This document shows, piece after piece, positions 1-64,000 of a DNA stretch of 64,000 bases. Below the pieces are notes generated by a model. It saw only the letters and a program-made list of their open reading frames with translations, had not been told where the DNA came from and did not search any database. Source of the stretch: Paenibacillus sp. FSL M7-0420 (GTDB taxonomy: Bacteria; Bacillota; Bacilli; Paenibacillales; Paenibacillaceae); contig NZ_JBBOCJ010000001.1 in the NCBI RefSeq assembly GCF_038002345.1, positions 6,262,001-6,326,000 of the forward strand. Reading direction: 5' to 3'. The stretch's first letter is position 1; the number at the start of each line of letters is the position of its first letter. The translations under genes were made by a program, and so were the position numbers.

Positions 1-532
1 CGGCTGCATCGGAGTAGTCCATGGCGTAGTCACCTGTCAGGTGGTAGCGCACATAATCCTTCGGCAGCAGGAACAATGCAGCCTTCGCGAGCACCTCAGG
101 CTCATGCTCCTGGACCCACAGAATCTTCGGAAGCGTGAAGCCTTCGAGCGCGCGGTTGCGGGCGATATCGATCAGCTTGCTGCCGAGCTTCTTCTCAATC
201 TTACGGCATTCCGCAGTCGTACGCGTATCATTCCATAGAATGGCGGGACGCAGCGCCTTGCCTTCACTGTCAACAAGCACAAGCCCGTGCATCTGGCCGG
301 AGAAGCTGATGCCGTCGATCTGTGCAGGCTCTGCACCCGATACTTCCATCAGACGCTTCAGGCTGGCGATGGTTCCCTTCACCCAATCCTCCGGGTTCTG
401 CTCACTCCAGTTCGGCTGGGGTCTGCTGAGCGGATACGCTTCAGAGTGCTCGAAAGCCACCTTGCCCTGGGGATCTACCAGTACAGTCTTTACCGCGCTG
501 GTTCCAAGATCGACACCGATTACATATTTCAT
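1..532 (-). CDS. xylB: Xylulokinase, N-terminal part (runs off the left edge)
   Basis: The protein phosphorylates D-xylulose to xylulose 5-phosphate, the second step of xylose catabolism in the cytoplasm. About 177 N-terminal residues are present and the 3' end lies outside the window. The start MKYVIGVDLGTSAVKT is the phosphate-binding motif of the FGGY kinase fold. It is followed by the FGGY stretch with SGQMHGLV and ILWNDTR, typical of xylulokinases. The ATG at 530-532 has AGGAGG seven bases upstream. The gene lies downstream of xylA in the same direction but is separated from it by 866 bp containing the xylA terminator and two palindrome arrays. It is therefore probably transcribed from its own promoter rather than as a tight xylAB operon. 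Family assignment is firm. Confidence 0.93.
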   Translation of the reverse strand, partial: MKYVIGVDLGTSAVKTVLVDPQGKVAFEHSEAYPLSRPQPNWSEQNPEDWVKGTIASLKRLMEVSGAEPAQIDGISFSGQMHGLVLVDSEGKALRPAILWNDTRTTAECRKIEKKLGSKLIDIARNRALEGFTLPKILWVQEHEPEVLAKAALFLLPKDYVRYHLTGDYAMDYSDAA

Positions 533-745
533 AGTTAGCCTCCTAAAAGTTTTGCGAGCTTCTGCTTCCTGTAGTCACATCAAGCAAAACTCGCTTCGTA
601 AGCATCTGCTTAGTTATATGAAGCATTACTTCTCTTGGAACATCTCCGCAATATAACTGGTACAACCTCAGAACTATAGAAGTGAATTCAGTTCAGCCGT
701 ACAGCTATTTATGGATTGTGGTTCCAAGTGAACATGCAACGATAG

Positions 746-923
746 TTGCATAATGTACACTTAAAAACAGCGAAAAGGAAGGTTTGCCTCTTCTAGCTGT
801 AGTCTGTACAACTAAATCTGCCCCAAATGCTGAAAACCAGGGAACGCGGGGATTTTAATTGTACGAATTACAACTAAACGGACAATAGGTAGAAAACCAG
901 ACGTTTTAGTTGTACAAAGTACA
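746..923. repeat. Array 1 of phased TTGYA-N5-TRCA palindromes (4 units)
   Basis: There are four 14-bp cores at 746-759, 798-811 (reverse orientation), 859-872 and 910-923. The best is TTGTACAAAGTACAA, a perfect inverted repeat with 6-bp arms. Centre-to-centre distances are 52, 61 and 51 bp. Flanks are also conserved (TTTAGTTGTAC, CAATTAAGCC). The whole block is a diverged copy of the block at 23652-23830, including the order and orientation of the units. It lies about 210-390 bp upstream of xylB. Function unknown. Confidence 0.8.
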
Positions 924-1083
924 ATTAAGCCTACCACGTATGGACAGCTACGATAATCGGAACGCTGCAACCCCTCAGTAAGCGGTTTACCAAAGAGGTA
1001 TTTAAACCAACAACCCTAATCTGTGAATAGATGATGCTTCACCTTATAACAAGCGCCTCCACATAAGGGTCCGGCTAAGTCGA

Positions 1084-1261
1084 TTGTATTTCCTGCAATA
1101 GATTCCACTTAAATCAGCCGAAAATCATGAGCTATTGCATTTTGTACACTAGAATTCCTTGAAAAGGCTGTTCTGAACGTCATCCTCAAACATCTATTGT
1201 ACGAAATACAGCAGAATGCTATTTTCCAGCGAAAGCAGGGCATTCTATTGCACAAAATACA
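1084..1261. repeat. Array 1-prime of phased palindromes (4 units)
   Basis: Cores lie at 1084-1097, 1135-1148, 1197-1210 and 1248-1261, all in the same orientation, with start-to-start distances of exactly 51, 62 and 51 bp. Flanks follow the CTATTGYAC...ATACAGCAGA subtype shared with the array at 34659-34836. The array sits just downstream of the xylA terminator. Short reading frames across it look like accidental openings. Confidence 0.78.
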
Positions 1262-1302
1262 CTCACACATCCCTGCTCCTCAAGTAACCCCGCTATTCCG
1301 TA

Positions 1303-1344
1303 TTAAAAAGGGGCTGCCGAAGAATGCTCTCTTCAGCAACCCCC
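1303..1344 (-). terminator. Rho-independent terminator of xylA
   Basis: On the minus strand a GC-rich stem starting GGGGGTTGCTGAAGAG folds back on CTTCGGCAGCCCC and is followed by TTTTT. It lies 55 bp past the xylA stop codon and should separate xylA from xylB. Confidence 0.85.
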
Positions 1345-1398
1345 GTTGCGTGTATGCTCTAATGAATCTGCGGGCAATCCCGCAAATCCGGCAGCGTC

Positions 1399-2718
1399 TT
1401 ACTCAGCAGTCAGGATGTACTGGTTAAGTGTAGCTCTCAGCAGTTCCTGACGTCCGGATTTGTTCGGACGCGGGCTCTCGTTGTTCAGCGCGTAGTCAGC
1501 CAGCGAAGCAAGTGTCGCTTTGCCGGATACGATGTCAGCGCCAACGCCTTCGTTGAAGCTGCTGTAACGCTCAGCGATGAAGTTCTCGAATACGCCGTCT
1601 TCAAGCAGCTTGGCAGCTACCTTCAGGCCCTTAGCGTATACGTCCATACCGGAGATGTGTGCCAGGAACAGATCCTCAGGCTCGAAGGAAGGACGGCGTA
1701 CTTTGGAGTCAAAGTTGATTCCGCCTTTGCCCAGACCATCGTTCTTCAGTACTTCATAGAGAGTCAGTGTAGCATCATAGATGCTTGCAGGGAATTCATC
1801 TGTATCCCAGCCGAGCAATGGATCGCCCTGGTTCGCATCCAGTGATCCCAGCATGCCGTTGATACGGGCTACATGCAGCTCGTGCTCGAACGTGTGGCCA
1901 GCCAGTGTAGCATGGTTAGCTTCAAGGTTCAGCTTGAAGTGCTTATCCAGGTTGTACTTCTGCAGGAAGGCGATGCAAGTTGCTGCATCGAAGTCATACT
2001 GGTGCTTGGTAGGCTCTTTCGGCTTAGGCTCGATCAGGAACTGGCCGTCGAAGCCGATTTCCTTCGCATAATCAACAGCCATGGTGAACAGGCGGGCAAT
2101 GTTGTCCTGCTCCAGCTGCATATTGGTGTTCAGCAGTGTCTCATAACCTTCACGGCCGCCCCAGAATACATAGTTGTCAGCGCCCAGACGTTTACCCACT
2201 TCCAGACCCTTCTTCACTTGTGCAGCAGCGTGTGCGAATACGTCAGCGTTGCAGGTGGAGCCTGCACCGTGCATGTAGCGCGGGTTGGTGAACATGTTGG
2301 CAGTGTTCCACAGCAGTTTTTTGCCGGAAGCCTTCATGCCTTGTTCAAGGATGTCTACGATGGTATCGATGTTGCTGTAGAATTCACGCAGGGACGCGCC
2401 TTCAGGAGCGATGTCCACATCATGGAAGCAGTAGTACTGCAGGTCCATCTTCTCCATGAATTCGAATGCTGCTTCTGCACGGGCCTTAGCCTTGTCCAGT
2501 GTGCTCAGTTTGTCCCAAGCGCGGACTGCAGTTTCAGCGCCGAACGGGTCGGAACCGCCAGCTGTTAATGTATGCCAGTAAGCCATTGCAAATTTCAGGT
2601 GTTCTTCCATTGTTTTGCCGGCTACGATTTCTGTAGGATTGTAGAATTTGAATGCATAAGGGTTGGTGGAACGGCTTCCCTCGTAAGAGACCTTGCTCAC
2701 TGTTTCAAAATAAGCCAT
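1399..2718 (-). CDS. xylA: Xylose isomerase
   Basis: The enzyme interconverts D-xylose and D-xylulose with divalent metal in the cytoplasm. The 439-residue length is normal for the class II (longer) isomerases of Firmicutes. Visible family motifs are [10 protein letters not shown] with the catalytic His, [10 protein letters not shown], the metal-binding [14 protein letters not shown] stretch and [16 protein letters not shown]. The ATG at 2716-2718 is preceded by AGGAGGA. Upstream, divergent from xylR, lie a cre-like site and a 25-bp inverted repeat that fits a XylR operator, so xylose induction and glucose repression are expected. A terminator follows the gene. Identification is very secure. 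Confidence 0.98.
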
Positions 2719-2750
2719 TTGTAAAATCCTCCTCGATATTTTGCTTCGCC

Positions 2751-2764
2751 CGCAAGCGTTTACA
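2751..2764. promoter_or_regulatory. CcpA cre-like site in the xylA leader
   Basis: CGCAAGCGTTTACA differs from the usual TGAAAGCGTTTACA-type cre core at two positions. It lies between the xylA ribosome binding site and the putative XylR operator, a position suited to blocking transcription when a preferred sugar is present. Inferred from sequence match and position only. Confidence 0.6.
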
Positions 2765-2788
2765 GCATCATCTTAACACATCTCTTTG

Positions 2789-2813
2789 ACTTTGTATATT
2801 GGTTAAACAAAGT
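2789..2813. promoter_or_regulatory. Putative XylR operator
   Basis: ACTTTGT - 11 bp - ACAAAGT is a perfect 7-bp inverted repeat; the strand facing xylA reads TTTGTTTAAC, similar to known Bacillus xyl operators. It lies 71 bp upstream of xylA in the divergent xylA/xylR region, where XylR would act. Confidence 0.65.
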
Positions 2814-3018
2814 TTTTTTATTTTTATATTTCCCGCCGCGGGATCGTCCTGATCCAACGGATATAGTTGCATTTTTACGCTCTTCATTCTAGACTAGGGG
2901 GCATACCCGCGCAGCGGAGAGCGGCTTCACAGCTACCCTCTTCCCGTCTGTGCAAGGGCCCCGTAATCTGTCGGTTCTATTCTGATAAATTCTTATATTG
3001 TAAAAGGAAGTGTGCTGC

Positions 3019-4179
3019 TTGAAAGTTACCGGTGATCAGGCGCTGGTCAAAAAAATAAACAAATCGATTATTTTACATACCATCCGTATGCATTCCCCCA
3101 TCTCGCGGGCCAAGGTATCCGAGGTGACAGGCCTGAATAAAGCTACCGTCTCCAATCTGGTAGCCGAGCTATGCGGGCAGTCGCTGGTTACTGAGGCCGG
3201 ACCCGGAGAATCCAGCGGCGGGCGTAAGCCGCTGATGCTGCATTTTAACGAAATGGCGGGAAGTGTGATCGGGATCGAGCTGCGCGTGAAACAGCTGAAG
3301 GCCGTACTCTGCAACCTGGGGGGCGGCATTCTTCATGAACGGGACAGTGTGCTGGAGAACCACGACTTTCCTTATGTGCTCGGGCAGATGCAGCAGATGA
3401 TCTCGGAGCTGATCGCTACGGCTCCGCCTTCTCCTTACGGACTCGTCGGCATTGGTGTCGGCGTCCCGGGAATGGTCGATGAGCAAGGCGTTGTCCTGTT
3501 CGCGCCCAACCTGGGCTGGGAGATGGTAGACCTGCGTTCGATTCTGGAAAGCGCCTTCGCGGTGCCGGTCACCATTGATAATGAGGCCAATGCAGGCGCC
3601 CAGGGTGAGCTGAACTTCGGGGCGGCGCGTGATGTGCGCCATCTGCTGTATATCAGCGCCGGCTCGGGGATCGGGTCGGGGATTATTATCGGCGGAGAAT
3701 TGTATAAGGGCGCGCGCGGTTATGCGGGTGAGACTGGACATATGACGATTGAAGCGGAAGGCAAGCCGTGCAGCTGCGGCAGCCGGGGCTGCTGGGAGCT
3801 GTACGCCTCCGAGAAAACCTATGATAACTCCGGCCTCGCCCTCCCGGCCCGCACAACGACCGGACTGGTCAAGTATGCGCTTGAGGGGCAGCCCGATACG
3901 CTAAGCCATTTCAACTCCATCGGCGAGTATCTGGGGATCGGAGTGACCAATCTGATCAACAGCTTCAACCCTGAGCTGATCGTGATCGGCGGCGCTCTAT
4001 CGGAGGCGGAGCCATGGCTCGGCGAGCCGCTGCGCCGGGTCGTAGCTGAGCGTACCCTCCCCTACCACAAGCAGCAGCTTGAAATCACCTTCTCCAGGCT
4101 GGGAAGCCGGGGAACCATGATTGGAGCGGGTTTTTCAGCGGTGATGCATTTTCTGGGCAACATCCGCGTCACTCTATAG
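3019..4179 (+). CDS. xylR: Xylose repressor, ROK family
   Basis: This is a cytoplasmic DNA-binding repressor that releases the xyl operator when xylose binds. An N-terminal winged helix (about residues 15-65: SPISRAKVSEVTGLNKATVSNLV) is followed by a ROK sugar-binding domain. That domain carries GIGVGVPGMVD, a DNEANA motif, GSGIGSGIIIGG and the zinc-binding CSCGSRGCWE near residue 251. I place the start at the TTG at 3019, ten bases after AAAAGGA. An upstream in-frame GTG at 3010 overlaps that binding site and is less likely. The gene is divergent from xylA across 300 bp holding the operator and cre site. The sugar specificity is inferred mainly from this neighbourhood. Confidence 0.92.
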   Translation: MKVTGDQALVKKINKSIILHTIRMHSPISRAKVSEVTGLNKATVSNLVAELCGQSLVTEAGPGESSGGRKPLMLHFNEMAGSVIGIELRVKQLKAVLCNLGGGILHERDSVLENHDFPYVLGQMQQMISELIATAPPSPYGLVGIGVGVPGMVDEQGVVLFAPNLGWEMVDLRSILESAFAVPVTIDNEANAGAQGELNFGAARDVRHLLYISAGSGIGSGIIIGGELYKGARGYAGETGHMTIEAEGKPCSCGSRGCWELYASEKTYDNSGLALPARTTTGLVKYALEGQPDTLSHFNSIGEYLGIGVTNLINSFNPELIVIGGALSEAEPWLGEPLRRVVAERTLPYHKQQLEITFSRLGSRGTMIGAGFSAVMHFLGNIRVTL

Positions 4180-4273
4180 ACTCTTAAACTCTTATATTTC
4201 TTAAAATCGCCGCATTTTTTTCTGCATTTCCTGCTCTAAAAGGAGTGGCTATCCTATATAATAAGGATACTTG

Positions 4274-4289
4274 TGTGACATTTGTCACC
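4274..4289. promoter_or_regulatory. CRP/FNR-type inverted repeat
   Basis: TGTGA-CATTTG-TCACC matches the TGTGA-N6-TCACA pattern of CRP/FNR-family sites with one mismatch. The inner GTGACA-TT-TGTCAC is a perfect palindrome. It lies just downstream of a TATAAT box (4257-4262) and 33 bp before the small membrane protein gene, a position suited to repression. The regulator is not identified. Confidence 0.45.
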
Positions 4290-4321
4290 ACACCCTTTTT
4301 TCTGAAATGGAGAGAGAATCC

Positions 4322-4516
4322 ATGACTTATGTTGATACGTCTGATATTTCGGCGAAGATGTTCATCGCGGTGCTGCTGCTGCTGCTCATCATTGCTCCGC
4401 TCGTCAGCCTCGGTGTCCTGCGTCTGTTCCAGTCGCGGAAGAAATCGGGATTCCTCCTTATCGCCAGCGGCATTGCCGTCTATGCTGTCTTTCAGATGTT
4501 CATGTCTCTTACCTGA
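4322..4516 (+). CDS. Small two-helix membrane protein, function unknown
   Basis: The 64-residue protein has two predicted membrane segments: FIAVLLLLLIIAPLVSLGVL (about residues 14-33) and a second from about 43 to 62. They are separated by a short basic loop, RLFQSRKKSG. The start ATG at 4322 has GGAGAGAG seven bases upstream; an earlier in-frame ATG at 4271 lies inside the CRP/FNR-like repeat and has no binding site. No family is recognised. It stands alone between xylR and the convergent glutaredoxin gene, with its own TATAAT box and a palindromic operator candidate, so its expression is probably conditional. The binding site and hydrophobicity pattern support it being real. Confidence 0.65.
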   Translation: MTYVDTSDISAKMFIAVLLLLLIIAPLVSLGVLRLFQSRKKSGFLLIASGIAVYAVFQMFMSLT

Positions 4517-4635
4517 GGCCTGCAGGCAGACAGGAATGACGCAAGCAAGTGGAGAAGCAGCATTTAAGATTGTTCATATTCGCTGAAGCAGGCCAACGGG
4601 CAGATTTAAATGTTGTTTTTCCTTCGTACGCACGC

Positions 4636-4668
4636 AAAAAGCCGCCTCCCTCCGGGAAGCGGCTCTAT
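4636..4668 (-). terminator. Terminator after the glutaredoxin-like gene
   Basis: On the minus strand AGCCGCTTCCCGGAGG pairs with GGAGGCGGCT and is followed by TTTTT. It lies between two convergent genes and may also stop transcription from the small membrane protein gene. Confidence 0.8.
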
Positions 4669-4689
4669 TTATTTCAGGACTGCCGGCTA

Positions 4690-4926
4690 TTATTCTGTTG
4701 CAGCCAAAGCCTTGTCGAACTTGGTCTTGTTCATACCGACGATCTTCATATCCCCGATCACCGTAATCGGCACAGCTCTCATGCCCATATCCCACACCTG
4801 CTGGGCGTACTCTTCATTCTGCTCGATGTTGCGTTCTTCGTACGCTACTCCTTTATCGCTCAGGAAGCTTTTCACCTGACGGCAATGCGGGCAATTCGTC
4901 GATGTGTACACAATTACATTCTCCAT
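4690..4926 (-). CDS. Glutaredoxin-family thiol-disulfide protein
   Basis: A 78-residue thioredoxin-fold protein with the redox-active CPHC motif at residues 12-15 (TNCPHCRQVK) and the cis-proline motif AVPITVIG. It resembles the NrdH/YruB-type glutaredoxin-like proteins, which are small cytoplasmic disulfide reductases usually recharged by thioredoxin reductase rather than glutathione. The gene immediately follows trxB on the same strand, 83 bp apart, which supports that partnership. The start has AGGAGG ten bases upstream. The exact client, for example ribonucleotide reductase, cannot be read from the sequence. Confidence 0.85.
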   Translation of the reverse strand: MENVIVYTSTNCPHCRQVKSFLSDKGVAYEERNIEQNEEYAQQVWDMGMRAVPITVIGDMKIVGMNKTKFDKALAATE

Positions 4927-5009
4927 AGTATGATTTCCTCCTCGTATCTAAGTATTAGACTCTGAGCTCTATTGTAGCACCGGAATCCCTGCTTCTCCAA
5001 ATGCAGGAC

Positions 5010-5951
5010 TTACATAATTACTGCGCTGTGCTCCAGACTCTCGATATATTTCTCGGCATCCATAGCCGCCATACAGCCGCTGCCTGCCGCCGTAATGGCC
5101 TGTCTGTAACGGGTATCCTGCACGTCGCCGCAGGCGAATACGCCGGGAATGTTCGTCTCGGAGGTTCCGGGATTCGATACGATATAACCGTTCGCATCTG
5201 TAGTGATCTGTCCGCCCAGGAATGACGTATTCGGATGATGGCCAACCGCCACGAATACCCCGCTGGCTTCAATGAACTCTTCCTCGCCAGTCTCGTTGTT
5301 GATCACCTTCAGACCGGTTACCCCCTTGTCTCCGGCAATCACTTCAACAGGGGTACGGTTCAATCCCCAGGTCACTTTGGCGTTATCGCGGACACGGTCC
5401 TGCATAATCTTCGAGGCCCGCAGCTCTTCACGGCGGTGCACCAGGGTTACCTTGGAAGCAAAACGCGTCAGGAAGCCCGCTTCTTCAAGCGCGGAATCGC
5501 CGCCGCCGACCACCACGATCTCTTTGCCGCGGAAGAAAAATCCGTCACAGGTAGCACAAGTGCTGACCCCGCGTCCGATGTTATCCTGCTCCCCGGGAAT
5601 GCCGAGATACTTAGCTGTGGCACCCGTTGAGATAATCAGCGTATCCGTAATCAGTGTGCCCATACCCTCCACGTTCAGCTTGAACGGACGGTCGCCCAGC
5701 TCCACGCTGTTCACCCAGCCGGTCACGAACTGTGCGCCGAAACGCTCAGCCTGCTTGCGCATATTATCCATCAGATCGGGACCCAGAATGCCTTCCGGGA
5801 ATCCCGGGAAGTTCTCGATCTCCGTTGTAGTCGTAAGCTGTCCGCCTGGCTGCGGACCTTCGATCACGAGCGGGTTCAGGTTCGCCCGGGCCAAATATAT
5901 AGCAGCTGTCAATCCGGCCGGTCCAGTACCGACAATAATTGATTTGTACAT
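5010..5951 (-). CDS. trxB: Thioredoxin-disulfide reductase
   Basis: This FAD/NADPH flavoenzyme reduces thioredoxin and related cytoplasmic thiol proteins. Its 313 residues match the bacterial low-Mr type. It shows an N-terminal FAD-binding GTGPAGLTAA, the redox CATC pair near residue 132 (STCATCDGFF), the NADPH-binding GGGDSALEEA and the C-terminal FAD motif GVFACGDVQD. It probably forms a transcription unit with the downstream glutaredoxin-like gene. A clear sigma-A type promoter and a PerR-like box lie upstream, suggesting peroxide-responsive control. Identification is very secure. Confidence 0.97.
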   Translation of the reverse strand: MYKSIIVGTGPAGLTAAIYLARANLNPLVIEGPQPGGQLTTTTEIENFPGFPEGILGPDLMDNMRKQAERFGAQFVTGWVNSVELGDRPFKLNVEGMGTLITDTLIISTGATAKYLGIPGEQDNIGRGVSTCATCDGFFFRGKEIVVVGGGDSALEEAGFLTRFASKVTLVHRREELRASKIMQDRVRDNAKVTWGLNRTPVEVIAGDKGVTGLKVINNETGEEEFIEASGVFVAVGHHPNTSFLGGQITTDANGYIVSNPGTSETNIPGVFACGDVQDTRYRQAITAAGSGCMAAMDAEKYIESLEHSAVIM

Positions 5952-5996
5952 GATGATATCCCCCTTGAGATGGACGGAAAAGACGCCATTCCTTAT

Positions 5997-6011
5997 TTAA
6001 AATAATTATAA
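5997..6011. promoter_or_regulatory. PerR-like box in the trxB leader
   Basis: Read on the minus strand, TTATAATTATTTTAA matches the 7-1-7 PerR consensus TTATAAT-N-ATTATAA at 13 of 14 positions. It lies just downstream of the -10 box of the trxB promoter, a place where binding would block transcription. The region is AT-rich, so a chance match is possible. Confidence 0.5.
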
Positions 6012-6021
6012 TCTAGTATTT

Positions 6022-6050
6022 ATTATGATCACCTCAAGGGGAGTTGTCAA
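6022..6050 (-). promoter_or_regulatory. Sigma-A-type promoter of trxB
   Basis: TTGACA (6045-6050 on the minus strand), a 17-bp spacer and CATAAT (6022-6027) form a near-consensus housekeeping promoter about 70-100 bp upstream of trxB. Confidence 0.75.
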
Positions 6051-6113
6051 TATGCCAGACCCGTTGTAAACGCTCCTTTTTGTGAACAATTCAATTTTAA
6101 GCAATCTAAAGTG

Positions 6114-8081
6114 TTAACGCAAAAGACGCAGGCCGTTAAGGATGACGAGAATCGTACTTCCCTCATGCCCGACCACCCCGAACGGCAGCGCAATCCCCTG
6201 CACAAAGTTGCTGATCATCAAGGCGGCAATGACCGTTACGGCAAAAATCATATTCTGCTTCACAATCCGCTGCGTCCGGCGCGCCAGGGCAATCGTCCCG
6301 GCAATCTCCTCAATGTTGTCATTCATCAGCACCACATCGGCAATCTCCAGAGCAGCCCCGCTGCCCTTCATCCCCATGCCCATGCCAACTGTTGCGGTTG
6401 CGAGCGCAGGCGCATCATTCACCCCGTCGCCTACCATGATGACATGACCGTATTGCTCCCGCAGCGCCTTGATGTGTGATACCTTATCTTCCGGCAAAAG
6501 CCCGGCGAACACGAGATCGACGCCGCTCTCACCCGCAATGACCCGGGCTGTAGCCTCGCGGTCACCGGTCAGCATCGCTACCTTGATCCCCAGATCATGC
6601 AGCTTGCGCACGGCCGCTGCCGCCTGGGGGCGCACCGTGTCCTGCAGAGCAATCATTCCGGCGATGGTCTCTCCGGCAAGGATCAGCGATACCGTTTTGC
6701 CTTCCTGTTCGAGCTTGCTGCGCAGAGTCTTCCAGTCTTCCGTATCCGCCCCGGCAGCCTCCCCTTCCGCTTCATCCAGCAGATTCGACTTGCCGATCCT
6801 CCACAGCTGGCCGTCTATGACGCCTTCAATTCCCCAGCCGGTGACCGACTGGCTCTCTTCAATATCCCGCAGTCCGATCTGTTCCGCTTCCGCCAGCGCG
6901 ACAATGGCCTCTGCCAGCGGATGCCCCGACAGCTTCTCAATGGAGGCGCTCACGGCCAGCAGCTCTTCCCGCACATAGCCTTCTCCGGCGATGAAGTCCG
7001 TGACCTGCGGGATGCCTTCCGTCAGGGTACCGGTTTTGTCAAAAGCAACGACCGAGGTCCGCGCCATATTCTCCAGATGAACCCCGCCTTTGAACAGGAT
7101 GCCTTTGCGGGCGCTCTTGGAGATGGCTGACAGCATAGCGGGCATGATTGAGGATACCAGCGCACACGGGGAAGCCACGACCAGGAACACCATGGCCTTG
7201 TAGAACGTATTGCTCCAGCTCCAGTCCAGCACAAACGGCGGCAAGGTGATCAGCAGGACTGTCGCAGCCACGACAATGCGGGCATACACGGATTCGAGCC
7301 GTTTGATAAAACGCTGCGAATCCGGCACTTCGTTCTCTGCCTCTTCCACCATGCGGATGATTTTGGCGAACAGCGTATTCTCGGCAGTCTTCGTCACTTC
7401 TATATAAAGAGGGCCTTCTCCATTAACAGTACCGGCGAATACTTCACTGCCGGCAGTTTTGTCTACGGGAAGCGATTCTCCCGTGATGGAGGCCTGATTC
7501 ACAGACGACTCCCCCCGGCATACCTTGCCGTCAGCAGGAACCAGCTCACCCGGACGGATCAGCAGCAGATCTCCCAGCATGAGCTGATCAATAGCTACCT
7601 CACTCATCGCGCCCTGCTCAATACGGACCGCTGTGGCAGGCTTGAGGGCCAGCAAGGCGGAGATGTCCTTCTTGCTGCGCTCCATGGTGTAGCTCTCCAG
7701 CGCCCCGCTCAGGGCAAAGATGAAGATCAGCATTGCCCCTTCATTCCAGTACCCGATTGAGGCGGCACCCAGCGCAGCGGCAATCATCAGCAGATTGACA
7801 TCCAGGTCACGTTCCTTGACCAGCGTCTCCACGCCTTCCTTCGCCTTCATCCAGCCGCCCAGGGTGTAAGAGATCACATAGAGAATTACGGATAAGACCT
7901 CCGACCAGCCGCTGACGGCCCAGGCTATGAGCATAATCAGCCCGCTCCCCAGAGCAGCCTGCATTTCGGAGTTGCTGAGCATCGCCAGCGGATCGAAGCG
8001 GCGCGGTCCCGGAGTGCGGGGCTGCTGCGCCCCTCCTTGACGCGCTATGGATTTGGGCATTGATTTCGAGGTTGCTTGCAT
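6114..8081 (-). CDS. P1B-4 type heavy-metal ATPase (PfeT/ZosA-like, probable Fe(II) exporter)
   Basis: A membrane pump of about 655 residues that uses ATP to move a transition metal. Visible parts are the phosphorylation motif DKTGTLTEG (Asp near 348), the TGES actuator loop, the GDGVNDAPAL hinge and the intramembrane SPC metal motif (VVASPCALV, near 302). A C-terminal HEGST in the last helix is also present. There is no N-terminal CxxC metal-binding domain. SPC plus HEGG/S-T is the signature of the P1B-4 group (PfeT, FrvA, CoaT), so iron, cobalt or zinc export is likely. Two Fur-like boxes upstream favour iron. The ATG at 8081 has GGAAGG nine bases upstream; an in-frame TTG lies at 8087. The exact metal is inferred. 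Confidence 0.88.
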   Translation of the reverse strand: MQATSKSMPKSIARQGGAQQPRTPGPRRFDPLAMLSNSEMQAALGSGLIMLIAWAVSGWSEVLSVILYVISYTLGGWMKAKEGVETLVKERDLDVNLLMIAAALGAASIGYWNEGAMLIFIFALSGALESYTMERSKKDISALLALKPATAVRIEQGAMSEVAIDQLMLGDLLLIRPGELVPADGKVCRGESSVNQASITGESLPVDKTAGSEVFAGTVNGEGPLYIEVTKTAENTLFAKIIRMVEEAENEVPDSQRFIKRLESVYARIVVAATVLLITLPPFVLDWSWSNTFYKAMVFLVVASPCALVSSIMPAMLSAISKSARKGILFKGGVHLENMARTSVVAFDKTGTLTEGIPQVTDFIAGEGYVREELLAVSASIEKLSGHPLAEAIVALAEAEQIGLRDIEESQSVTGWGIEGVIDGQLWRIGKSNLLDEAEGEAAGADTEDWKTLRSKLEQEGKTVSLILAGETIAGMIALQDTVRPQAAAAVRKLHDLGIKVAMLTGDREATARVIAGESGVDLVFAGLLPEDKVSHIKALREQYGHVIMVGDGVNDAPALATATVGMGMGMKGSGAALEIADVVLMNDNIEEIAGTIALARRTQRIVKQNMIFAVTVIAALMISNFVQGIALPFGVVGHEGSTILVILNGLRLLR

Positions 8082-8123
8082 GAACAATCACCTTCCTGAA
8101 TGGTTTTGGTTAAGCGCACACTT

Positions 8124-8142
8124 GAGAATGAGAGCCATTATT
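8124..8142. promoter_or_regulatory. Fur-like box 2 (weaker)
   Basis: GAGAATGAGAGCCATTATT matches 14 of 19 positions of the classic Fur box GATAATGATAATCATTATC. It lies 43 bp upstream of the ATPase start. Support comes mainly from the stronger box 92 bp further upstream. Confidence 0.45.
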
Positions 8143-8160
8143 AACACCCTTAAAATGACA

Positions 8161-8191
8161 CATGCTGCCCCGGCATCGCCGGGACAGCATG
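8161..8191 (-). terminator. Strong hairpin in the ATPase leader (terminator or attenuator)
   Basis: CATGCTGCCCCGGC and GCCGGGACAGCATG form 14-bp arms with one mismatch around a 3-base loop. On the minus strand the hairpin is followed by TGTCATTTT. It sits between the two Fur-like boxes, inside the leader if the upstream box marks the promoter. It could be an attenuator or a second terminator for read-through from the right. Confidence 0.55.
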
Positions 8192-8234
8192 TTGAATGGG
8201 TATGGTAGTTGAGGATAATGACTGAGAGATAAAT

Positions 8235-8253
8235 GAGAATGATAATCATTGTT
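8235..8253. promoter_or_regulatory. Fur-like box 1 (stronger)
   Basis: GAGAATGATAATCATTGTT matches 16 of 19 positions of GATAATGATAATCATTATC. In the 7-1-7 view, TGAGAAT-G-ATAATCA matches the Bacillus Fur box at 12 of 14 arm positions. It lies about 150 bp upstream of the ATPase gene. Confidence 0.6.
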
Positions 8254-8534
8254 GCAATAGAGCAACTATATTTCCTTCACGCAACTTATAACTATACTAT
8301 ACCACGCTATCCGCAAATGTAAACCGGGGGATGAGCCTGATTTTTTGGGAAAGAGGGCTGGTCTGGAGAAAGAGTACAGATTGCTGGGGCGGATGAAGAG
8401 AATTCGGGTTAGGCGGGTACCCGCTCTCATGAGATTCAAAGGGATTTATGCACTTCATTGATCCAGCGATTACAAGCGGTGGGGCCATGGCTGCACCGTT
8501 CCTGGATAATTCAACCGGCTGATCGTTGAACGCC

Positions 8535-8588
8535 AAAAAAGTGCCCCGTACGGGCGCTGCTAGAGGCCGCCCACGGGACACTTTTATA
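8535..8588 (-). terminator. Terminator of the GH94/GH2 operon
   Basis: A long stem (GTGTCCCGTGGGCG pairing with CGCCCGTACGGGGCAC) is followed by TTTTTT on the minus strand and is flanked by AAAA/TTTT on both sides, so it may work in both directions. It lies 38 bp after the GH94 stop. The rest of the 8254-8534 gap holds only a lone sequence at about 8436-8455 resembling the 51-bp units at 16501-16800. Confidence 0.8.
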
Positions 8589-8626
8589 TGCTGCTTATAC
8601 ACTCTGGTTCTACAGGAAGCCTACCG

Positions 8627-11125
8627 TTATAATATGACCTCCACTTTCACTGATTGTCTGTGCGGGTATGCGGGGATAACCGTTCCTTCCAGCAGTTCGC
8701 CGTCCACCCGGATCTCCCGGACGCCTGAACAGACACGGCTGTTGTTCTTCACGGTAATCTCATACTCACAGCCACGGAACCGCCGGGTGACCGAGAAGCC
8801 CTCCCAGGAAGACGGGATGCACGGGTTAACGGACAGGCCGGCCAGCACCGGCTTGATGCCCATAATGTATTGCGTAGCAGCTACATACATCCACGCGGCC
8901 GTACCGGTCAACCAGGATACATTCGCCAGACCGAACCGGTCGGACTCCGGCCCGAACAGGTTCGAGGCATAGACATACGGCTCCGCTTTGTAGCGCCGGA
9001 TTCCGGCCTGCTCCATGGCGATGTTCGGGATGAGCTGGCGGTAATATTTGTACGCCTGGTCCCCTCTGCCCAGCATACATTCCGCAATGATCGCCCAGGT
9101 ATTGGCGTGGCAGAAGACGGCTCCGTTCTCCCCGGTTCCTTTGTTATAGTTGGTTAACGGATCGGCGGGATCGGGGAAGTTCGTGATGGACGGATGCAGT
9201 TTTCGGATGCCCAGCTCTGTATCGAGAATGTCGCGCACACTGTCCATCGCCTTCAACCCCTTGTCAGGCTCAGCCATCCCGGACAGGGTCGCCCAGGTCT
9301 GGGCATTAAGCCAGATCTGGGCCTCCTCATGCTCAGCGGTACCCAGATACCGCCCGTCATCCATCACCGCCCGCCGGAACCATTGCCCGTCCCAGCCCAG
9401 CGTGTTCACGAGCGACTTCTGCTCCCCGTAGAGCCGGTCATAGTCCGCCGCATGCTCCGGGTAACCGGAGGCCGCCGCCAGATCCTTCATCCGCAGCAGC
9501 ACCGTCCCGAACTGCATCGCTGTCCAGATGCTCTCCCCTCTGCCCTCACGGCATACCCGGAAGAGCTGATCATTCCAGTCCGAGCGCAGCATCAGCGGGA
9601 ACCCGTTCGGCCCCAGATTGGAGACGGTGAAGTCCACCGCCCGCTTCAAATGATCATAGAGCGGCGCCTCACCGCCGTCATAGAACGGAATATTTTCCTG
9701 CAGGAATGCCCAGTCTCCGGTCTCGGCAAGAATGTCCCATACGGCCAGCGCCGTCCACAGGTGATCATCCGAATGGATGCTGGTGACCGGGTCCCAGCCC
9801 TCATTCGGGAAAAAGTAATGATTCACATGCCCGTCCTGATACTGCTGCCCCAGGAGCAGGCGGACTTTATCCTTGGCTGCTTCGGGATCGTACGGTACGA
9901 CTGCCAGAATATCCTGAGCGGTATCCCGGTAGCCTACGCCCCGGAAGGTGCCGGTGGCATAGTACGAAATATTGCGCGAGAAAAGGAAATTCCGCTGCGA
10001 CTGGTACGGATTCCAGGTGTTGAGCATACGCTGCGCATCCTGATCCGGCAGCTCACAGCTCCAGGCCCTGAGGTAATGCTCCCAGTTCTCCTGAAGCGCC
10101 GCATAGGAACGGGTGACGAAATCCGCCTCCCGCGATTGATCGATGGCCCGTTCAATCTCGGCTTCGTTCATGGCTGTCCCGAGAAAAAAGTTCACGGTGC
10201 GGGTCTCGCCGGGCGCAAGCCTTACCCGGACCTGAAGTGCGCCGCAGGGGTCGCCTCCCAGAATCGTTGATCCAGTGCAGCCCCCCTGCTCAATAGCGGC
10301 CGGATTGGATTCACTGCGGTAGCTGCCGATGAATTCTTCACGGTCTCCGTCATACCCGGCAAGCGGTGCATCGGACATCATATAGACGAGCGGTGTTTCG
10401 TCCGGCTTGGGCTGATTTTCCACCCCGTATTTGTAGATCAGTGCTTCCTTGTCATGGTACTGCACCGAGACCTGATGCTTGTTATAGCATTGCCATTGCA
10501 GTTCGCGCATGAACTCCATCATCCCAAACTCGGCGTAGGCATACACGTTCAGCTCCTTGACCTCGCTGCTATTGTTCGTCAGCGTCAGATTCCAGATCAG
10601 GGAATTCTCATAGGGCCCGACAAAATAAACCGTCTTCGCCGCCAGCTCATCCGCCTGCGCTTCAAAGCGGGTATAGCCCATGCCATGGCTGCTCCGCCAC
10701 TCCTGCGGCTTCCGGAAGGACGGCTCATACGTGGGACACCAGTAGCTGCCTGTTCCGGCATCCTGCAAGTAAATATACGGGCCGGAGCGGTCGGTGGGCA
10801 GATGGAAGAAACGGTAGCGGGTAATCCGCCAGATCTGCGGAGACTTATAGAATGATAGTCCGCCGCCCGCATGGGACAGCATGGTATGGAAGGTGCCGTT
10901 GGATAAATAGTTCAGCCAGGGGGTCGGCATATCATGCCGCTTGAACTCCACCTCCCTCGCCTCATCGTTGAAGGTGAAGTACTGATCCAGCTCATTTGTA
11001 CGCGCAAGTAGACTGACCCCATAAGGCGGTTCTACAGCCTTGTTACTCTGTGCGCGGCCGGAAGGGCCTGCGGGTGGTGTGGATGATGCAGATGCTGCGG
11101 ATGGTACCGGTTCATTGGCGTTCAT
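8627..11125 (-). CDS. GH94-family glycoside phosphorylase (cellobiose-phosphorylase-like)
   Basis: A cytoplasmic enzyme of about 830 residues that probably cleaves a beta-linked disaccharide or oligosaccharide with phosphate, giving a sugar 1-phosphate. The architecture fits GH94: an N-terminal beta-sandwich (YGVSLLARTN..., SPQIWRITRYRFFH), a linker, and an (alpha/alpha)6 barrel. The barrel carries GYRDTAQDILAVVPYDP with the general acid Asp, and HSDDHLWTALAVWD. I chose the ATG at 11125 because AAAGGAGAGGAG stands nine bases before it. An alternative ATG at 11158 overlaps the upstream GH2 stop as ATGA and adds 11 residues. The operon contains a GH2 enzyme and a mutarotase-like protein. The substrate cannot be told from sequence; GH94 covers cello-, laminari-, chito- and sophoro-oligosaccharides. 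Confidence 0.87.
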   Translation of the reverse strand: MNANEPVPSAASASSTPPAGPSGRAQSNKAVEPPYGVSLLARTNELDQYFTFNDEAREVEFKRHDMPTPWLNYLSNGTFHTMLSHAGGGLSFYKSPQIWRITRYRFFHLPTDRSGPYIYLQDAGTGSYWCPTYEPSFRKPQEWRSSHGMGYTRFEAQADELAAKTVYFVGPYENSLIWNLTLTNNSSEVKELNVYAYAEFGMMEFMRELQWQCYNKHQVSVQYHDKEALIYKYGVENQPKPDETPLVYMMSDAPLAGYDGDREEFIGSYRSESNPAAIEQGGCTGSTILGGDPCGALQVRVRLAPGETRTVNFFLGTAMNEAEIERAIDQSREADFVTRSYAALQENWEHYLRAWSCELPDQDAQRMLNTWNPYQSQRNFLFSRNISYYATGTFRGVGYRDTAQDILAVVPYDPEAAKDKVRLLLGQQYQDGHVNHYFFPNEGWDPVTSIHSDDHLWTALAVWDILAETGDWAFLQENIPFYDGGEAPLYDHLKRAVDFTVSNLGPNGFPLMLRSDWNDQLFRVCREGRGESIWTAMQFGTVLLRMKDLAAASGYPEHAADYDRLYGEQKSLVNTLGWDGQWFRRAVMDDGRYLGTAEHEEAQIWLNAQTWATLSGMAEPDKGLKAMDSVRDILDTELGIRKLHPSITNFPDPADPLTNYNKGTGENGAVFCHANTWAIIAECMLGRGDQAYKYYRQLIPNIAMEQAGIRRYKAEPYVYASNLFGPESDRFGLANVSWLTGTAAWMYVAATQYIMGIKPVLAGLSVNPCIPSSWEGFSVTRRFRGCEYEITVKNNSRVCSGVREIRVDGELLEGTVIPAYPHRQSVKVEVIL

Positions 11126-11154
11126 ATCGGTCTGCTCCTCTCCTTTGATCTTGC

Positions 11155-14100
11155 TCATTTGGGCTCCACCTCGTCCATTGTCAGGCGGAACTCCAGATCA
11201 TTCATATACGTGCCGTCTGTATTCAGGAAAACCATGCCGAAGGCGATATCCTCCTGCGCTCCCCGGACGATGGCGATCAGGCGGTTGATCCCGCTGGCCA
11301 GCGTAATCTCTTGTTCAGGCTCCGGCACCAGCCTGCCATTCATATAGATGTCAAAAGCGCAGGCCGAGTTCACCCGGAGTCTGCCGGTTCTTGTGCCGCC
11401 CGGCTTCCCGCTGCCTGCGGCTGCTTCGGTTGCATCCGCCGTCTCCGGCAGATGCACGAAGCAGCTTAGGAACAGGGGCCGGCCCTCCGGTGCGGGGATG
11501 AGGAAGGTTCCGTCTGCGCGCCGTTCTTTTTTCTTCATCCAGCCATATAGGCCTTCCCCCAGATTGTTCAGAGAGAATTCGGGGTCGGTATAGTAGTCCT
11601 TCATCGCCTCGTAGTCGGTATGCGGCGGACAGAACAGTGTCATTACGGCCTCCACCGCCCACTGCGCATCTCCCTTGTCATGAAGCAGCAACTCATCGGC
11701 AAAAGCGGCTCCGAGATTGCCGAGCAGGCGCGTGTAGAGCCTGAGACTCTTGTCGCTATCCGGGTCGGCGAGCAGCTGCGAGCAGAGGATCTCTCCCGCT
11801 CCGGCCGCCTGCCGAATCACAAAAGCTCCCGGGGCAGCCGCCTTCCTGCGGTTCAGCTCGACCAGCGCCAGCCTGCTGTATTCCGCCGTATGCTGTCCGG
11901 CGAAATAGTCCTTCCAGGCTGTGCCTTCGACGCTGGTGCACAGCACCTCAGCGCCCGGCACCTCCAGCCTGTAAGCGGCCAGCTCCCGGTTGACGACATC
12001 CCGGGGCGAGAGATGCACCTTATCGAAGCCGAACAGGTCGACCGGGCTGATGCCCTGCACGGCGGCGTGCGCATAGTCCGCCGCGAGATGATACGTCCCG
12101 TGCGGCGCAATGCGCACGGGAGCGTCCAGCAGGCGGGCGAGTGCCTCCTGCCCGCCGGGCTCGGCCGGCAGCACCAGCACGCTGCCGCCGGCCAGGGCCG
12201 CCTGGCGCACGGCTTCCGCCGCGCCCGGCGTGCCCAGCAGTGCGGCCTCCACGACGAGGAGGCCGGGGGGCAGGCCGGACAAGCCTGCGGCGCTGTCCAG
12301 GCTCTGGCCCTTCAGGCGGAGCTTGCCGAGCAAGGCTGCCGCCGGACTGTTGCTGCGGACCCAGACCGCAGCGGATTTTGCCGCGGCTGACGCAGGCGCG
12401 GATACAGTAGCCGGCGCGGCGTGCCGGGCTGCGGCGCTAGCCTTGACGGCGGCGGCGGCGGTAGCCCCGGCGGCGGTAGCCCCGGCGGCGGTAGCCCCGG
12501 CGGCGGTAGCCCCGGCGGCGGTAGCCCCGGCGGCGGTAGCCCCGGCGGCGGTAGCCGGTGCGGTAGCCGCCGCAGCGGCGGAGGGCCCGGATATGGCGGC
12601 AGATGCCGGGGCTGCCGCGCGGCCCGCATAATGCAGCAGGCTGCGCAGCAGCAGCTGCGCCTGGGGAACCCGCTGGAGATGGTCCATGATCTCCAGCTGA
12701 TTCGCCAGGAGCATGCCCGCACCGCTGCGGTATTCCAGCAGCGGCGACCACAGATCGCCGCCGTCTCCGAAGTCCCCTGCGCTGCATTCCAGCAGCAGGG
12801 TGAAGTCGCCGGTCACCGGCTTCTCGAACGCCGCCCGGATGATCGGCAGCGGCCCGTCCTCGCGCAGCTCCTCATGCCAGTACATCAGGTCCTCCGCGCC
12901 TAATCCCCGGAGCACCGGATGCCCGTAATCCCCGCTATGTGCGCGGATGAATTCCCGGCGGGTGAGTGGCAGCCTGCCGGGAGAGAGATGAAGCTGCTCC
13001 AGCAGCAGCAGCCGGCCTCCACGCTGCACGAATCCTCTCAGCCTCCGGTCCAGCGACCCGTCCTGATCCTCCACCTTGCTGCCGACAATCAGCAGGGTTC
13101 CGGCCGCAAGCTTATCTACAGCTTCCGGTTCTGCCCGGACCAGAGCGGGCTCCAGCGCGTGAATCGCCTGGAAGTCCCGGTCAGAGCCGATGTAAGCTGC
13201 TGACAGGGCGATCTCTACCGGCTCTGTCCGGCAGCTCCCGGACAGCAGGCGGTAGCTTACCTCAAGCTCATGCATCAGCTCGCCGCCATGGAACAGCCGG
13301 GCGGACAGAGTGGCTTCTCCTTCACCTACTGGTGCGCCTGCTCCTGCTCCCTCTCCTGCTCCAGCTCCTTCGCCATGGACTGCCTCCGGCATCCACTCCA
13401 GCCGGATGCTCTGGCGTGCAGCAGGCTCATGCCGGAAGTGGAAGGTCTCGCTGTGCACCCTGCGCCCGCCCTGCATGACTTCACATTCAATCAGTACTTC
13501 CTGCGCTGACAACGTATCGTTATAGACATCGAAGCTGCGGGAGACCGGCGCATCATCGAAGAAGCAGCGGTTGTATTCCGCAGCAATCAGCGTGACCGGC
13601 TTGAAGGCCGCGGCCATAATGGCAAAAGCAGGATTAGGCCTGTAGACCGGATACTCCTCCGGCAGCAGCCCGTTGTTCAGCGAAAGCGAGTAGGCCGGAA
13701 TCACAGCAGGCTTGGGGCCGGGTGTGGTCAGGTCGGCCTGCGGCAGCTTCAGCTCCTGCTCCGGCATCGCCCGCATGAAGTAATGGACAAAGTTAAAGGT
13801 AGAGATGCCTGAGACGCCCTGCCGCCGTGCATATTCCACGAACAGCCGCTCCTTGTGGGCCAGCCCGGCAGCACTGGCATCCGAATCCTTATATACCTCC
13901 ATTCCCGAGTACATGCTGCTGTTCTGCGGACAGATGTACCACCACCCGCCATGCTCGCCGAAGGTGAGCGGAACCTTCCGGTCCCACTGCGCGATCGTGC
14001 CGTCAATATTGTAATGACGGCTCTCCACCTCGGTCTGCTGCCTGGAGACCAGGCGGTTGTCCCCTTCCACCATGACCGGGCGGGTGGCATCCAGCGCCTT

Positions 14101-15531
14101 CATCAGCCCGATCAGGCCGGGGATATGCTGCTTGTAATGATCCCGTCCGTCCACCCAGCGCATCTCGTTCTGCACGCTCCACAGAATGACCGAGGGGTGA
14201 TTCTTGTCCCGCTGCACCAGCCGCTGCACATGCGCACGGCAATTGTCTATGAAGTCGGGATGGGCGGCATCCATGCTTTTGCTGGAACCGTAGATGGCCG
14301 TCTCATCGACAATCAGCATCCCCTCCTCATCGGCAATCCGCAGATAATCGGAGGGATACGGCTGCGCATGCAGCCGGATGCTATTAATGCCCGCCTGCCG
14401 GCACATCCGGTACCAACCCCGGATATAGTCCTCTGTCTGCTGGGCCGCCCCCTGAAAATGCCAGGAGTCCCCCCGCAGATTAACGGGAATCCCGTTCAGC
14501 ATAAACTGCGGCCCCTCGCACCAAAACTCCCGGAAGCCAAAGGTCTCGCTCCGGCGGTCCAGAACCACATCGCCCGATTGAAGCACAAGCTCCAGCTCAT
14601 ACAGGACAGGAGAATCCGGGCTCCACAGCATAGCCTCCTGCCAGGGCAGGTTGAATGCCGCTCCGCCCCACACCCGGCTGCCGGTATTGCTGCATAACTG
14701 CCGCCCGGCAGCATCCTCCGCAGGGCGGGGCGCTACTGCTGCTTCCGCTTCAAGGACGGGCAGCGAACGAGCGGCAGCCAGCGGCTGCGGCCGATTCGGC
14801 GGCTCTGCCAGCGCGGACAGAACGCCGGACTTCCGCTCCCTGACATGCAGGAGCACCCGCAGACCTTCCGGTAAGGGACCGTCTTCTGTGCCGCTTATCA
14901 ATGCATCCACTTCCAGCCTTCCCTGCCGGACAGAGGTGCGGATCGTAAGATCCTCCAGCGATACTGGCGGATAGGCCTCCAGGAAGACATCCTGCCAGAT
15001 GCCCCGGGCGATTCTGCCGAACCAGGAGCCGGAGAGTCCGGTGATTTTGGTCTCCCCGGAGGGAAGCACCGCCGTGTCAAAGCTGCCGCAGACCACATGC
15101 AGATGCTGCTCCCGGCCGGGCTTCACCAGCGCGGTGATATCCAGCCGCAAGGGCAGGAAGCCGTCCTCCCAGAGCGCAATCCGCTCGCGGTCCAGATAGA
15201 TTGCCGCTTTTTGCATAATGCCCTCGAACCGAAGTACAATCCGCTGCTCCAGCATCGTCTCCGGCACCTGAAAGCTGCGGTGAAGCACCCCGGCTTCGGC
15301 TGCATTCCATTCCTCCGGGTAGCTGTATACATCAAAGGGCTGGAAATTATGGTCGGCGACTTCGCCGAATTTGCTGCCTGAAGGTGCAGTATAGCTGTAG
15401 CGCCAGCTCGATGGAACCTGTATTTTACGGGCCTCGTATTGCAATCTCTCCGGAAGGGCGCGAGTGCGCGGTTGGTCATAGAGCGGCATGAAATCCCACT
15501 CGCCATTGAGACATATGGATGTACGTAACAT
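11155..15531 (-). CDS. Large GH2-family glycoside hydrolase with low-complexity linker
   Basis: A protein of about 1458 residues. The first 800 or so residues form a GH2 enzyme: a jelly-roll sugar-binding domain (SICLNGEWDF..., VPSSWRYSY), an Ig-like domain and a TIM barrel. The acid/base Glu is in WSVQNEM (near 456) and the likely nucleophile Glu in TFGEHGG (near 525). A Rossmann-like region follows (LLIVGSKVEDQDG..., FVQRGGRLLLLEQ). Then comes an Ala/Gly/Thr linker built of AAGAT repeats, a second such region and a C-terminal beta domain. No signal peptide is seen. The ATG at 15531 has AAAAGGAG seven bases upstream, two bases after the preceding gene's stop, so the genes are probably coupled. 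Substrate unknown; the length is far above a plain beta-galactosidase or glucuronidase. Confidence 0.85.
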   Translation of the reverse strand: MLRTSICLNGEWDFMPLYDQPRTRALPERLQYEARKIQVPSSWRYSYTAPSGSKFGEVADHNFQPFDVYSYPEEWNAAEAGVLHRSFQVPETMLEQRIVLRFEGIMQKAAIYLDRERIALWEDGFLPLRLDITALVKPGREQHLHVVCGSFDTAVLPSGETKITGLSGSWFGRIARGIWQDVFLEAYPPVSLEDLTIRTSVRQGRLEVDALISGTEDGPLPEGLRVLLHVRERKSGVLSALAEPPNRPQPLAAARSLPVLEAEAAVAPRPAEDAAGRQLCSNTGSRVWGGAAFNLPWQEAMLWSPDSPVLYELELVLQSGDVVLDRRSETFGFREFWCEGPQFMLNGIPVNLRGDSWHFQGAAQQTEDYIRGWYRMCRQAGINSIRLHAQPYPSDYLRIADEEGMLIVDETAIYGSSKSMDAAHPDFIDNCRAHVQRLVQRDKNHPSVILWSVQNEMRWVDGRDHYKQHIPGLIGLMKALDATRPVMVEGDNRLVSRQQTEVESRHYNIDGTIAQWDRKVPLTFGEHGGWWYICPQNSSMYSGMEVYKDSDASAAGLAHKERLFVEYARRQGVSGISTFNFVHYFMRAMPEQELKLPQADLTTPGPKPAVIPAYSLSLNNGLLPEEYPVYRPNPAFAIMAAAFKPVTLIAAEYNRCFFDDAPVSRSFDVYNDTLSAQEVLIECEVMQGGRRVHSETFHFRHEPAARQSIRLEWMPEAVHGEGAGAGEGAGAGAPVGEGEATLSARLFHGGELMHELEVSYRLLSGSCRTEPVEIALSAAYIGSDRDFQAIHALEPALVRAEPEAVDKLAAGTLLIVGSKVEDQDGSLDRRLRGFVQRGGRLLLLEQLHLSPGRLPLTRREFIRAHSGDYGHPVLRGLGAEDLMYWHEELREDGPLPIIRAAFEKPVTGDFTLLLECSAGDFGDGGDLWSPLLEYRSGAGMLLANQLEIMDHLQRVPQAQLLLRSLLHYAGRAAAPASAAISGPSAAAAATAPATAAGATAAGATAAGATAAGATAAGATAAGATAAAAVKASAAARHAAPATVSAPASAAAKSAAVWVRSNSPAAALLGKLRLKGQSLDSAAGLSGLPPGLLVVEAALLGTPGAAEAVRQAALAGGSVLVLPAEPGGQEALARLLDAPVRIAPHGTYHLAADYAHAAVQGISPVDLFGFDKVHLSPRDVVNRELAAYRLEVPGAEVLCTSVEGTAWKDYFAGQHTAEYSRLALVELNRRKAAAPGAFVIRQAAGAGEILCSQLLADPDSDKSLRLYTRLLGNLGAAFADELLLHDKGDAQWAVEAVMTLFCPPHTDYEAMKDYYTDPEFSLNNLGEGLYGWMKKKERRADGTFLIPAPEGRPLFLSCFVHLPETADATEAAAGSGKPGGTRTGRLRVNSACAFDIYMNGRLVPEPEQEITLASGINRLIAIVRGAQEDIAFGMVFLNTDGTYMNDLEFRLTMDEVEPK
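12461..12555. repeat. 15-bp tandem repeat inside the GH2 gene
   Basis: Six or more copies of GTAGCCCCGGCGGCG start at 12461 and repeat every 15 bp, encoding the pentapeptide AAGAT on the minus strand. The copies are identical at the DNA level, pointing to recent slippage or strong homogenisation. The repeat forms a flexible linker and is likely length-variable among strains. Confidence 0.9.
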
Positions 15532-15533
15532 AT

Positions 15534-16199
15534 TCATTCTCCTTTTCCTGTATGGGGGCGTGGGATGGCTAGGACGAGCACAAGCTTTTTCCAAATGGCC
15601 TGATCCGGCTGCATCCCACTCCATTTCCTGAAATGCGGGTCCATCACCTCACCCCAGTTCTCCGGCCGGAGATTCGTGGCAAGCTTCCCGGCGTACGGGG
15701 CAGGCTCCACCGTTGCAGGCAGCTCGGAATAAAAGAACAGCAGGTTCTCATGCAGCCCGATAATCCCATATTTGTCGCCGTCCCCCGGACGCTCCTCCTG
15801 ATACTGATAATGGTGATACACATAGCTTGCGACCTGCTCCGGCTTCAGTGCCGCCACTCTTCCGTAGGGGGTTCCCGCCGCATGACTGCGCTTCCAATGC
15901 TCTGTGGAGACCGGCTGCTGATAATGGAAAATGTCCATCATAGGCACCCACAACCGGGGCTTCTCCCCTCCCGGCCACTCCTTGAGCATCTCTGCCGCAC
16001 CCTGAAATAACTGCTCCGGCCCTACCTCCCGGCTAGTGCACTCATAGTACAGAAACAGCTCCTGACCATCCTGAAAAATACTCAGCCGTTCAAGGTCCAG
16101 CCTGTCCATGCGTTCATTCAGTAACTGGGTCTGTGCATCCCAGAACGCAGATGGATTAGCATCCTCCCTGCACTCGGCTCTATATAAACAACGCTGCAT
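15534..16199 (-). CDS. L-rhamnose-mutarotase-like protein, apparently with two tandem domains
   Basis: A 221-residue protein. Residues about 30-110 (SIFQDGQELFLYYEC..., EMLKEWP) and about 130-215 (AALKPEQVASYVYHHY..., YGIIGLHENLLFFYSEL, NWGEVMDPHFRKW) each follow the dimeric alpha/beta-barrel pattern of L-rhamnose mutarotase: basic helix, I-x-DG-x-LF strand, W-x-x-M-x-P helix. Ordinary mutarotases are about 105 residues, so this looks like a fused duplication. The family interconverts alpha and beta anomers of rhamnose. Here it would serve sugars released by the operon's enzymes. The start has GGAGGG six bases upstream, and the gene is coupled to GH2. Fold assignment is moderate, function inferred. 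Confidence 0.7.
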   Translation of the reverse strand: MQRCLYRAECREDANPSAFWDAQTQLLNERMDRLDLERLSIFQDGQELFLYYECTSREVGPEQLFQGAAEMLKEWPGGEKPRLWVPMMDIFHYQQPVSTEHWKRSHAAGTPYGRVAALKPEQVASYVYHHYQYQEERPGDGDKYGIIGLHENLLFFYSELPATVEPAPYAGKLATNLRPENWGEVMDPHFRKWSGMQPDQAIWKKLVLVLAIPRPHTGKGE

Positions 16200-16500
16200 C
16201 GTGTCCCTCCAACCTTATGTCATCTACCCTTCTAGAGTAACGTATCCGGCGGGCCGCTTCCTTGACGATCATGCCCTTCTTTAGCATAATAACGACATGC
16301 GAAAATGGAGCTATAAACTCCATGTGATACGGCAGCGGAATCCGGCTTACTCTCAGCGCAATGCAGATGGCCCGGCGATGGTTGAGGAATGAAGGAGGGG
16401 CTAGTTACGGGAGAAAAATGAGATGCTGATCGAGGCTTGCCAACGGTGGCGTTGGGGGCACATATACACTTGGCTCGTGCGCCAATGGAGGATTTACGGG

Positions 16501-16800
16501 GATGTGGTGTATTTGTACCCTTCATTCGCGCACCAACGGCGGATTTCCGGAAATGTAGTGTATTTATACCTTTCATCCGCGCTCCAATGGCGGATTGGTG
16601 GAATTGTAGTGTATTTATACCTTTCATTCGTGGATCAACGATGAATTGGCGGAAATATAGTGTACTTATACCCTTCATCCGCGCTCCAACGGCGGATTTA
16701 CGGAAATGTAGTGTATTTATACCCTTCATCCGCGCTCCAACGGTGGATTAGCGGAAATGTGGTGTATTTATGCACTTCATCCGCGCTCTAACGGCAGATT
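16501..16800. repeat. Array 7: six direct repeats of 51 bp
   Basis: Six units of AATGTAGTGTATTTATAC followed by CCTTCATCCGCGCTCCAACGG lie at a spacing of 50, 51, 51, 51 and 51 bp (TGTATTT at 16509, 16559, 16610, 16661, 16712 and 16763). A seventh, partial unit is at 16978-17000, beyond the G-rich satellite. Because 51 is a multiple of 3, the minus strand reads as 17-residue peptide repeats, but no ribosome binding site or protein family supports a gene. The period equals that of the other palindrome arrays. The rest of the 16200-17141 gap shows no gene. Confidence 0.85.
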
Positions 16801-16974
16801 GGGAGATTGGGGGCTTGGGCTTGGGCTTGGGCTTGGGGTTGGGGTTGGGGTTGGGGTTGGGGTTGGGGTTCGCGGGTTTGCAGGTTTGCGGGTTGCGGGT
16901 TTGCGGGTTGCGGGTTGCGGGTTGCGGGTTGCGGGTTGCGGGTTGCGGGTTGCGGGTTGCGGGTTGCGGGTTGG
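16800..16974. repeat. G-rich satellite: GGGCTT, TTGGGG and GGGTTGC tandem repeats
   Basis: About four GGGCTT, six GGGGTT and then roughly ten GGGTTTGC/GGGTTGC units lie on the plus strand. The middle part is identical to a ciliate telomere repeat, and every part offers runs of three or four G separated by short loops, so G-quadruplex formation is expected. It interrupts array 7 between its sixth and seventh units. Confidence 0.9.
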
Positions 16975-17019
16975 CCCAATGTAGTGTATTTACAACAGCG
17001 CCTCCGAACATAGCACACG

Positions 17020-17052
17020 AATAAGACGGCCAGGTTCCCCGGCCGTCTTATT
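17020..17052 (-). terminator. Terminator of the AraC regulator gene
   Basis: AATAAGACGGCC and GGCCGTCTTATT form a perfect 12-bp stem around a 9-base loop. The A/T-rich ends provide a short U run on either strand. It lies 90 bp past the regulator's stop. Confidence 0.75.
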
Positions 17053-17141
17053 ACACACCTAGTAGCTCCACCAACTATCCCTATAACCAACTATCCTTCT
17101 AGCTGTTCCATTACGCCCGCTAACGCCATGCATCCATGATC

Positions 17142-19415
17142 CTACCCCTCCCCATCACCATCACGCAGGGGACTGCCCTGGGCTTTACGGTATTCGCCCG
17201 GCGTGATGCCTTCGAGCTTCTTGAAGACGCGGATGAAGGACATGGGGTACAGATACCCCACGCGCTCCGCGATGCTCTGCACTGGTTCGGAGGTTCCGGT
17301 CAGCAGGCGCTTGGCCTCCTCCATGCGCAGGCGGGCCAGATAATCGACGAAGTTCTCGCCGATCTCCTCCTTGAAGATCCGGCTTACCGTCTTGGTGTTC
17401 ATGGCGAAGCTGTCGGCAACATGGGTCAGGGAGAAGTCGGGGTCCGCGTAATTGCAGCCAATGTATTCGCGCACCTTATTGGCGAGCGTGTACTGCTCAC
17501 GGTTCATCCGCAGGCTGCGCAGCGCCTCCTCCATCTCCTCCAGCGAACAGACCAGTTCCCCGTGCAGCTCCTCAATCCATTCAAAAGACTCCGGTGAATG
17601 CGGAATGCCCCGCAGCCGTCCGTTATTCCAGATCCCCTTCATCTCCGGCGGCAGCTCCTGCATCTCCCGGGACAGCCCGGTCTCCAGCAGCCTCAGCAGC
17701 CGGACGATATCCTCCTTGGAGTAGTTGCCGCCTGCCAGCAGCTCGAAAATCCGCTCGATCAGCGGCTTCCACTCTGCGTTCCCCAGCCGGTACAGCTGGG
17801 GAACGGCACCGATGGCCTGGACCAGCACATCCATTCCTTCAGCCGGAGGCAGCGGGCTTCCGGCAGGCGCCGCATAGACGCGGCCCGGGCCAGCGGTTAT
17901 TTTGCGGTCCAGCGCCCCCAGGGCCTGGCGGTACGCACCCGATAAGCCGCCGAGACCGGCGGCAGGTCCGCTGATGCCGAAGGTAGCCGTGAACTTGAGA
18001 TGCTGCTTCACCCAGGAGCAGGCACTCTCGGCAATCATTAGGGCCTTCTCCGCCGCACCATCAGCGTTCTCCCCGCCCGCAGGGCGGCGGAACAGCAGTC
18101 CCAGACGGCCCGGTCCGATCCACTCAGTCCACAGGGACACCCCTTCCTTCTCGGAGATCTCCTGAATCACACTGCGCAGGGTGAATTTGAACAATGCCTG
18201 ATCCCGTGCCGAGTAACCTGCGGCAAAAGCCTCATAGAAATCAATCTCGGCAATGCCCACCACCGCACCTGCAAATTCACCGTCCATCCCGATCCGTTCC
18301 GCTTCCCTGACCCAGTTATCCGCCGACATCTGGCCGCTGTTCTCCAGCAGCTCCTTGAATAACTGATTCCGCCTGTGCAGAATCCCCTCGGCCTGCTGCT
18401 GCTCATAGCTGTTGGTCTGCTCGATCAGGCTCTCCAGCGCATGGCCGATGAAGGCAAATTCGTCGCCTTCCTTGCTCTGCGGCTTCCAGCCGAAGGAACG
18501 GTCCTCTCCGAACCTGTAGATCCGGCTCATGACCTGCTCAATCGGACGGTAATTCCGGTGGCTGATATAGGTCATGGCCGCAATCCCGCCAACGACAGCC
18601 GCAAAGCCCAGAATTGCCCAGATATTGGAGAAGGCCGACAGCAGCGAGAAGGCCTCCGCCCGCGCCATTCCAACCTTGATCGTCCAGCCGGTATAGGAGG
18701 ACATCCGGCTAACCGCCCGATCCTGAACCTGCGGGTCAGAACAGGTATCCGCACCTGCAAAAGCACGCCCTCCGGCATCCTTCAGACAGATTTCTGTATT
18801 CGCCATGTTCATATCCTGAATCAGCGCCTGCAGAGATTCCTTGCGCACATTAATGACAATCAGCCCCTGCTCGCCGGAGAAGTAAGGCACCTGCTCCACA
18901 AGTGAAATGACCGATTTCGGCCGGTCCTCCCCGGAGAAAAGCTGCAGGTCACGGATTCCGCTCCAGGTATAGCTGGGGGCATTCCCCATCGCAGTCTCAA
19001 TAAAGCTGCGGTCCCCGAAGTCCGTCAGGCGGGAGGCGAAATGCTGCATCAGCACCTTGCCGTCGGCTGCGCGGTACAGATAGACCGAATCAATCATCGG
19101 CAGCGGCGACATGAAATCGAGCAGCACCTCCGCGACCCCGTAATCCTGATAAGGGTCAAGCTTCCCCGGCCGGTCGAAATAACTGCCAACCTTCTCCTCC
19201 AGCAGCAGGCTTTTGATCGTGGTGGTCTCCAGGTTGCGCAGGGTGGTGTCCACAATCTGCAGCACATTTTCCGCGTACACTCCGTTTGCCTGAGCCGTCT
19301 GTCTCTCCATCGCTTCATTTAAGGTCAGGAAGAATAGAATAATGAGGCAAAATACTACGGCAAACAGAATCGGCAGGTAGGAAAGAATCAGTCGGTACAG
19401 CCATTTCTTATGCAT
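17142..19415 (-). CDS. Membrane-anchored AraC-family transcriptional regulator
   Basis: A protein of about 757 residues: a short N-terminus, a membrane segment (LILSYLPILFAVVFCLIIL), an extracellular sensor of about 230 residues resembling Cache-type domains, a second membrane segment (IWAILGFAAVVGGIAAMTYI) and a cytoplasmic region. The C-terminal AraC pair of helix-turn-helix motifs reads SLTHVADSFAMNTKTVSRIFKEEIG and VQSIAERVGYLYPMSFIRVFKKLEG. Such regulators usually flank LplABC-type importers and activate them in response to an extracellular oligosaccharide. It sits between the beta-helix gene and the mutarotase/GH2/GH94 operon, which it probably controls. I prefer the ATG at 19415 (GGGG nine bases upstream) over the one at 19424. 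Confidence 0.9.
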   Translation of the reverse strand: MHKKWLYRLILSYLPILFAVVFCLIILFFLTLNEAMERQTAQANGVYAENVLQIVDTTLRNLETTTIKSLLLEEKVGSYFDRPGKLDPYQDYGVAEVLLDFMSPLPMIDSVYLYRAADGKVLMQHFASRLTDFGDRSFIETAMGNAPSYTWSGIRDLQLFSGEDRPKSVISLVEQVPYFSGEQGLIVINVRKESLQALIQDMNMANTEICLKDAGGRAFAGADTCSDPQVQDRAVSRMSSYTGWTIKVGMARAEAFSLLSAFSNIWAILGFAAVVGGIAAMTYISHRNYRPIEQVMSRIYRFGEDRSFGWKPQSKEGDEFAFIGHALESLIEQTNSYEQQQAEGILHRRNQLFKELLENSGQMSADNWVREAERIGMDGEFAGAVVGIAEIDFYEAFAAGYSARDQALFKFTLRSVIQEISEKEGVSLWTEWIGPGRLGLLFRRPAGGENADGAAEKALMIAESACSWVKQHLKFTATFGISGPAAGLGGLSGAYRQALGALDRKITAGPGRVYAAPAGSPLPPAEGMDVLVQAIGAVPQLYRLGNAEWKPLIERIFELLAGGNYSKEDIVRLLRLLETGLSREMQELPPEMKGIWNNGRLRGIPHSPESFEWIEELHGELVCSLEEMEEALRSLRMNREQYTLANKVREYIGCNYADPDFSLTHVADSFAMNTKTVSRIFKEEIGENFVDYLARLRMEEAKRLLTGTSEPVQSIAERVGYLYPMSFIRVFKKLEGITPGEYRKAQGSPLRDGDGEG

Positions 19416-19497
19416 CGGTGTCATCCCCTGTAAGTCCAGATGTTGGCTATCTCATTAATGATATGGGCTGCGCACCCGGATTCATAAGCTTATGCTG

Positions 19498-22400
19498 TCA
19501 ATATCCCAGCTCTGTGCTCGCATTGCGGGAGACCAGCCCGAAGTACCCCGCTTCACCAATCGCCCCTGCGGCGGTGTCCAGATAATTAAAGATCTGCACC
19601 CCGTTAACCTTCAGGATCAGACGCACACCCCCGGATTCTTGAAAAGCACCCAGCTGAACGCGGCTCTGCACCCCGAAGGTTATCGCCGTATTCGGGATCG
19701 CCGGCCCGCCGAGGCTGGTCAGGCCGTCAATCTTGCCGTAGATCACGGTTCGTACCCCCTCGTTGAAGCGGTGCAGCTCGATGCCCGATGTCCCTATGAC
19801 CACCAGATACATGCTGCCGGTGCTATAGCTCAGCTCCTTGCTCTGGTTATTGAGCATCAGGGCGTACCAGTTGGAGGAGGCCGCGCTGTCATTGATCTTC
19901 ATTTTGAAATCCAGCAGCTCATTCTGATACTTGCGGTTCTGGTAGATGATATGCCCTCCGGGGGCCCTCAGCGTAAGGCTGTCTTGCCCGGTCTCCTTCA
20001 GCCCGTTCGCCGTTGCCGATACGTACCAGCCATCAGGGTCTTGCAGTTCCGCCGTCAGGGGATGTTCGTATTGGCTGGCCTCATTCCATACCTTAACCTC
20101 ATATTGCCCCTGAGTCACGGTGCCCAGATATTCGGCCGATAACGTGAGGGTGGCCGAGCCGGTCTGATGCCCCGTCAACAGGCCGGTGCCGCTGACGCTG
20201 ACAATGGAAGGATCGCTGCTCGTATAGGTGACCTCCTCCAACTCCTCGCGGTTGCCGAACAGCGTCTCGCCGTAAGGCTGCACTTGCAGTTCTGCGCCTT
20301 CACGGATATACGCCACATTGCCGTCATGCCCCTCCAGGCGGACCGTGGCTAAGGTATCGCCCACGTATACATCCGTTGTGATTGTCCGCAGAATGGAGCC
20401 GTTAATGATGTTCACGATAAGCTTCGTCTGTCCCTGGGTCAGTCCGGTGACCACGCCCCCGCTACTAACCGAGGCTACGGCCGGATCGAGAATGCTATAA
20501 TAGAAGCTGCTGGTTTCCTTGCCTAGCGGCTGGTCTTTGCCGTTCATGGCATGGACGGAGACCTGTTCACTTCCTCCGGCTGCGAGCTTAACCGGTGCCA
20601 GTCTCCAGCGGCTGACCTGTCCCTCTGCTGTCCCGGCATATTCCGGCTGAAGCCCGGCTTGGTCAATAATCGTCATTGCCGCCTGAGGCCAATCGGCATC
20701 CGGCTGGACCGTATTGTCCGCAAACAGAACATTGCGCCCGTTGTTGGTATAGCCGTCTGTAGTTGTATAGTTGTTCACGAAATCTACATCATGGATGGTC
20801 GGCACATAGGCCATCGCCCAGCGGAGCGGGGAATGCCACAGCGGCGTATCCTTTAGGTCGATCACATTGTGCTCAAATTTCCAGTAGGCGGAGCCTTCAT
20901 CCGTGTACAGGGCGGAATTGCCGTCCATCTGGTTGCGGATGTAGTTGCCGCTGACCAGATTTTTGTCCTCTGCGGTGGCTCCGGTAGGTCCGAGACTGTA
21001 GATGGCGCCTCCGTCACGCAAGCCCATTCCCATGAGATCATAGATCAGATTATTCTGAATCTTCACGTTCCGGGTAGCGGCATCGAACAGCTTATCCCAG
21101 CCATATCCGATATGCGTTCCGCTGTAGGGCAGATTGTACATTTCATTATGGCTGATGTCCATATCTACCGGATACCCCGCAGATACGGCGGATGCCGATT
21201 TGTAGTCAATCCCGATATCATGAATCACATTGTTCAGCACATCATTATTCTTCATCAGCAGCCTCGGGTCTGCCGGATGATAGATATTCCGGTCGGTGGA
21301 ATTCGGCTGTCCCACGTTCAGCGCACTGCCCGAAATATCATAGAAGCGGTTGCCTTCCACCAGGCTGTTCTGAACGCCGTTCTGCATACGCAGGGCTGTA
21401 ATGCCCAGCTTGGTGAATTCATTGTTGCGGAAATTCACCGTATTGGCCAGCTCCAGCATCACCGCCGCATCGGTCAGCTCATCGGGGATCGACGGATAAC
21501 GCAGATGGTTGTTCTGGGAATCGGAGTGTCCCGCTGCTGTACTCGGACGGTTCCAGGTGGTGTACATGAATTTCAGGCCTTCAAAATTCAGATTGCGCAC
21601 CGGCTCGCCGGCCGATCTGCCATAGACTGTGGCGAGCTGCTCCAGTACAGGAACCACAACCCCGGCCGTGGACAGATTCTCCCAGGCACGCGGTTTGTAA
21701 TACAGCATACCTTCATTCCGGTTATAGTACCATTCCCCGGCCTCATCCAGCAGCTCCATAGCATTCTCGTAATAGACGGGTACAGTCGCCGAGGTTAATC
21801 CCCGGTTAAAGACCGCGCTCCGGCCCGGCTCCTGCAGGACGATCTGTGCTTTGCCGCCTGAAGCGGTTACCGACTCTACCTTAATCCGGGAATTCGTCCA
21901 CAGCTCATTGAATACCAGCTCCATATCGGACGTATTGCTCCACCCGGCCAGCTCCGTATTATCCGAGGTATAGCCGGTTGCCGTCTTCAGCGGATTCACG
22001 AGTCCCGCTGTACTCCGGGCCCGGACTGCCCGGATACCGTCCACGAACAGCTGCCTTGTCTGAAGGCCGGTTCCGACATTCGCCCGGTAGATGCCCTTAG
22101 CGCTGTCGAACACCGTCCAGCCTGTGACGGACCGCCCGCCGCTGATGGCTGCCTGCTCCCCGGGGTAGCTGCGGTAAGTGACAAAATAGCCGTTCGTCCC
22201 CGAATCCTCCGGTGTGAACTCCAGCGGTTCCGTCAGCGTGTAGGTCCCTTCCCGCAGATTGACAACAATGTCGGAGTCCATATCCTCGTTCAACAGGCGC
22301 ACCGCCTGCTGGGCCCGGGCAATCGTCCGGAAGGGCGAGGCTTCCGTGCCGTCATTGTTGTTGTCGTCCCCGCCCGGAGCGACATACAGCTCCTGTCCGG

Positions 22401-23577
22401 TTGTCCGCCCGGTGACGGTAACGGATGTCTCGGCCCGGACGCTTCCGGTCTCATCCGTGACGAACACGGTAGTTGTTCCGGCGCTTACCCCCGTCAGCTC
22501 TCCGTAGCGGTCAATCACGGCGATGCTCTCATCCTCCGTTCCCCACCGGATGCCTGTATCCGTATTGTCTTCCGGTGTTACTGTTGCCTGTAACAGCACA
22601 CGGGAGCCTGCGGGAACCGCCCGCTGAAGCGGAGCCAATACAATATCCGTGATCGGATCTTCGTAGACGGCTACTGTCGCAGTGACGGCCGGAAGCTCCT
22701 CATTCGGCTGGGCTGTCACCACAGTCGTTCCCTGATGGATGCCTGTGACCAGGCCGTTGCCATCCACTGTAGCGACCTCCCCGTCGCCGGAAGACCACAC
22801 AGCCGTCTGATCTGTAGCATCCGCAGGAGTGAACTGAAGAGGCAAGGACAGCTTCTCCCCCCTTCGCAGCCCGTAAGACTGCTGGGTGAAGGCCGCACTT
22901 ACCGCCTGTTTGTATCCGCTTACAATAAAATTGTCAAAGCCTATCATCCCTGTGCTGTCTTTATAGAATCCCATATAGAAGGAGGTTAACGCCCCTCCCT
23001 CGGCCATCGGCTCCTTCGTCAGCAGACGGTTGCCGTCAATGGACAGATCGAAGGTGTGGCCGCCGCCGTCGAGCGACAGGCGCACCTCATGCCACACGCC
23101 TGCCGATACCGGCAGGACGGAGGTCCAGGAGCCGGCACCTTTTTTCATATAGCTGAACGCCCCGTTGTTAATGGCGAACTTCACCAGCGGCACGGACCCG
23201 CTCTGCGGGGTGGGCAGGTAGATCACCGCTCCGGTCTGCTCGGCTCTGAACGAATAGCTGAACATGCTTCTGTACGTCACATCTGTAACGGATTTGCTGA
23301 TGCTGTAGCTGCTGGCAAGCTTGCTCGTCTGCTCTAGCTCCAGCAGCTTGCCGGGATACCCCTCCCAGGCCTGCACCCCCACACTCACTCCCTGGGGAGG
23401 TGTCTTGATCGTCCATCCGGCCGGCTTCGCACCGGTGCTATACGTCTCAAAGGTCTCTTGCAGCCTGTAATCACTGTCCGCCCGGGCAACAGATCCAAGG
23501 TCTGCCGGGAGAAGGCCCAGCAGCAGAACCATAATGATAGCGTATACATAAAACGGCTTTCGGCTTGATTGTCTCAT
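19498..23577 (-). CDS. Secreted right-handed beta-helix protein with Ig-like (BIG2) domains
   Basis: A protein of about 1359 residues with a signal peptide (basic start MRQSSRKPF, hydrophobic core, cleavage near ARA-D). The order is: a laminin-G-like jelly-roll (about 20-230), two BIG2 Ig-like domains (TVDGNGLVTGIHQGTTVV, IDRYGELTGVSAGTTTVFV), then LYVAPGGDDNNNDGTEASPF opening a beta-helix (about 390-960, REGTYTLTEPLEF). Further BIG2 domains and a C-terminal jelly-roll follow. The beta-helix type occurs in GH141/GH120-like hydrolases and polysaccharide lyases, so it probably attacks or binds a plant polysaccharide outside the cell. The ATG at 23577 has AAAGGTGG seven bases upstream. The catalytic class is not certain. 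Confidence 0.85.
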   Translation of the reverse strand: MRQSSRKPFYVYAIIMVLLLGLLPADLGSVARADSDYRLQETFETYSTGAKPAGWTIKTPPQGVSVGVQAWEGYPGKLLELEQTSKLASSYSISKSVTDVTYRSMFSYSFRAEQTGAVIYLPTPQSGSVPLVKFAINNGAFSYMKKGAGSWTSVLPVSAGVWHEVRLSLDGGGHTFDLSIDGNRLLTKEPMAEGGALTSFYMGFYKDSTGMIGFDNFIVSGYKQAVSAAFTQQSYGLRRGEKLSLPLQFTPADATDQTAVWSSGDGEVATVDGNGLVTGIHQGTTVVTAQPNEELPAVTATVAVYEDPITDIVLAPLQRAVPAGSRVLLQATVTPEDNTDTGIRWGTEDESIAVIDRYGELTGVSAGTTTVFVTDETGSVRAETSVTVTGRTTGQELYVAPGGDDNNNDGTEASPFRTIARAQQAVRLLNEDMDSDIVVNLREGTYTLTEPLEFTPEDSGTNGYFVTYRSYPGEQAAISGGRSVTGWTVFDSAKGIYRANVGTGLQTRQLFVDGIRAVRARSTAGLVNPLKTATGYTSDNTELAGWSNTSDMELVFNELWTNSRIKVESVTASGGKAQIVLQEPGRSAVFNRGLTSATVPVYYENAMELLDEAGEWYYNRNEGMLYYKPRAWENLSTAGVVVPVLEQLATVYGRSAGEPVRNLNFEGLKFMYTTWNRPSTAAGHSDSQNNHLRYPSIPDELTDAAVMLELANTVNFRNNEFTKLGITALRMQNGVQNSLVEGNRFYDISGSALNVGQPNSTDRNIYHPADPRLLMKNNDVLNNVIHDIGIDYKSASAVSAGYPVDMDISHNEMYNLPYSGTHIGYGWDKLFDAATRNVKIQNNLIYDLMGMGLRDGGAIYSLGPTGATAEDKNLVSGNYIRNQMDGNSALYTDEGSAYWKFEHNVIDLKDTPLWHSPLRWAMAYVPTIHDVDFVNNYTTTDGYTNNGRNVLFADNTVQPDADWPQAAMTIIDQAGLQPEYAGTAEGQVSRWRLAPVKLAAGGSEQVSVHAMNGKDQPLGKETSSFYYSILDPAVASVSSGGVVTGLTQGQTKLIVNIINGSILRTITTDVYVGDTLATVRLEGHDGNVAYIREGAELQVQPYGETLFGNREELEEVTYTSSDPSIVSVSGTGLLTGHQTGSATLTLSAEYLGTVTQGQYEVKVWNEASQYEHPLTAELQDPDGWYVSATANGLKETGQDSLTLRAPGGHIIYQNRKYQNELLDFKMKINDSAASSNWYALMLNNQSKELSYSTGSMYLVVIGTSGIELHRFNEGVRTVIYGKIDGLTSLGGPAIPNTAITFGVQSRVQLGAFQESGGVRLILKVNGVQIFNYLDTAAGAIGEAGYFGLVSRNASTELGY

Positions 23578-23651
23578 AATAGCCACCTTTCCGTATGGAA
23601 GCAAGTATAGTGTTCCGGTAGAGCATGTTCGATGTGGACATTCAGAGATAG

Positions 23652-23830
23652 TTGTATGCTGTACATTTAAAAACCGCGAAACGGTAGAATCTGCTCAGCT
23701 AACTGTAGTCTGTACAACTAAATCTGCCCCATGGGGTGAGAATCCGGGGGCAGATGGGAATTTAATTGTACGAAATACAGCTAAACGGATATTTGGCGGT
23801 ACAGCGGACGATTTAGTTGTATGGAGTGCA
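23652..23830. repeat. Array 2 of phased palindromes (4 units, copy of array 1)
   Basis: Cores lie at 23652-23665, 23704-23717 (reverse), 23766-23779 and 23817-23830, with centres 52, 62 and 51 bp apart. Order, orientation and flanks match array 1 at 746-923 (for example TGTAGTCTGTACAACTAAAT in both), while the DNA between cores has diverged. It fills most of the 23578-23919 gap, 75 bp upstream of the beta-helix gene. No gene is seen in this gap. Confidence 0.82.
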
Positions 23831-23919
23831 ATTAAGCCTACTGCTTCCGTCTGCCCCTTAATCGGGACACGGCAAACCCTGCGGCTGCCCGCTTGAAATG
23901 CGTGGCTTGGTTAAGTTGG

Positions 23920-25695
23920 TTAAGGGGCGTACGGATCAACGTTGAGCTGAACCGGCGGCTGGTGGCCCGCAGTCAGCACAATGCTCCGCACTAAGGCCCA
24001 CGGCTCGCGCGGCACCTCCCGGTCATCCCTCAGCGTATCCTCAACCGTCACCGTATCGAGCAGCTTCTGGATGTCCGCTGACTCCGCAGCTTCGTCCAGA
24101 CATACCACCGCCCAGCCTGCTTCCAGGCGGGGAAGCGCCAGCATCGAGCCGCTACCGGCATAAAGCACCTGGCGGAGCTTGATTCTTCCCTCCTCGCGAA
24201 CAACAGTGACAGGCAGCGGGGCTCGGGCACCTGCCCCGGCAGCAATGCCTTTGAGCGCCGTGACCGCCACCGCACAGCCCGGATAACGCAGCACGAGCCA
24301 TTCCCGGTCCCCGGCGGCATTCACTACCCGCTCCACCTCACCGTCATAGCGGTGGATGACCCATTCATCCGCGATCTCCGCGGCCCGGTTATGCAGCCGG
24401 GTCATCGAGCGGACCACCACCAGCGTATTCGCCTGCTGTGCGGAGCGCGTCTCCACCTCCGGGTACAGCGGCTCGGCGAACAATGCAGGCATCAGATAGG
24501 CGCTGCGGTATTCCTCCGCCGGATGCGTCCGCACAGCAGCGGAATCATCCACATACCAGCGCAGATAGGATACCTGCTGATCCTTCACGCTGAAGCTGAC
24601 CGGGAAGCTCTGCCAGCCCAGTCCCCAGGTGGGATGCTGGTAGCTGCCCGGCATCACCGGGAAGCGGTTGATGCTGCCCAGCCGGATACGCTGCCCGATC
24701 CAGGTATAGGCACGCGAGGCATCGAAGATCCGCTCCTCACGAATCCGCGGTACCGGCAGCGCGGCCGGGGTGTTCTCCCGTGGCTGCAACTCCTCCGCAA
24801 ACAGGAGGAACCCCGCCAGATCGTTAAGCGAGAAGGTCTGCTCCGCCAGAGCGCTGACCCCCGTCACACCGGCAACCGTCCACAGCAGGCTCTGCCGCCA
24901 AGTCTCTCCCCGGAAGTTATAGCTGCGGATTGAGGGAACGAATTCCTCCCCGTCATGGAAGAGGAGCAGCTGCTTCAGGACATCCATCTGCATGGACAGC
25001 CGCCCGGCCAGCTCACGGTCATGCTCCTGCAGCACAGAACAGGCAATGCTCAGCGCGTTCATCATCACCCCCTGATAGACAAGGCTGATATTCTCCCCCC
25101 AGCCCCAGCCCCGGCGGGCCGTATATTCCTCCCACCTCTTGAAATAGGCGGTTGCCGTCTGGAGATAAGCAGGTTCTCCGAGAAAGTGGGCCACCGCCAG
25201 CAGCATCGCCCCGTCGCTCATCGTCTTGTTCGGGTAGAACAGCTCCGGTGTCCGGCATTCCCTGGAGAACCAGGCCACCGCATGACGGAACATGCGCTGC
25301 ATGCTCTCCAGATGGCTGGCCGGGAAGACGCCGGGACTGCTGAGACGCACCGCCACCAGCGGCATGAGAATGAAGAAGGCCGCATTGGAATCCTGGATCA
25401 CGCTCTCCTCCCGGTACCAGAGGAATCCCCCGTAATCCGGGTGCTCCGGATCAGTGAACTGGAGTGCTGCAATCGCTTCCAGCATCTCCAGTCCCGCCGC
25501 TTCATCCAGCCGTCCCAGCAAGGTGCCGTACGCATAATATCCGGCCGAGAACCGGGCCTCATGGCAATACGCCAGCTGAGCAGCCTGCCGGGTATGCCCG
25601 GGCCGGTCATAGCGGACCAGCCCGGCCTCCACTACACTATCCGCCAAGGCGGCGGTATAGCTCTTTTCTAGAATCTGTCTCACCTCATGATTCAA
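23920..25695 (-). CDS. Conserved hypothetical, probable (alpha/alpha) toroid protein
   Basis: A 591-residue protein without signal peptide or membrane segment. The first 350 residues contain helical repeats with aromatic/acidic motifs (YGGFLWYREES, DSNAAFFILMPL, WGWGENISLVYQG). These are typical of (alpha/alpha)6 barrel carbohydrate enzymes such as heparinase-like lyases or GH88/105 hydrolases; the rest looks beta-rich. I cannot assign a family. It starts at a TTG at 25695 with AGGGGG upstream and follows the sugar-binding lipoprotein by 32 bp, so it belongs to the importer operon and probably acts on the imported oligosaccharide in the cytoplasm. The toroid fold is inferred from pattern only. 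Confidence 0.7.
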   Translation of the reverse strand: MNHEVRQILEKSYTAALADSVVEAGLVRYDRPGHTRQAAQLAYCHEARFSAGYYAYGTLLGRLDEAAGLEMLEAIAALQFTDPEHPDYGGFLWYREESVIQDSNAAFFILMPLVAVRLSSPGVFPASHLESMQRMFRHAVAWFSRECRTPELFYPNKTMSDGAMLLAVAHFLGEPAYLQTATAYFKRWEEYTARRGWGWGENISLVYQGVMMNALSIACSVLQEHDRELAGRLSMQMDVLKQLLLFHDGEEFVPSIRSYNFRGETWRQSLLWTVAGVTGVSALAEQTFSLNDLAGFLLFAEELQPRENTPAALPVPRIREERIFDASRAYTWIGQRIRLGSINRFPVMPGSYQHPTWGLGWQSFPVSFSVKDQQVSYLRWYVDDSAAVRTHPAEEYRSAYLMPALFAEPLYPEVETRSAQQANTLVVVRSMTRLHNRAAEIADEWVIHRYDGEVERVVNAAGDREWLVLRYPGCAVAVTALKGIAAGAGARAPLPVTVVREEGRIKLRQVLYAGSGSMLALPRLEAGWAVVCLDEAAESADIQKLLDTVTVEDTLRDDREVPREPWALVRSIVLTAGHQPPVQLNVDPYAP

Positions 25696-25727
25696 CGCTG
25701 CCCGCCCCCTGTGCTTGTATTCATCTG

Positions 25728-27386
25728 TTACTCCACCTCACTCAATTGTTTGCCCATCTCATAAATATCCTTCAGCATAATGGCATCCGCTTTATGGTCC
25801 TGATACCAGGAAGCATAGAATTCATCGACCTTGGTTCCGCCTGCCTTCTCCCAGACGCCCTTGGCTTCTTCAATGAACTGGTCCACCGAAGCCGGATCGG
25901 AGCTGACGATGGCCTGCATGGCCCGGTCGAGAATCGTTTTATTCGCATTGGTGTTGATCTGAGTCAGATCCTGCGGCAGCAACGGGAGGAAGGCCTTCTG
26001 CGTAATCCCGACAATCGGGCGGTCCGGGTTCATATACAGCTTCTCAGCCATTTCATAGATTGCGATAAAATCCTGCTCCGCCTTTGTAGGATTCACCTTG
26101 TTCTTCAGCCCGTAATTCTTGCCGATCAGCGGGGTGAGCATCCCCATATCGCGGTTGTACTCCAGTTCCTTCTTGTTCTTCTCCGGGTCGATTACCTCTG
26201 CACGGCCATCGGCGGTTTTCTTGTAATGCACACCTTCAATGCCGTTCTGGATCGTAGTGGTGTACTGCTCCGTAACCATGAAATCTATCATTTTTATTAC
26301 AGACTCAGGGTCCTTGGCCGCTGCATTCACCATACCGGTCATCTGAATCGGAGAAGTCAGGGTCGGGCTGAACTGGCCGAATTCTGTCGCTGGCAGGGCA
26401 ATCGGGATCACCTCAGCCTCCGGCGAGTTCTTCTTGAGCGTCTCATACGTGCTGACATCAGCCCCGTTGCCGCCGTAAATGCCCAGCTTGCCGGAGATCC
26501 AGTCCTGCTTCTGCTTCTCGCCGTTCTTATCGGTCACGAAGTCCTTATCCACCACCCCGGCCGCATACAGAGCCTTCTGGAAGGAGACCGCCGCCTTGAT
26601 CCGGTCCCAGTCATGCACAATCTTGTCGTTCTCCAGCACCCAGGGATACTGGTCTTCGCCGAACAGCGTGAACCCGGTGCCGAACATGTTGTTCAGAATA
26701 ATGCCGGCCACGAAGCTTAGCCCGGTTCCATACGTGTCCGCTTTGCCGTTGCCGTCGGGGTCCTGCTCTGTGAAGGCTTTCGCGACCTTCAGCAGCTCCT
26801 CCGGTGTGGTGGGCACTTCCAGATTCAGCTTCTTGAGCCAGTCATTGCGGATAAACAGATAATGCTGCGGGCCGAACTGGACCGGACGCCCCACCGTATA
26901 CAGCTTGCCGTCCGCCATGGTGCCTGCCTTGCGCAGCGCCGGATATTTCTCCAGCATCGCCTTATATTCTGTACTGCTGCTGTCAATCAGGTCATCCAGC
27001 GGCAGAAGCTGCTTCTGGTTATAGAGCTGGCCCTGGTAAGCGGTATCAAATTCAAAGATCAGGTCGGGGGCCGACTTCGACGCGAACAGCACATTGAACT
27101 TTTGCAGGGATTCGAAGCGCGGAACGGTAACGTATTTGACGTTCACCGGCCCGTTCTCGTTGACCCACTTCGTCCAGCGGTTGTCGCTCATTGTCCCCTC
27201 TTCTGCGGGTACCGAGCCGCGGTCATACAGCGAGACGGTGATGGTCCCGCGCTTCCCGGAGCCCTCTCCCTTGTCTGTTCCCTGCGTGGCGGCATTATTG
27301 CCGCCACAGCCTGTAACCGCGATGGCGAGCAGCAGGGAAGCTGCACCGGCAGCGGTTGTTTTTCTTAGCCGAGGTGATGTGTGCAT
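25728..27386 (-). CDS. Sugar ABC transporter substrate-binding lipoprotein (LplA/YtcQ-like)
   Basis: A 552-residue extracellular solute-binding protein anchored by lipid. Its signal peptide ends in a lipobox (LAIAVTGC), with Cys near 27. After a Gly/Thr-rich spacer comes the cluster-1 binding-protein fold (APDLIFEFDTAYQG, NDWLKKLNLEVPTTPEELLKVAKAFTE, DPDGNGKADTYG). The DPDGNGKAD loop is the Ca-binding-like insert common in LplA-type proteins. It delivers an oligosaccharide to the two permeases encoded just upstream. No ATPase gene is present, so a shared MsmX-type ATPase is expected. From gene context (GH105, SGNH esterase) the ligand is likely a pectin- or rhamnogalacturonan-type oligosaccharide. 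Confidence 0.92.
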   Translation of the reverse strand: MHTSPRLRKTTAAGAASLLLAIAVTGCGGNNAATQGTDKGEGSGKRGTITVSLYDRGSVPAEEGTMSDNRWTKWVNENGPVNVKYVTVPRFESLQKFNVLFASKSAPDLIFEFDTAYQGQLYNQKQLLPLDDLIDSSSTEYKAMLEKYPALRKAGTMADGKLYTVGRPVQFGPQHYLFIRNDWLKKLNLEVPTTPEELLKVAKAFTEQDPDGNGKADTYGTGLSFVAGIILNNMFGTGFTLFGEDQYPWVLENDKIVHDWDRIKAAVSFQKALYAAGVVDKDFVTDKNGEKQKQDWISGKLGIYGGNGADVSTYETLKKNSPEAEVIPIALPATEFGQFSPTLTSPIQMTGMVNAAAKDPESVIKMIDFMVTEQYTTTIQNGIEGVHYKKTADGRAEVIDPEKNKKELEYNRDMGMLTPLIGKNYGLKNKVNPTKAEQDFIAIYEMAEKLYMNPDRPIVGITQKAFLPLLPQDLTQINTNANKTILDRAMQAIVSSDPASVDQFIEEAKGVWEKAGGTKVDEFYASWYQDHKADAIMLKDIYEMGKQLSEVE

Positions 27387-27444
27387 ATGATTATGACCCT
27401 CCTATAATGGCGTTCTTGTACTTGCAGGTATGGTGCAGCAGGGG

Positions 27445-28320
27445 TCAGCCCTTGATGGCACCGATGGTTACGCCTTTGACAAAATAACGCTGCAGCAACG
27501 GATACACGATCAGCATCGGAATGACCATCACCATAATCCCTGCGGCCTTGATGCCCTCAGGTGTAATATTGACAACCTCCTGCGAGTTCATCGTATTCAG
27601 CTCCTGCAGGACAGCCTGGCTCTTCACCATCTGCTGGATGAGCACGGTCAGATTGATTTTCTCCGGGCTGTTCATATAGATCATGACGTTAAAGAACGAA
27701 TTCCAGTAATACACGCCGTAAAAGAGGCCGATGGTCGCCAGCACAGGCAGGGACAGCGGCAGAATAATACCCGCCAGCAGCCGCCATTCGCCGGAGCCGT
27801 CTATTCGGGCCGCTTCCACCAGCTCCTCCGGGATGTTCTCGAAAAAAGACCGCATGATCATCATATTATAAGTGCTGACCAGAGCCGGCAGCCACAGGGC
27901 TGCGTAGGAATCCACCAGCCCAAGACTGCTGACCACGAGATAGGTCGGGATCAGACCGCCGGTGAACAGCATCGTGAACACAATCGCCAGCGTCAGCGTG
28001 CGTCTTCCGTAGAAATCACGGCGGGACAAGGGATATGCGGCGAAGATGGTGAACAGCATACTGGCCGCCACGCCGACCAGGGTAATCAGCAGGCTGTTGC
28101 CAAATGCGCGCACCACCGGCGTTCCCTCGAAGAGCATGGTATAAGAGCTTATTGTGAAATCAACCGGCCACAGGGTGACAAAACCGGAGAGCACCGCGTC
28201 CTTGCCGCTGAGGGACAGGGAGGCCAGATGGAGCAGCGGCAGCAGGCAGAGAATGCCTGCGAGCGTCAGCAGCAGATAGTTGAAGCTGTAGAATACTTTT
28301 TCACCGTTTGTACTTTGCAT
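27445..28320 (-). CDS. Carbohydrate ABC transporter permease (LplC/YtcP-like)
   Basis: A 291-residue inner-membrane permease with six predicted segments. The EAA loop EELVEAARIDGSGEWRLLAGIILPLSLP (about 190-217) contacts the ATPase. It ends in the RYFVKGVTIGAIKG tail typical of LplC proteins. The start has AGGAGG five bases upstream. It lies 12 bp after the partner permease gene and before the binding-protein gene, forming an operon. Confidence 0.94.
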   Translation of the reverse strand: MQSTNGEKVFYSFNYLLLTLAGILCLLPLLHLASLSLSGKDAVLSGFVTLWPVDFTISSYTMLFEGTPVVRAFGNSLLITLVGVAASMLFTIFAAYPLSRRDFYGRRTLTLAIVFTMLFTGGLIPTYLVVSSLGLVDSYAALWLPALVSTYNMMIMRSFFENIPEELVEAARIDGSGEWRLLAGIILPLSLPVLATIGLFYGVYYWNSFFNVMIYMNSPEKINLTVLIQQMVKSQAVLQELNTMNSQEVVNITPEGIKAAGIMVMVIPMLIVYPLLQRYFVKGVTIGAIKG

Positions 28321-28332
28321 AGTGTCCTCCTG

Positions 28333-29304
28333 TTACCACAAGCCTTTATTGAAGCGCCGGGCAATGGCGTTGGATATCAGCACCAGGGTCAGTGCCACGA
28401 GGGAATCGAACATCCCCAGTGCAGCGGTCAGGCTGAACTGCCCTCCCTGTAGTCCTATCGCGTAAATATACGTACTTATAACCTCGGAGATCCCCGATAC
28501 AATCGAATTTTGCAGCACGTACACATGGTCGAAGCCTACCTCCATGACCCGCCCCATGGCCAGAATCAGCATAATAACGATGGTTGGACTGATCCCGGGC
28601 AGCGTGATATGGCGGATCTGCTTCCATTTGCCCGCTCCGTCCATACTCGCCGCCTCATAGAGACTGGGGTCGATGGAGGTCAGCGCAGCCAGATAGATAA
28701 TTGCATTGAAGCCCGCATCCTTCCAGATTCCCGAGCCGAGGAAGATCGAGACCCAGGACCACTCTTTGAACAGGAAGGGAAAAGCCTGGCCGGTCAGCTT
28801 CTCAACCACCGCATTGGCTACCCCGGTCTGGGCAAAGATTGTCACCACCAGCCCGCCGACAATGACCCAGGAGAAGAAGTACGGGAGGTAGACGAGAGTC
28901 TGGACCGATTTTTTGAACCACTTGTTCCTGACTTCATTCAGCATAATCGCCAGGGCAATCGGGAACGGAAAGCTGACCAGCACCGACAATATACTGAGCA
29001 CCAGCGTATTGCGGATAATCTGCACCGACTGCGCCTGGGTGAACAGATTGGTGAAATTGTCCATGCCCACCCACCGGCTGCCCCATACCCCCTCATAGAA
29101 GGTATAATCCTTGAAGGCGATGACCAGCCCCAGCATGGGGGTGTATTTGAAAATCATATAAAATGCGATAACCGGAACGAACATGACCCACAGGGGGACA
29201 TTATTCTTGAAGCGGCGGGTCTGCCAAAAACGTCTGCGGCTGCTTCCGGTCTGCCGTGAAGTGTCCAGACGCAGCACCGCCTCACTGCTTGTATTCGCTT
29301 TCAT
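28333..29304 (-). CDS. Carbohydrate ABC transporter permease (LplB-like)
   Basis: A 323-residue membrane protein and partner of the LplC-like permease. A cytoplasmic basic N-terminus is followed by VPLWVMFVPVIAFYMIFKYTPMLG, FKDYTFYEGVWGSRWVG and the EAA loop SLYEAASMDGAGKWKQIRHITLPG. It ends with FNKGLW, as is usual for LplB. I start it at the ATG at 29304, which has GAAAGGAGG seven bases upstream; an upstream in-frame ATG at 29328 lacks such a site. Confidence 0.94.
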   Translation of the reverse strand: MKANTSSEAVLRLDTSRQTGSSRRRFWQTRRFKNNVPLWVMFVPVIAFYMIFKYTPMLGLVIAFKDYTFYEGVWGSRWVGMDNFTNLFTQAQSVQIIRNTLVLSILSVLVSFPFPIALAIMLNEVRNKWFKKSVQTLVYLPYFFSWVIVGGLVVTIFAQTGVANAVVEKLTGQAFPFLFKEWSWVSIFLGSGIWKDAGFNAIIYLAALTSIDPSLYEAASMDGAGKWKQIRHITLPGISPTIVIMLILAMGRVMEVGFDHVYVLQNSIVSGISEVISTYIYAIGLQGGQFSLTAALGMFDSLVALTLVLISNAIARRFNKGLW

Positions 29305-29467
29305 TACGGTGCCTCCTTTCACTTGCATGTGGTGCCTAATTGTGTGATGAATAAATGCTACGGAGCTGAAATGGCCGATTTCATGTCCTCACCATAGCCG
29401 CTTCAGCGGGTTAGGGCAATATTCAGTTTTTCTGTTAATTGCCGCTGAACCCTTATGCAGCCCGGGA

Positions 29468-30508
29468 TTACAGGATTCCGGCCAGCTCCCGGGCCAGATT
29501 CTCACCCATCCGTATATGTCCTTCATCCCCCGGGTGAATCAGATCGCAGGACAGCCCGGCCAGGTCATCCAGCACCCGGCTTCCCTCGATCAGGCTCAGC
29601 TTGGGACGGGACAGACGCTGCACATGACTTCGCAGAATGTCGTTGAACTGAAGATCCTTCTCGGCTACTCCGCTGCCGGGGAACATGGCAAAATTGGGAT
29701 ACATCGTGATCACCGCTACCGGCTTCCCGGGATGTCTGCTCACCAGCTGGTCAAGCAGGTAGCCGCTCCGCTCACGGAATTCATCCGGCGACAAGTGGTC
29801 ACGCATATTCACGCCCAGCTCCAGCGTCATGAATGACCAGTCCTCCTGCGCCGCAAGATAGTTGCTCATCTCCCGTTCACAATGGCAGGAGCCACTCATG
29901 CCGAGATTGACTACATCGGCAGCCAGCCGTCTTGCCGCGTGGGCAATATACGGCAGGCTGCTGTTCTCTCCATACGTGATGGATGAGCCGTAAGCAATCC
30001 AGCGTTTGCGGGGAATCTCCCCTTCCACCGGCGGGCGGAGCGGATGGCCGAAGGTTTCGATGCCGCAGACCACACAGGCATACCGTCCGAAGCAGATCCG
30101 CCATACCTCCGGCGCGAAGCCCGCTTCCATCAGCAGCTCACGCTCCGCCATCGCCAGACGCGGCGGTTCGCTTAGCTGGAGGGTGCGTATGCTACCGGCC
30201 TGAAGCTCATGCCTGGAGTGGAACAGCCCGCCCTTGTATACCGTTACGCTGCCACCCGTCTCCGGCAAGGTCAGCGTGACACGGATATTCGGAGCCGGTG
30301 TGACGAACCTGAGCTCACAGCCGCCCGCTTCCCCGGCGATGAACCGGCCCCGCTCGTTCAGATGCTCCCTGACGCTGCGGGGAATGCGGCGGAGGTGCAC
30401 TCCGTAGCCCGTAGCCGGCTCCAGCTCGCCAACATTATGGAAGGCAATCCGGTCCAGCCCCGGCAGCCCCTTGATGCTGGCGGAATTGAGGCTGGCGGAA
30501 TTATACAT
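29468..30508 (-). CDS. SGNH/GDSL-type esterase
   Basis: A 346-residue protein. An N-terminal beta-sandwich of about 150 residues precedes an SGNH hydrolase domain with block I AYGSSITYG (nucleophile Ser in GSS instead of GDS), block II LGMSGS (Gly), block III LGVNMRDH (Asn) and block V DLIHPGDEGH (Asp-His). Two-domain SGNH proteins of this kind are often carbohydrate deacetylases; here it may remove acetyl groups from imported oligosaccharide. There is no signal peptide, so it is probably cytoplasmic. Its start overlaps the end of the GH105 gene by eight bases, so it is translated in the same operon. Confidence 0.87.
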   Translation of the reverse strand: MYNSASLNSASIKGLPGLDRIAFHNVGELEPATGYGVHLRRIPRSVREHLNERGRFIAGEAGGCELRFVTPAPNIRVTLTLPETGGSVTVYKGGLFHSRHELQAGSIRTLQLSEPPRLAMAERELLMEAGFAPEVWRICFGRYACVVCGIETFGHPLRPPVEGEIPRKRWIAYGSSITYGENSSLPYIAHAARRLAADVVNLGMSGSCHCEREMSNYLAAQEDWSFMTLELGVNMRDHLSPDEFRERSGYLLDQLVSRHPGKPVAVITMYPNFAMFPGSGVAEKDLQFNDILRSHVQRLSRPKLSLIEGSRVLDDLAGLSCDLIHPGDEGHIRMGENLARELAGIL

Positions 30509-31565
30509 GCTTCATCGCCTCCACCAGCAGCAGGAGCGCCATGGATTGCCCGTAGGGCATCGGGCAGACCGGAATCTCCCGGTAGTCCTGAAGCGTAGCA
30601 CCCATTCCCGTGCCGTAGGAGACACCCTGCACCACCCCGTCCTCATCGATCTGGTCCAGCACGTAATGAAGGGCTGCCATTGCAGGCTTGCGGCAGTCCT
30701 CAGGCAGCAGTCCCTGCCGCACCGCCTTCAACATGCCGTAAGCAAAGGCAGCGGTGGCCGAGGTCTCCAGATACGAGCTGCTGTCGTCCAGCAGGGTATG
30801 CCATGCACCTTCCGGGGCTTGCAGCTCCGTCAGCTTGCGTACCTGCCGGTCCAGTGAGGACAGCAGGAAGCTGCTCACCCCTGACGGCAGCTCCACCATC
30901 TCCAGGTAATCCACCAGTCCGGCGGTATACCAGGAATTGCCCCGTGCCCACAGGGCCCGGGCAAAATGGTGGCCTCCCTCGAAGGTCCAGCCATGGAAGA
31001 ACAATCCGGTCACGGGATCGGTCAGGTACTTGAGGTGGACGAGAAACTGGCGGATGCTCTCCTGAATGCCCTCCTCCTCCTTTAGCACGATCCCCATCCG
31101 GGCTACAAACAGCACCGTCATATACAGCGTGTCGTCCCAGAGCTGCCCGGTATTCGGACTGCCGGTCACCTCATGCTGAAGGCCGCCTTCCTCCGTGCGT
31201 GGCATCTCATGCAGCGCATACTCCAGCCACTCCCGGCATAGCTGCATATAATCCGCGCGCCCGGTCTCCTCTGCCAGATAGCTTAGGGTAAGCATAGGGC
31301 ACATCGTATTAACATTTTTCGCCGGGATGCCCCCGTCAAGCTTGCTGTCGAACCAGCCAGTCAGATAATGCAGAATCTCTTGCTTCCGGTTCTCACGGTA
31401 GTAACTGTACAGGGCAAACAGTCCCACCCCCTGTGGCCACTCCCAATTATCCATAGCAATAATGCCGATGGGCGCAGTCTCCTGAATCGAGCCTTTCATA
31501 TTCTTCATCCGCTCAATGACACGGGCGATATGGCCTTCCAGTGCTGTTCGTGATATTGTCTCCAT
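30501..31565 (-). CDS. GH105/GH88-family unsaturated uronyl hydrolase
   Basis: A 354-residue cytoplasmic (alpha/alpha)6 enzyme resembling YteR/YesR. Matching motifs are DNWEWPQGVGLFAL near the N-terminus, QLWDDTLYMTVLF with the catalytic Asp, and HHFARALWARGNSWY. It removes the unsaturated uronic acid left at the non-reducing end by a polysaccharide lyase, most often from rhamnogalacturonan. It is the first gene of the importer operon (GH105, SGNH, permeases, binding protein, toroid protein). This points to a lyase acting outside the cell, though no clear lyase is encoded in the window. The start has AGGAGG upstream. Confidence 0.9.
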   Translation of the reverse strand: METISRTALEGHIARVIERMKNMKGSIQETAPIGIIAMDNWEWPQGVGLFALYSYYRENRKQEILHYLTGWFDSKLDGGIPAKNVNTMCPMLTLSYLAEETGRADYMQLCREWLEYALHEMPRTEEGGLQHEVTGSPNTGQLWDDTLYMTVLFVARMGIVLKEEEGIQESIRQFLVHLKYLTDPVTGLFFHGWTFEGGHHFARALWARGNSWYTAGLVDYLEMVELPSGVSSFLLSSLDRQVRKLTELQAPEGAWHTLLDDSSSYLETSATAAFAYGMLKAVRQGLLPEDCRKPAMAALHYVLDQIDEDGVVQGVSYGTGMGATLQDYREIPVCPMPYGQSMALLLLVEAMKHV

Positions 31566-31595
31566 AATGTTCCTCCTTGTAAAATGTCCTGCTCT

Positions 31596-31674
31596 GAACC
31601 TGGAGCCTGAAGCGTGAAACCTGGAACCTCAAATCTGGAGCCTGATTCTTCAAACCCGGAACCTGAAGCCTGTG
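31596..31674. repeat. Degenerate ~20-bp tandem repeat upstream of the GH105 operon
   Basis: About four imperfect copies of CCTGGAGCCTGAAGC/CCTGGAACCTCAAAT lie directly upstream of the GH105 ribosome binding site, probably in its leader. Nothing else is recognised in the 31566-31866 gap between the two divergent genes. Confidence 0.6.
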
Positions 31675-31866
31675 TAGCCTTTTCCCGGGGTATAGCCCTG
31701 TTCGCAACCCCAGTGTAGTCAAGCGCCGCAGTATCGTCCATTAACAAGAATCTTGCTAATCGCTTTCACTTCTGGCATTGTTCATAATGGGACTGTATTC
31801 ATCAGAAGGAGGAGTACATGCTCACGTTCTAATTCTGTATTGAGAAATCAGGGAGGGTAACAGGTG

Positions 31867-32667
31867 ATGAGAATCAAGTTTGATCTTTTTCCGGGCGGTG
31901 TTACTAAAGCGCTCACATTAAGCTGGGATGATGGAAGAATCTATGACCGGCAGCTCGTGGAGATTCTGAATCAGCATGGGCTGAAGGGGTCGTTTCATCT
32001 CAATTCGGGGTTGTTCGGCAATGAGGGCTACATCTCACGGGACGAGGTGGCTGCGCTCTATAAGGGGCATGAGATTTCAGCACATACCAGTACTCATCCC
32101 TTCCTGTCCATGACTCCGCGTGAAGGCATCGCCGAAGAGATTCTGAAGGACCGTAGACATCTGGAGGCCATCGGGGGCTATCCGGTGAGAGGCATGTCCT
32201 ATCCGTTCGGCAATTACAATGATCAGGTGATCGGCCTGCTGCCTGCCCTGGGCATTGAGTATTCCCGTACGGTGAATTCCCACCGCAGCTTCAGTCTGCC
32301 GGACAACCTGCTGGCTTGGCACCCTACCTGCCATCACAAGGAGATGCTGGCCCTGGGCAAAAAGTTCCTGGAGGAAAAGCCCCGCTTCTCGTATATGCAA
32401 CTGCTGTACGTTTGGGGACACAGCTATGAGTTCAATGACGACGATAACTGGCAGGAGCTGGAGCAGTTCGCCGCTATGATGGGCGGCCATGAAGACATTT
32501 GGTACGCGACCAACATCGAGATCGTGGACTACCTGTCCGCTGTGCAGGGACTGCGCTTCTCAGCTTCGCAGGAGATGGTGTATAATCCGTCGGCTACGGA
32601 GGTGTGGGTCTCTGTGGGGGATGAAGCCCGCCGTATTCCGGGCGGGGGAACGGTGAGGTTGGGGTAG
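31867..32667 (+). CDS. Polysaccharide deacetylase (CE4 family)
   Basis: A protein of about 267 residues with the NodB-homology motifs: SWDDGR (first Asp pair), HTSTHP (metal-binding His pair) and RGMSYPFGNYN. A metal-dependent deacetylase acting on acetylated sugars is expected. There is no signal peptide or membrane segment, so unlike peptidoglycan deacetylases it is probably cytoplasmic and works on imported oligosaccharide. A small beta domain closes the protein. It is divergent from the GH105 operon and thus likely co-regulated with it. The start is ambiguous between GTG at 31864 and ATG at 31867; GGGAGG lies 7-10 bases upstream. Confidence 0.88.
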   Translation: MRIKFDLFPGGVTKALTLSWDDGRIYDRQLVEILNQHGLKGSFHLNSGLFGNEGYISRDEVAALYKGHEISAHTSTHPFLSMTPREGIAEEILKDRRHLEAIGGYPVRGMSYPFGNYNDQVIGLLPALGIEYSRTVNSHRSFSLPDNLLAWHPTCHHKEMLALGKKFLEEKPRFSYMQLLYVWGHSYEFNDDDNWQELEQFAAMMGGHEDIWYATNIEIVDYLSAVQGLRFSASQEMVYNPSATEVWVSVGDEARRIPGGGTVRLG

Positions 32668-32693
32668 GGATTGCTGGCCACGAAGGAGAAATG

Positions 32694-32861
32694 TTGCACT
32701 AATTGCAGCTTTGATTCATTAATCCCGGGATTTTGAGAGGAATGTTGTACAAAATGCAGGAATTGTCTCGCCCATCGGTTCGGGAGATGAGAAATGCTGC
32801 ATTTCATGCAACAATCCATAGTTACAGCCGACTTAACGCGGGGAATGTTGTATTTAGTGCA
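32694..32861. repeat. Array 3 of phased palindromes (4 clear units)
   Basis: Cores lie at 32694-32707, 32745-32758, 32798-32811 (reverse) and 32848-32861, with centres 51, 53 and 50 bp apart. Flanks are of the AATGTTGYA...TGCAGGATT subtype shared with the arrays at 45462 and 63591. A weaker fifth dyad lies at about 32917-32936. The array follows the deacetylase gene, between convergent genes. Confidence 0.8.
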
Positions 32862-32937
32862 GGATTTCGGCTACAGCAGCCGGTTAGTTCAAAGGTACAC
32901 TGTGGTGCGGTAACTCCCTGCTATATGCAGCACAATA

Positions 32938-32982
32938 TAACCCGATTCCGCCGCAGCCTGAATGGCTGGTGGAATCGGGTTA
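32938..32982. terminator. Bidirectional hairpin between convergent genes
   Basis: TAACCCGATTCC and GGAATCGGGTTA form a 12-bp stem with an inner CAGCC/GGCTG pairing. The U run on either strand is weak. It lies between the deacetylase gene and the convergent hypothetical gene. Confidence 0.6.
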
Positions 32983-33156
32983 TTGTTATGGTAGAGTCAC
33001 TTAGGCACTGAGAGTTGTCGGTAATAATGTATGGTCCGGCGGCCCAAAGGCCTGATTACCGGCGTGTGACGGTGATAATGCTCAGGCGGTGACAGCAGCT
33101 TGAACAGCTTGAGTCGCAGCTCTAGATGAATTAGGAACAGCCACTCTGTCCGCCTG

Positions 33157-34233
33157 CTACTGCCATCCTCCGGCGGCAGCATCAGGATGCTCCTGCCTCG
33201 CTATCCAGGTGAGGCAGGCCGCCCGCAGCAGCGCGTCGGTCCGCTGAGCCGCGCCGCAGAAGACCCCGCTCAAGCCGATCTCATACAGATCGGCCAGCGT
33301 GTACGCCGCCGGTGCCCCCGCGGCGAGCACTGCCGCCGCCGGCCGCACCCGGCGCACGGCGGCCAGCACCCCGGCCGCCGCCTGCGCGAAGCCCTCGGCG
33401 GCGTTCTCCCCGGGCGCGGCCTCCTCCGCCGCGCCGTCCAGCACCAGGAAATCGGCGATGCGCGCGATTTCCCCGGCGGCAGCCGGCCCCACATCGGGCG
33501 CGAGCAGCGCCCCGATGCGGCAGGCTGCCGCATAAGCGTGGCCGAGAGTCTGCTCGGCCACGCCCTCAATGAATTCGCGCTGCGCCGCGAATTCCTCCAG
33601 GCTGGCGGGGTACGGCGCCAGCAGGTCAATGCGGCTGTCGCCGCCCAGCCGCTGGCTGTGCAGGACGGCGGCGAACAGCGCGCCGAGCTGCGCGTCCTGC
33701 AGCGCGGCCAGCCGGTCCGTGCGGGCGGCGAGCTCCGCCGTGTAAGGCAGAGTGACTGCGGCCCAGACGCCGTCCGCCGACTCCAGGAGGTCGGCAGCAG
33801 CAGCCCGCAGCCGGTGATAGATCCGCTGCAGGATACGCTCAGCCTGCACCGGCTCCTCATCCCCGCACGACATCCAGCGCGAATAGAGCGCCGACAGTTC
33901 CGGCTCGTGCAGCCATTCCTCGCCCCGGATCAGGCAGGGCCCCGCAGGGTAGACACCGGGCGGCTCACGGCGGACAGCCCCGTCCCCCCTGCCCTCGCGC
34001 AGCACCAGGAAGGCCTGGCGCTCCCCGGGACGGCGGTTATACGTGCGGCTCGTACTCACGTTACTCTTGCGCCGGTCCCCCTCAGCAAGAAATTCCGCTG
34101 CGGCGGAGGCTACAGATGCGGACTGGCTCATCTCCACGCCAATGGTCCGGTCCCCGGCGTTATACTTGAACGGGCGCTCTTCCTTGTTTGGATCATCCTT
34201 CTGCTGGCGTTCACCCTTCATCCTCGCACCCAC
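33157..34233 (-). CDS. Protein resembling a degenerate C-terminal domain of PEP-utilising enzymes
   Basis: A protein of about 358 residues, unusually rich in Ala and GC. Its second half reads like the C-terminal TIM barrel of pyruvate phosphate dikinase or PTS enzyme I. There is a strand-helix ending FAAQREFIEGVAEQTLG, then IGALLAPDVGPAAAGEIARIADFLVLDG near 239 (family: GTMIE-P-A...EIA--ADF-S-GTNDL) and EIGLSGVFCGAAQRTDALLRAA near 320 (family: EIGLDYVSCSP-RVP-ARLAAA). The NDLTQ substrate loop and the catalytic Cys of GxCGEHGG are missing (here VLAAGAPAA), so catalysis is unlikely. The N-terminal phosphohistidine and ATP-grasp parts are absent. The start is GTG at 34233 with AAAGGG upstream, or ATG at 34221. 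It stands alone. The similarity was judged by eye. Confidence 0.6.
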   Translation of the reverse strand: MGARMKGERQQKDDPNKEERPFKYNAGDRTIGVEMSQSASVASAAAEFLAEGDRRKSNVSTSRTYNRRPGERQAFLVLREGRGDGAVRREPPGVYPAGPCLIRGEEWLHEPELSALYSRWMSCGDEEPVQAERILQRIYHRLRAAAADLLESADGVWAAVTLPYTAELAARTDRLAALQDAQLGALFAAVLHSQRLGGDSRIDLLAPYPASLEEFAAQREFIEGVAEQTLGHAYAAACRIGALLAPDVGPAAAGEIARIADFLVLDGAAEEAAPGENAAEGFAQAAAGVLAAVRRVRPAAAVLAAGAPAAYTLADLYEIGLSGVFCGAAQRTDALLRAACLTWIARQEHPDAAAGGWQ

Positions 34234-34573
34234 CCTTTACCTTTGAATTACTGCCGCTCCGCTCCCCTGAAGAGAAGCTGCCAGCATATTAAGAGGCTTC
34301 AATCTATAAATACTGGCAAAGGTACTGAAATATGCAAACGGTATCAAAGGAATGCGGCAGCAACACCTTACCCGGATCGGTAGTGGACACGGTGGGGCCG
34401 CGTGTTGAGGGGAGTGCGTGAGCTAGATTAGGCGGGTGAAATGAAGCGGATGAGTGAGTTGGAGCGGGTGGGGCGAGTTGGAATGTGTGAATAAGCTGGA
34501 GTAAGTGGGGCGAGCTGAGGTGGGTAGGAAGTAACTTTACATATTTTATTATTAATCCCTAAAGGCTTTGAAC

Positions 34574-34607
34574 TGGGGTTGCGTTGGGTTGCGTTGGGTT
34601 GCGTTTC
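34574..34607. repeat. Three copies of a 10-bp repeat (GGGTTGCGTT)
   Basis: GGGTTGCGTT occurs three times in tandem. It recalls the GGGTTGC units at 16880-16974. The surrounding 34430-34530 stretch is a G-rich, low-complexity sequence with degenerate GAGTTGG/GGGGCGAG motifs. Confidence 0.8.
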
Positions 34608-34658
34608 GACTGCGGGTTCGAGCAAGGCTTCGAGTTCTGCTTGGCGCACAGTGATCTA

Positions 34659-34836
34659 TTGTATTTACTACAGTAGATCTTCTCTTTAGCGGTTGTAAAA
34701 AGCGATCTGTTGCACTTTGTACAGCAGATTTCCGCAGAAAGGGTGTTTTGGGACCGTATACCGGAAATCTGTTGTATGGAATACATCAGAACGGATTTTA
34801 ACGCCGGATATGGCCTAATCTATTGCACAAAATACA
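34659..34836. repeat. Array 4 of phased palindromes (4 units)
   Basis: Cores start at 34659, 34710, 34772 and 34823, all in the same orientation, giving distances of 51, 62 and 51 bp, exactly those of array 1-prime. Flanks read ATCT(A/G)TTGYA and TACAGCAGATTT. It lies upstream of the hypothetical gene ending at 33157 and downstream of metY. The rest of the 34234-35174 gap shows no gene. Confidence 0.8.
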
Positions 34837-34968
34837 TTCGCCGCCCCGCTTCCTTGCGGATCAATTCCTCACGTACGCTTTTCTCACAAACCATCTCCTC
34901 ATTTCCTCATTTCCTCGTAAACACTCCTGCTCCTCCCACTACTCTCCATCCCACCTCCTGCTCCCGCC

Positions 34969-35022
34969 AAAAAAACAAGACCACCGCCTAATGCAGAAAC
35001 ACTCTGCATCAAACAGTGGTCT
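34969..35022 (-). terminator. Terminator of metY
   Basis: On the minus strand AGACCACTG pairs with the distal GGTGGTCT, with an inner GATGCAGA/TCTGCATT stem, followed by TTGTTTTTTT. It lies about 150 bp past the metY stop. Confidence 0.75.
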
Positions 35023-35174
35023 GTAACTCCTATAGCCGCAAGGAACTGTGCTTAATTGAAACCAGTTGGGGGGATTACACTGCTTCTGCTCACCGTCTAT
35101 CCAGCTACAACTCTCCGGCAGCTCAGCGGCTCAACCTCTCACTCCCCAGCACAGCCCGCTCCCGCTAAACCGGC

Positions 35175-36531
<1,357 letters not shown>

Positions 36532-36624
36532 CTCTCACAAACCATGTCATTTGAAAAGATAAAATTCTTATTAATTCACTGTGTTTTATTAAGTTTAGCA
36601 AGCCCCGGCTTAGCCTCATGGCTT

Positions 36625-37614
36625 CTACTCAATCCCCTTCATGAAGCTCATGAATTTCTCCGCAATTTGCTTGGGATGGGAACGGTATAAATAATGATTG
36701 GCATCCAGCAGCTCCATTTCTGCGTGTAAGGAATTCATGATTAGCTTCTTATGCTCAGGAATCCATTGATCCGTGCCTGGATGCTCCGCCTGGACAAACA
36801 ACAGAACAGGGAGATTGGGAGGGAATGTTACCCCTCGCTGTTCAGCCTTTTCAAAGCTAGAGTACATGTTCTCCGCCTCATTTAACAGAGTGGTATTGTA
36901 CATATTTTTCTGGATCAGCAGCTTCAATTGTTCTTTGGTATGCTCATCATACGCCAGTCCCTCATAAGGGTCAGCACTCAGCTTCAATTGCAGCCGGGCG
37001 AAGCCTAAGTTACGGAACCATTTAACCATGGTTGTCTCTGAAGACTCAATCTTTTTCTCGCTGAGCGAGGGTACACTGTTGTCCAGTCCGACAAAGGCAC
37101 TGACTTCATCTGAATATTTATTCACATAATCCAGACTATAAATGCCTGAAATGGAATGGCCCATCAGGATGTACCGGTCAATATGGAGCTGCTGCAACGC
37201 TTCATGGATTTCACTTACGATATTCTCTGAGGTTCGTTCTTTCTTCGTTGCGTCGCTTAAGCCGTAGCCGAAAGGCTCCACCACTACAACCTTGTAGTAT
37301 GGAGACAGCTCGTCGATAAGCAGCTTGAAATCAAGCGCCGGTGAAGCGGTTCCGAAGCCGGGAAGCAGCACGACCGTGTCCGGGCCGTCGCCCTCTATGA
37401 ACACATTCATATTCTTGCCGTCTACGGATACATGCTGGCCGTAAGGCTCTATCCTTTTGGACTCGGCATTGCTGCTGATTACATTCGTGATATACACAAT
37501 CCCCACAAAAAGTACAATAGCGAGCAGGATGGCTGCCATTATTTTAAGCAGAATTTTACGCACTTTCTTGAACCCCGTTTGCTGTCCCGAGGTCTTCTTG
37601 TCCGGTGGTCTCAT
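36625..37614 (-). CDS. Membrane-anchored alpha/beta hydrolase
   Basis: A protein of about 329 residues: basic N-terminus, one membrane segment (IMAAILLAIVLFVGIVYI, about 26-43), then an alpha/beta hydrolase domain facing outward. Visible are the oxyanion region LLPGFGTASP, the nucleophile elbow GHSISG (Ser), and the catalytic His in DANHYLYRS near the C-terminus. The substrate is unknown; the family includes esterases, lipases and haloalkane-type hydrolases. The ATG at 37614 has GGGGAAG upstream. Base composition is clearly more AT-rich than its neighbours, with Lys/Asn/Ile-rich coding, which suggests separate ancestry. It appears monocistronic, between metY and the terminator of the amino-sugar-acid operon. 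Confidence 0.88.
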   Translation of the reverse strand: MRPPDKKTSGQQTGFKKVRKILLKIMAAILLAIVLFVGIVYITNVISSNAESKRIEPYGQHVSVDGKNMNVFIEGDGPDTVVLLPGFGTASPALDFKLLIDELSPYYKVVVVEPFGYGLSDATKKERTSENIVSEIHEALQQLHIDRYILMGHSISGIYSLDYVNKYSDEVSAFVGLDNSVPSLSEKKIESSETTMVKWFRNLGFARLQLKLSADPYEGLAYDEHTKEQLKLLIQKNMYNTTLLNEAENMYSSFEKAEQRGVTFPPNLPVLLFVQAEHPGTDQWIPEHKKLIMNSLHAEMELLDANHYLYRSHPKQIAEKFMSFMKGIE

Positions 37615-37730
37615 GATCATCTTCCCCTGTCTGTTTGTAAGCTTGCTTCATGGCCGTTAATGCCAGCTTACCGGACGAAGATGTCCTCTCTATGACGGCA
37701 ATATGAACGGAAGATGAACGGAAGATGTAC

Positions 37731-37780
37731 TAAAAATGCTACGGCCGCCAACAAGCAAGCTTGTGTGCAACCGTAGCATG
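37731..37780 (-). terminator. Terminator of the dga-like operon
   Basis: ATGCTACGG and CCGTAGCAT form the outer stem of a hairpin with an inner AAGCTTGCTT stem. It is followed by TTTTT on the minus strand, just after the GntR gene. Confidence 0.8.
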
Positions 37781-37789
37781 TGAAGAATC

Positions 37790-38512
37790 TTAAGTATCAT
37801 AGCTGACCAGATAATGATGGAGCTCCGTATTATAGCTGCCGATGCTGTGTTCGATCAGCCTGCCTTCCCCGTCATAGGAGTTGCGCAGGCGCTTGAGCAC
37901 AGGCGTCCCCGGCGGAAGCTTCAGCAGCAGGCATACCTCGGGTGGTGCTGACTCGACAAAAAACCGGTCCCTGAAGTTCTCCAGCACGATGTCGTTCTCC
38001 TCCAGCGAGTCGTACAGGGACTGGATGTCCGCCCCCAGCTCTGCCGACCCTCCGCCGGGCAGGGCTGCTGCCGTCAAGAAGTGCACCAGATGGATATAAG
38101 GCTGTCCATCCAGAATATACAGACGTTCAATCCGCTGGCAATACGGCCCGTAGCGGCTGTATTCCTCTGTCCCGGCATCATTGGTGACAAGGCTTGTGCT
38201 CAGCAGCTTCTTTTCCAGCTTATGGCCTGCTTCAACCAGCAGCTCTGTGAACCGTTTGCCCTTGGAGAGCTTCTGGTAGGCGGTATTGCGCATAACAATG
38301 GTTCCAATGCCACTTTTCTTCTGTACATAACCTTCCTGGGCCAGCTCCTGGACCGCGCCGCGGACCGTCATTTTACTGACACCGAACTCTTTCTCCAGCT
38401 GCGGCTCGGAGGGGATAATGCTGCCGAGCGGGTATACCCCGTGCAGAATCCGGTCCTTGAGGATCTTCTGGATCTGCTGGTATAAGGGACCTTGCTTGCG
38501 TTTCAGAGACAC
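37790..38512 (-). CDS. GntR/HutC-family transcriptional regulator
   Basis: A regulator of about 240 residues. The N-terminal winged helix (GPLYQQIQKILKDRILHGVYPLG...PSEPQLEKEFGVSKMTVRGAVQEL) is followed by a UTRA ligand-binding domain (about 85-235) ending SIGSYNTELHHYLV. It is the last gene of the sugar-acid operon and probably represses it until an intermediate such as KDG 6-phosphate binds. I place the start at the GTG at 38512. The last codons of the kinase gene contain GAAAGG, giving coupled translation. An ATG at 38536 overlapping the kinase gene lacks a binding site. A longer upstream opening overlapping the kinase is not coding. Confidence 0.88.
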   Translation of the reverse strand: MSLKRKQGPLYQQIQKILKDRILHGVYPLGSIIPSEPQLEKEFGVSKMTVRGAVQELAQEGYVQKKSGIGTIVMRNTAYQKLSKGKRFTELLVEAGHKLEKKLLSTSLVTNDAGTEEYSRYGPYCQRIERLYILDGQPYIHLVHFLTAAALPGGGSAELGADIQSLYDSLEENDIVLENFRDRFFVESAPPEVCLLLKLPPGTPVLKRLRNSYDGEGRLIEHSIGSYNTELHHYLVSYDT

Positions 38513-38522
38513 CTTACGTTCA

Positions 38523-39536
38523 CTACCTTTCAACATCTGAGGTATGGCCATCCAGCGCCCGGAGCACCTCGCTCTCGGTGAACAACGCTGTATCGCCCGG
38601 GATGGTATGGGCCAGCATCGCTGCGGCCGCTGCCATCTCCACCGTCTGCTGCTGCGGATAATCCTGCAGTTCACCATGAATAATGGCACTGGCAAAAGCA
38701 TCCCCGGCACCGATCCGGTCATACACCGGGAAGGTCAGCTTACGGGAGAACGCGAACGTACCTTGACGGTACAGATATCCTGTCAGGGAATGCGTATTGT
38801 CCGCATTAATCTCACGGTGGGTGCCCGCTGCCGCTGCAATTCCGAAGCGCTCCGCCACAGCGGGAACCGCTTGCTTCAACTGTGTTATTCTATCATAATC
38901 TGCCGTCCCGGTGCCAAGAATGTACAGCGCATCCTTCTCGTTCATCAGCACCAGATCCGCAAGCGCAAGCAGCTCCTCGTAATGAGGGCGGGCCTTGGCA
39001 TACCCCTCCTCACCCCATAACGCCGGACGGTAGTTGCAGTCGAACACCACCTTGCCCCCGGCACGCTTCACCTCCGCCGCAAGCTGCTTCATCTGCCCGC
39101 GCACCCCATCATTCATTGCCAGCGTAATGCCGCACAAATGAAGCACATCCACCCGGGAAGCCAGCGCCGCCATATCATACTGATCAGCCTCAGCGGTATT
39201 GAAGCTGCTGCCCAGCCGGTCGGTATACGTGACTCTTCCGGGGCGGGCACCGAACCCGTTCTCCAGGAAGTACATCCCGAGGTGCTTGCCGCCCCGGCGG
39301 ATCAGTGACGTATCCACCCCAAGCTTGCGCAGATAAGCGATTGCGGCTTCCCCCACCGGAGTCTCCGGCAAGGTCGTAATCAGTGCTCCGTTATGGCCGT
39401 ATCTGGCGAGCGCCGCCGTTACATTTACCCCGCTGCCCGAAAAAGAGTACTCCAGCCTGCTGCTCTGGGCCAGTGTCTCCACCCCCGGCACCTGCAGCCG
39501 CATCATCACTTCGCCAAAGGCAGCGATTCTAGGCAT
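38523..39536 (-). CDS. kdgK: 2-keto-3-deoxygluconate kinase (PfkB family)
   Basis: A 337-residue ribokinase-fold enzyme. N-terminal GEVMMRLQVPG and SGSGVNVTAALARYG bind the sugar acid, VFDCNYRPALW is the KdgK-type motif, and DRIGAGDAFASAII carries the catalytic Asp and anion hole. It is expected to phosphorylate 2-keto-3-deoxygluconate to KDPG, which the neighbouring aldolase then splits. It overlaps the aldolase gene by eight bases, so the products are made together. Other PfkB sugar kinases are possible, but the motifs and neighbours strongly favour KDG. Confidence 0.9.
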   Translation of the reverse strand: MPRIAAFGEVMMRLQVPGVETLAQSSRLEYSFSGSGVNVTAALARYGHNGALITTLPETPVGEAAIAYLRKLGVDTSLIRRGGKHLGMYFLENGFGARPGRVTYTDRLGSSFNTAEADQYDMAALASRVDVLHLCGITLAMNDGVRGQMKQLAAEVKRAGGKVVFDCNYRPALWGEEGYAKARPHYEELLALADLVLMNEKDALYILGTGTADYDRITQLKQAVPAVAERFGIAAAAGTHREINADNTHSLTGYLYRQGTFAFSRKLTFPVYDRIGAGDAFASAIIHGELQDYPQQQTVEMAAAAAMLAHTIPGDTALFTESEVLRALDGHTSDVER

Positions 39537-40284
39537 ACCGGTCCACCAGCGATTTCATCATACCAAGCAGCGTGCGGACATCCTGCACCTTCGTGCTTCC
39601 GGTCTGCGGATCAATGATTGAGGAATAGACATGCGGGATCACCTGCGGTACCCCCGCCTGAAGCGCAATCTCCAGAATGGGCGCGAAGTTATCCAGATCG
39701 ATGCCGCCCGTAGGCTCCAGAGCAAATTCTTCCTCACCGCAGGCCTCGGCTACCGCACGATACTCCTCTTCCAGCTCCAGCCCCTTCATCGGATAATATT
39801 TGAGCGCATTGCCGCCCATGTCCCGGACCAGCGCAATGGCGGCGCGGACCGGAACGATGGCCTGCGAAGCATTCCCTGAGCTGACCGGACCGGTGGATAT
39901 ATTGACATAGCCGGGCTGTCCGCAGGGAGAGACCAGGCTGTTAATCCAGCTATCCTTCGCTCCCAGATTGGCACGGGTCGCGCCTACAGCCGGAAACACC
40001 TGATTGATATGGCTGCCCGCATAGCTTGCAGCAATCTCTGCGACCACCGCCGCCTGGCGATTGTCCCCGGCGCCAAGACCGATGGATACGGCATCCTGGA
40101 TCGCCTGTCCGTATTCTGTCATAGCGGCAGCCGCTTCGCGGGCGGTAGCGTAATTTTTGGAGAGGACACCTACCAGAACATGCCCTTCGGCAGCCTCATA
40201 GATATCCTTGGCGTTCCCGATACTGCCAGCCAGTACATTCAGTGCCGCTCTGTTCTTATAAAAACGCTCCTGAATCTTGCTCAT
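39529..40284 (-). CDS. dgaF: KDPG aldolase of the DgaF family
   Basis: A 251-residue protein of the DgaF/EF_0839 family, which cleaves 2-keto-3-deoxy-6-phosphogluconate into pyruvate and glyceraldehyde 3-phosphate and differs from the classic Eda aldolase. Characteristic stretches are FYKNRAALNVLAGSIGNAKDI at the start, GLGAGDNRQA, NAL-KYYPMKGLELEEEY with the likely Schiff-base Lys, and EPTGGIDLDNF. Its start codon overlaps the DgaE stop (TAATG) with GGGGGAAG upstream. It sits between DgaE-like and KDG kinase genes, matching the order of D-glucosaminate-type operons. Confidence 0.88.
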   Translation of the reverse strand: MSKIQERFYKNRAALNVLAGSIGNAKDIYEAAEGHVLVGVLSKNYATAREAAAAMTEYGQAIQDAVSIGLGAGDNRQAAVVAEIAASYAGSHINQVFPAVGATRANLGAKDSWINSLVSPCGQPGYVNISTGPVSSGNASQAIVPVRAAIALVRDMGGNALKYYPMKGLELEEEYRAVAEACGEEEFALEPTGGIDLDNFAPILEIALQAGVPQVIPHVYSSIIDPQTGSTKVQDVRTLLGMMKSLVDRYA

Positions 40285-41390
40285 TATGATCTTCCCCCTA
40301 TAATCTCATGAATTCTGCTGACAATGACCTGAAGATCATCTCCCTGCAGCGGCCTTGGATCGATATCGAAATACCCCTGCTTCACCCCATAATCCCGGGT
40401 ATACACGGCAATATTGCCTTCCCGCAGCCGGTCATTGACCTCCCTTGCATCCACCCCCGCAGCAGCGGCATCAATCTGGATGCGTCCCCGGTAAATCGCC
40501 CGGCCCGCTTCATCCTGCACGATGCGGACCGACACTCCGGGAAGACCGGCCAGCGGCTTGAGCGCCTCCAGCGCCTGCTTCTCCTGCTGGCTGTTGTCAG
40601 CCTTGTCCTGGTATTCGTCCAAAGCTTGAAGCAATCCGAAGGTGGTCTCTTTGCCGACCTTCATGCTGCGGCCGATTCCGTGCAGCTGTACCTTCAGCCA
40701 CCCGATATATTTCTTCTTGCCCGCTACAATGCCCGAAGTTGGACCCTCCACAGCCTTTGAGCCGCTATAGATGGCCAGATCCGAATACTGGACATATTTA
40801 CGCAGGTCCTCCTCCGCAGCCGCATCGACAATCATCGGCACTCCCCTGCGCTGGGCAACCTCCCAGGCCTCCTCCACCGAGATCATATTCTTCTGGACGG
40901 CGTGGTGGGATTTCACATAGAGAATCGCTGCGGTACGTTCCCCGATGGCCTGTTCAATATGCTCTGCGCGGCCTTCGTTGGCGTACCCCGCTTCAACCAC
41001 CCGGCCGCCGCCAAGGAAGACCATTGTCTCCACCGGCGCTCCATACTGCACATTATGGCCCTTTAGCATAATGATCTCATTCTTCAGCACCGGCTCCTGA
41101 TGCAGGCGCAGGCTGAGGCGCGGATCTCCGGCGGTCACGATGGCCGCCACGGACAGCGCAATGCCGCTGGAGGCCGAGTTCACGACGACAGCACCTTCCG
41201 AGCCGAGCAGACGGGCGATGTAATCTCCCCCTTTGTCCACCAGGTCCGCAATCTCCACGTACTGCTGCCCGCCCTGCTTCATTGCCTCCATCACCGAATC
41301 TGTTGGCGCGGATACACCAAGGATGCTCATTCTTCCACTGGCATTAATCACACGCTTCAATCCATATTTAGCCTGTAATGAGTGATCCAT
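40284..41390 (-). CDS. dgaE: PLP-dependent DgaE-like (SelA-related) ammonia-lyase
   Basis: A 368-residue fold-type I PLP enzyme of the SelA-like family that includes D-glucosaminate-6-phosphate ammonia-lyase (DgaE). Residues IVDAAAEEDL and IYSGSKAVEGPTSGI hold the PLP-binding Asp and the Schiff-base Lys. Such enzymes deaminate and dehydrate a 2-amino sugar acid to a 2-keto-3-deoxy acid, supplying the kinase and aldolase encoded downstream. I start at the ATG at 41390, nine bases after AAAAGGAG, overlapping the end of the amidohydrolase gene by 23 bp. An upstream start at 41438 would lie deep inside that gene. Whether the natural substrate is phosphorylated is unclear, since no PTS genes are present. 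Confidence 0.87.
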   Translation of the reverse strand: MDHSLQAKYGLKRVINASGRMSILGVSAPTDSVMEAMKQGGQQYVEIADLVDKGGDYIARLLGSEGAVVVNSASSGIALSVAAIVTAGDPRLSLRLHQEPVLKNEIIMLKGHNVQYGAPVETMVFLGGGRVVEAGYANEGRAEHIEQAIGERTAAILYVKSHHAVQKNMISVEEAWEVAQRRGVPMIVDAAAEEDLRKYVQYSDLAIYSGSKAVEGPTSGIVAGKKKYIGWLKVQLHGIGRSMKVGKETTFGLLQALDEYQDKADNSQQEKQALEALKPLAGLPGVSVRIVQDEAGRAIYRGRIQIDAAAAGVDAREVNDRLREGNIAVYTRDYGVKQGYFDIDPRPLQGDDLQVIVSRIHEIIGGRS

Positions 41391-42468
41391 TGACAAAGAC
41401 TCCTTTTGCTTCAATATAGTGATTCGCGGTCCGGACATCGCCTTCCGAGTCCTTCAGTTGCTTCTCGCCTGCTTCCAGGGAGAACAAGGTCAGATTCGCC
41501 TGCTCCCCTACCCGGATCTGCCCGAGCTCCGGCTTGCCGAGCCACGCTGCGGCGCTGCTGGTGACGGCACGGATCACCTCTTCCAGGCTGTAGCCGAGAT
41601 AGAGGAACTTGGTCAGTACATCCGCCATACTGTACACTGGACCATTCAGCCGGTTGCCCCGGTAGATGTCTGTACTGATCGTATTCAGCCTGATACCAGC
41701 CGCCTTCGCCTGTTCCGCCACCCGGAAGGAGAAGCTTGCCGTACCGTGTCCTACATCCAGCCGGACGCCCCGGGCCACAGCATCCAGCAGCTCTTGCAGC
41801 GGTCTGCCGTCCGCCTGGAACAGATTATTGGCTTTGCCGTTCAGGTAGTGGGTAATTACATCGCCCGCCCGCAGCAGCTCCAGCACTTCGGAGATGGCAG
41901 GCGGCGCGGAGCCGATATGCACCATAAGCGGAAGCTTCATCTCATCCGATAAGGTGCGCGCCAGCTTAAGCGGCTGTATGCCGCTGTCTTTGACGACGCT
42001 TTGGCTGATGCGGGCTTTCAGGCCGACGATGAATTCAGGATAAGCCTCTACTGCTGCAAGTGCGCAGTTTCGGTCAATCCAGTCCAGCTTCGAGAGCTCA
42101 TCGGTCCGCGTAAGGCCGATCCTTGAGATATTGAGCAGCGCGAATACCCGTGTATCCGCCAGAAGACTGGCACTATAAAAAGCCCCGATCCGGTCTGCCC
42201 CGCAGCTTCCGGCATCCACCACTGTCGTTACTCCCTGCTTCACCCCGATCTCGTCGATCACATCGCCGTAGGGGTCAAGCTCCGGCACAGCATGTACATG
42301 CAGATCAATCCATCCGCTGGAGCCGTATAACCCGGAGCAGTCCAGCAGGGTCCTACCTTCTGCCTGGCCCGGCGGGGTAATCGCGGTGATAATCCCATCC
42401 TGGATGGAGATATCCACCGTCCGGCCGTCCACCAGCCGCAAATTGCGCAGCACGTTCTCTGTGCCCAC
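41368..42468 (-). CDS. Amidohydrolase/deacetylase (EF_0837 family)
   Basis: A metallo-dependent hydrolase of about 366 residues. The motifs are GWIDLHVHAVP (metal-binding HxH), VVDAGSCG, GLKARIS with a likely carbamylated Lys, LMVHIG and ITHYLNG with metal His residues, and LDVGHGTASF, with an Asp in STDIY. The family is consistently linked to DgaE/DgaF-type genes. It probably removes an N-acyl group from an amino sugar acid before deamination. It is the first gene of the operon. Start choice is uncertain: the GTG at 42468 lies nine bases after AAGGAG, an ATG at 42477 abuts that site, and a TTG at 42489 has none. Confidence 0.85.
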   Translation of the reverse strand: MGTENVLRNLRLVDGRTVDISIQDGIITAITPPGQAEGRTLLDCSGLYGSSGWIDLHVHAVPELDPYGDVIDEIGVKQGVTTVVDAGSCGADRIGAFYSASLLADTRVFALLNISRIGLTRTDELSKLDWIDRNCALAAVEAYPEFIVGLKARISQSVVKDSGIQPLKLARTLSDEMKLPLMVHIGSAPPAISEVLELLRAGDVITHYLNGKANNLFQADGRPLQELLDAVARGVRLDVGHGTASFSFRVAEQAKAAGIRLNTISTDIYRGNRLNGPVYSMADVLTKFLYLGYSLEEVIRAVTSSAAAWLGKPELGQIRVGEQANLTLFSLEAGEKQLKDSEGDVRTANHYIEAKGVFVNGSLITG

Positions 42469-42490
42469 TCGTACCATCTCCTTCTTCAAT

Positions 42491-42518
42491 TACAGATTTA
42501 CAGGTACAGATTTACAGG
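42491..42518. repeat. 14-bp direct repeat before the dga-like operon
   Basis: ACAGATTTACAGG occurs twice, head to tail, immediately upstream of the amidohydrolase ribosome binding site. It may be a GntR-regulator binding site, or slippage. The 42519-42751 stretch is AT-rich and holds the divergent promoters. Confidence 0.5.
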
Positions 42519-42751
42519 GGAATTACAAAAAATGATTAATGACATGAACTCCATAGATCCTTATATTTAACAAGTAGTAACGACCGTGCCGCCCTCTTAT
42601 AAAAATATAAAGCTGCTTCACTCTAAAGATTATAATGTTATAATGTTTATAGTAGCACAAGTGTAATCCAGAAGATAACTGCAATTTCTGAGTCAAGAGG
42701 TTCCATCCTAGATTTCTAGTCCGAATATCTTAACACTGGAGGTACTGCTGT

Positions 42752-45088
42752 ATGGCTAATTCCGCACCCCAGCCATCCTTGCTGAACCGGTTCCGGCTGA
42801 CCTGGAATCATTTCAAGTCAAGGCTGCTGCTGAAATACGCTTTTTCCTATATCCTCATGTTCCTGATCCCGCTCACGGGTGTTACCATCTTCGTCTATGA
42901 AAACGCCGTCAAGGGCCTGCGGGTCGAAATTGAACAGTCCAATGTCAATCAGCTCAACCAGGTGAAAAGCACCATCGACGGCCGGATGAACGAGCTTCAG
43001 GAGATCGCCGGAAGAATCGCCTATGACAAGCATCTGACTCCTTATATGGTCAGGCATCCTTATTACAGTCTGGAGGCGATTCAGGCACTGGCGAATTACA
43101 AGGCCAGCAGCAGCATCGCGGAGGATCTGTTCCTCTACTTCCACGGTGATTCCAATATCTATTCTTACCGCGGCCTGGCTGATCTTCATGTCACCTTCGA
43201 TACCCTCTATCAGTTCGAGCGCTGGACCCCGGAGGAGCTGCGGCGCGACTTGAACGAGACCCGGCAGCCGCTGGTGCGTCCTGCCGAGAATGTGACCGTC
43301 AATTCCCGGAGGGAGCCGATGCTCGCCATGCTTGTCCCGGTGAAGCCGAATGACCCGTTCCCTTACGGGACGGTCGTCTATCTGATGAAGGAATCCAATC
43401 TTACCGGCGTCATGGATTCGGTTCTGAGCGATTTCTCGGGCAGCAGCTATATCTTCGGCCCCTCCGGCGAGGTGCTGACCGCGAACAGCCATGGCGTCAG
43501 CTTTCCCCAAAATGAGCTTCAGACCCTATCCGCCCTTGAGCCGGGGATACACAATCTGGAGCTGGACGGGGAACAGTACTCCGTCGTGTCCGTGCAGTCG
43601 GAGGAGAATGGCTGGACCTACGTCACCACGATGCCCAGCTTCCAGTTCTTCAGCCGGGTTGCCCATGTCCAGACACTGATTCTGATTGTCTTCTGTATTA
43701 CAGTCGTTACCGGCATAGCGGCGGCGCTGCTGCTGGCCAAGCGGCAGTATCACCCGATCCGCGATCTGATGGAGTTCGCCAAGCCGAGAGGCAACGGCAA
43801 TGAGGCTCCGAAGCTGCGCGATGAATGGGAGTCCATCCGGCAGACGCTTCATGACTACAGTGCCCGGATTGATCTCCAGGAGCCTTTTGTCCGCAACCAG
43901 TGCATGCTGCTGCTGCTCAAGCACGGCCAGCCGGATGATCCCGAGATTGAACAGATGATCCTGAGCGCAGGCTTCCGGCATCCGCAGGGACAAGGCCTCT
44001 ACTTCTCGGCCATCCTGTCCTGGGATGATACCGCTCCTGGCGGCAAGTCCTGGCAGGAACGCCATCTGCTGCAGGAGATGCTGAGTAATATCTGCCTGCC
44101 GGGCCCGGATGCGCAGATCTTCGGGATTGAATTCTCGGTCAAGGACCAGTTCGCCCTGATCATCTCCCTTCCAGGGGAGGGAGAACTGCCCGTTCAGAGC
44201 CGGATGGAACAGGTGATTGAAGCCATTCAGGATGTGATCCGTGAACACTCGCAGCTTGCGCTGAGTATCGGTGTCGGTATGGCCTACCGTGATCTTGCCC
44301 GGCTGAACCAGTCTTTCATTGAAGCCGCCGCTGCGCTGGAGCACCGGATGATCCGGCGCAGCGGCCAGGTCACCTACTTCGAGCAGCTGGCAGAGCTGAA
44401 TCCTGCCGCTGCCGAGAGCTTCTGGATTCCGCGCAAAACCATGCTGAAGCTGGAGCAGAGTCTGAAGCAGGGGAACGAATCGGTAGCGGCCCAGATGATT
44501 GCCGACACCATTGATACGATCAAGGACGAGCCGCTGCAGGTTCATCTGCTGCGGTGCATCTGCTTCGATCTGCTGAATGCTTTTCTGCGCACCGCCTCGG
44601 AGCTTGGTATGGATGAGGTGTTCAGCAATATGCCGGAGCTGACCTCCTTCGAGACGCTGGAGGAGCTGGAGAGCCGGCTGCTCTCGCTGGCTTCCGCCAT
44701 TTGCGCGCAGGTCGAGCGGAACACCGAGACCAGCGAGTCCTCTCTGATGGATGACATTCTGGCGTATGTGGACCAGCAATTTGCAGACTACACCCTCAGC
44801 CTGGAGCATGTAGCGCTGAAGTTCGCCATCTCGACCTCTTATCTAAGCCGGAGCTTCAAGGAGAAGACCGGCAGCAATTTCTCGCAATATATCTGGCAGC
44901 GGCGTGTGGACGAGGTCATCCGTCTGCTGGAGAACACCAGCGCACCGCTCAAGGAGATCATCGAGCAGGTCGGTTACCTGGATGCGCCCAACTTCATCCG
45001 CAAGTTCAAAAAAGAAACCGGTCTGACGCCGGGGCAATACCGCAAGGAACATGCCTTGAAGGGGGCCGCTGCGAAAAGACCGGTTTGA
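42752..45088 (+). CDS. Membrane-anchored AraC-family transcriptional regulator
   Basis: A 778-residue protein with membrane segments at about 28-50 (YAFSYILMFLIPLTGVTIFVY) and 308-330 (LILIVFCITVVTGIAAALLLA) flanking an extracellular sensor of about 255 residues. A cytoplasmic linker follows, and then an AraC DNA-binding domain at the C-terminus (YTLSLEHVALKFAISTSYLSRSFKEKTG, LKEIIEQVGYLDAPNFIRKFKKETG). The start ATG has GGAGGT eight bases upstream. It faces away from the amino-sugar-acid operon and converges on the GH130/GH38/GH3 mannoside genes, whose importer is of the LplABC type usually controlled by such regulators. It probably senses an external mannoside, though control of the divergent operon is also possible. 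Confidence 0.9.
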   Translation: MANSAPQPSLLNRFRLTWNHFKSRLLLKYAFSYILMFLIPLTGVTIFVYENAVKGLRVEIEQSNVNQLNQVKSTIDGRMNELQEIAGRIAYDKHLTPYMVRHPYYSLEAIQALANYKASSSIAEDLFLYFHGDSNIYSYRGLADLHVTFDTLYQFERWTPEELRRDLNETRQPLVRPAENVTVNSRREPMLAMLVPVKPNDPFPYGTVVYLMKESNLTGVMDSVLSDFSGSSYIFGPSGEVLTANSHGVSFPQNELQTLSALEPGIHNLELDGEQYSVVSVQSEENGWTYVTTMPSFQFFSRVAHVQTLILIVFCITVVTGIAAALLLAKRQYHPIRDLMEFAKPRGNGNEAPKLRDEWESIRQTLHDYSARIDLQEPFVRNQCMLLLLKHGQPDDPEIEQMILSAGFRHPQGQGLYFSAILSWDDTAPGGKSWQERHLLQEMLSNICLPGPDAQIFGIEFSVKDQFALIISLPGEGELPVQSRMEQVIEAIQDVIREHSQLALSIGVGMAYRDLARLNQSFIEAAAALEHRMIRRSGQVTYFEQLAELNPAAAESFWIPRKTMLKLEQSLKQGNESVAAQMIADTIDTIKDEPLQVHLLRCICFDLLNAFLRTASELGMDEVFSNMPELTSFETLEELESRLLSLASAICAQVERNTETSESSLMDDILAYVDQQFADYTLSLEHVALKFAISTSYLSRSFKEKTGSNFSQYIWQRRVDEVIRLLENTSAPLKEIIEQVGYLDAPNFIRKFKKETGLTPGQYRKEHALKGAAAKRPV

Positions 45089-45091
45089 AAC

Positions 45092-45108
45092 GGGCGGAGC
45101 TTCCGCCC
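45092..45108 (+). terminator. Hairpin after the AraC gene
   Basis: GGGCGGA-GCT-TCCGCCC is a perfect 7-bp hairpin four bases past the stop codon. It lacks a U run, so it may act as an mRNA 3' stabiliser rather than a full terminator. Confidence 0.4.
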
Positions 45109-45461
45109 TGCCTGGATAGGCTGAGCTTAAGATTACGGATCACCGCCAATGCTTCATCGTGTGAATAGTTAATAGCCTGAATTCCGGCGGCGGCGGTGGC
45201 CGCAGGGAATTTCGGTTTCGTGCAGCTTCATGCGGCTTCGTCCAATTAGATACAGTTAGATTCAGTTACACCCAGTTCTATCTGGTACATCCAGTTCTAT
45301 CTGGCTTGTCCGGCTCCATGCGGTTTCGTCCGGTTCCATCAACGTTTAAACAAATAATACCATTTAATCTATTTGCATCCGGTCGAACAAGATTCATCCG
45401 ACTTTCGGCCACTTTTCATCCGCCTTCTCGGGCAGAAATCTGGTGATTAACCCAATAATTC

Positions 45462-45630
45462 TGCAACAAATGCAACATTCCCCTCATCCTATCGTCCAGA
45501 ATACGCAATTGTTGCACAAAAGGCAGGATTTCACCTTTTGTAGGCGGCTTAGCAGGGATATTGTTGAATTTTATGCAACAATCGGTCCATACACCTGGCT
45601 ATCTGTGAACCAAAACTGCAAAATATACAA
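45462..45630. repeat. Array 5 of phased palindromes (4 units)
   Basis: Cores lie at 45462-45475 (reverse), 45512-45525, 45564-45577 and 45617-45630 (reverse), with centres 50, 52 and 53 bp apart. Flanks follow the AATGTTGYA...TGCAGGATT subtype. It lies between convergent genes. The preceding 45109-45460 stretch holds only low-complexity CCAGTTCTATCTGG/GGTTCCATC repeats (about 45240-45345) and no gene. Confidence 0.8.
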
Positions 45631-45725
45631 CATTTATGTCCTCAATGCCTTATGAAGAGGTCTACGGTCTGCCGGGCTTGAACCAGGCGCCCCAAGAAGC
45701 GGGGCTACTGGCTAATCCGTTCTTC

Positions 45726-45885
45726 CGGGAGCTATTGCCTACTCCACTTCCTAGAGCTAGTGCCTACTTCCGCTTCCGGGAGCTATTGCCTACTCCACTT
45801 CCTGGAGCCAGTGCCTACTCCGATTCCGGGAGCTATCACCTACTCCGCTTCCTAAAGGCTACCAGCTACTCTGCTTCCTTCAGAA
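45726..45885. repeat. 25-bp tandem repeat overlapping the 3' end of the GH130 gene
   Basis: About six copies of a 25-26 bp unit (plus strand GGGAGCTATTGCCTACTCC + ACTTCC) alternate in two variants, giving a 51-bp higher period. The last copy contains the GH130 stop codon: on the minus strand GGAAGCAGAGTAG reappears as GGAAGCGGAGTAG and GGAAGTGGAGTAG in the following copies. The repeat seems to have grown out of the gene's 3' end. Confidence 0.85.
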
Positions 45886-46882
45886 TATGCTCCACCAGTT
45901 CATCCAGCGGCACTGTGGCGAGCGCGATCGCTGTGTCGGTTACGCCGTAGTAGATATAGAGCAGGCCGTCCTTGACCACATTGCCGGTCGGGAAGATGAC
46001 ATTCGGAATCTGGAAGCCGAACTTCTCGTAATACGTCTCCGGCTCCATAATGAAGTTATGGGTCCGGGCAATAATCTTTTCCGGCTGCTCCAGATCCAGG
46101 AGCATCGCCCCCACGCGGTAGACGATCTCTTCATCGACGCCGTGATAGAGCACCAGCCAGCCCTTGTCTGTACGGATGGGAGGCGTAGAGCCGCCGATCT
46201 TCCGCGATTCCCAGGACAGGTTCCCGGCGGTGGCGAGCAGCTTGGGTTCTTCCCAATTCACGAGATCCTCGGAATAGGTAATCCACATGGCGGCTTTCTC
46301 CGTGCCGTAGGCCTCGCCCACATATTCTTCAGGGCGGCGGAGCAGCACGAATTTGCCGTTTATTTTCTCAGGGAACAAGATGTTGTCCCGGTCGTTGATG
46401 TCGAGTGGCGTGGTGTCAGCGACGAACTCCCAGTCCAGCAGATTGGTTGACTTCAGAATCGAGGAACGGGTCAGCCAGTGGCCCTCCTCTTCCCCCCAGC
46501 CGTCCGGGTATTCTGGAATGGAGCGCTCAGGGACGCCGCGCCCGGTAGGATAATAGCTCATGGCGCAGGGGCGCAGGGCGTAGTTGAGGTAGAACGTTCC
46601 GTCGATCTTCACAATGCGCGGGTCCTGTACACTGCCGTAAGGGAAGCCCAGCATATCAGGCGTGACAATAGGCTCATCCTTCACATGGGTGAAGTTCACG
46701 CCGTCCTCGCTTTCCAGCAGCCCCAGATAGTTCTTGCACGGGGTCAGGGAACCGGCTGTACGCTCGATCATATAGAACTTGCCGTTATCGATGATAACCG
46801 CCGGGTTGAACACGGTCACCTTGCGCCACTCATAGCCGCCCGGGACGACAATCGGATTATTGGGATGTCTTGTAATTTGCAT
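45866..46882 (-). CDS. GH130-family mannoside phosphorylase or mannosidase
   Basis: A 338-residue five-bladed beta-propeller enzyme. The motifs are RTAGSLTPCKNYLGLLESEDGVNF, YGSVQDPRIVKIDGTFYLNYA with the catalytic Asp in QDPR, RKIGGSTPPIRTDKGWLVLYHGV and RVGAMLLDLEQPEKIIART. The conserved Arg and YHG His favour a phosphate-using enzyme, but GH130 also contains beta-1,2-mannosidases, so the reaction is open. No signal peptide, so it is cytoplasmic. The start has AGGAGG six bases upstream. It is the last gene of the GH3-GH38-GH130 series and acts with them on imported manno-oligosaccharides. Its 3' end merges into a tandem repeat. Confidence 0.88.
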   Translation of the reverse strand: MQITRHPNNPIVVPGGYEWRKVTVFNPAVIIDNGKFYMIERTAGSLTPCKNYLGLLESEDGVNFTHVKDEPIVTPDMLGFPYGSVQDPRIVKIDGTFYLNYALRPCAMSYYPTGRGVPERSIPEYPDGWGEEEGHWLTRSSILKSTNLLDWEFVADTTPLDINDRDNILFPEKINGKFVLLRRPEEYVGEAYGTEKAAMWITYSEDLVNWEEPKLLATAGNLSWESRKIGGSTPPIRTDKGWLVLYHGVDEEIVYRVGAMLLDLEQPEKIIARTHNFIMEPETYYEKFGFQIPNVIFPTGNVVKDGLLYIYYGVTDTAIALATVPLDELVEHILKEAE

Positions 46883-46946
46883 GTCTATTCCTCCTGCGAA
46901 TGATGTTCGTGGTATATACTTCCGGCTTATTTGCTTTCAGTTAATT

Positions 46947-49900
46947 TCATTCGTGCTTCTTATATAGCTTAAGCGTCTGGACCTCATAAGGCCGGAAGGA
47001 CAGCGGAATCACACCGCCGCTGGTCGTCACGGAGCCGGTCGTGCTCTCCAGCAGATTGACGCGGCAGGCGCTGATCTCCTGGTCCTTCCAGTCCAGCGTG
47101 GCCGACTCTCTGCTGCCCGCAGCTTCATACAGCCGGATAATCGTGCCGCTGCCGTCCTCTGCTTGCTTGATCGTATCAAGCATGACATGACCGCTCTGGA
47201 AGGCGAGCCAGGCATGGGTGCTTGGATAGCGGCCGGGATGTGCAGCTTCGCTAATCGCCAGCAGCGGCTCATTCAGCGCTGCCGCTTCCCGTACCACATC
47301 CGCCTGCCGCCACTCTCCGCTATGCGGATACAGGGAATAAGTAAATTCATGCTCCCCCTGATCGGCATTGCGGTCCGGCCAGCGCGGGGAACGCAGCAGC
47401 GAGAGGCGCAGCACCCCGTTATGGATGTCATAGCCGTATTTGCAGTCGTTCAGCAGGCTGACGCCATAGCCGCCCTCGGACAGATCGGCCCAGCGGTGTC
47501 CGCAGACCTCGAATTGCGCCTGCTCCCAGCTGGTGTTGCGGTGAGTCGGGCGCTCCAGTGCGCCGAACGGAATCTCATACGTAGCCTTCGCGGCCACAAT
47601 ATCCACCGGAAAAGCGACCTTCAGCAGCTTATGCTGCTCCCTCCAGCTTACACTGGTGCGGAAATCCACTCTGTGGCTATTCCGGGGCAATACAATCTCC
47701 TGCTCAATCTGTGATTCACCGAGCTGCCAACGGAACTTCAGCACGGTCTGCACAGGTCAGCTGCTGACTACCCGGCGGTCCAGCAGCTTCGCCTTGCCCG
47801 CAGGCTGCTGCTCATAACGCGGGTCTATATCCCAGGCATCCCACAGCGGCGGGGTGTCATGATAGAACTGCAACTGGTTGCCGGTCTGGCCGGGCTGGAG
47901 CAGCTCGCGGTCCGCGCTTTTGTCCAACCAGCGACTGATTTCGCCGTCTTCATTGAATGTCAGGATATAATGGTCCGTCTCCCATTGCTCCGGGAACTCG
48001 TCTCCGGCGGCGGGATCACCCTGCAGCTCAAGCCGTACTCCGGCTGGCTCCGCAGCCTCCCGCAGCCAGATTGTCCGGCAGCCGAAGGCCGGAACCTTAC
48101 GGACCTGTACAGCCAGTGTGTAGCTGTCCCCGCCAGCCTCCGTGTTCCAGCATTCGCTCGGCAGCAGGCCGTCTTCATCGAATACCTGCACCTTAGCCAG
48201 CTCAGGACCACCCTCCAGCCAGAGCAGCTCCGTCCGCTCCCAGCCCAGGCTGTTGAAGACCACATAGGGACGGCCCTCACCCGATGTATTCACCTGGCCT
48301 GCGAGAGTGTGCAGAGAGCTGTCCAGTACCTGCCCGCCCAGACGGAAGATCTCGGCGTATTCCTCCCGCGAGGTCGTGTACACCTCCGGGATGGAAGTCC
48401 CCGGAATGATGTCATGGAACTGGTTGAGCAGCAGCAGCTTCCAGCCCTCGGCCAGCTCCCCGGCGGGCAGCAGACGCTGCCCATCCGGCTGCTCCGGCTG
48501 CTCCAATTCCAGGGCACCATCCTTCTCCGCCAGCACGCTCCAGATCTCCGCCTGCCGGTACAAAATCTCCGCCTTGCGGTTGCTGCGCTTATTGAAGGCA
48601 TGGGTCGTGAAGGTCCCCCGGTGCAGCTCCAGATAGAGATCGCCGTGCCACGCCGGAAGCTCCGGCTGGCGCGAGCCGATCTCCGAGAAGAACGCTTCCG
48701 CCGTCGAGAATCCGCTGACCGGCTGTCCTGGGGCGAGGTCGGTGCGGCTTACATATTCAAGCATCTCGTGGGTGACTCCCCCGCCGCCGTCGCCGTGCCC
48801 GTAGAGCAGCATGAGCTCATCGTGCTCTTCCTTCTGGGCGTAGGCCTCCCAGTGCTCCTGCACATCCTTCGGATGCGTATGCTCGTTCACCCCATGGTTC
48901 TGATAGGCCACAATCTTCGTCCCGTCAATGCCGGCCCAATGGAATAAGGTATGCGGGAAGGGATTGGTATCATTCCAGCCCAGCTTGGTGGTCATGAAAT
49001 AATCGATGCCCGCCTGCTTCAGCAGCTGCGGCAGGGAGGCGCAATAGCCGAAGGTATCCGGCAGCCATTCAATCGTGGAATGCTTGCCGAATTCCTTCAT
49101 ATAGAAGCCCTGGCCGTACAGCATCTGCCGCACCAGCGACTCCCCGCCGGGAATGTTCAGATCCGGCTCCACCCACATGCCGCCGACCAACTCCCACCGG
49201 CCTTCGGCAATCCGCTCCTTGATCCGCCCGTATAGCTCGGGATAATGCTCCTTGGCGAAGGCATAGAGCTGGGGCTGGCTCTGCGAGTACCGGAAGTCCG
49301 GGTACTTGTCCATCAGGGTACAGACCGTGGAGAAGGTCCGGCTGACCTTGCGCACCGTCTCCCGGACCGGCCACAGCCAGGCCACATCAATATGCGACTG
49401 GCCGACCATATGCATCGTCCCCGGGTCCAGCCCTGCGGACCGTTCCGACGCCGCAGCAGCCCGTAACTGCAGTTCCGCCGCAGTTACGGCACCGCAGTCC
49501 AGCAGCAGCTCCTCCTTCATATAGAGCGTGTCCATCACCCGCTCCAGCGCCTTAAGGCTGCGGATGCGGCGCATGTCGCCCTCTGGCAGCAGCAGGGCCG
49601 CTTCGTGTACGATCCGCACCGTATGCAGCAGGCTGTATACGGGACGATTAACGCGCACAAGCTTCATTTCAATGCCTGTCAGCGGCGGCTTGATCACCGC
49701 CTGGCGGTTCAGCGGGTCCTCCGGCTCAGGCACCGGATCATACAGCTCGATCTCCAGCTTGAGGCGTTCACCTGGAGCATAAGACGGCAACGGAATGAAC
49801 CAGTGATTGCTGTCCAGGCCATGGTACGGCGCTCCGTCCAGCCTCAGCAGTCCTTCCCCGCGTCCCAGATAGAGCAGCGCCGCTTCTTCATGCGCCCACT

Positions 49901-50114
49901 CTCCCGGAACCGTGATCTCCCGCTGAAGGAAATAGGTGGTTCCATATCCTCCGTCCAGCAGGGAAACGTTGTATTGCTGGTGCAGCTCCTCCTCATGCTC
50001 ATAGCAGCCCGGAGTGAGGTAACGGGATTTGCGCATCCTCCATTCCGCAAGCTCTATCTTCTCAGCCCACTGCCGCTTGGCCAGCCATCCGGTGAACCGC
50101 TCCATTCGCTTCAT
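46947..50114 (-). pseudogene. GH38 alpha-mannosidase interrupted by an in-frame TGA
   Basis: An alpha-mannosidase of about 1056 codons split by one stop codon. The 5' part (47757-50114) has the N-terminal beta domain, the metal site HIDVAWLWPVRET (near 235), the nucleophile WLPDTFGY (near 351) and LLYGHGDGGGG. The TGA is codon 786 (47757-47759). The 3' part continues in the same frame (PVQTVLKFRWQLGESQIEQEI...) to 46947 as the C-terminal beta-sandwich. Relatives have a Gly at this place (SGPV), so a GGA to TGA change explains it. The catalytic domain would still be made but without its C-terminal domain. Mutation, sequencing error or, less likely, read-through are possible. It lies 3 bp after GH3, with GGAGGG before the start. 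Confidence 0.88.
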
Positions 50115-50117
50115 GGC

Positions 50118-52421
50118 TTAGCCCTCCTCTCTGACCTGGAGCGGCGCGCTCAGATACTCTGCGGAGTGCGGGCCTGCCATCACCGCGAATTCTCCCGGTT
50201 CGACAATCCGCGTCAGATCCGCTGATACGTATTCCAGCTCCTCCCGGCCTACACGGAACGTTACTGTCTGCGTGTCTCCCGGCTGGAGGCTGATTTTGCG
50301 GAAGCCCTTCAGCTGCTTCTCGGGCCGGGTAATGGAGGAGGCCAAGTCGGAAATATACAGCTGGACCACCTCGCTGCCCGCCCGGTCACCCCTATTAGTT
50401 ACATCCACGGAGACAAGCGCTTCTTCATCCGCAGAGATTACTGGAGGCTCCACCTTCAGGTTGCTGTAGCTGAATTCACTGAAGCTAAGACCATAGCCGA
50501 AGGGATATTCGGCGTGGAAGTCTGTCTCCAGATACCGTTTGCCTCTCGTCCGCCGCTTATAGTAATACACGGGAAGCTGGCCGACATGCTTCGGAATGCT
50601 GATCGTCAGCCGCCCGGAAGGATTCACCTCGCCGAACAGGATATCGGCAATGGCATGTCCGCCCTCTTGGCCCGGGTACCACGCCTCCAGAATGGCGTCG
50701 GCGTGTTCTACAATCCAAGGCTCAGCAATCGGGCGTCCGTTGATATAGACCACAATCAGCGGCTTGCCCAGCTTGTGAAGCTCCTGCGCCAGCTCCAGCT
50801 GCACGCCCATCAGATTCAATGTGGACCGGTCGATGCCCTCTCCGCATTCCATGTCGCTCCAGGAATGCTCCGTCACGACAGAAGCGCCGGTGAGCAGATC
50901 AATCGTCCCCTCACCGAAGTCTCTGGCGCTGGAGCCGCCGATGGCCAGCACCACCGCATCGGCTTCGGCTGCACAGGCGAGCGCAGGGGCGAAGCCTTCC
51001 CGGGAATCGCCCTTGATCCGGCAGCCGGGGGCATACAGGACCTTGTCCGCTCCGCCGCCCAGCGCCTGCCGGATACCCTCCAGCACGGTAACAATCGCGC
51101 CTGCGGGCTGCGGCGAGGTGTAGTCTCCAAGCTGGTTGTACGGAGCATCGGCATTGGGACCGATTACGGCAAGCTTGCGAATCCCCTTGCTTAGCGGCAG
51201 CGCTGCGTTCTCATTCTTCAGCATGATGATGCTCTCACCGGCGATCCGCCGCGCCAGCTCCCGGTGCTCCGGCTTGCCGATGATGCTCTCCGCCTGCTCA
51301 GGATCGGCATAGGGGCGGTCAAACAGCCCGAGCTTGAACTTCAGCTCCAGAATCCGCGCCGCCGCGCGGTCCAGATCGGATTCCTGCAGCCGTCCATGCT
51401 CGATAGCAGCCGCGATATGCTGCTCGAACATTTCACCTGACATCTCCATATCGATGCCCGCCAGCAGTGCCTGGGCTACAGCCGTTTCTCCGCTATCTGC
51501 GGTGTTATGACCATTCGTCAGCATACCCAGCGCTCCGCAGTCCGTGATCACGAACCCATCAAAGCCCCATTGCTCCCGCAGCACATCCTGCAAAAGATAA
51601 CGGTTCGTCGTACAAGGCACGCCGTCAATCTCGTTGTACGCTGTCATTATGGACAACGCCCCGGCCTCTACCGACTTACGGAACGGCAGCAGATCGACCT
51701 CATGCAGCTCGCGCAGCCCCATATGCACGGGCGCAGAGTTGCGCCCGCCTTCCGAGCTGCCGTAGGCGGCGAAGTGCTTCAAGGTGGCCAGCACGGAATC
51801 CCCGGCGTCCAGCCGTTCCCCCTGCAAGCCCTTCACTGCTTCTACACCCATCGCCGCAATCAGGAACGGGTCTTCGCCGAAGGTCTCCTCCGTCCGGCCC
51901 CAGCGCGGATCACGCACCACATCAAGCACCGGCGAGTAGGTCGCCGCTCCGCCCTGGCTGCGGGTCTCCAGCGCTACCACCCGGCACATCTCCCGGTATA
52001 GCTCCGGGTTCCACATACTGCCCAATGCAAGTGGCACCGGAAATACAGTGGCGCCGATAGCCATATGCCCGTGGGAGCACTCTTCGCCGAACAGAATCGG
52101 AATCCCGAGCCGGCTCTCCTGCATGGCATAAGCCTGAATTGCATTAACAGCCTCCGCCCCCTCCTTCGGGGACAGGCCGGTCTCCAGCGTGACCCCGGTC
52201 CACGGGTCGGCACGCAGCGTCCCATACAGGGAGCCGACGCCTCCGGCGGCAACCTGGCGCTTGAAGGCCTCTGTCATGCCTGTGGTTCCGTCCGCGCGCT
52301 TCTCATAGCACTGCCAGCCGAAAGGCTGGACTAATTGTCCAGCCTTCTCTCCAAGCGTCATGCGCTGCAGCAGGTCCTGTACCCGATCCGCCACAGGGCG
52401 CGCTTTATCCTTATAGATCAT
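50118..52421 (-). CDS. GH3-family beta-glycosidase
   Basis: A 767-residue enzyme. It has an N-terminal TIM barrel (ADRVQDLLQRMTLGEKAGQLVQP, GEECSHGHMAIG, TYSPVLDVVRDPRWGRTEETFGEDP) with the nucleophile Asp in FVITDCGALGM. An alpha/beta sandwich follows (KLAVIGPNADAPYNQLGDYTSPQP, AIGGSSARDFGEG) and then a C-terminal fibronectin III-like domain. No signal peptide is present. The family covers beta-glucosidase, xylosidase and N-acetylglucosaminidase; the domain order is of the beta-glucosidase/xylosidase type. The ATG at 52421 has AAAGGTG eight bases upstream; an in-frame start at 52442 is less likely. Within a mannoside locus it may trim beta-linked sugars from the imported glycan. Confidence 0.9.
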   Translation of the reverse strand: MIYKDKARPVADRVQDLLQRMTLGEKAGQLVQPFGWQCYEKRADGTTGMTEAFKRQVAAGGVGSLYGTLRADPWTGVTLETGLSPKEGAEAVNAIQAYAMQESRLGIPILFGEECSHGHMAIGATVFPVPLALGSMWNPELYREMCRVVALETRSQGGAATYSPVLDVVRDPRWGRTEETFGEDPFLIAAMGVEAVKGLQGERLDAGDSVLATLKHFAAYGSSEGGRNSAPVHMGLRELHEVDLLPFRKSVEAGALSIMTAYNEIDGVPCTTNRYLLQDVLREQWGFDGFVITDCGALGMLTNGHNTADSGETAVAQALLAGIDMEMSGEMFEQHIAAAIEHGRLQESDLDRAAARILELKFKLGLFDRPYADPEQAESIIGKPEHRELARRIAGESIIMLKNENAALPLSKGIRKLAVIGPNADAPYNQLGDYTSPQPAGAIVTVLEGIRQALGGGADKVLYAPGCRIKGDSREGFAPALACAAEADAVVLAIGGSSARDFGEGTIDLLTGASVVTEHSWSDMECGEGIDRSTLNLMGVQLELAQELHKLGKPLIVVYINGRPIAEPWIVEHADAILEAWYPGQEGGHAIADILFGEVNPSGRLTISIPKHVGQLPVYYYKRRTRGKRYLETDFHAEYPFGYGLSFSEFSYSNLKVEPPVISADEEALVSVDVTNRGDRAGSEVVQLYISDLASSITRPEKQLKGFRKISLQPGDTQTVTFRVGREELEYVSADLTRIVEPGEFAVMAGPHSAEYLSAPLQVREEG

Positions 52422-52516
52422 TTTTACAGCACCTTTCTGCATTAGTCATTCGTGCCGCTCACTCTCGGCACTTCAGAGGATGAATTTTCGAAGAAGATGG
52501 ATAGAACCTGTAGGAT

Positions 52517-54127
52517 TTAGTTGGTTTTCCAGCGGTCATAAGCAGCCTGGTTGATCTCAGCCACTCGCTCTCCGCCCATCTTCTTGACAGTTGCCACATA
52601 ATTATCCCAGCCGGTCAGCGGCTCGGCGCCGGTGATGAACTTCGCTTCCATCTGCTTGACATAAGTGCTCAGATCCGAATTCAGACTGCTGATTTCCGTC
52701 TGCTCTTCCACCGTCAGGAACAGGGCCGGGAACGGAATCCGCGCGCCTTTATCCAGCAGCTTCTGCTTAGTCTCCTGCTCTACCCAGAGGTCAAAGTCCG
52801 TCTTCAGCCCCTTGTTGATGTCATCCATGGACAGGGTTGGGGCAGGAATACCGTAGTTCGGCGTCAAGGTGGCCCGGAAATCTTCCATTTCCTTGCCGTC
52901 CGGTACAGGCAGGTATTGCTTCACGCGGTTCTCTTTGTCGGTGTACTCCCAGAGCGTTCCCTCCGGTCCTTTATTGAAGAACAGAGCGCCTTCATAGGAA
53001 TAGAGGTAATCCACCCAGCGGAGCGAGGCTTCCGGTGCAGGGTTACTGTTCGTAATGGCGAATGCGCCAGTCGTAATCCCTCTGTTCTTGGCAATCGCCG
53101 GAGCGGATACCGATTCACTGCGCACCGGGGCGAACATCGGATCTGCCGTGGACGGCTCCCCGCCCTTCGTCATATAAGCGTGCCAGTCGGAAAAGAGTGC
53201 CACGCGGTTATTCTGCGCCTTGGCCTTCTTCTGCTCCGCCGTCTGCGAGAAGCTCTCATGATCCAGCAGCTCCTCGGACCACAGGCGGTTCATATACGTC
53301 AGATACTCCTTATAGCCTTCTTCAAGCGGCGTATAGTGGACCTTGTCCGCATCGTCTACATAGATTTCTTCTTCATAGATGCCAAAAGCGCCCAGCAGCC
53401 AGGTGCGGATATCGCGGAGGTTCGCAGCCGTTGTCGTCACTGAGGAGATTGGAATCTCATCAGCCACACCGTTGCCGTTCGGATCTTCCTCCTTCACGCG
53501 CTTCAGGTAAGTGTACAGCTCCTCGGTCGTTTCCGGCAGTTTATCAATGTTCAGCGCCTTCAGGAAGTCCCCGTTATACCACATCGGGTTGCGGTACCAG
53601 TGCTGGCTCATTTCCACCACCGGCAGAGAGTAGATATGACCGTCCGGGGCTGTGATCGATTTGCGCACATCCGGGTTCTCCTCCAGCAGCGCCTTGAAGT
53701 TCGGAGCGTATTCTTCGATCAGGTCTTCCAGTGGAATCAGAATCCCCTGCTCTCCGTAATTCATCTGCTCGGCAGTCGTCAGACCGGCAGCATAGAAGAT
53801 ATCCGGGTAATCGCCGCTGGCGAACACCAGATTCTTTTTGGTATCGAAGCTGTCCTTCGGCGCATTTTTATATTCCATCGTAATCCCGGTCTTCTCCTTC
53901 ATCTGCTGGAGCACCGGCATGTTCTCCCAGTTCTGAATGCCCACATCCGGCGCCATCAGCGTCAGGGTAACGGGTTCGCTAACTATCGGGAAGCCCTCCT
54001 TGTTCACCGTGGTCTCTCCGGTACTCTTATTCGCGGTGCCTTCATTGGAGCTCCCGCAGCCTGCCAGCAGTCCAAGAATCACAGCCGAAGACAGCAGAAT
54101 CTTCCATGGTTTACGTGTGATCTGCAT
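52517..54127 (-). CDS. Sugar ABC transporter substrate-binding lipoprotein
   Basis: A 536-residue extracellular lipoprotein: signal peptide with lipobox LGLLAGC (Cys near 24), Ser/Thr-rich spacer, then an LplA-like binding domain (YPDIFYAAGLTTAEQMNYGEQGILIPL, NGDFLKALNIDKLPETTEELYTYLKRV, EDPNGNGVADEIP). It would capture the mannoside delivered to the two permeases encoded 14 bp or more upstream. The ATG at 54127 has GGGAGGA eight bases upstream, better than an in-frame start at 54151. No cognate ATPase gene is present. Confidence 0.92.
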   Translation of the reverse strand: MQITRKPWKILLSSAVILGLLAGCGSSNEGTANKSTGETTVNKEGFPIVSEPVTLTLMAPDVGIQNWENMPVLQQMKEKTGITMEYKNAPKDSFDTKKNLVFASGDYPDIFYAAGLTTAEQMNYGEQGILIPLEDLIEEYAPNFKALLEENPDVRKSITAPDGHIYSLPVVEMSQHWYRNPMWYNGDFLKALNIDKLPETTEELYTYLKRVKEEDPNGNGVADEIPISSVTTTAANLRDIRTWLLGAFGIYEEEIYVDDADKVHYTPLEEGYKEYLTYMNRLWSEELLDHESFSQTAEQKKAKAQNNRVALFSDWHAYMTKGGEPSTADPMFAPVRSESVSAPAIAKNRGITTGAFAITNSNPAPEASLRWVDYLYSYEGALFFNKGPEGTLWEYTDKENRVKQYLPVPDGKEMEDFRATLTPNYGIPAPTLSMDDINKGLKTDFDLWVEQETKQKLLDKGARIPFPALFLTVEEQTEISSLNSDLSTYVKQMEAKFITGAEPLTGWDNYVATVKKMGGERVAEINQAAYDRWKTN

Positions 54128-54164
54128 TAATAATTCCTCCCTTAGGTTCATTACATTTTAACCT

Positions 54165-55076
54165 TTAGCCTTTCACAGAGCCAATCATGACCCCTTGGAC
54201 AAAATAACGCTGCAGGAACGGGTAGACCGCCACAATCGGCAGTGTAGAAACAACGATAACGCCATATTTGACCAGCGATGCCGTCTCTGCCTTATTATTC
54301 ATGGCCATAGCTACCTCGCCGTTGATCGCAGCGCCTGTAGTTTCGGCCGACATTTCCTGCAGGACCAGAATCTGGCGCAGCACCATCTGCAGCGGATACT
54401 TGGCTTCATCATTCAAATAGATCAGGGACGGGAAGTAGCTGTTCCAGTGCCCAACCCCGTAGAACAAGGCCATCACGGCGACAATCGGCGCGGACAGCGG
54501 CAGGATAATGCGGATGAACAGCTTCAAATTCGTACAGCCGTCGATGTGCGCCGCTTCCTGCAATTCTTTTGGAATGGTGGACTGGAAAAAGGTGCGGGCG
54601 ACCACGATGTTCCACACCGATGCGGCCACCGGCAGAATCAACGCCCCCATGCTGTTAATGAGGCCCAGGTTCTTGACGAGCAGATACGTGGGCACCAGCC
54701 CGCCGCTGAAGAACATCGTGAACAGAATGAGGCCCATGAACAGCTGGCGTCCGACAAAATCAGACCGGCTGAGCGCATATGCAGCAGGCAGCGTAACCGC
54801 CAGATTCAGCAGCGTGCCCACCGCCGTGTAAATGATGGTATTGAGATACCCGTTCCAGATCTTCGGGTTCTCGAACACCAGCTTGTAGCCGTCCAGCGTC
54901 ACATTCTTCGGGAACAGCCACATCGCGCCCGAATTGACATCCTGCGGCGAGCTGATGGACGCGCTGAGGATGTAGATCAGCGGATAGAGGACCACTACCA
55001 GCGCAAGGCACAGATAGATGTAGGTGCTGATCAGAAACAGCTTATCTCCCCTGGATTCTTTCATCGCAGTAACCAA
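54165..55076 (-). CDS. Carbohydrate ABC transporter permease (LplC-like)
   Basis: A 303-residue membrane protein with six predicted segments. The EAA loop is KELQEAAHIDGCTNLKLFIRIILPLSAP and the tail RYFVQGVMIGSVKG, both typical of LplC-type permeases. Start: a TTG at 55076 lies ten bases after AAAGGAG, whereas the ATG at 55064 has no site at proper distance. Pairs with the adjacent LplB-like permease. Confidence 0.92.
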   Translation of the reverse strand: MVTAMKESRGDKLFLISTYIYLCLALVVVLYPLIYILSASISSPQDVNSGAMWLFPKNVTLDGYKLVFENPKIWNGYLNTIIYTAVGTLLNLAVTLPAAYALSRSDFVGRQLFMGLILFTMFFSGGLVPTYLLVKNLGLINSMGALILPVAASVWNIVVARTFFQSTIPKELQEAAHIDGCTNLKLFIRIILPLSAPIVAVMALFYGVGHWNSYFPSLIYLNDEAKYPLQMVLRQILVLQEMSAETTGAAINGEVAMAMNNKAETASLVKYGVIVVSTLPIVAVYPFLQRYFVQGVMIGSVKG

Positions 55077-55093
55077 AAGACTTCAACTCCTTT

Positions 55094-56008
55094 CTACCAG
55101 AGGCTGTTCTCACTGGTGCGTTTGGCAATCCGGTTCACGGTAACGAGCAGTATTACATTGACCACCGAGTTGAACAATCCGACAGCGGTCGAGAAGCTGT
55201 ATTGGGCGTTCACCAGACCGGCGCGGTAGACATAGGTGGATATGACATCAGAGGCTTCCATATTGAGCGAATTCTGCAGCAGCAGGATTTTCTCGAAGCC
55301 CAGACCCAGAATGTTACCCATGTTCAGAATCAGCATGATCGTAATCGTGGGTATAATGGTCGGCAGGTTGATATGCAGCACCCGCTTGATCCGGCTGGCT
55401 CCATCCACAATGGCTGCTTCATGCAGCTGGGGATCTACGCCGGACAGGGCCGCGAGATAGATGATCGTCCCCCACCCGGTGCTCTGCCAGACGCCCGAGA
55501 AGACGTACACCGTCTTGAACCAGGCGGGATCGGTCAGGAACTGTGCGGGCTGGAAGCCCAGGAATTCAATCGCCCGGACAATCATTCCGCTGGAGGGCGA
55601 CAGGAAGGTAATAATCATCCCCGCCATTACGACCACTGAAATGAAATGCGGCGCATAGGTAACCGTCTGGACCGACTTCTTGAACGGGCCGTTGCGGACC
55701 TCATTGAAGGCCAGGGCCAGAATGATCGGCAGCGGGAACCCGATGGCCAGCTCATAGAAGCTGATGCTGAACGTATTCCACAGCAGATCCCAGAAGAAAT
55801 AAGAATTGAAGAACCGCTCGAAATGGTCGAAGCCTACCCAGTCGCTGCCCGTAATTCCTTTGGAGGGCACGAAGTTCTTGAAGGCAATCTGAATGCCGTA
55901 CATCGGACCATAATGAAAGATGAAGAAATACAGTAACGCGGGAAGCATGAACAGATAGAGCTCCCAATTCTGCCAGATTCTTTTGCCAAGGGACTTGTTC
56001 CCCTTCAT
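55094..56008 (-). CDS. Carbohydrate ABC transporter permease (LplB-like)
   Basis: A 304-residue membrane protein. MLPALLYFFIFHYGPMYGIQIAFKNFVPSKGITGSDWVG is the LplB start region, the EAA loop is QLHEAAIVDGASRIKRVLHINLP, and the end is RTSENSLW. It is the first gene of the importer/GH3/GH38/GH130 operon. I use the ATG at 56008 with AGGAG seven bases upstream rather than 56038. A cre-like site lies about 80 bp upstream. Confidence 0.93.
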   Translation of the reverse strand: MKGNKSLGKRIWQNWELYLFMLPALLYFFIFHYGPMYGIQIAFKNFVPSKGITGSDWVGFDHFERFFNSYFFWDLLWNTFSISFYELAIGFPLPIILALAFNEVRNGPFKKSVQTVTYAPHFISVVVMAGMIITFLSPSSGMIVRAIEFLGFQPAQFLTDPAWFKTVYVFSGVWQSTGWGTIIYLAALSGVDPQLHEAAIVDGASRIKRVLHINLPTIIPTITIMLILNMGNILGLGFEKILLLQNSLNMEASDVISTYVYRAGLVNAQYSFSTAVGLFNSVVNVILLVTVNRIAKRTSENSLW

Positions 56009-56083
56009 TCTCCCACTCCTCTCTATGTTAGTTTTCATTACACATAAATCTGTATCCGCTTCGCATTCTTGCTACGGCCTTTC

Positions 56084-56099
56084 CTGCTAACGCTTACAT
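56084..56099. promoter_or_regulatory. CcpA cre-like site between the divergent mannoside operons
   Basis: CTGCTAACGCTTACAT matches the WTGNNANCGNNNNCAW cre pattern at 15 of 16 positions. It lies between the importer operon and the divergent GH38-GH125 operon, so glucose repression of both is plausible. The rest of 56009-56365 shows no gene. Confidence 0.6.
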
Positions 56100-56365
56100 C
56101 CCAAATTGTAGAGAAACTAAGCTGACATCGTAAATATGTAGGTTGTGCATTGTCATGTTAAAAGAGTGTAAAACCGCGCTGCTACGGGGCTTATGAGCTG
56201 AATAACTTCTACGGGCCGCTACTGGCTGACTGCCGTAAATGTGTGAATTATGAACCCTCCTCCCCCCTGCAAAAGTTACATATTGTGATCCCCCGGCAGG
56301 TATGCAAACATTTGCTACGAATGCCGACACTACAACACCGACTCAAGATATAGGAGGTTTCTGTC

Positions 56366-59121
56366 ATGACCCGTACAACTGCCCACCTGATCTCACACAC
56401 CCACTGGGACCGGGAATGGTATATGCCTTATGAGCGTCACCATGTGCTGCTGGCGAAGCTGATGAACGAGCTGCTGGAGACGCTGGAGCAGGACGAGCGC
56501 TACCGGTACTTCCACCTGGACGGACAGACCATTATTATTGAAGATTATCTGCAGGTTCATCCTGAGCGGAGAGAGCAGCTGGAGCGGTTCATCCGCGAAG
56601 GCCGGATTGTCATCGGTCCCTGGTATGTGCTCCAGGATGAATTCCTGACCAGCTCCGAGGCCAATGTGCGTAATCTGCTGATCGGCCACCAGGACGCAGC
56701 GAAATATGGCGTCATCTCGAAGCTCGGTTATTTCCCCGATTCCTTCGGCAATATGGGCCAAGCCCCCCAGCTTCTCCAGCAGGCTGACATCGGGACTGCG
56801 GTGTTCGGCCGCGGCGTGAAGCCGACAGGCTTCGATAACATGGTCGGCGAGCTGAACAGCACCAGCTATGAGTCGCCATACTCGGAGATGTACTGGGAAT
56901 CCCCGGATGGCTCAGTTGTGCTTGGACTGCTGTTTGCGAACTGGTACAGCAACGGCAATGAGGTGCCGGTGGATGCAGAGGAAGCCAAGGTCTTCTGGGA
57001 CCGAAAAATCGCGGATGCCGGCAAATACGCCTCCACCCCGGAGCTGCTGTTCATGAACGGCTGTGATCATCAGCCGGTGCAGCGTGATCTCGCGGATGCG
57101 CTGGAGACGGCCCGGAAGCTGTACCCGGACACGGACTTCGTCCACTCCAGCTTCGAGCAGTATCTGAAGGCGCTAGCGCCTTCGCTGCCTGAGGATCTGG
57201 TCACCGTGCACGGCGAGCTGCGCAGCCAGCATACGGACGGCTGGGGGACGCTGGTGAATACCGCTTCCGCCCGCGTCTACCTGAAGCAGCTCAACCAGCA
57301 GGGCCAGACGCTGCTGGAGAAGGGCGCGGAGCCGCTGGCGGCACTCGCTATCTGGTCAGCGGGCAGGCCTACCCCCATGCCCTGCTGACCTACGCCTGGA
57401 AGACCCTGATGCAGAACCACCCGCATGACAGCATCTGCGGCTGCAGTGTGGATGAGGTCCACCGCGAGATGATCAGCCGCTTCGACAAGAGCCGCCATGC
57501 AGGCGAGGCTATTATTGAAGACAGCCTGAAGGCGGTCTCCGCACAAATCGGAACCCGGAATGTTGCCGCCTGGGGCGAGTCTGCCCGTCCGGTGACGGTC
57601 TTCAATACCACCGGTTGGCAGCGCAGCGGGACGGTTAGCGTGGAGGTTATGTTCGCCAAGCGTTATTTCAAGGAAGGGCCGAATCCGGCGGCGATTGCCG
57701 AAGCGCTGGATCAGCTTCCGCTTGCGCTTGAGCAAGGGAGGCTGCTGGATGCTGAAGGACGGCATGTGGCTTGCCGGGCGGAGGATCTGGGCACCCGGTT
57801 CGGCTATGAGCTGCCGGACGACCAGTTCCGCAAGCCTTATATGGCCCGGATGGTCCGGCTGGCCTTCGAGGCCGCGCAGGTGCCGCCGCTAGGCTACAGC
57901 ACCTACGCCTGGGTAGAGTCGGCGGATGAGTCCGCCGGGGCTGCTGCTGAAGGTCCGCTTAAGCTGCTGGAACGTGGGATGGAGAATGAATTCATGGCTG
58001 TCCGTATCCGGGAGGACGGCTCTTACGATGTGGCCGACAAGCGGACGGGCCGCAGCTTCACCGGACTCGGCGTCTATGAGAACTGCGGCGATATCGGCAA
58101 TGAATATGTGTTCCGCCAGCCGGAGGGCGATGTGGCGCTGACGACCAAGGGCCTTGTCGCCCGGATCTCGCTGGCTGAGCATGAGCCTTACCGCATCACG
58201 TATGAAATCGTGCATGAATGGGCTATTCCCGCTTCCGCCGATGCTTCATTTGAGGATGAGAAGCGCAGAATGGTACCGTTCCGGCAGCGCAAGGCTGGAC
58301 GCTCTACGGAGCAAGTGCCGCTGCGGATTGTGACCCGGATTAGCCTGGAGGCCAGCGGGACCGGCGTTCAGGTCTCTGCCGCACTCAATAACCAGGCTAA
58401 GGACCATCGGCTGCGCGTCCTCTTCCCTACCGGGCTGGCCGCCTCGACCGTGCGGGCCGACTCCATCTTCGAAGCCGCAGAGCGCGGGATTGAACCAGCT
58501 CCGGACTGGATCAATCCGAGCAATGCCCAGCACCAGCAGGCTTACGCCAGTGTGTCGGACGGCAGCGCCGGACTGCTGGTGGCCAACCAAGGGCTGAACG
58601 AATACGAGGTGCTGCGGGACGGCAGCAATACGATTGCCGTTACCCTGCTGCGCAGCGTGTCGGAGTTGGGCGACTGGGGCGTGTTCCCTACACCGGAGGC
58701 CCAGTGCCTTGGCGAGCAGACCGTGGAATTCGCGGTCCGTCCCTTTGCCGGGGATGCGAATTGGACGGAGGCCTGCACCTGGGCCTATCAGTACCAGGCA
58801 CCTTGGTTCACGGTTCAAACCGGCTGGCAGGAGGGCTCCCTCCCTGCGGTCTATCAGCCGCTGGAATGGCAAGGCCGCACCCTGGCGCTGTCCGCCTTCA
58901 AAATGTCCGCAGACCATGAGGACATCATTCTGCGGTGGTTCAATCTGGCGGGCGCGGAGCAGGAGCTCGCGCTTACGCCGCATTTTCCCGTGGAGGCTGT
59001 CCATGCCAGTGATATTCTGGAACGGCGCAAACAACGGGAGATCCTGGATGAAGGCACTCTCCGCCGCTCTGTCGGCAAAGCTCAGATCGTCACCTATGCC
59101 CTAAAGCCCGTACAACCCTAA
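56366..59121 (+). pseudogene. Second GH38 alpha-mannosidase, broken by a frameshift
   Basis: An alpha-mannosidase of about 918 codons in two frames. The 5' part (56366-57388) has the metal site SHTHWDREWYMPYE and FPDSFGNMGQ with the nucleophile Asp. Near 57349 the frame is lost; the sequence resumes as YLVSGQAYPHALLTYAWKTLMQNHPHDSICGCSVDEVH in another frame and runs to 59121. Restoring one T (GCT-TAT-CTG) would join the parts in register, so a single-base deletion explains it. The first product ends soon after in GRPTPMPC. HDSICGCS is a GH38 substrate motif lost from the first part, so activity is unlikely. AGGAGG precedes the start. Mutation and assembly error cannot be told apart here. Confidence 0.88.
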
Positions 59122-59148
59122 ATTCACTATGCCAGGAGGAGTTATACT

Positions 59149-60429
59149 ATGAAGCTGCCCGCTTCCATTACCGCTTATCTGAATGAGGCCGATGAACGGC
59201 TTGCGCATCACCCGAAACTGCAGCAGTTGTTCCGCAACTGCTTCCCGAACACACTGGAGACCACGACCAAGCTGCTGGAAGACGGCACTACCTTCGTGTT
59301 CACCGGCGATATTCCGGCCATGTGGCTGCGCGATTCGACGGAGCAGGTGCGCCACTATATCCCTTTTGCCAAGCATGACCCTGAATTGCAGCGGATTCTC
59401 CGCGGCCTGATTGCCCGCCAGATGTTCTATGTGAATATTGATCCATACACCAACGCCTTCAACGAGACGGCAAGTGACAAGCATTACCGCGATACGGACG
59501 ACTGTAACTTGAACCCGTGGATGTGGGAGCGCAAATATGAGCTCGACTCCCTCTGCTTCGTCGTTCAGCTGGCTTATATGTACTGGAAGGAAGCGGAGCA
59601 GACCGACATCTTCGATGCTGCCTGCTATCAGGCGCTGACCTCCATCGTGATCACGATCGAGACCGAGCAGCATCACGGGGAGAAGTCGCCTTACCACTTC
59701 ATCCGGCAGACGCTCCAGGATACGGAGACGCTGCACAATAACGGGCGCGGGATGCCGGTCAACTATACAGGGATGAGCTGGTCGGGCTTCCGCCCAAGCG
59801 ATGACAGCTGCGAATTCGGCTACAATATTCCCTCGAATATGTTCGCTGTGGTCATTCTGGGGTATATCGGCGAGATAGCAAGCGAGGTATACCAGGACGA
59901 GCGGCTGGCGGCGAGAGCGGCGAAGCTGCGCAAGGAGATCGACTTCGGCATCCGTACCTACGGCATCGTGACCCATCCGAAATACGGCAGAATCTACGCC
60001 TATGAGACGGACGGCTACGGCAATTACTCGCTGATGGACGATGCCGGAACCCCGGGACTGATCTCCATTCCTTATATTGGTTATGTGGGTGTGGAGGATG
60101 AGATTTATCAGAATACCCGCCGGTTCGCGCTCAGCTTCGATAACCCCTTCTATTTCGAGGGCAAGCACGCCAAGGGCATCGGCAGTCCGCATACACCGGG
60201 CGGTTACGTCTGGCATATGGCGCTGTCGATGCAGGCGCTTACGGCGGATAACGATGAGGAGATCAAGGAGCTGATCGACATGCTGATCCGCACCGACGCC
60301 GATACCGGCTACATGCACGAAGGCTTCCACCCGGATAATCCGGCGGACTTCTCGCGCGAATGGTTCGCCTGGTCCAACAGCCTGTTCGCTACGCTGATAG
60401 GCAAGGCGATGGATAAGGGGCTGGTTTAA
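59149..60429 (+). CDS. GH125 exo-alpha-1,6-mannosidase
   Basis: A 426-residue (alpha/alpha)6 enzyme of GH125 (formerly DUF1237), metal-independent exo-alpha-1,6-mannosidases acting on N-glycan and mannan fragments. Matching motifs are TGDIPAMWLRDSTEQVRHYI, RGMPVNYTGMSWSGFRPSDDSCEFGYNIPSNMFA with the probable acid Asp, and YMHEGFHPDNPADFSREWFAWSNSLFA with the probable base Glu. The start has AGGAGG upstream and follows the GH38 stop by 27 bp, so the two are one operon. No signal peptide: it works on imported glycans. Confidence 0.95.
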   Translation: MKLPASITAYLNEADERLAHHPKLQQLFRNCFPNTLETTTKLLEDGTTFVFTGDIPAMWLRDSTEQVRHYIPFAKHDPELQRILRGLIARQMFYVNIDPYTNAFNETASDKHYRDTDDCNLNPWMWERKYELDSLCFVVQLAYMYWKEAEQTDIFDAACYQALTSIVITIETEQHHGEKSPYHFIRQTLQDTETLHNNGRGMPVNYTGMSWSGFRPSDDSCEFGYNIPSNMFAVVILGYIGEIASEVYQDERLAARAAKLRKEIDFGIRTYGIVTHPKYGRIYAYETDGYGNYSLMDDAGTPGLISIPYIGYVGVEDEIYQNTRRFALSFDNPFYFEGKHAKGIGSPHTPGGYVWHMALSMQALTADNDEEIKELIDMLIRTDADTGYMHEGFHPDNPADFSREWFAWSNSLFATLIGKAMDKGLV

Positions 60430-60620
60430 GGGGGTAACCCTGAACGGATAGCTCATCCTGCACCAAGCAAGTGGAATAACGTATCTTAATTCGCCCATTG
60501 GGCTAGAGTTACCGGCAACAGGTGGAAAAACAGCAACTAATATAGTTAGTTTAAGGTACTTTGGATGAATGGGGAGAATTTAGTTGGAGGAAATCCATCT
60601 ATCATACTTCCTCTATACAC

Positions 60621-60666
60621 AAAACGGCTGCGGCTCCCTTGAACTCAAGGAGGCCGCAGCCGTTTC
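60621..60666. terminator. Bidirectional terminator between GH125 and deoC
   Basis: AAAACGGCTGCGGC and GCCGCAGCCGTTT form a long stem with an inner CCTTGA/TCAAGG pairing, flanked by A and T runs on both sides. It serves both convergent genes. The rest of 60430-60620 shows no gene. Confidence 0.85.
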
Positions 60667-60688
60667 TATGTGTCTAGCTTACTTCTGC

Positions 60689-61366
60689 TTAGTAGCCGCT
60701 CTGGCTCTGCTCGCCCTTGGCGATGGCTACGCCGCCGCTGGTGCCGATCCGGCTGGCGCCTGCGCCGATCATCACCAGCGCGTCTTCCGCGCTGCGGACA
60801 CCGCCGGAGGCCTTCACGCCGATCTCAGGACCGACCGTTGCCCGCATCAGGGCAATATCTTCCTTCGTGGCTCCCCCGGTCGAGAAGCCGGTTGAGGTCT
60901 TCACGAAGTCTGCGCCCGCTTCTACAGCAAGCTTGCAGGCACGGACCTTCTCCTCTTCAGTCAGCAGGCAGGCCTCAATAATCACCTTGGTCAGCGCCTT
61001 GCCGCGTGCGGCTTCGACTACGGCAACCATATCGCGCTTGACCAGCTCGTCATTGCCGTCCTTCAGTGCGCCGATATTAATGACCATATCCACCTCACCG
61101 GCACCGTTCGCAATGGCATCCTTCGTCTCAAAAGCCTTCGTCTCAGGCGTCGATGCCCCGAGCGGGAAGCCGATTACTGTACATACCTTCACTTCCGGTG
61201 TATCCTTCAGCACGGCATGCGCAGTAGCGACCCAAGCCGGATTCACGCACACAGAAGCGAATTTGTAGGCTTTGGCCTCTTCGGCAAGCTTGATAATATC
61301 GTCTTTCCGGGCATCCGCCTTCAGCAGCGTATGATCAATAATCCCGGATATTGTAGTTTCACTCAT
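60689..61366 (-). CDS. deoC: Deoxyribose-phosphate aldolase
   Basis: A 225-residue class I aldolase that splits 2-deoxyribose 5-phosphate into glyceraldehyde 3-phosphate and acetaldehyde in nucleoside salvage. It shows [38 protein letters not shown], the Schiff-base Lys in FVKTSTGFS and [10 protein letters not shown]. The ATG at 61366 has GGAGG eight bases upstream; an in-frame start at 61381 is weaker. It stands alone between a terminator and the chemoreceptor gene. Confidence 0.97.
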
Positions 61367-61516
61367 GTTCAATTCCTCCATATAATCGGTAATAGATGTT
61401 CACATCCCCTGTAATCATACCAATAGTCGGACGCTTTTGAAAGCTGGAGGGCATAACATCTGCTAATCCTGTATCCACTCCGGACAGTATAGATCAAGCG
61501 CACCGAACCCCTAGCC

Positions 61517-63274
61517 CTATACATTCACCTGCCGGATGGCCTCCCGCAGATCGCCCGTACTCGCGCTGACGCTCAGCGAAGCCTCGTAGACTTCTTTGAT
61601 TCGCGCCAATTGCAGGTCAGTCAGCTCACGGATCTCCCGGGTCTGCTCCGAGACCTCTCCGGCAATATCGGCCATGCTGCCCACCGCTGCCGCAACCTCC
61701 TCTGAGCCGGCGGAGAGCTGCTCCGCTGTCGCCGACACATCAATGATCTGTCCGGCCACCTCCCGGAAGGCGGCGGAGGCCTCCAGCAGAGCAGCCTCCG
61801 CTTCGGCTGACATCCGCACCCCTTCCCTCACTTCAGCGGATGCTTCCGTCATCTGTACCCCGATGCTCGCCGAAGCCTGGCTGATATGCAGCAGCAGCTC
61901 GGCTACCCGCTCGGCCGAGGCTGCGGAGCCTTCCGCCAGCTTGCGCACTTCACCGGCTACGACAGTGAAGCCTCTGCCGTGCTCCCCCGCATGCGCCGCC
62001 TCAATCGAGGCATTCAGCGCCAGCAGCTTCGTCTGATCCGCAGACTGCCTGATCGCAGCCAGCGCACCTTCAATCTCATCCGTGTACTCTTGCAGCCGCA
62101 GCACAATATCCAGCGTCTCCCCGGTGGATACAGAGATCGATTTCATTTGCTGGTTAGTGTGGTTCATGGACGTCTGGGACGCCTCTGCAATGTCCAGCGC
62201 CTTGACTGCGAATTCCGAGACCGCAGCCGAGGCCTCCGAGATGCGCGAGATGCCCAGCGCCATCTCTTCCATAGCCACAGCGCTGCTCTGTGCGCCTTCC
62301 GTCTGCGAGTTAGCCCCGGCATGGATATCGCTGATTCTGCCGCTCACCGTCTCACTCATTTTCAGCACATCATCGGCATTCCTGGCGAAGGTCTCGGAGG
62401 AGCCGTAGAGACTGTCAGATGCGGTAGACACCCCGGATACCATCCCTTTCACTCTGGCATTCAGATCCCCTGACATCTGGAGCATCGCCTGATAAGCCCT
62501 GCCAATCTCATCCCGGGAGGTGACCGGACGGGCATGCAGGATACGGGCTGCTCCGGCGAGATCCCCTTCAGCCATCGTGCCCGCGCTCTCTGTAATCGTC
62601 ACCAGCGGACGCAAGGACCGGGATACGAACCAGGCCAGCACCGCGAGTGCGCCCAGAGACAGAGCTAGAATAATACTATAGAGCGGCAGGCTCTCCATCA
62701 GGACATCACGGGTCAGCGTACTAAGCACAGCAACATCCGTATCAATGCCCAGCGCCCCGACCAGTTTCCCAGTGGTGTCCTTCATAGGAACGAATGCCGA
62801 GATATAATCCCCGTATTCGGGATTGCTGATCAGCGGCGTGCTGGCATTCTCTCCGGCAAGCACAGCCGTAACTGCGGCCGCAGGCATATCGGTAGTCTCA
62901 TTAATCCCCGAAGCCAGCGGGTCTCCCTCCGGCCTGCCGTCAATCATCAGCTGCGGCTGACGGGCATCATCAATCCTTACAAAATATACATAACGGGCAC
63001 CAATCGACTTCCGGAACTGATCCAGTTCATGGCGGAGTGACCAGTACAGGTCCGACTCCTGCGGATCGGCCAGGAATTCGCTGTAGCGGCCGGGATCAAT
63101 CTGTGTCACATAATGGCTGGCAATACTCATGTTGTAGCTGCTGATCGTCCCTTTGACCGCTGATCCGGTGTTCACCCACTGAATGGCGGCATTGCCTGCT
63201 GTAATGCAGAGAATCACTAAAGTCATAACACAGAGAATACGGGCAATCAGTCTGGTTCGGATAAAAGAAAACAT
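61517..63274 (-). CDS. Methyl-accepting chemotaxis protein
   Basis: A 585-residue membrane chemoreceptor. TM1 (about 10-30) is followed by an extracellular Cache-like sensor with YVYFVRIDD and [13 protein letters not shown]2 (about 195-217), a HAMP domain ([22 protein letters not shown]) and a long signalling coiled coil follow, with the hairpin tip [35 protein letters not shown] that contacts CheA/CheW. The ligand is unknown. The start has AAAGGGAAGG upstream. The leader carries a compact hairpin (63430-63469). Confidence 0.95.
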
Positions 63275-63429
63275 GGAGGCCTTCCCTTTCGCGCATCACA
63301 ATTGCGTGGTTATAGTAGGGCCATCCGATAAAGCAATGACAAATGTCCCTCTACCGGAAAATTTCGACAAACTTTTCAAAAACCCTTTTCCAAAGACGGC
63401 GCAGACTATTAAAATTTGAAAATCAAGTG

Positions 63430-63469
63430 GAAACGGCTTTGCTGTCTTTTTAAAGGACGGTACCGTTTC
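63430..63469 (-). other. Compact hairpin in the chemoreceptor leader
   Basis: On the minus strand GAAACGG pairs with CCGTTTC around an inner GTC...GAC stem with a GCAAAGCC strand. It lies 155 bp upstream of the chemoreceptor start. GACAGCAAAGCC recalls part of the c-di-GMP-I riboswitch, but the other conserved half (GGCAAACC) is absent. Confidence 0.4.
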
Positions 63470-63590
63470 GGCGAGAAATAGAAGGATAATGGATAGCGTG
63501 AAACCTATACATTCTTATATTTGAACAAAATCATCCTGCGGGTGAACGATGCTAATGCCTCTCTCACCGTCCGCTTTAAGGAGCAGTAAT

Positions 63591-63758
63591 GTTGCAATTT
63601 TGGCAGGATTCCTCTATACCTTTTACGGGTTGAAGTACAATGTTGCACTATTTGCATAAATTTCGGTGTTTTGAGCAAGTTAGCGCTGAATTTGTTGCAT
63701 TTCGTGCAGGATTTCAGCATTGACCGCTTCTTTGGGGCTGTATTGTTGCATTTTTGGC
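63591..63758. repeat. Array 6 of phased palindromes (4 units)
   Basis: Cores start at 63592, 63643, 63695 and 63746, same orientation, at distances of 51, 52 and 51 bp. Units read TGTTGCA-N6-GGCAGGATT or close variants; the first and last end identically in GGCAGGATTCCTCT. It fills the stretch upstream of the chemoreceptor. No convincing gene lies in 63275-63910. Confidence 0.82.
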
Positions 63759-63913
63759 AGGATTCCTCTTAAAATGTTACTGCCTGTGACGCATGGGGCC
63801 CTTTCCTCGGCGCAGCGACACCCATTGTATTCGGTTTTTCGTATACAATCAGGCCCACGTACCTTCGCCCAGCACAGTATGTATAGCGTGAAACATACAC
63901 ATTCTTACATTTT

Positions 63914-63960
63914 CAAAAAAAAGGCTGCTTCTGAAGCCTAATCGCTCCAAAAACAGCCTT
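63914..63960 (-). terminator. Terminator of a gene beyond the right edge
   Basis: On the minus strand AAGGCTG ... CAGCCTT closes a hairpin followed by TTTTTTTT. A minus-strand gene probably ends within the last 35 bases; one frame reads ...RPLTG and stops at 63967-63969, but too little is present to call it. Confidence 0.7.
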
Positions 63961-64000
63961 CTGGCCTTAACCCGTCAATGGCCGCCCGAAGGCGACCATC

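Follow-up and report, generated by a model that had tools for sequence, protein, structure and literature searches.

Intergenic dyad arrays at near-whole-turn spacing in Paenibacillus: probable short mobile repeats enclosing a putative array of dimer-binding sites

Intergenic DNA of Paenibacillus sp. FSL M7-0420 carries arrays of short dyads at a pitch of about 51 bp, which are probably noncoding short mobile repeats whose interior forms a putative array of dimer-binding sites on one face of the DNA. A common geometry and a wide spread of the arrays, together with the shared ends, target, orientation and turnover of the elements that carry them, underlie this reading.

The window, that is, the whole 64-kb stretch analysed, contains seven four-site arrays with 28 dyads and one array of six direct units, all with the 51-bp pitch (Table 1). 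The array family described in the earlier note is real and was understated there. Its array at 16501 is indeed regular, but is built on another motif, with six direct repeats that are each exactly 51 bp long. The seven arrays were listed with a tolerance of two mismatches over ten defined core positions; at three mismatches, six further matches of lower quality and out of phase appeared within B1, B2, C2 and C3 and were left out. The strict core TTGYA-N5-TRCA occurred 20 times in 64 kb, with 19 copies inside arrays and the exception at 28510; 100 dinucleotide-preserving shuffles averaged 0.7 copies and never gave more than 3. Ten phased pairs (50-52 or 61-63 bp) were present in the real sequence and 0 in any of the 100 shuffles. 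The subtypes proposed from the flanks were recovered as TTAGTTGYA (A), CTRTTGYA (B) and ATTGTTGCA...GCAGGATT (C). Steps within the four-site arrays read 51/62/51, 51/63/51, 51/52/51 or 51/52/52, in agreement with the claimed spacing near five and six turns. An Rfam scan of the window gave no match and no intron, in line with the view that the arrays belong to no named repeat or RNA family. The pairing of A beside B seen in A1/B1 was repeated at several other loci, and E-like dyads were also placed after several other C arrays.

Table 1. Arrays and adjoining features in the window (dyad positions; steps between successive dyads in bp)
Feature	Position	Strand	Description
Array A1	746..924	none	dyads 746, 797, 859, 910; 51/62/51; relatives in own genome
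Array B1	1084..1262	none	dyads 1084, 1135, 1197, 1248; 51/62/51; adjoins A1
Array D	16507..16773	minus (A-rich-centre strand)	six direct 51-bp units, core GTGTATTTATAC
Array A2	23652..23831	none	dyads 23652, 23703, 23766, 23817; 51/63/51
Array C1	32694..32862	none	dyads 32694, 32745, 32797, 32848; 51/52/51; site 3 inverted
Array B2	34659..34837	none	dyads 34659, 34710, 34772, 34823; 51/62/51
Array C2	45461..45630	none	dyads 45461, 45512, 45564, 45616; 51/52/52; mixed orientation
C/E element right end (RE)	63523..63547	minus	small hairpin then ATTTTGTTC; flanks C3
Array C3	63592..63760	minus	four direct dyads 63592, 63643, 63695, 63746; 51/52/51
Single E-type dyad	63824..63849	minus	ATTGTATTCGGTTTTTCGTATACAAT; adjoins C3

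When core distances were collected over 1.264 Mb of the same genome, the histogram proposed as a check was not random and peaked at 51, 62, 103, 113, 154 and 164 bp. Pairs at 51 bp numbered 56, whereas none of five control motifs exceeded 2 pairs at any distance. Across four stretches plus 29 loci, 38 clusters were spaced 51/62/51, and adjacent distances of 35-70 bp fell at 41 bp (4), 50-52 bp (160) and 62-63 bp (53), with 3 others. Exact 51/62/51 spacing was found in 20/27 related loci of other genomes, where this spacing was favoured because the loci were gathered by BLAST and then by a profile of arrays selected for it. In 64 of the 190 pairs among the 20 exact loci, spacer identity was at chance level (0.28 versus 0.25 when shuffled) and site identity was 0.76, bearing out the claim that spacing is held while the DNA between cores differs. 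In one genome of another genus, each of the three loci seen had a central distance of 74 bp, about 2 bp more than seven turns. Because neighbours are approximately 4, 5, 6 or 7 turns apart (41, 51, 62 and 74 bp), the sites all point to almost the same face of the double helix. Distances kept near whole turns without conservation of the spacers favour a multi-site DNA-binding protein.

The 51-bp pitch is shared with further palindrome families (the families are labelled A to H). E cores (TCGGTTTTTCGA) occurred 324 times in the FSL M7-0420 genome and 3 times for the reversed control, with 187 E-core pairs at 51 bp; the same genome has dozens of A and C loci. The best period was 50-53 bp in 83/125 regions, a tally that cannot serve to test the period, as these regions were chosen by similarity at those lags; the shared pitch is based on a separate scan of all lags. 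Orientation could be assigned by motif to just 42 of the 83 phased regions, and 40 of these 42 pointed with replication when the terminus was placed at the GC-skew extreme (3.743 Mb). With this boundary, the array at 3786402 points the wrong way; a terminus at 3.787 Mb, placed partly from the arrays themselves, would give 41/42. In convergent gaps, 15 of 16 oriented phased regions pointed with replication (3.743 Mb boundary). These families and their replication orientation, like the terminator-like target and family-wide spread described below, go beyond the earlier note.

Arrays of types C and E lie in elements with a left end (AGGAAATTATGATTTTC...), the arrays, and a right end made of a hairpin and ATTTTGTTC. 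The left-end motif had 21 matches, versus 0 for the control; 18 of them read as elements, 16 of which carry arrays. Matches to the right-end profile at a low threshold were mostly due to chance, and only four with at least 22 of 30 positions were kept. Upstream of 15/18 left-end elements there was a T-run with a hairpin at or below -14 kcal/mol, a count that has no random-site baseline, and the remaining three had a weaker hairpin as scored. All 18 were oriented with replication. At 389660, an 8-bp duplication surrounds an array that is missing from the relative G046. Inspection by eye of nine C/E copies (L226, L227, L231-L234, L241, L243 and L244) revealed no target duplication. Among 22 array-bearing alignment gaps of the FSL M7-0420 genome, a set that excludes arrays aligning outright, 12 were array-free in G046 (93.6% identical) and 3 contained a different family there. 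Arrays of types A and B are carried by a separate element with the inverted ends CTAGT...CATCAG, represented by a 732-bp copy at 3521693. Since C/E ends have no clear inverted repeats, only the A/B element is MITE-like in being a noncoding element with terminal inverted repeats. A search of four stretches for an autonomous A/B element, using inverted-end pairs up to 4.5 kb apart, returned one MITE-like copy and one presumed chance pair. Mobilisation of the RAYT/REPIN kind was considered for the E array that adjoins a Y1 transposase gene at 3404314 and was rejected, as this gene stands beside tnpB, the arrangement of an ordinary IS605. A search of the genome for stand-alone Y1 transposases (PF01797) gave two genes, of which one is broken and the other, intact, is the neighbour of tnpB. 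Points that weigh against the main reading include the single target duplication, the mixed site orientation in C1 and C2, the 74-bp centre and the fact that no autonomous copy was found; the correlated within-site pairs and the comparison with Ss-LrpB, both given below, count against it as well.

Profile searches detected the four-site design in 95/245 genomes of the family Paenibacillaceae and in 9/299 genomes of a class-level sample, all 9 within Paenibacillaceae. The open-licence literature, as represented by listings, the beginnings of abstracts and one survey searched by word, contained no account of these Paenibacillus arrays. The arrays could instead be elements of the host chromosome, namely docking sites at gene ends for a nucleoid or supercoiling protein, with mobility a mere means of spread; a docking-site role at gene ends has been proposed for BIMEs. 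Consistent with this, the design is present in 12/19 genera sampled, A arrays at orthologous positions retain their spacing, and divergent gaps are nearly avoided (5/80 loci in the genus and 1/24 outside it; background 111/483), with 12/24 out-of-genus loci between convergent genes (background 89/483). However, promoter avoidance is also expected of selfish repeats, and pneumococcal repeats are enriched between convergent genes (available text of PMC3049150). The turnover of C/E arrays relative to G046 also argues against a host element, which we regard as rather doubtful.

A structured RNA composed of hairpins, like the one predicted for BOX transcripts, is a very improbable alternative. Single array sequences do fold, and bases pair both inside a site and from one site to another. 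However, the covariation score of type A was 0.083 versus 0.105 when shuffled, and 498/500 shuffles reached the real score, indicating that type A arrays do not consist of RNA hairpins. The RNAalifold consensus for type A was just -4.57 kcal/mol, Rfam was empty for the window, and RNA has no need of whole-turn spacing; type A was dropped as a structured RNA after these folding and pair-covariation tests. C.A and G.T mismatches were about equally common (77 and 86 of 437). Within-site pairs at -9 and -10 correlated, which we ascribe to subtypes, and by pair counts the E-type sites form two subtypes with the dyad kept in each. Among the three options in the earlier note, a multi-site binding protein gains from the near-whole-turn spacing and unconserved spacers, and structured RNA is not supported for type A. 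The third, a mobile repeat, is supported for C/E by common ends, an array-free ortholog and gain or loss between close relatives, and for A/B by inverted ends.

Plain tandem slippage, with 51 bp as the mere unit length of duplicated repeats, is still less probable. The E, D and G arrays do consist of similar head-to-tail units in variable copy number, and slippage could explain copy-number change in E, but A arrays are not head-to-tail: they have a distinct central distance, inverted halves, and spacers of constant length that are unalignable between genomes. The sites resemble a 15-bp Lrp-type operator, but ordinary transcription-factor operators of one regulon, upstream of its targets, are hardly credible given that divergent (promoter) gaps are avoided and many arrays are mobile.

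If the arrays are mobile repeats with a binding-site interior, each dyad would be the site of one dimer, with neighbours 4-7 turns apart; in A/B arrays, the sites form two pairs that face each other over the middle of the array. The array would be occupied cooperatively by an oligomeric protein, in the simplest case four dimers, that may bend or wrap its approximately 190 bp of DNA. C/E elements lie just 3′ of terminator-like hairpins and run with the replication fork, as would be expected if insertion used hairpins that become exposed on the template of the lagging strand; A/B arrays have their own vehicle, the inverted-end element. More tentatively, there may be a Paenibacillaceae-wide nucleoprotein system in which one protein family of diversified specificity reads dyads at a fixed five-turn pitch, arranged as two pairs with a central gap of roughly five, six or seven turns. 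Each of the families A to H would then be the address of a different paralog, and their vehicles would be small elements that insert into terminator hairpins of the lagging-strand template. Distances conserved across unconserved sequence are rare and point directly to a rigid protein-DNA complex. Given the replication polarity and the terminator-like target, laboratory strains of Paenibacillus could be used to test whether replication and transcription ends are linked to short mobile repeats.

Several known systems share parts of this design. REP/BIME elements are likewise regular groups of intergenic palindromes (available text of PMC3733652, a survey whose main text lacks the word 'Paenibacillus'), whereas the arrays here have a fixed four-site geometry and the genome yielded no dedicated Y1 (RAYT) transposase. 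Group IIC introns insert at intrinsic terminators, and endonuclease-less introns prime from replication strands (available text of PMC4424553); insertion directly after a terminator-like hairpin is shared by the 15 elements noted above. In contrast, the present elements are a few hundred bp long and have no recognised intron ends, and Rfam found no intron in the window. In Lrp/AsnC proteins, several dimers bind regularly spaced sites and wrap DNA, and the operators TTGCAAAATTTGCAA and TTGTAATTTTTACAA follow the same TTGYA-N5-TRCAA plan, a likeness that we take as resemblance only. According to the available text of PMC4046817 and PMC2995911, Ss-LrpB wraps approximately 100 bp around three dimers in promoter regions, roughly 33 bp per dimer, whereas the pitch here is 51 bp and the four-site array, placed mostly at gene ends, runs over 154-164 bp between the centres of its first and fourth sites. 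BOX repeats of Streptococcus pneumoniae have fixed ends and a variable number of tandem modules, are noncoding, and are over-represented between convergent genes (available text of PMC3049150). The arrays here are also interspersed composite repeats, as compared by description rather than sequence, and the plan of a left end, none to many units and a right end was found in L226 (none), L231, L241 and L243. They differ from BOX in that the modules are dyads at whole-turn pitch, one pitch is common to several kinds of module, the insertions come after terminator-like hairpins, and a symmetric four-site form extends across genera.

Seven arrays of four dyads each were present in the window, and the strict core TTGYA-N5-TRCA occurred 20 times, compared with a mean of 0.7 and a maximum of 3 in 100 dinucleotide shuffles. 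Ten pairs of this core were in phase; none was found in any of the shuffles. The intergenic dyad arrays with conserved distances described in an earlier note are real. Its count of about 28 dyads held for the seven four-site arrays, in which sites are 51-52 or 62-63 bp apart, but the array near 16501 consists of six 51-bp units with another core. The tandem array to the right of C2 is perhaps a further family.

Arrays in the window and distances between their sites (bp)
Array	Position in window	Gaps or organization
A1		51/62/51
A2		51/63/51
B1		51/62/51
B2		51/62/51
C1		51/52/51
C2		51/52/52
C3		51/52/51
D	16507-16773	six direct 51-bp units, core unlike that of the other seven arrays
Tandem array right of C2	45728-45842	GGGAGCTATTGCCTACTCC-like units, step 25/26 (half of 51)

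When TGYA-N5-TRCA was scanned in three stretches of the strain's own genome (1.264 Mb in total), 56 pairs lay 51 bp apart and peaks also appeared at 113, 103, 154, 62, 52 and 164 bp, whereas no lag held more than two pairs for any of five control motifs in the same sequence. The histogram thus has the 51- and 62-bp peaks that the note had anticipated. Tallied over four stretches plus the 29 loci L091-L119, adjacent distances of 35-70 bp were 50-52 bp (160), 62-63 bp (53) and 41 bp (4), with one each of 45, 48 and 67 bp. A combined fit of adjacent distances, out-of-genus loci and three 74-bp centres gave a resultant length of ~0.92 at periods of 10.2-10.4 bp, in agreement with the proposal that the sites lie on one face of the helix.

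Exact 9-mer repeats at lags of 15-130 were most frequent at 51 (90 clusters), followed by 102 (78) and 42 (47), with a median of 8; other multiples of three were also raised and are ascribed to coding repeats. Other families thus have this pitch as well. Family E (AATGTAATCGAAAAACCGATTACATT and variants) is the largest: its 12-bp core occurred in 324 copies compared with 3 for a reversed control, with 187 pairs at 51 bp and 27 at 52 bp. Among 100 genus genomes, 13 carried at least 42 copies of this core and the others seven or fewer. In one E array (L201:1014-1337), one frame stays open and translates to a 17-residue repeat; ORFs inside E arrays are probably spurious gene calls.

BLAST detected related arrays in 37 of 100 genus genomes. 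At 27 loci (L093-L119, one genome per locus; the incomplete L092 was not counted), an exact 51/62/51 A-like array was found 20 times, and the remaining seven were either incomplete or differed slightly in spacing (51/62/50 or 51/62/52, for example). Because these 20 arrays were cut by the 51/62/51 spacing, their alignment (189 columns) is free of gaps. Spacer identity was <0.36 in 64 of the 190 pairs, averaging 0.28 (0.25 when shuffled), while sites were 0.76 identical, which bears out the claim that spacing is kept despite differing DNA between cores.

The note had offered three explanations: a structured RNA, a mobile repeat or a multi-site DNA-binding protein. Within-site pair covariation in the 20-array alignment was below that of shuffled data (0.083 versus 0.105; 498 of 500 shuffles equalled or exceeded the observed value) and C.A and G.T mismatches were about equally frequent over 437 sites (77 and 86, respectively), which speaks against a structured RNA for type A. 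Within-site pairs at positions -9 and -10 correlate over the 437 sites, which fits a mixture of subtypes.

The mobile-repeat explanation was supported for C and E arrays, which have common ends. Their left end, AGGAAATTATGATTTTCTTCTGTTGTGGATAAG, was matched 21 times, compared with 0 for a control (first 17 bases, up to two mismatches). Three matches (L239, L240, L242) were coding in appearance and had no array; 16 of the other 18 elements, all except L226 and L230, contained a C or E array. A small hairpin followed by TTTTGTTC terminates seven elements (L227, L229, L231, L232, L241, L243, L244), and variant right ends were found at L226, L233 and L234. Of the 18 elements, 15 are preceded by a T-run and a hairpin at or below -14 kcal/mol, scores being weaker at L229, L235 and L236; the T-run was absent at the three coding matches, the sole comparison set. 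A and B arrays lie inside elements with inverted ends CTAGT...CATCAG, such as a 732-bp copy. Of ten exact left-end matches, five were in Paenibacillus piscarius, P. silagei and P. tepidiphilus, seen as sequence matches alone; the other five, in unrelated organisms, are taken for chance matches.

The own genome yielded no stand-alone Y1 transposase such as REP systems have. It does contain an intact IS605-type tnpA/tnpB pair (3404314-3404676, L201), within a few hundred bases of an E array, and a broken second Y1 copy at 6789457. At L228 (7604495), an apparent insertion-sequence transposase gene splits a C array. The left ends of several E elements (L229, L232, L237) hold DnaA-box-like words such as GCGGATAAGTTGTGCATAA or GTGGATAAGTTGTCCATAA; the DnaA box consensus is TTATNCACA.

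A close relative, G046, is 93.6% identical and collinear over 0-400 kb. The 22 alignment gaps holding array motifs in the own genome had none in G046 in 12 cases, another family in three and the same family in seven, a tally that excludes arrays inside aligned blocks. The E element at 389660, bordered by an 8-bp duplication, is absent from G046. One orthologous gap, next to a shared A array, has an E-type array in the own genome (L053) and a C array in G046 (L099).

GC skew placed the origin at ~7.28 Mb and the terminus at ~3.74 Mb. Among C, D, E, G and H arrays, the A-rich-centre strand coincided with the leading strand in 40 of 42 cases, including 15 of 16 in convergent gaps, which transcription does not orient. 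The left ends all follow the direction of replication, the 8 on the right arm being forward and the 10 on the left arm reverse, and 31 of 34 C loci agree with this polarity (counted by hand at E up to 1e-3, with adjacent hits taken as one locus). Part of the polarity is expected because genes themselves favour one direction (62-76% in each stretch, by count). A and B arrays, with inverted halves, lack such polarity. By mechanical gene calls, arrays avoided divergent gaps, which make up 111 of 483 background gaps measuring 150 bp or more. The divergent share was 1/28 for A and 2/24 for C in the own genome, and 2/28 when loci from the rest of the genus were pooled with L092-L119 as fetched; in other genera, gaps were divergent (1/24), convergent (12/24) or tandem (11/24).

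A sequence-only profile built from the 20 exact arrays matched 95 of 245 family genomes in 12 of 19 genera (E up to 0.001; E-values are rough), the positives in some genera, g6 and g9, depending on matches that were few and weak. In the class sample, 9 of 299 genomes and 2 of 118 genera matched at E up to 1e-5, all in the strain's own family among the matches listed. Twelve chosen genomes (12, from eight other genera) supplied 26 out-of-genus loci, of which 17 had at least three strict cores in phase, two more were in phase with one site skipped, and seven had at most two cores in phase, five of them none; sites had visibly drifted at some low-count loci (L279, L285, L295, L298). All three loci in G120 (genus g4) showed 51/74/51 within 1 bp. 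L278, from G112 of another genus, has an unbroken run of 51/62/51/62/51/62/51.

Sites on one helical face at rigid distances would mean that the arrays are read by a multivalent protein complex, which the inverted halves would make two-fold symmetric; such a predicted complex corresponds to the note's multi-site DNA-binding protein. The array core resembles, by sequence alone, the sites given for the Lrp/AsnC protein Ss-LrpB, TTGCAAAATTTGCAA and TTGTAATTTTTACAA (PMC4046817). Lrp proteins are described as wrapping DNA (PMC2995911), but the pitch here is wider and the likeness is a resemblance of sites alone. The mobile repeats, with ends and variable modules, are like BOX elements as described in PMC3049150, and their target choice is like that described for group IIC introns (PMC4424553), a likeness in both cases.
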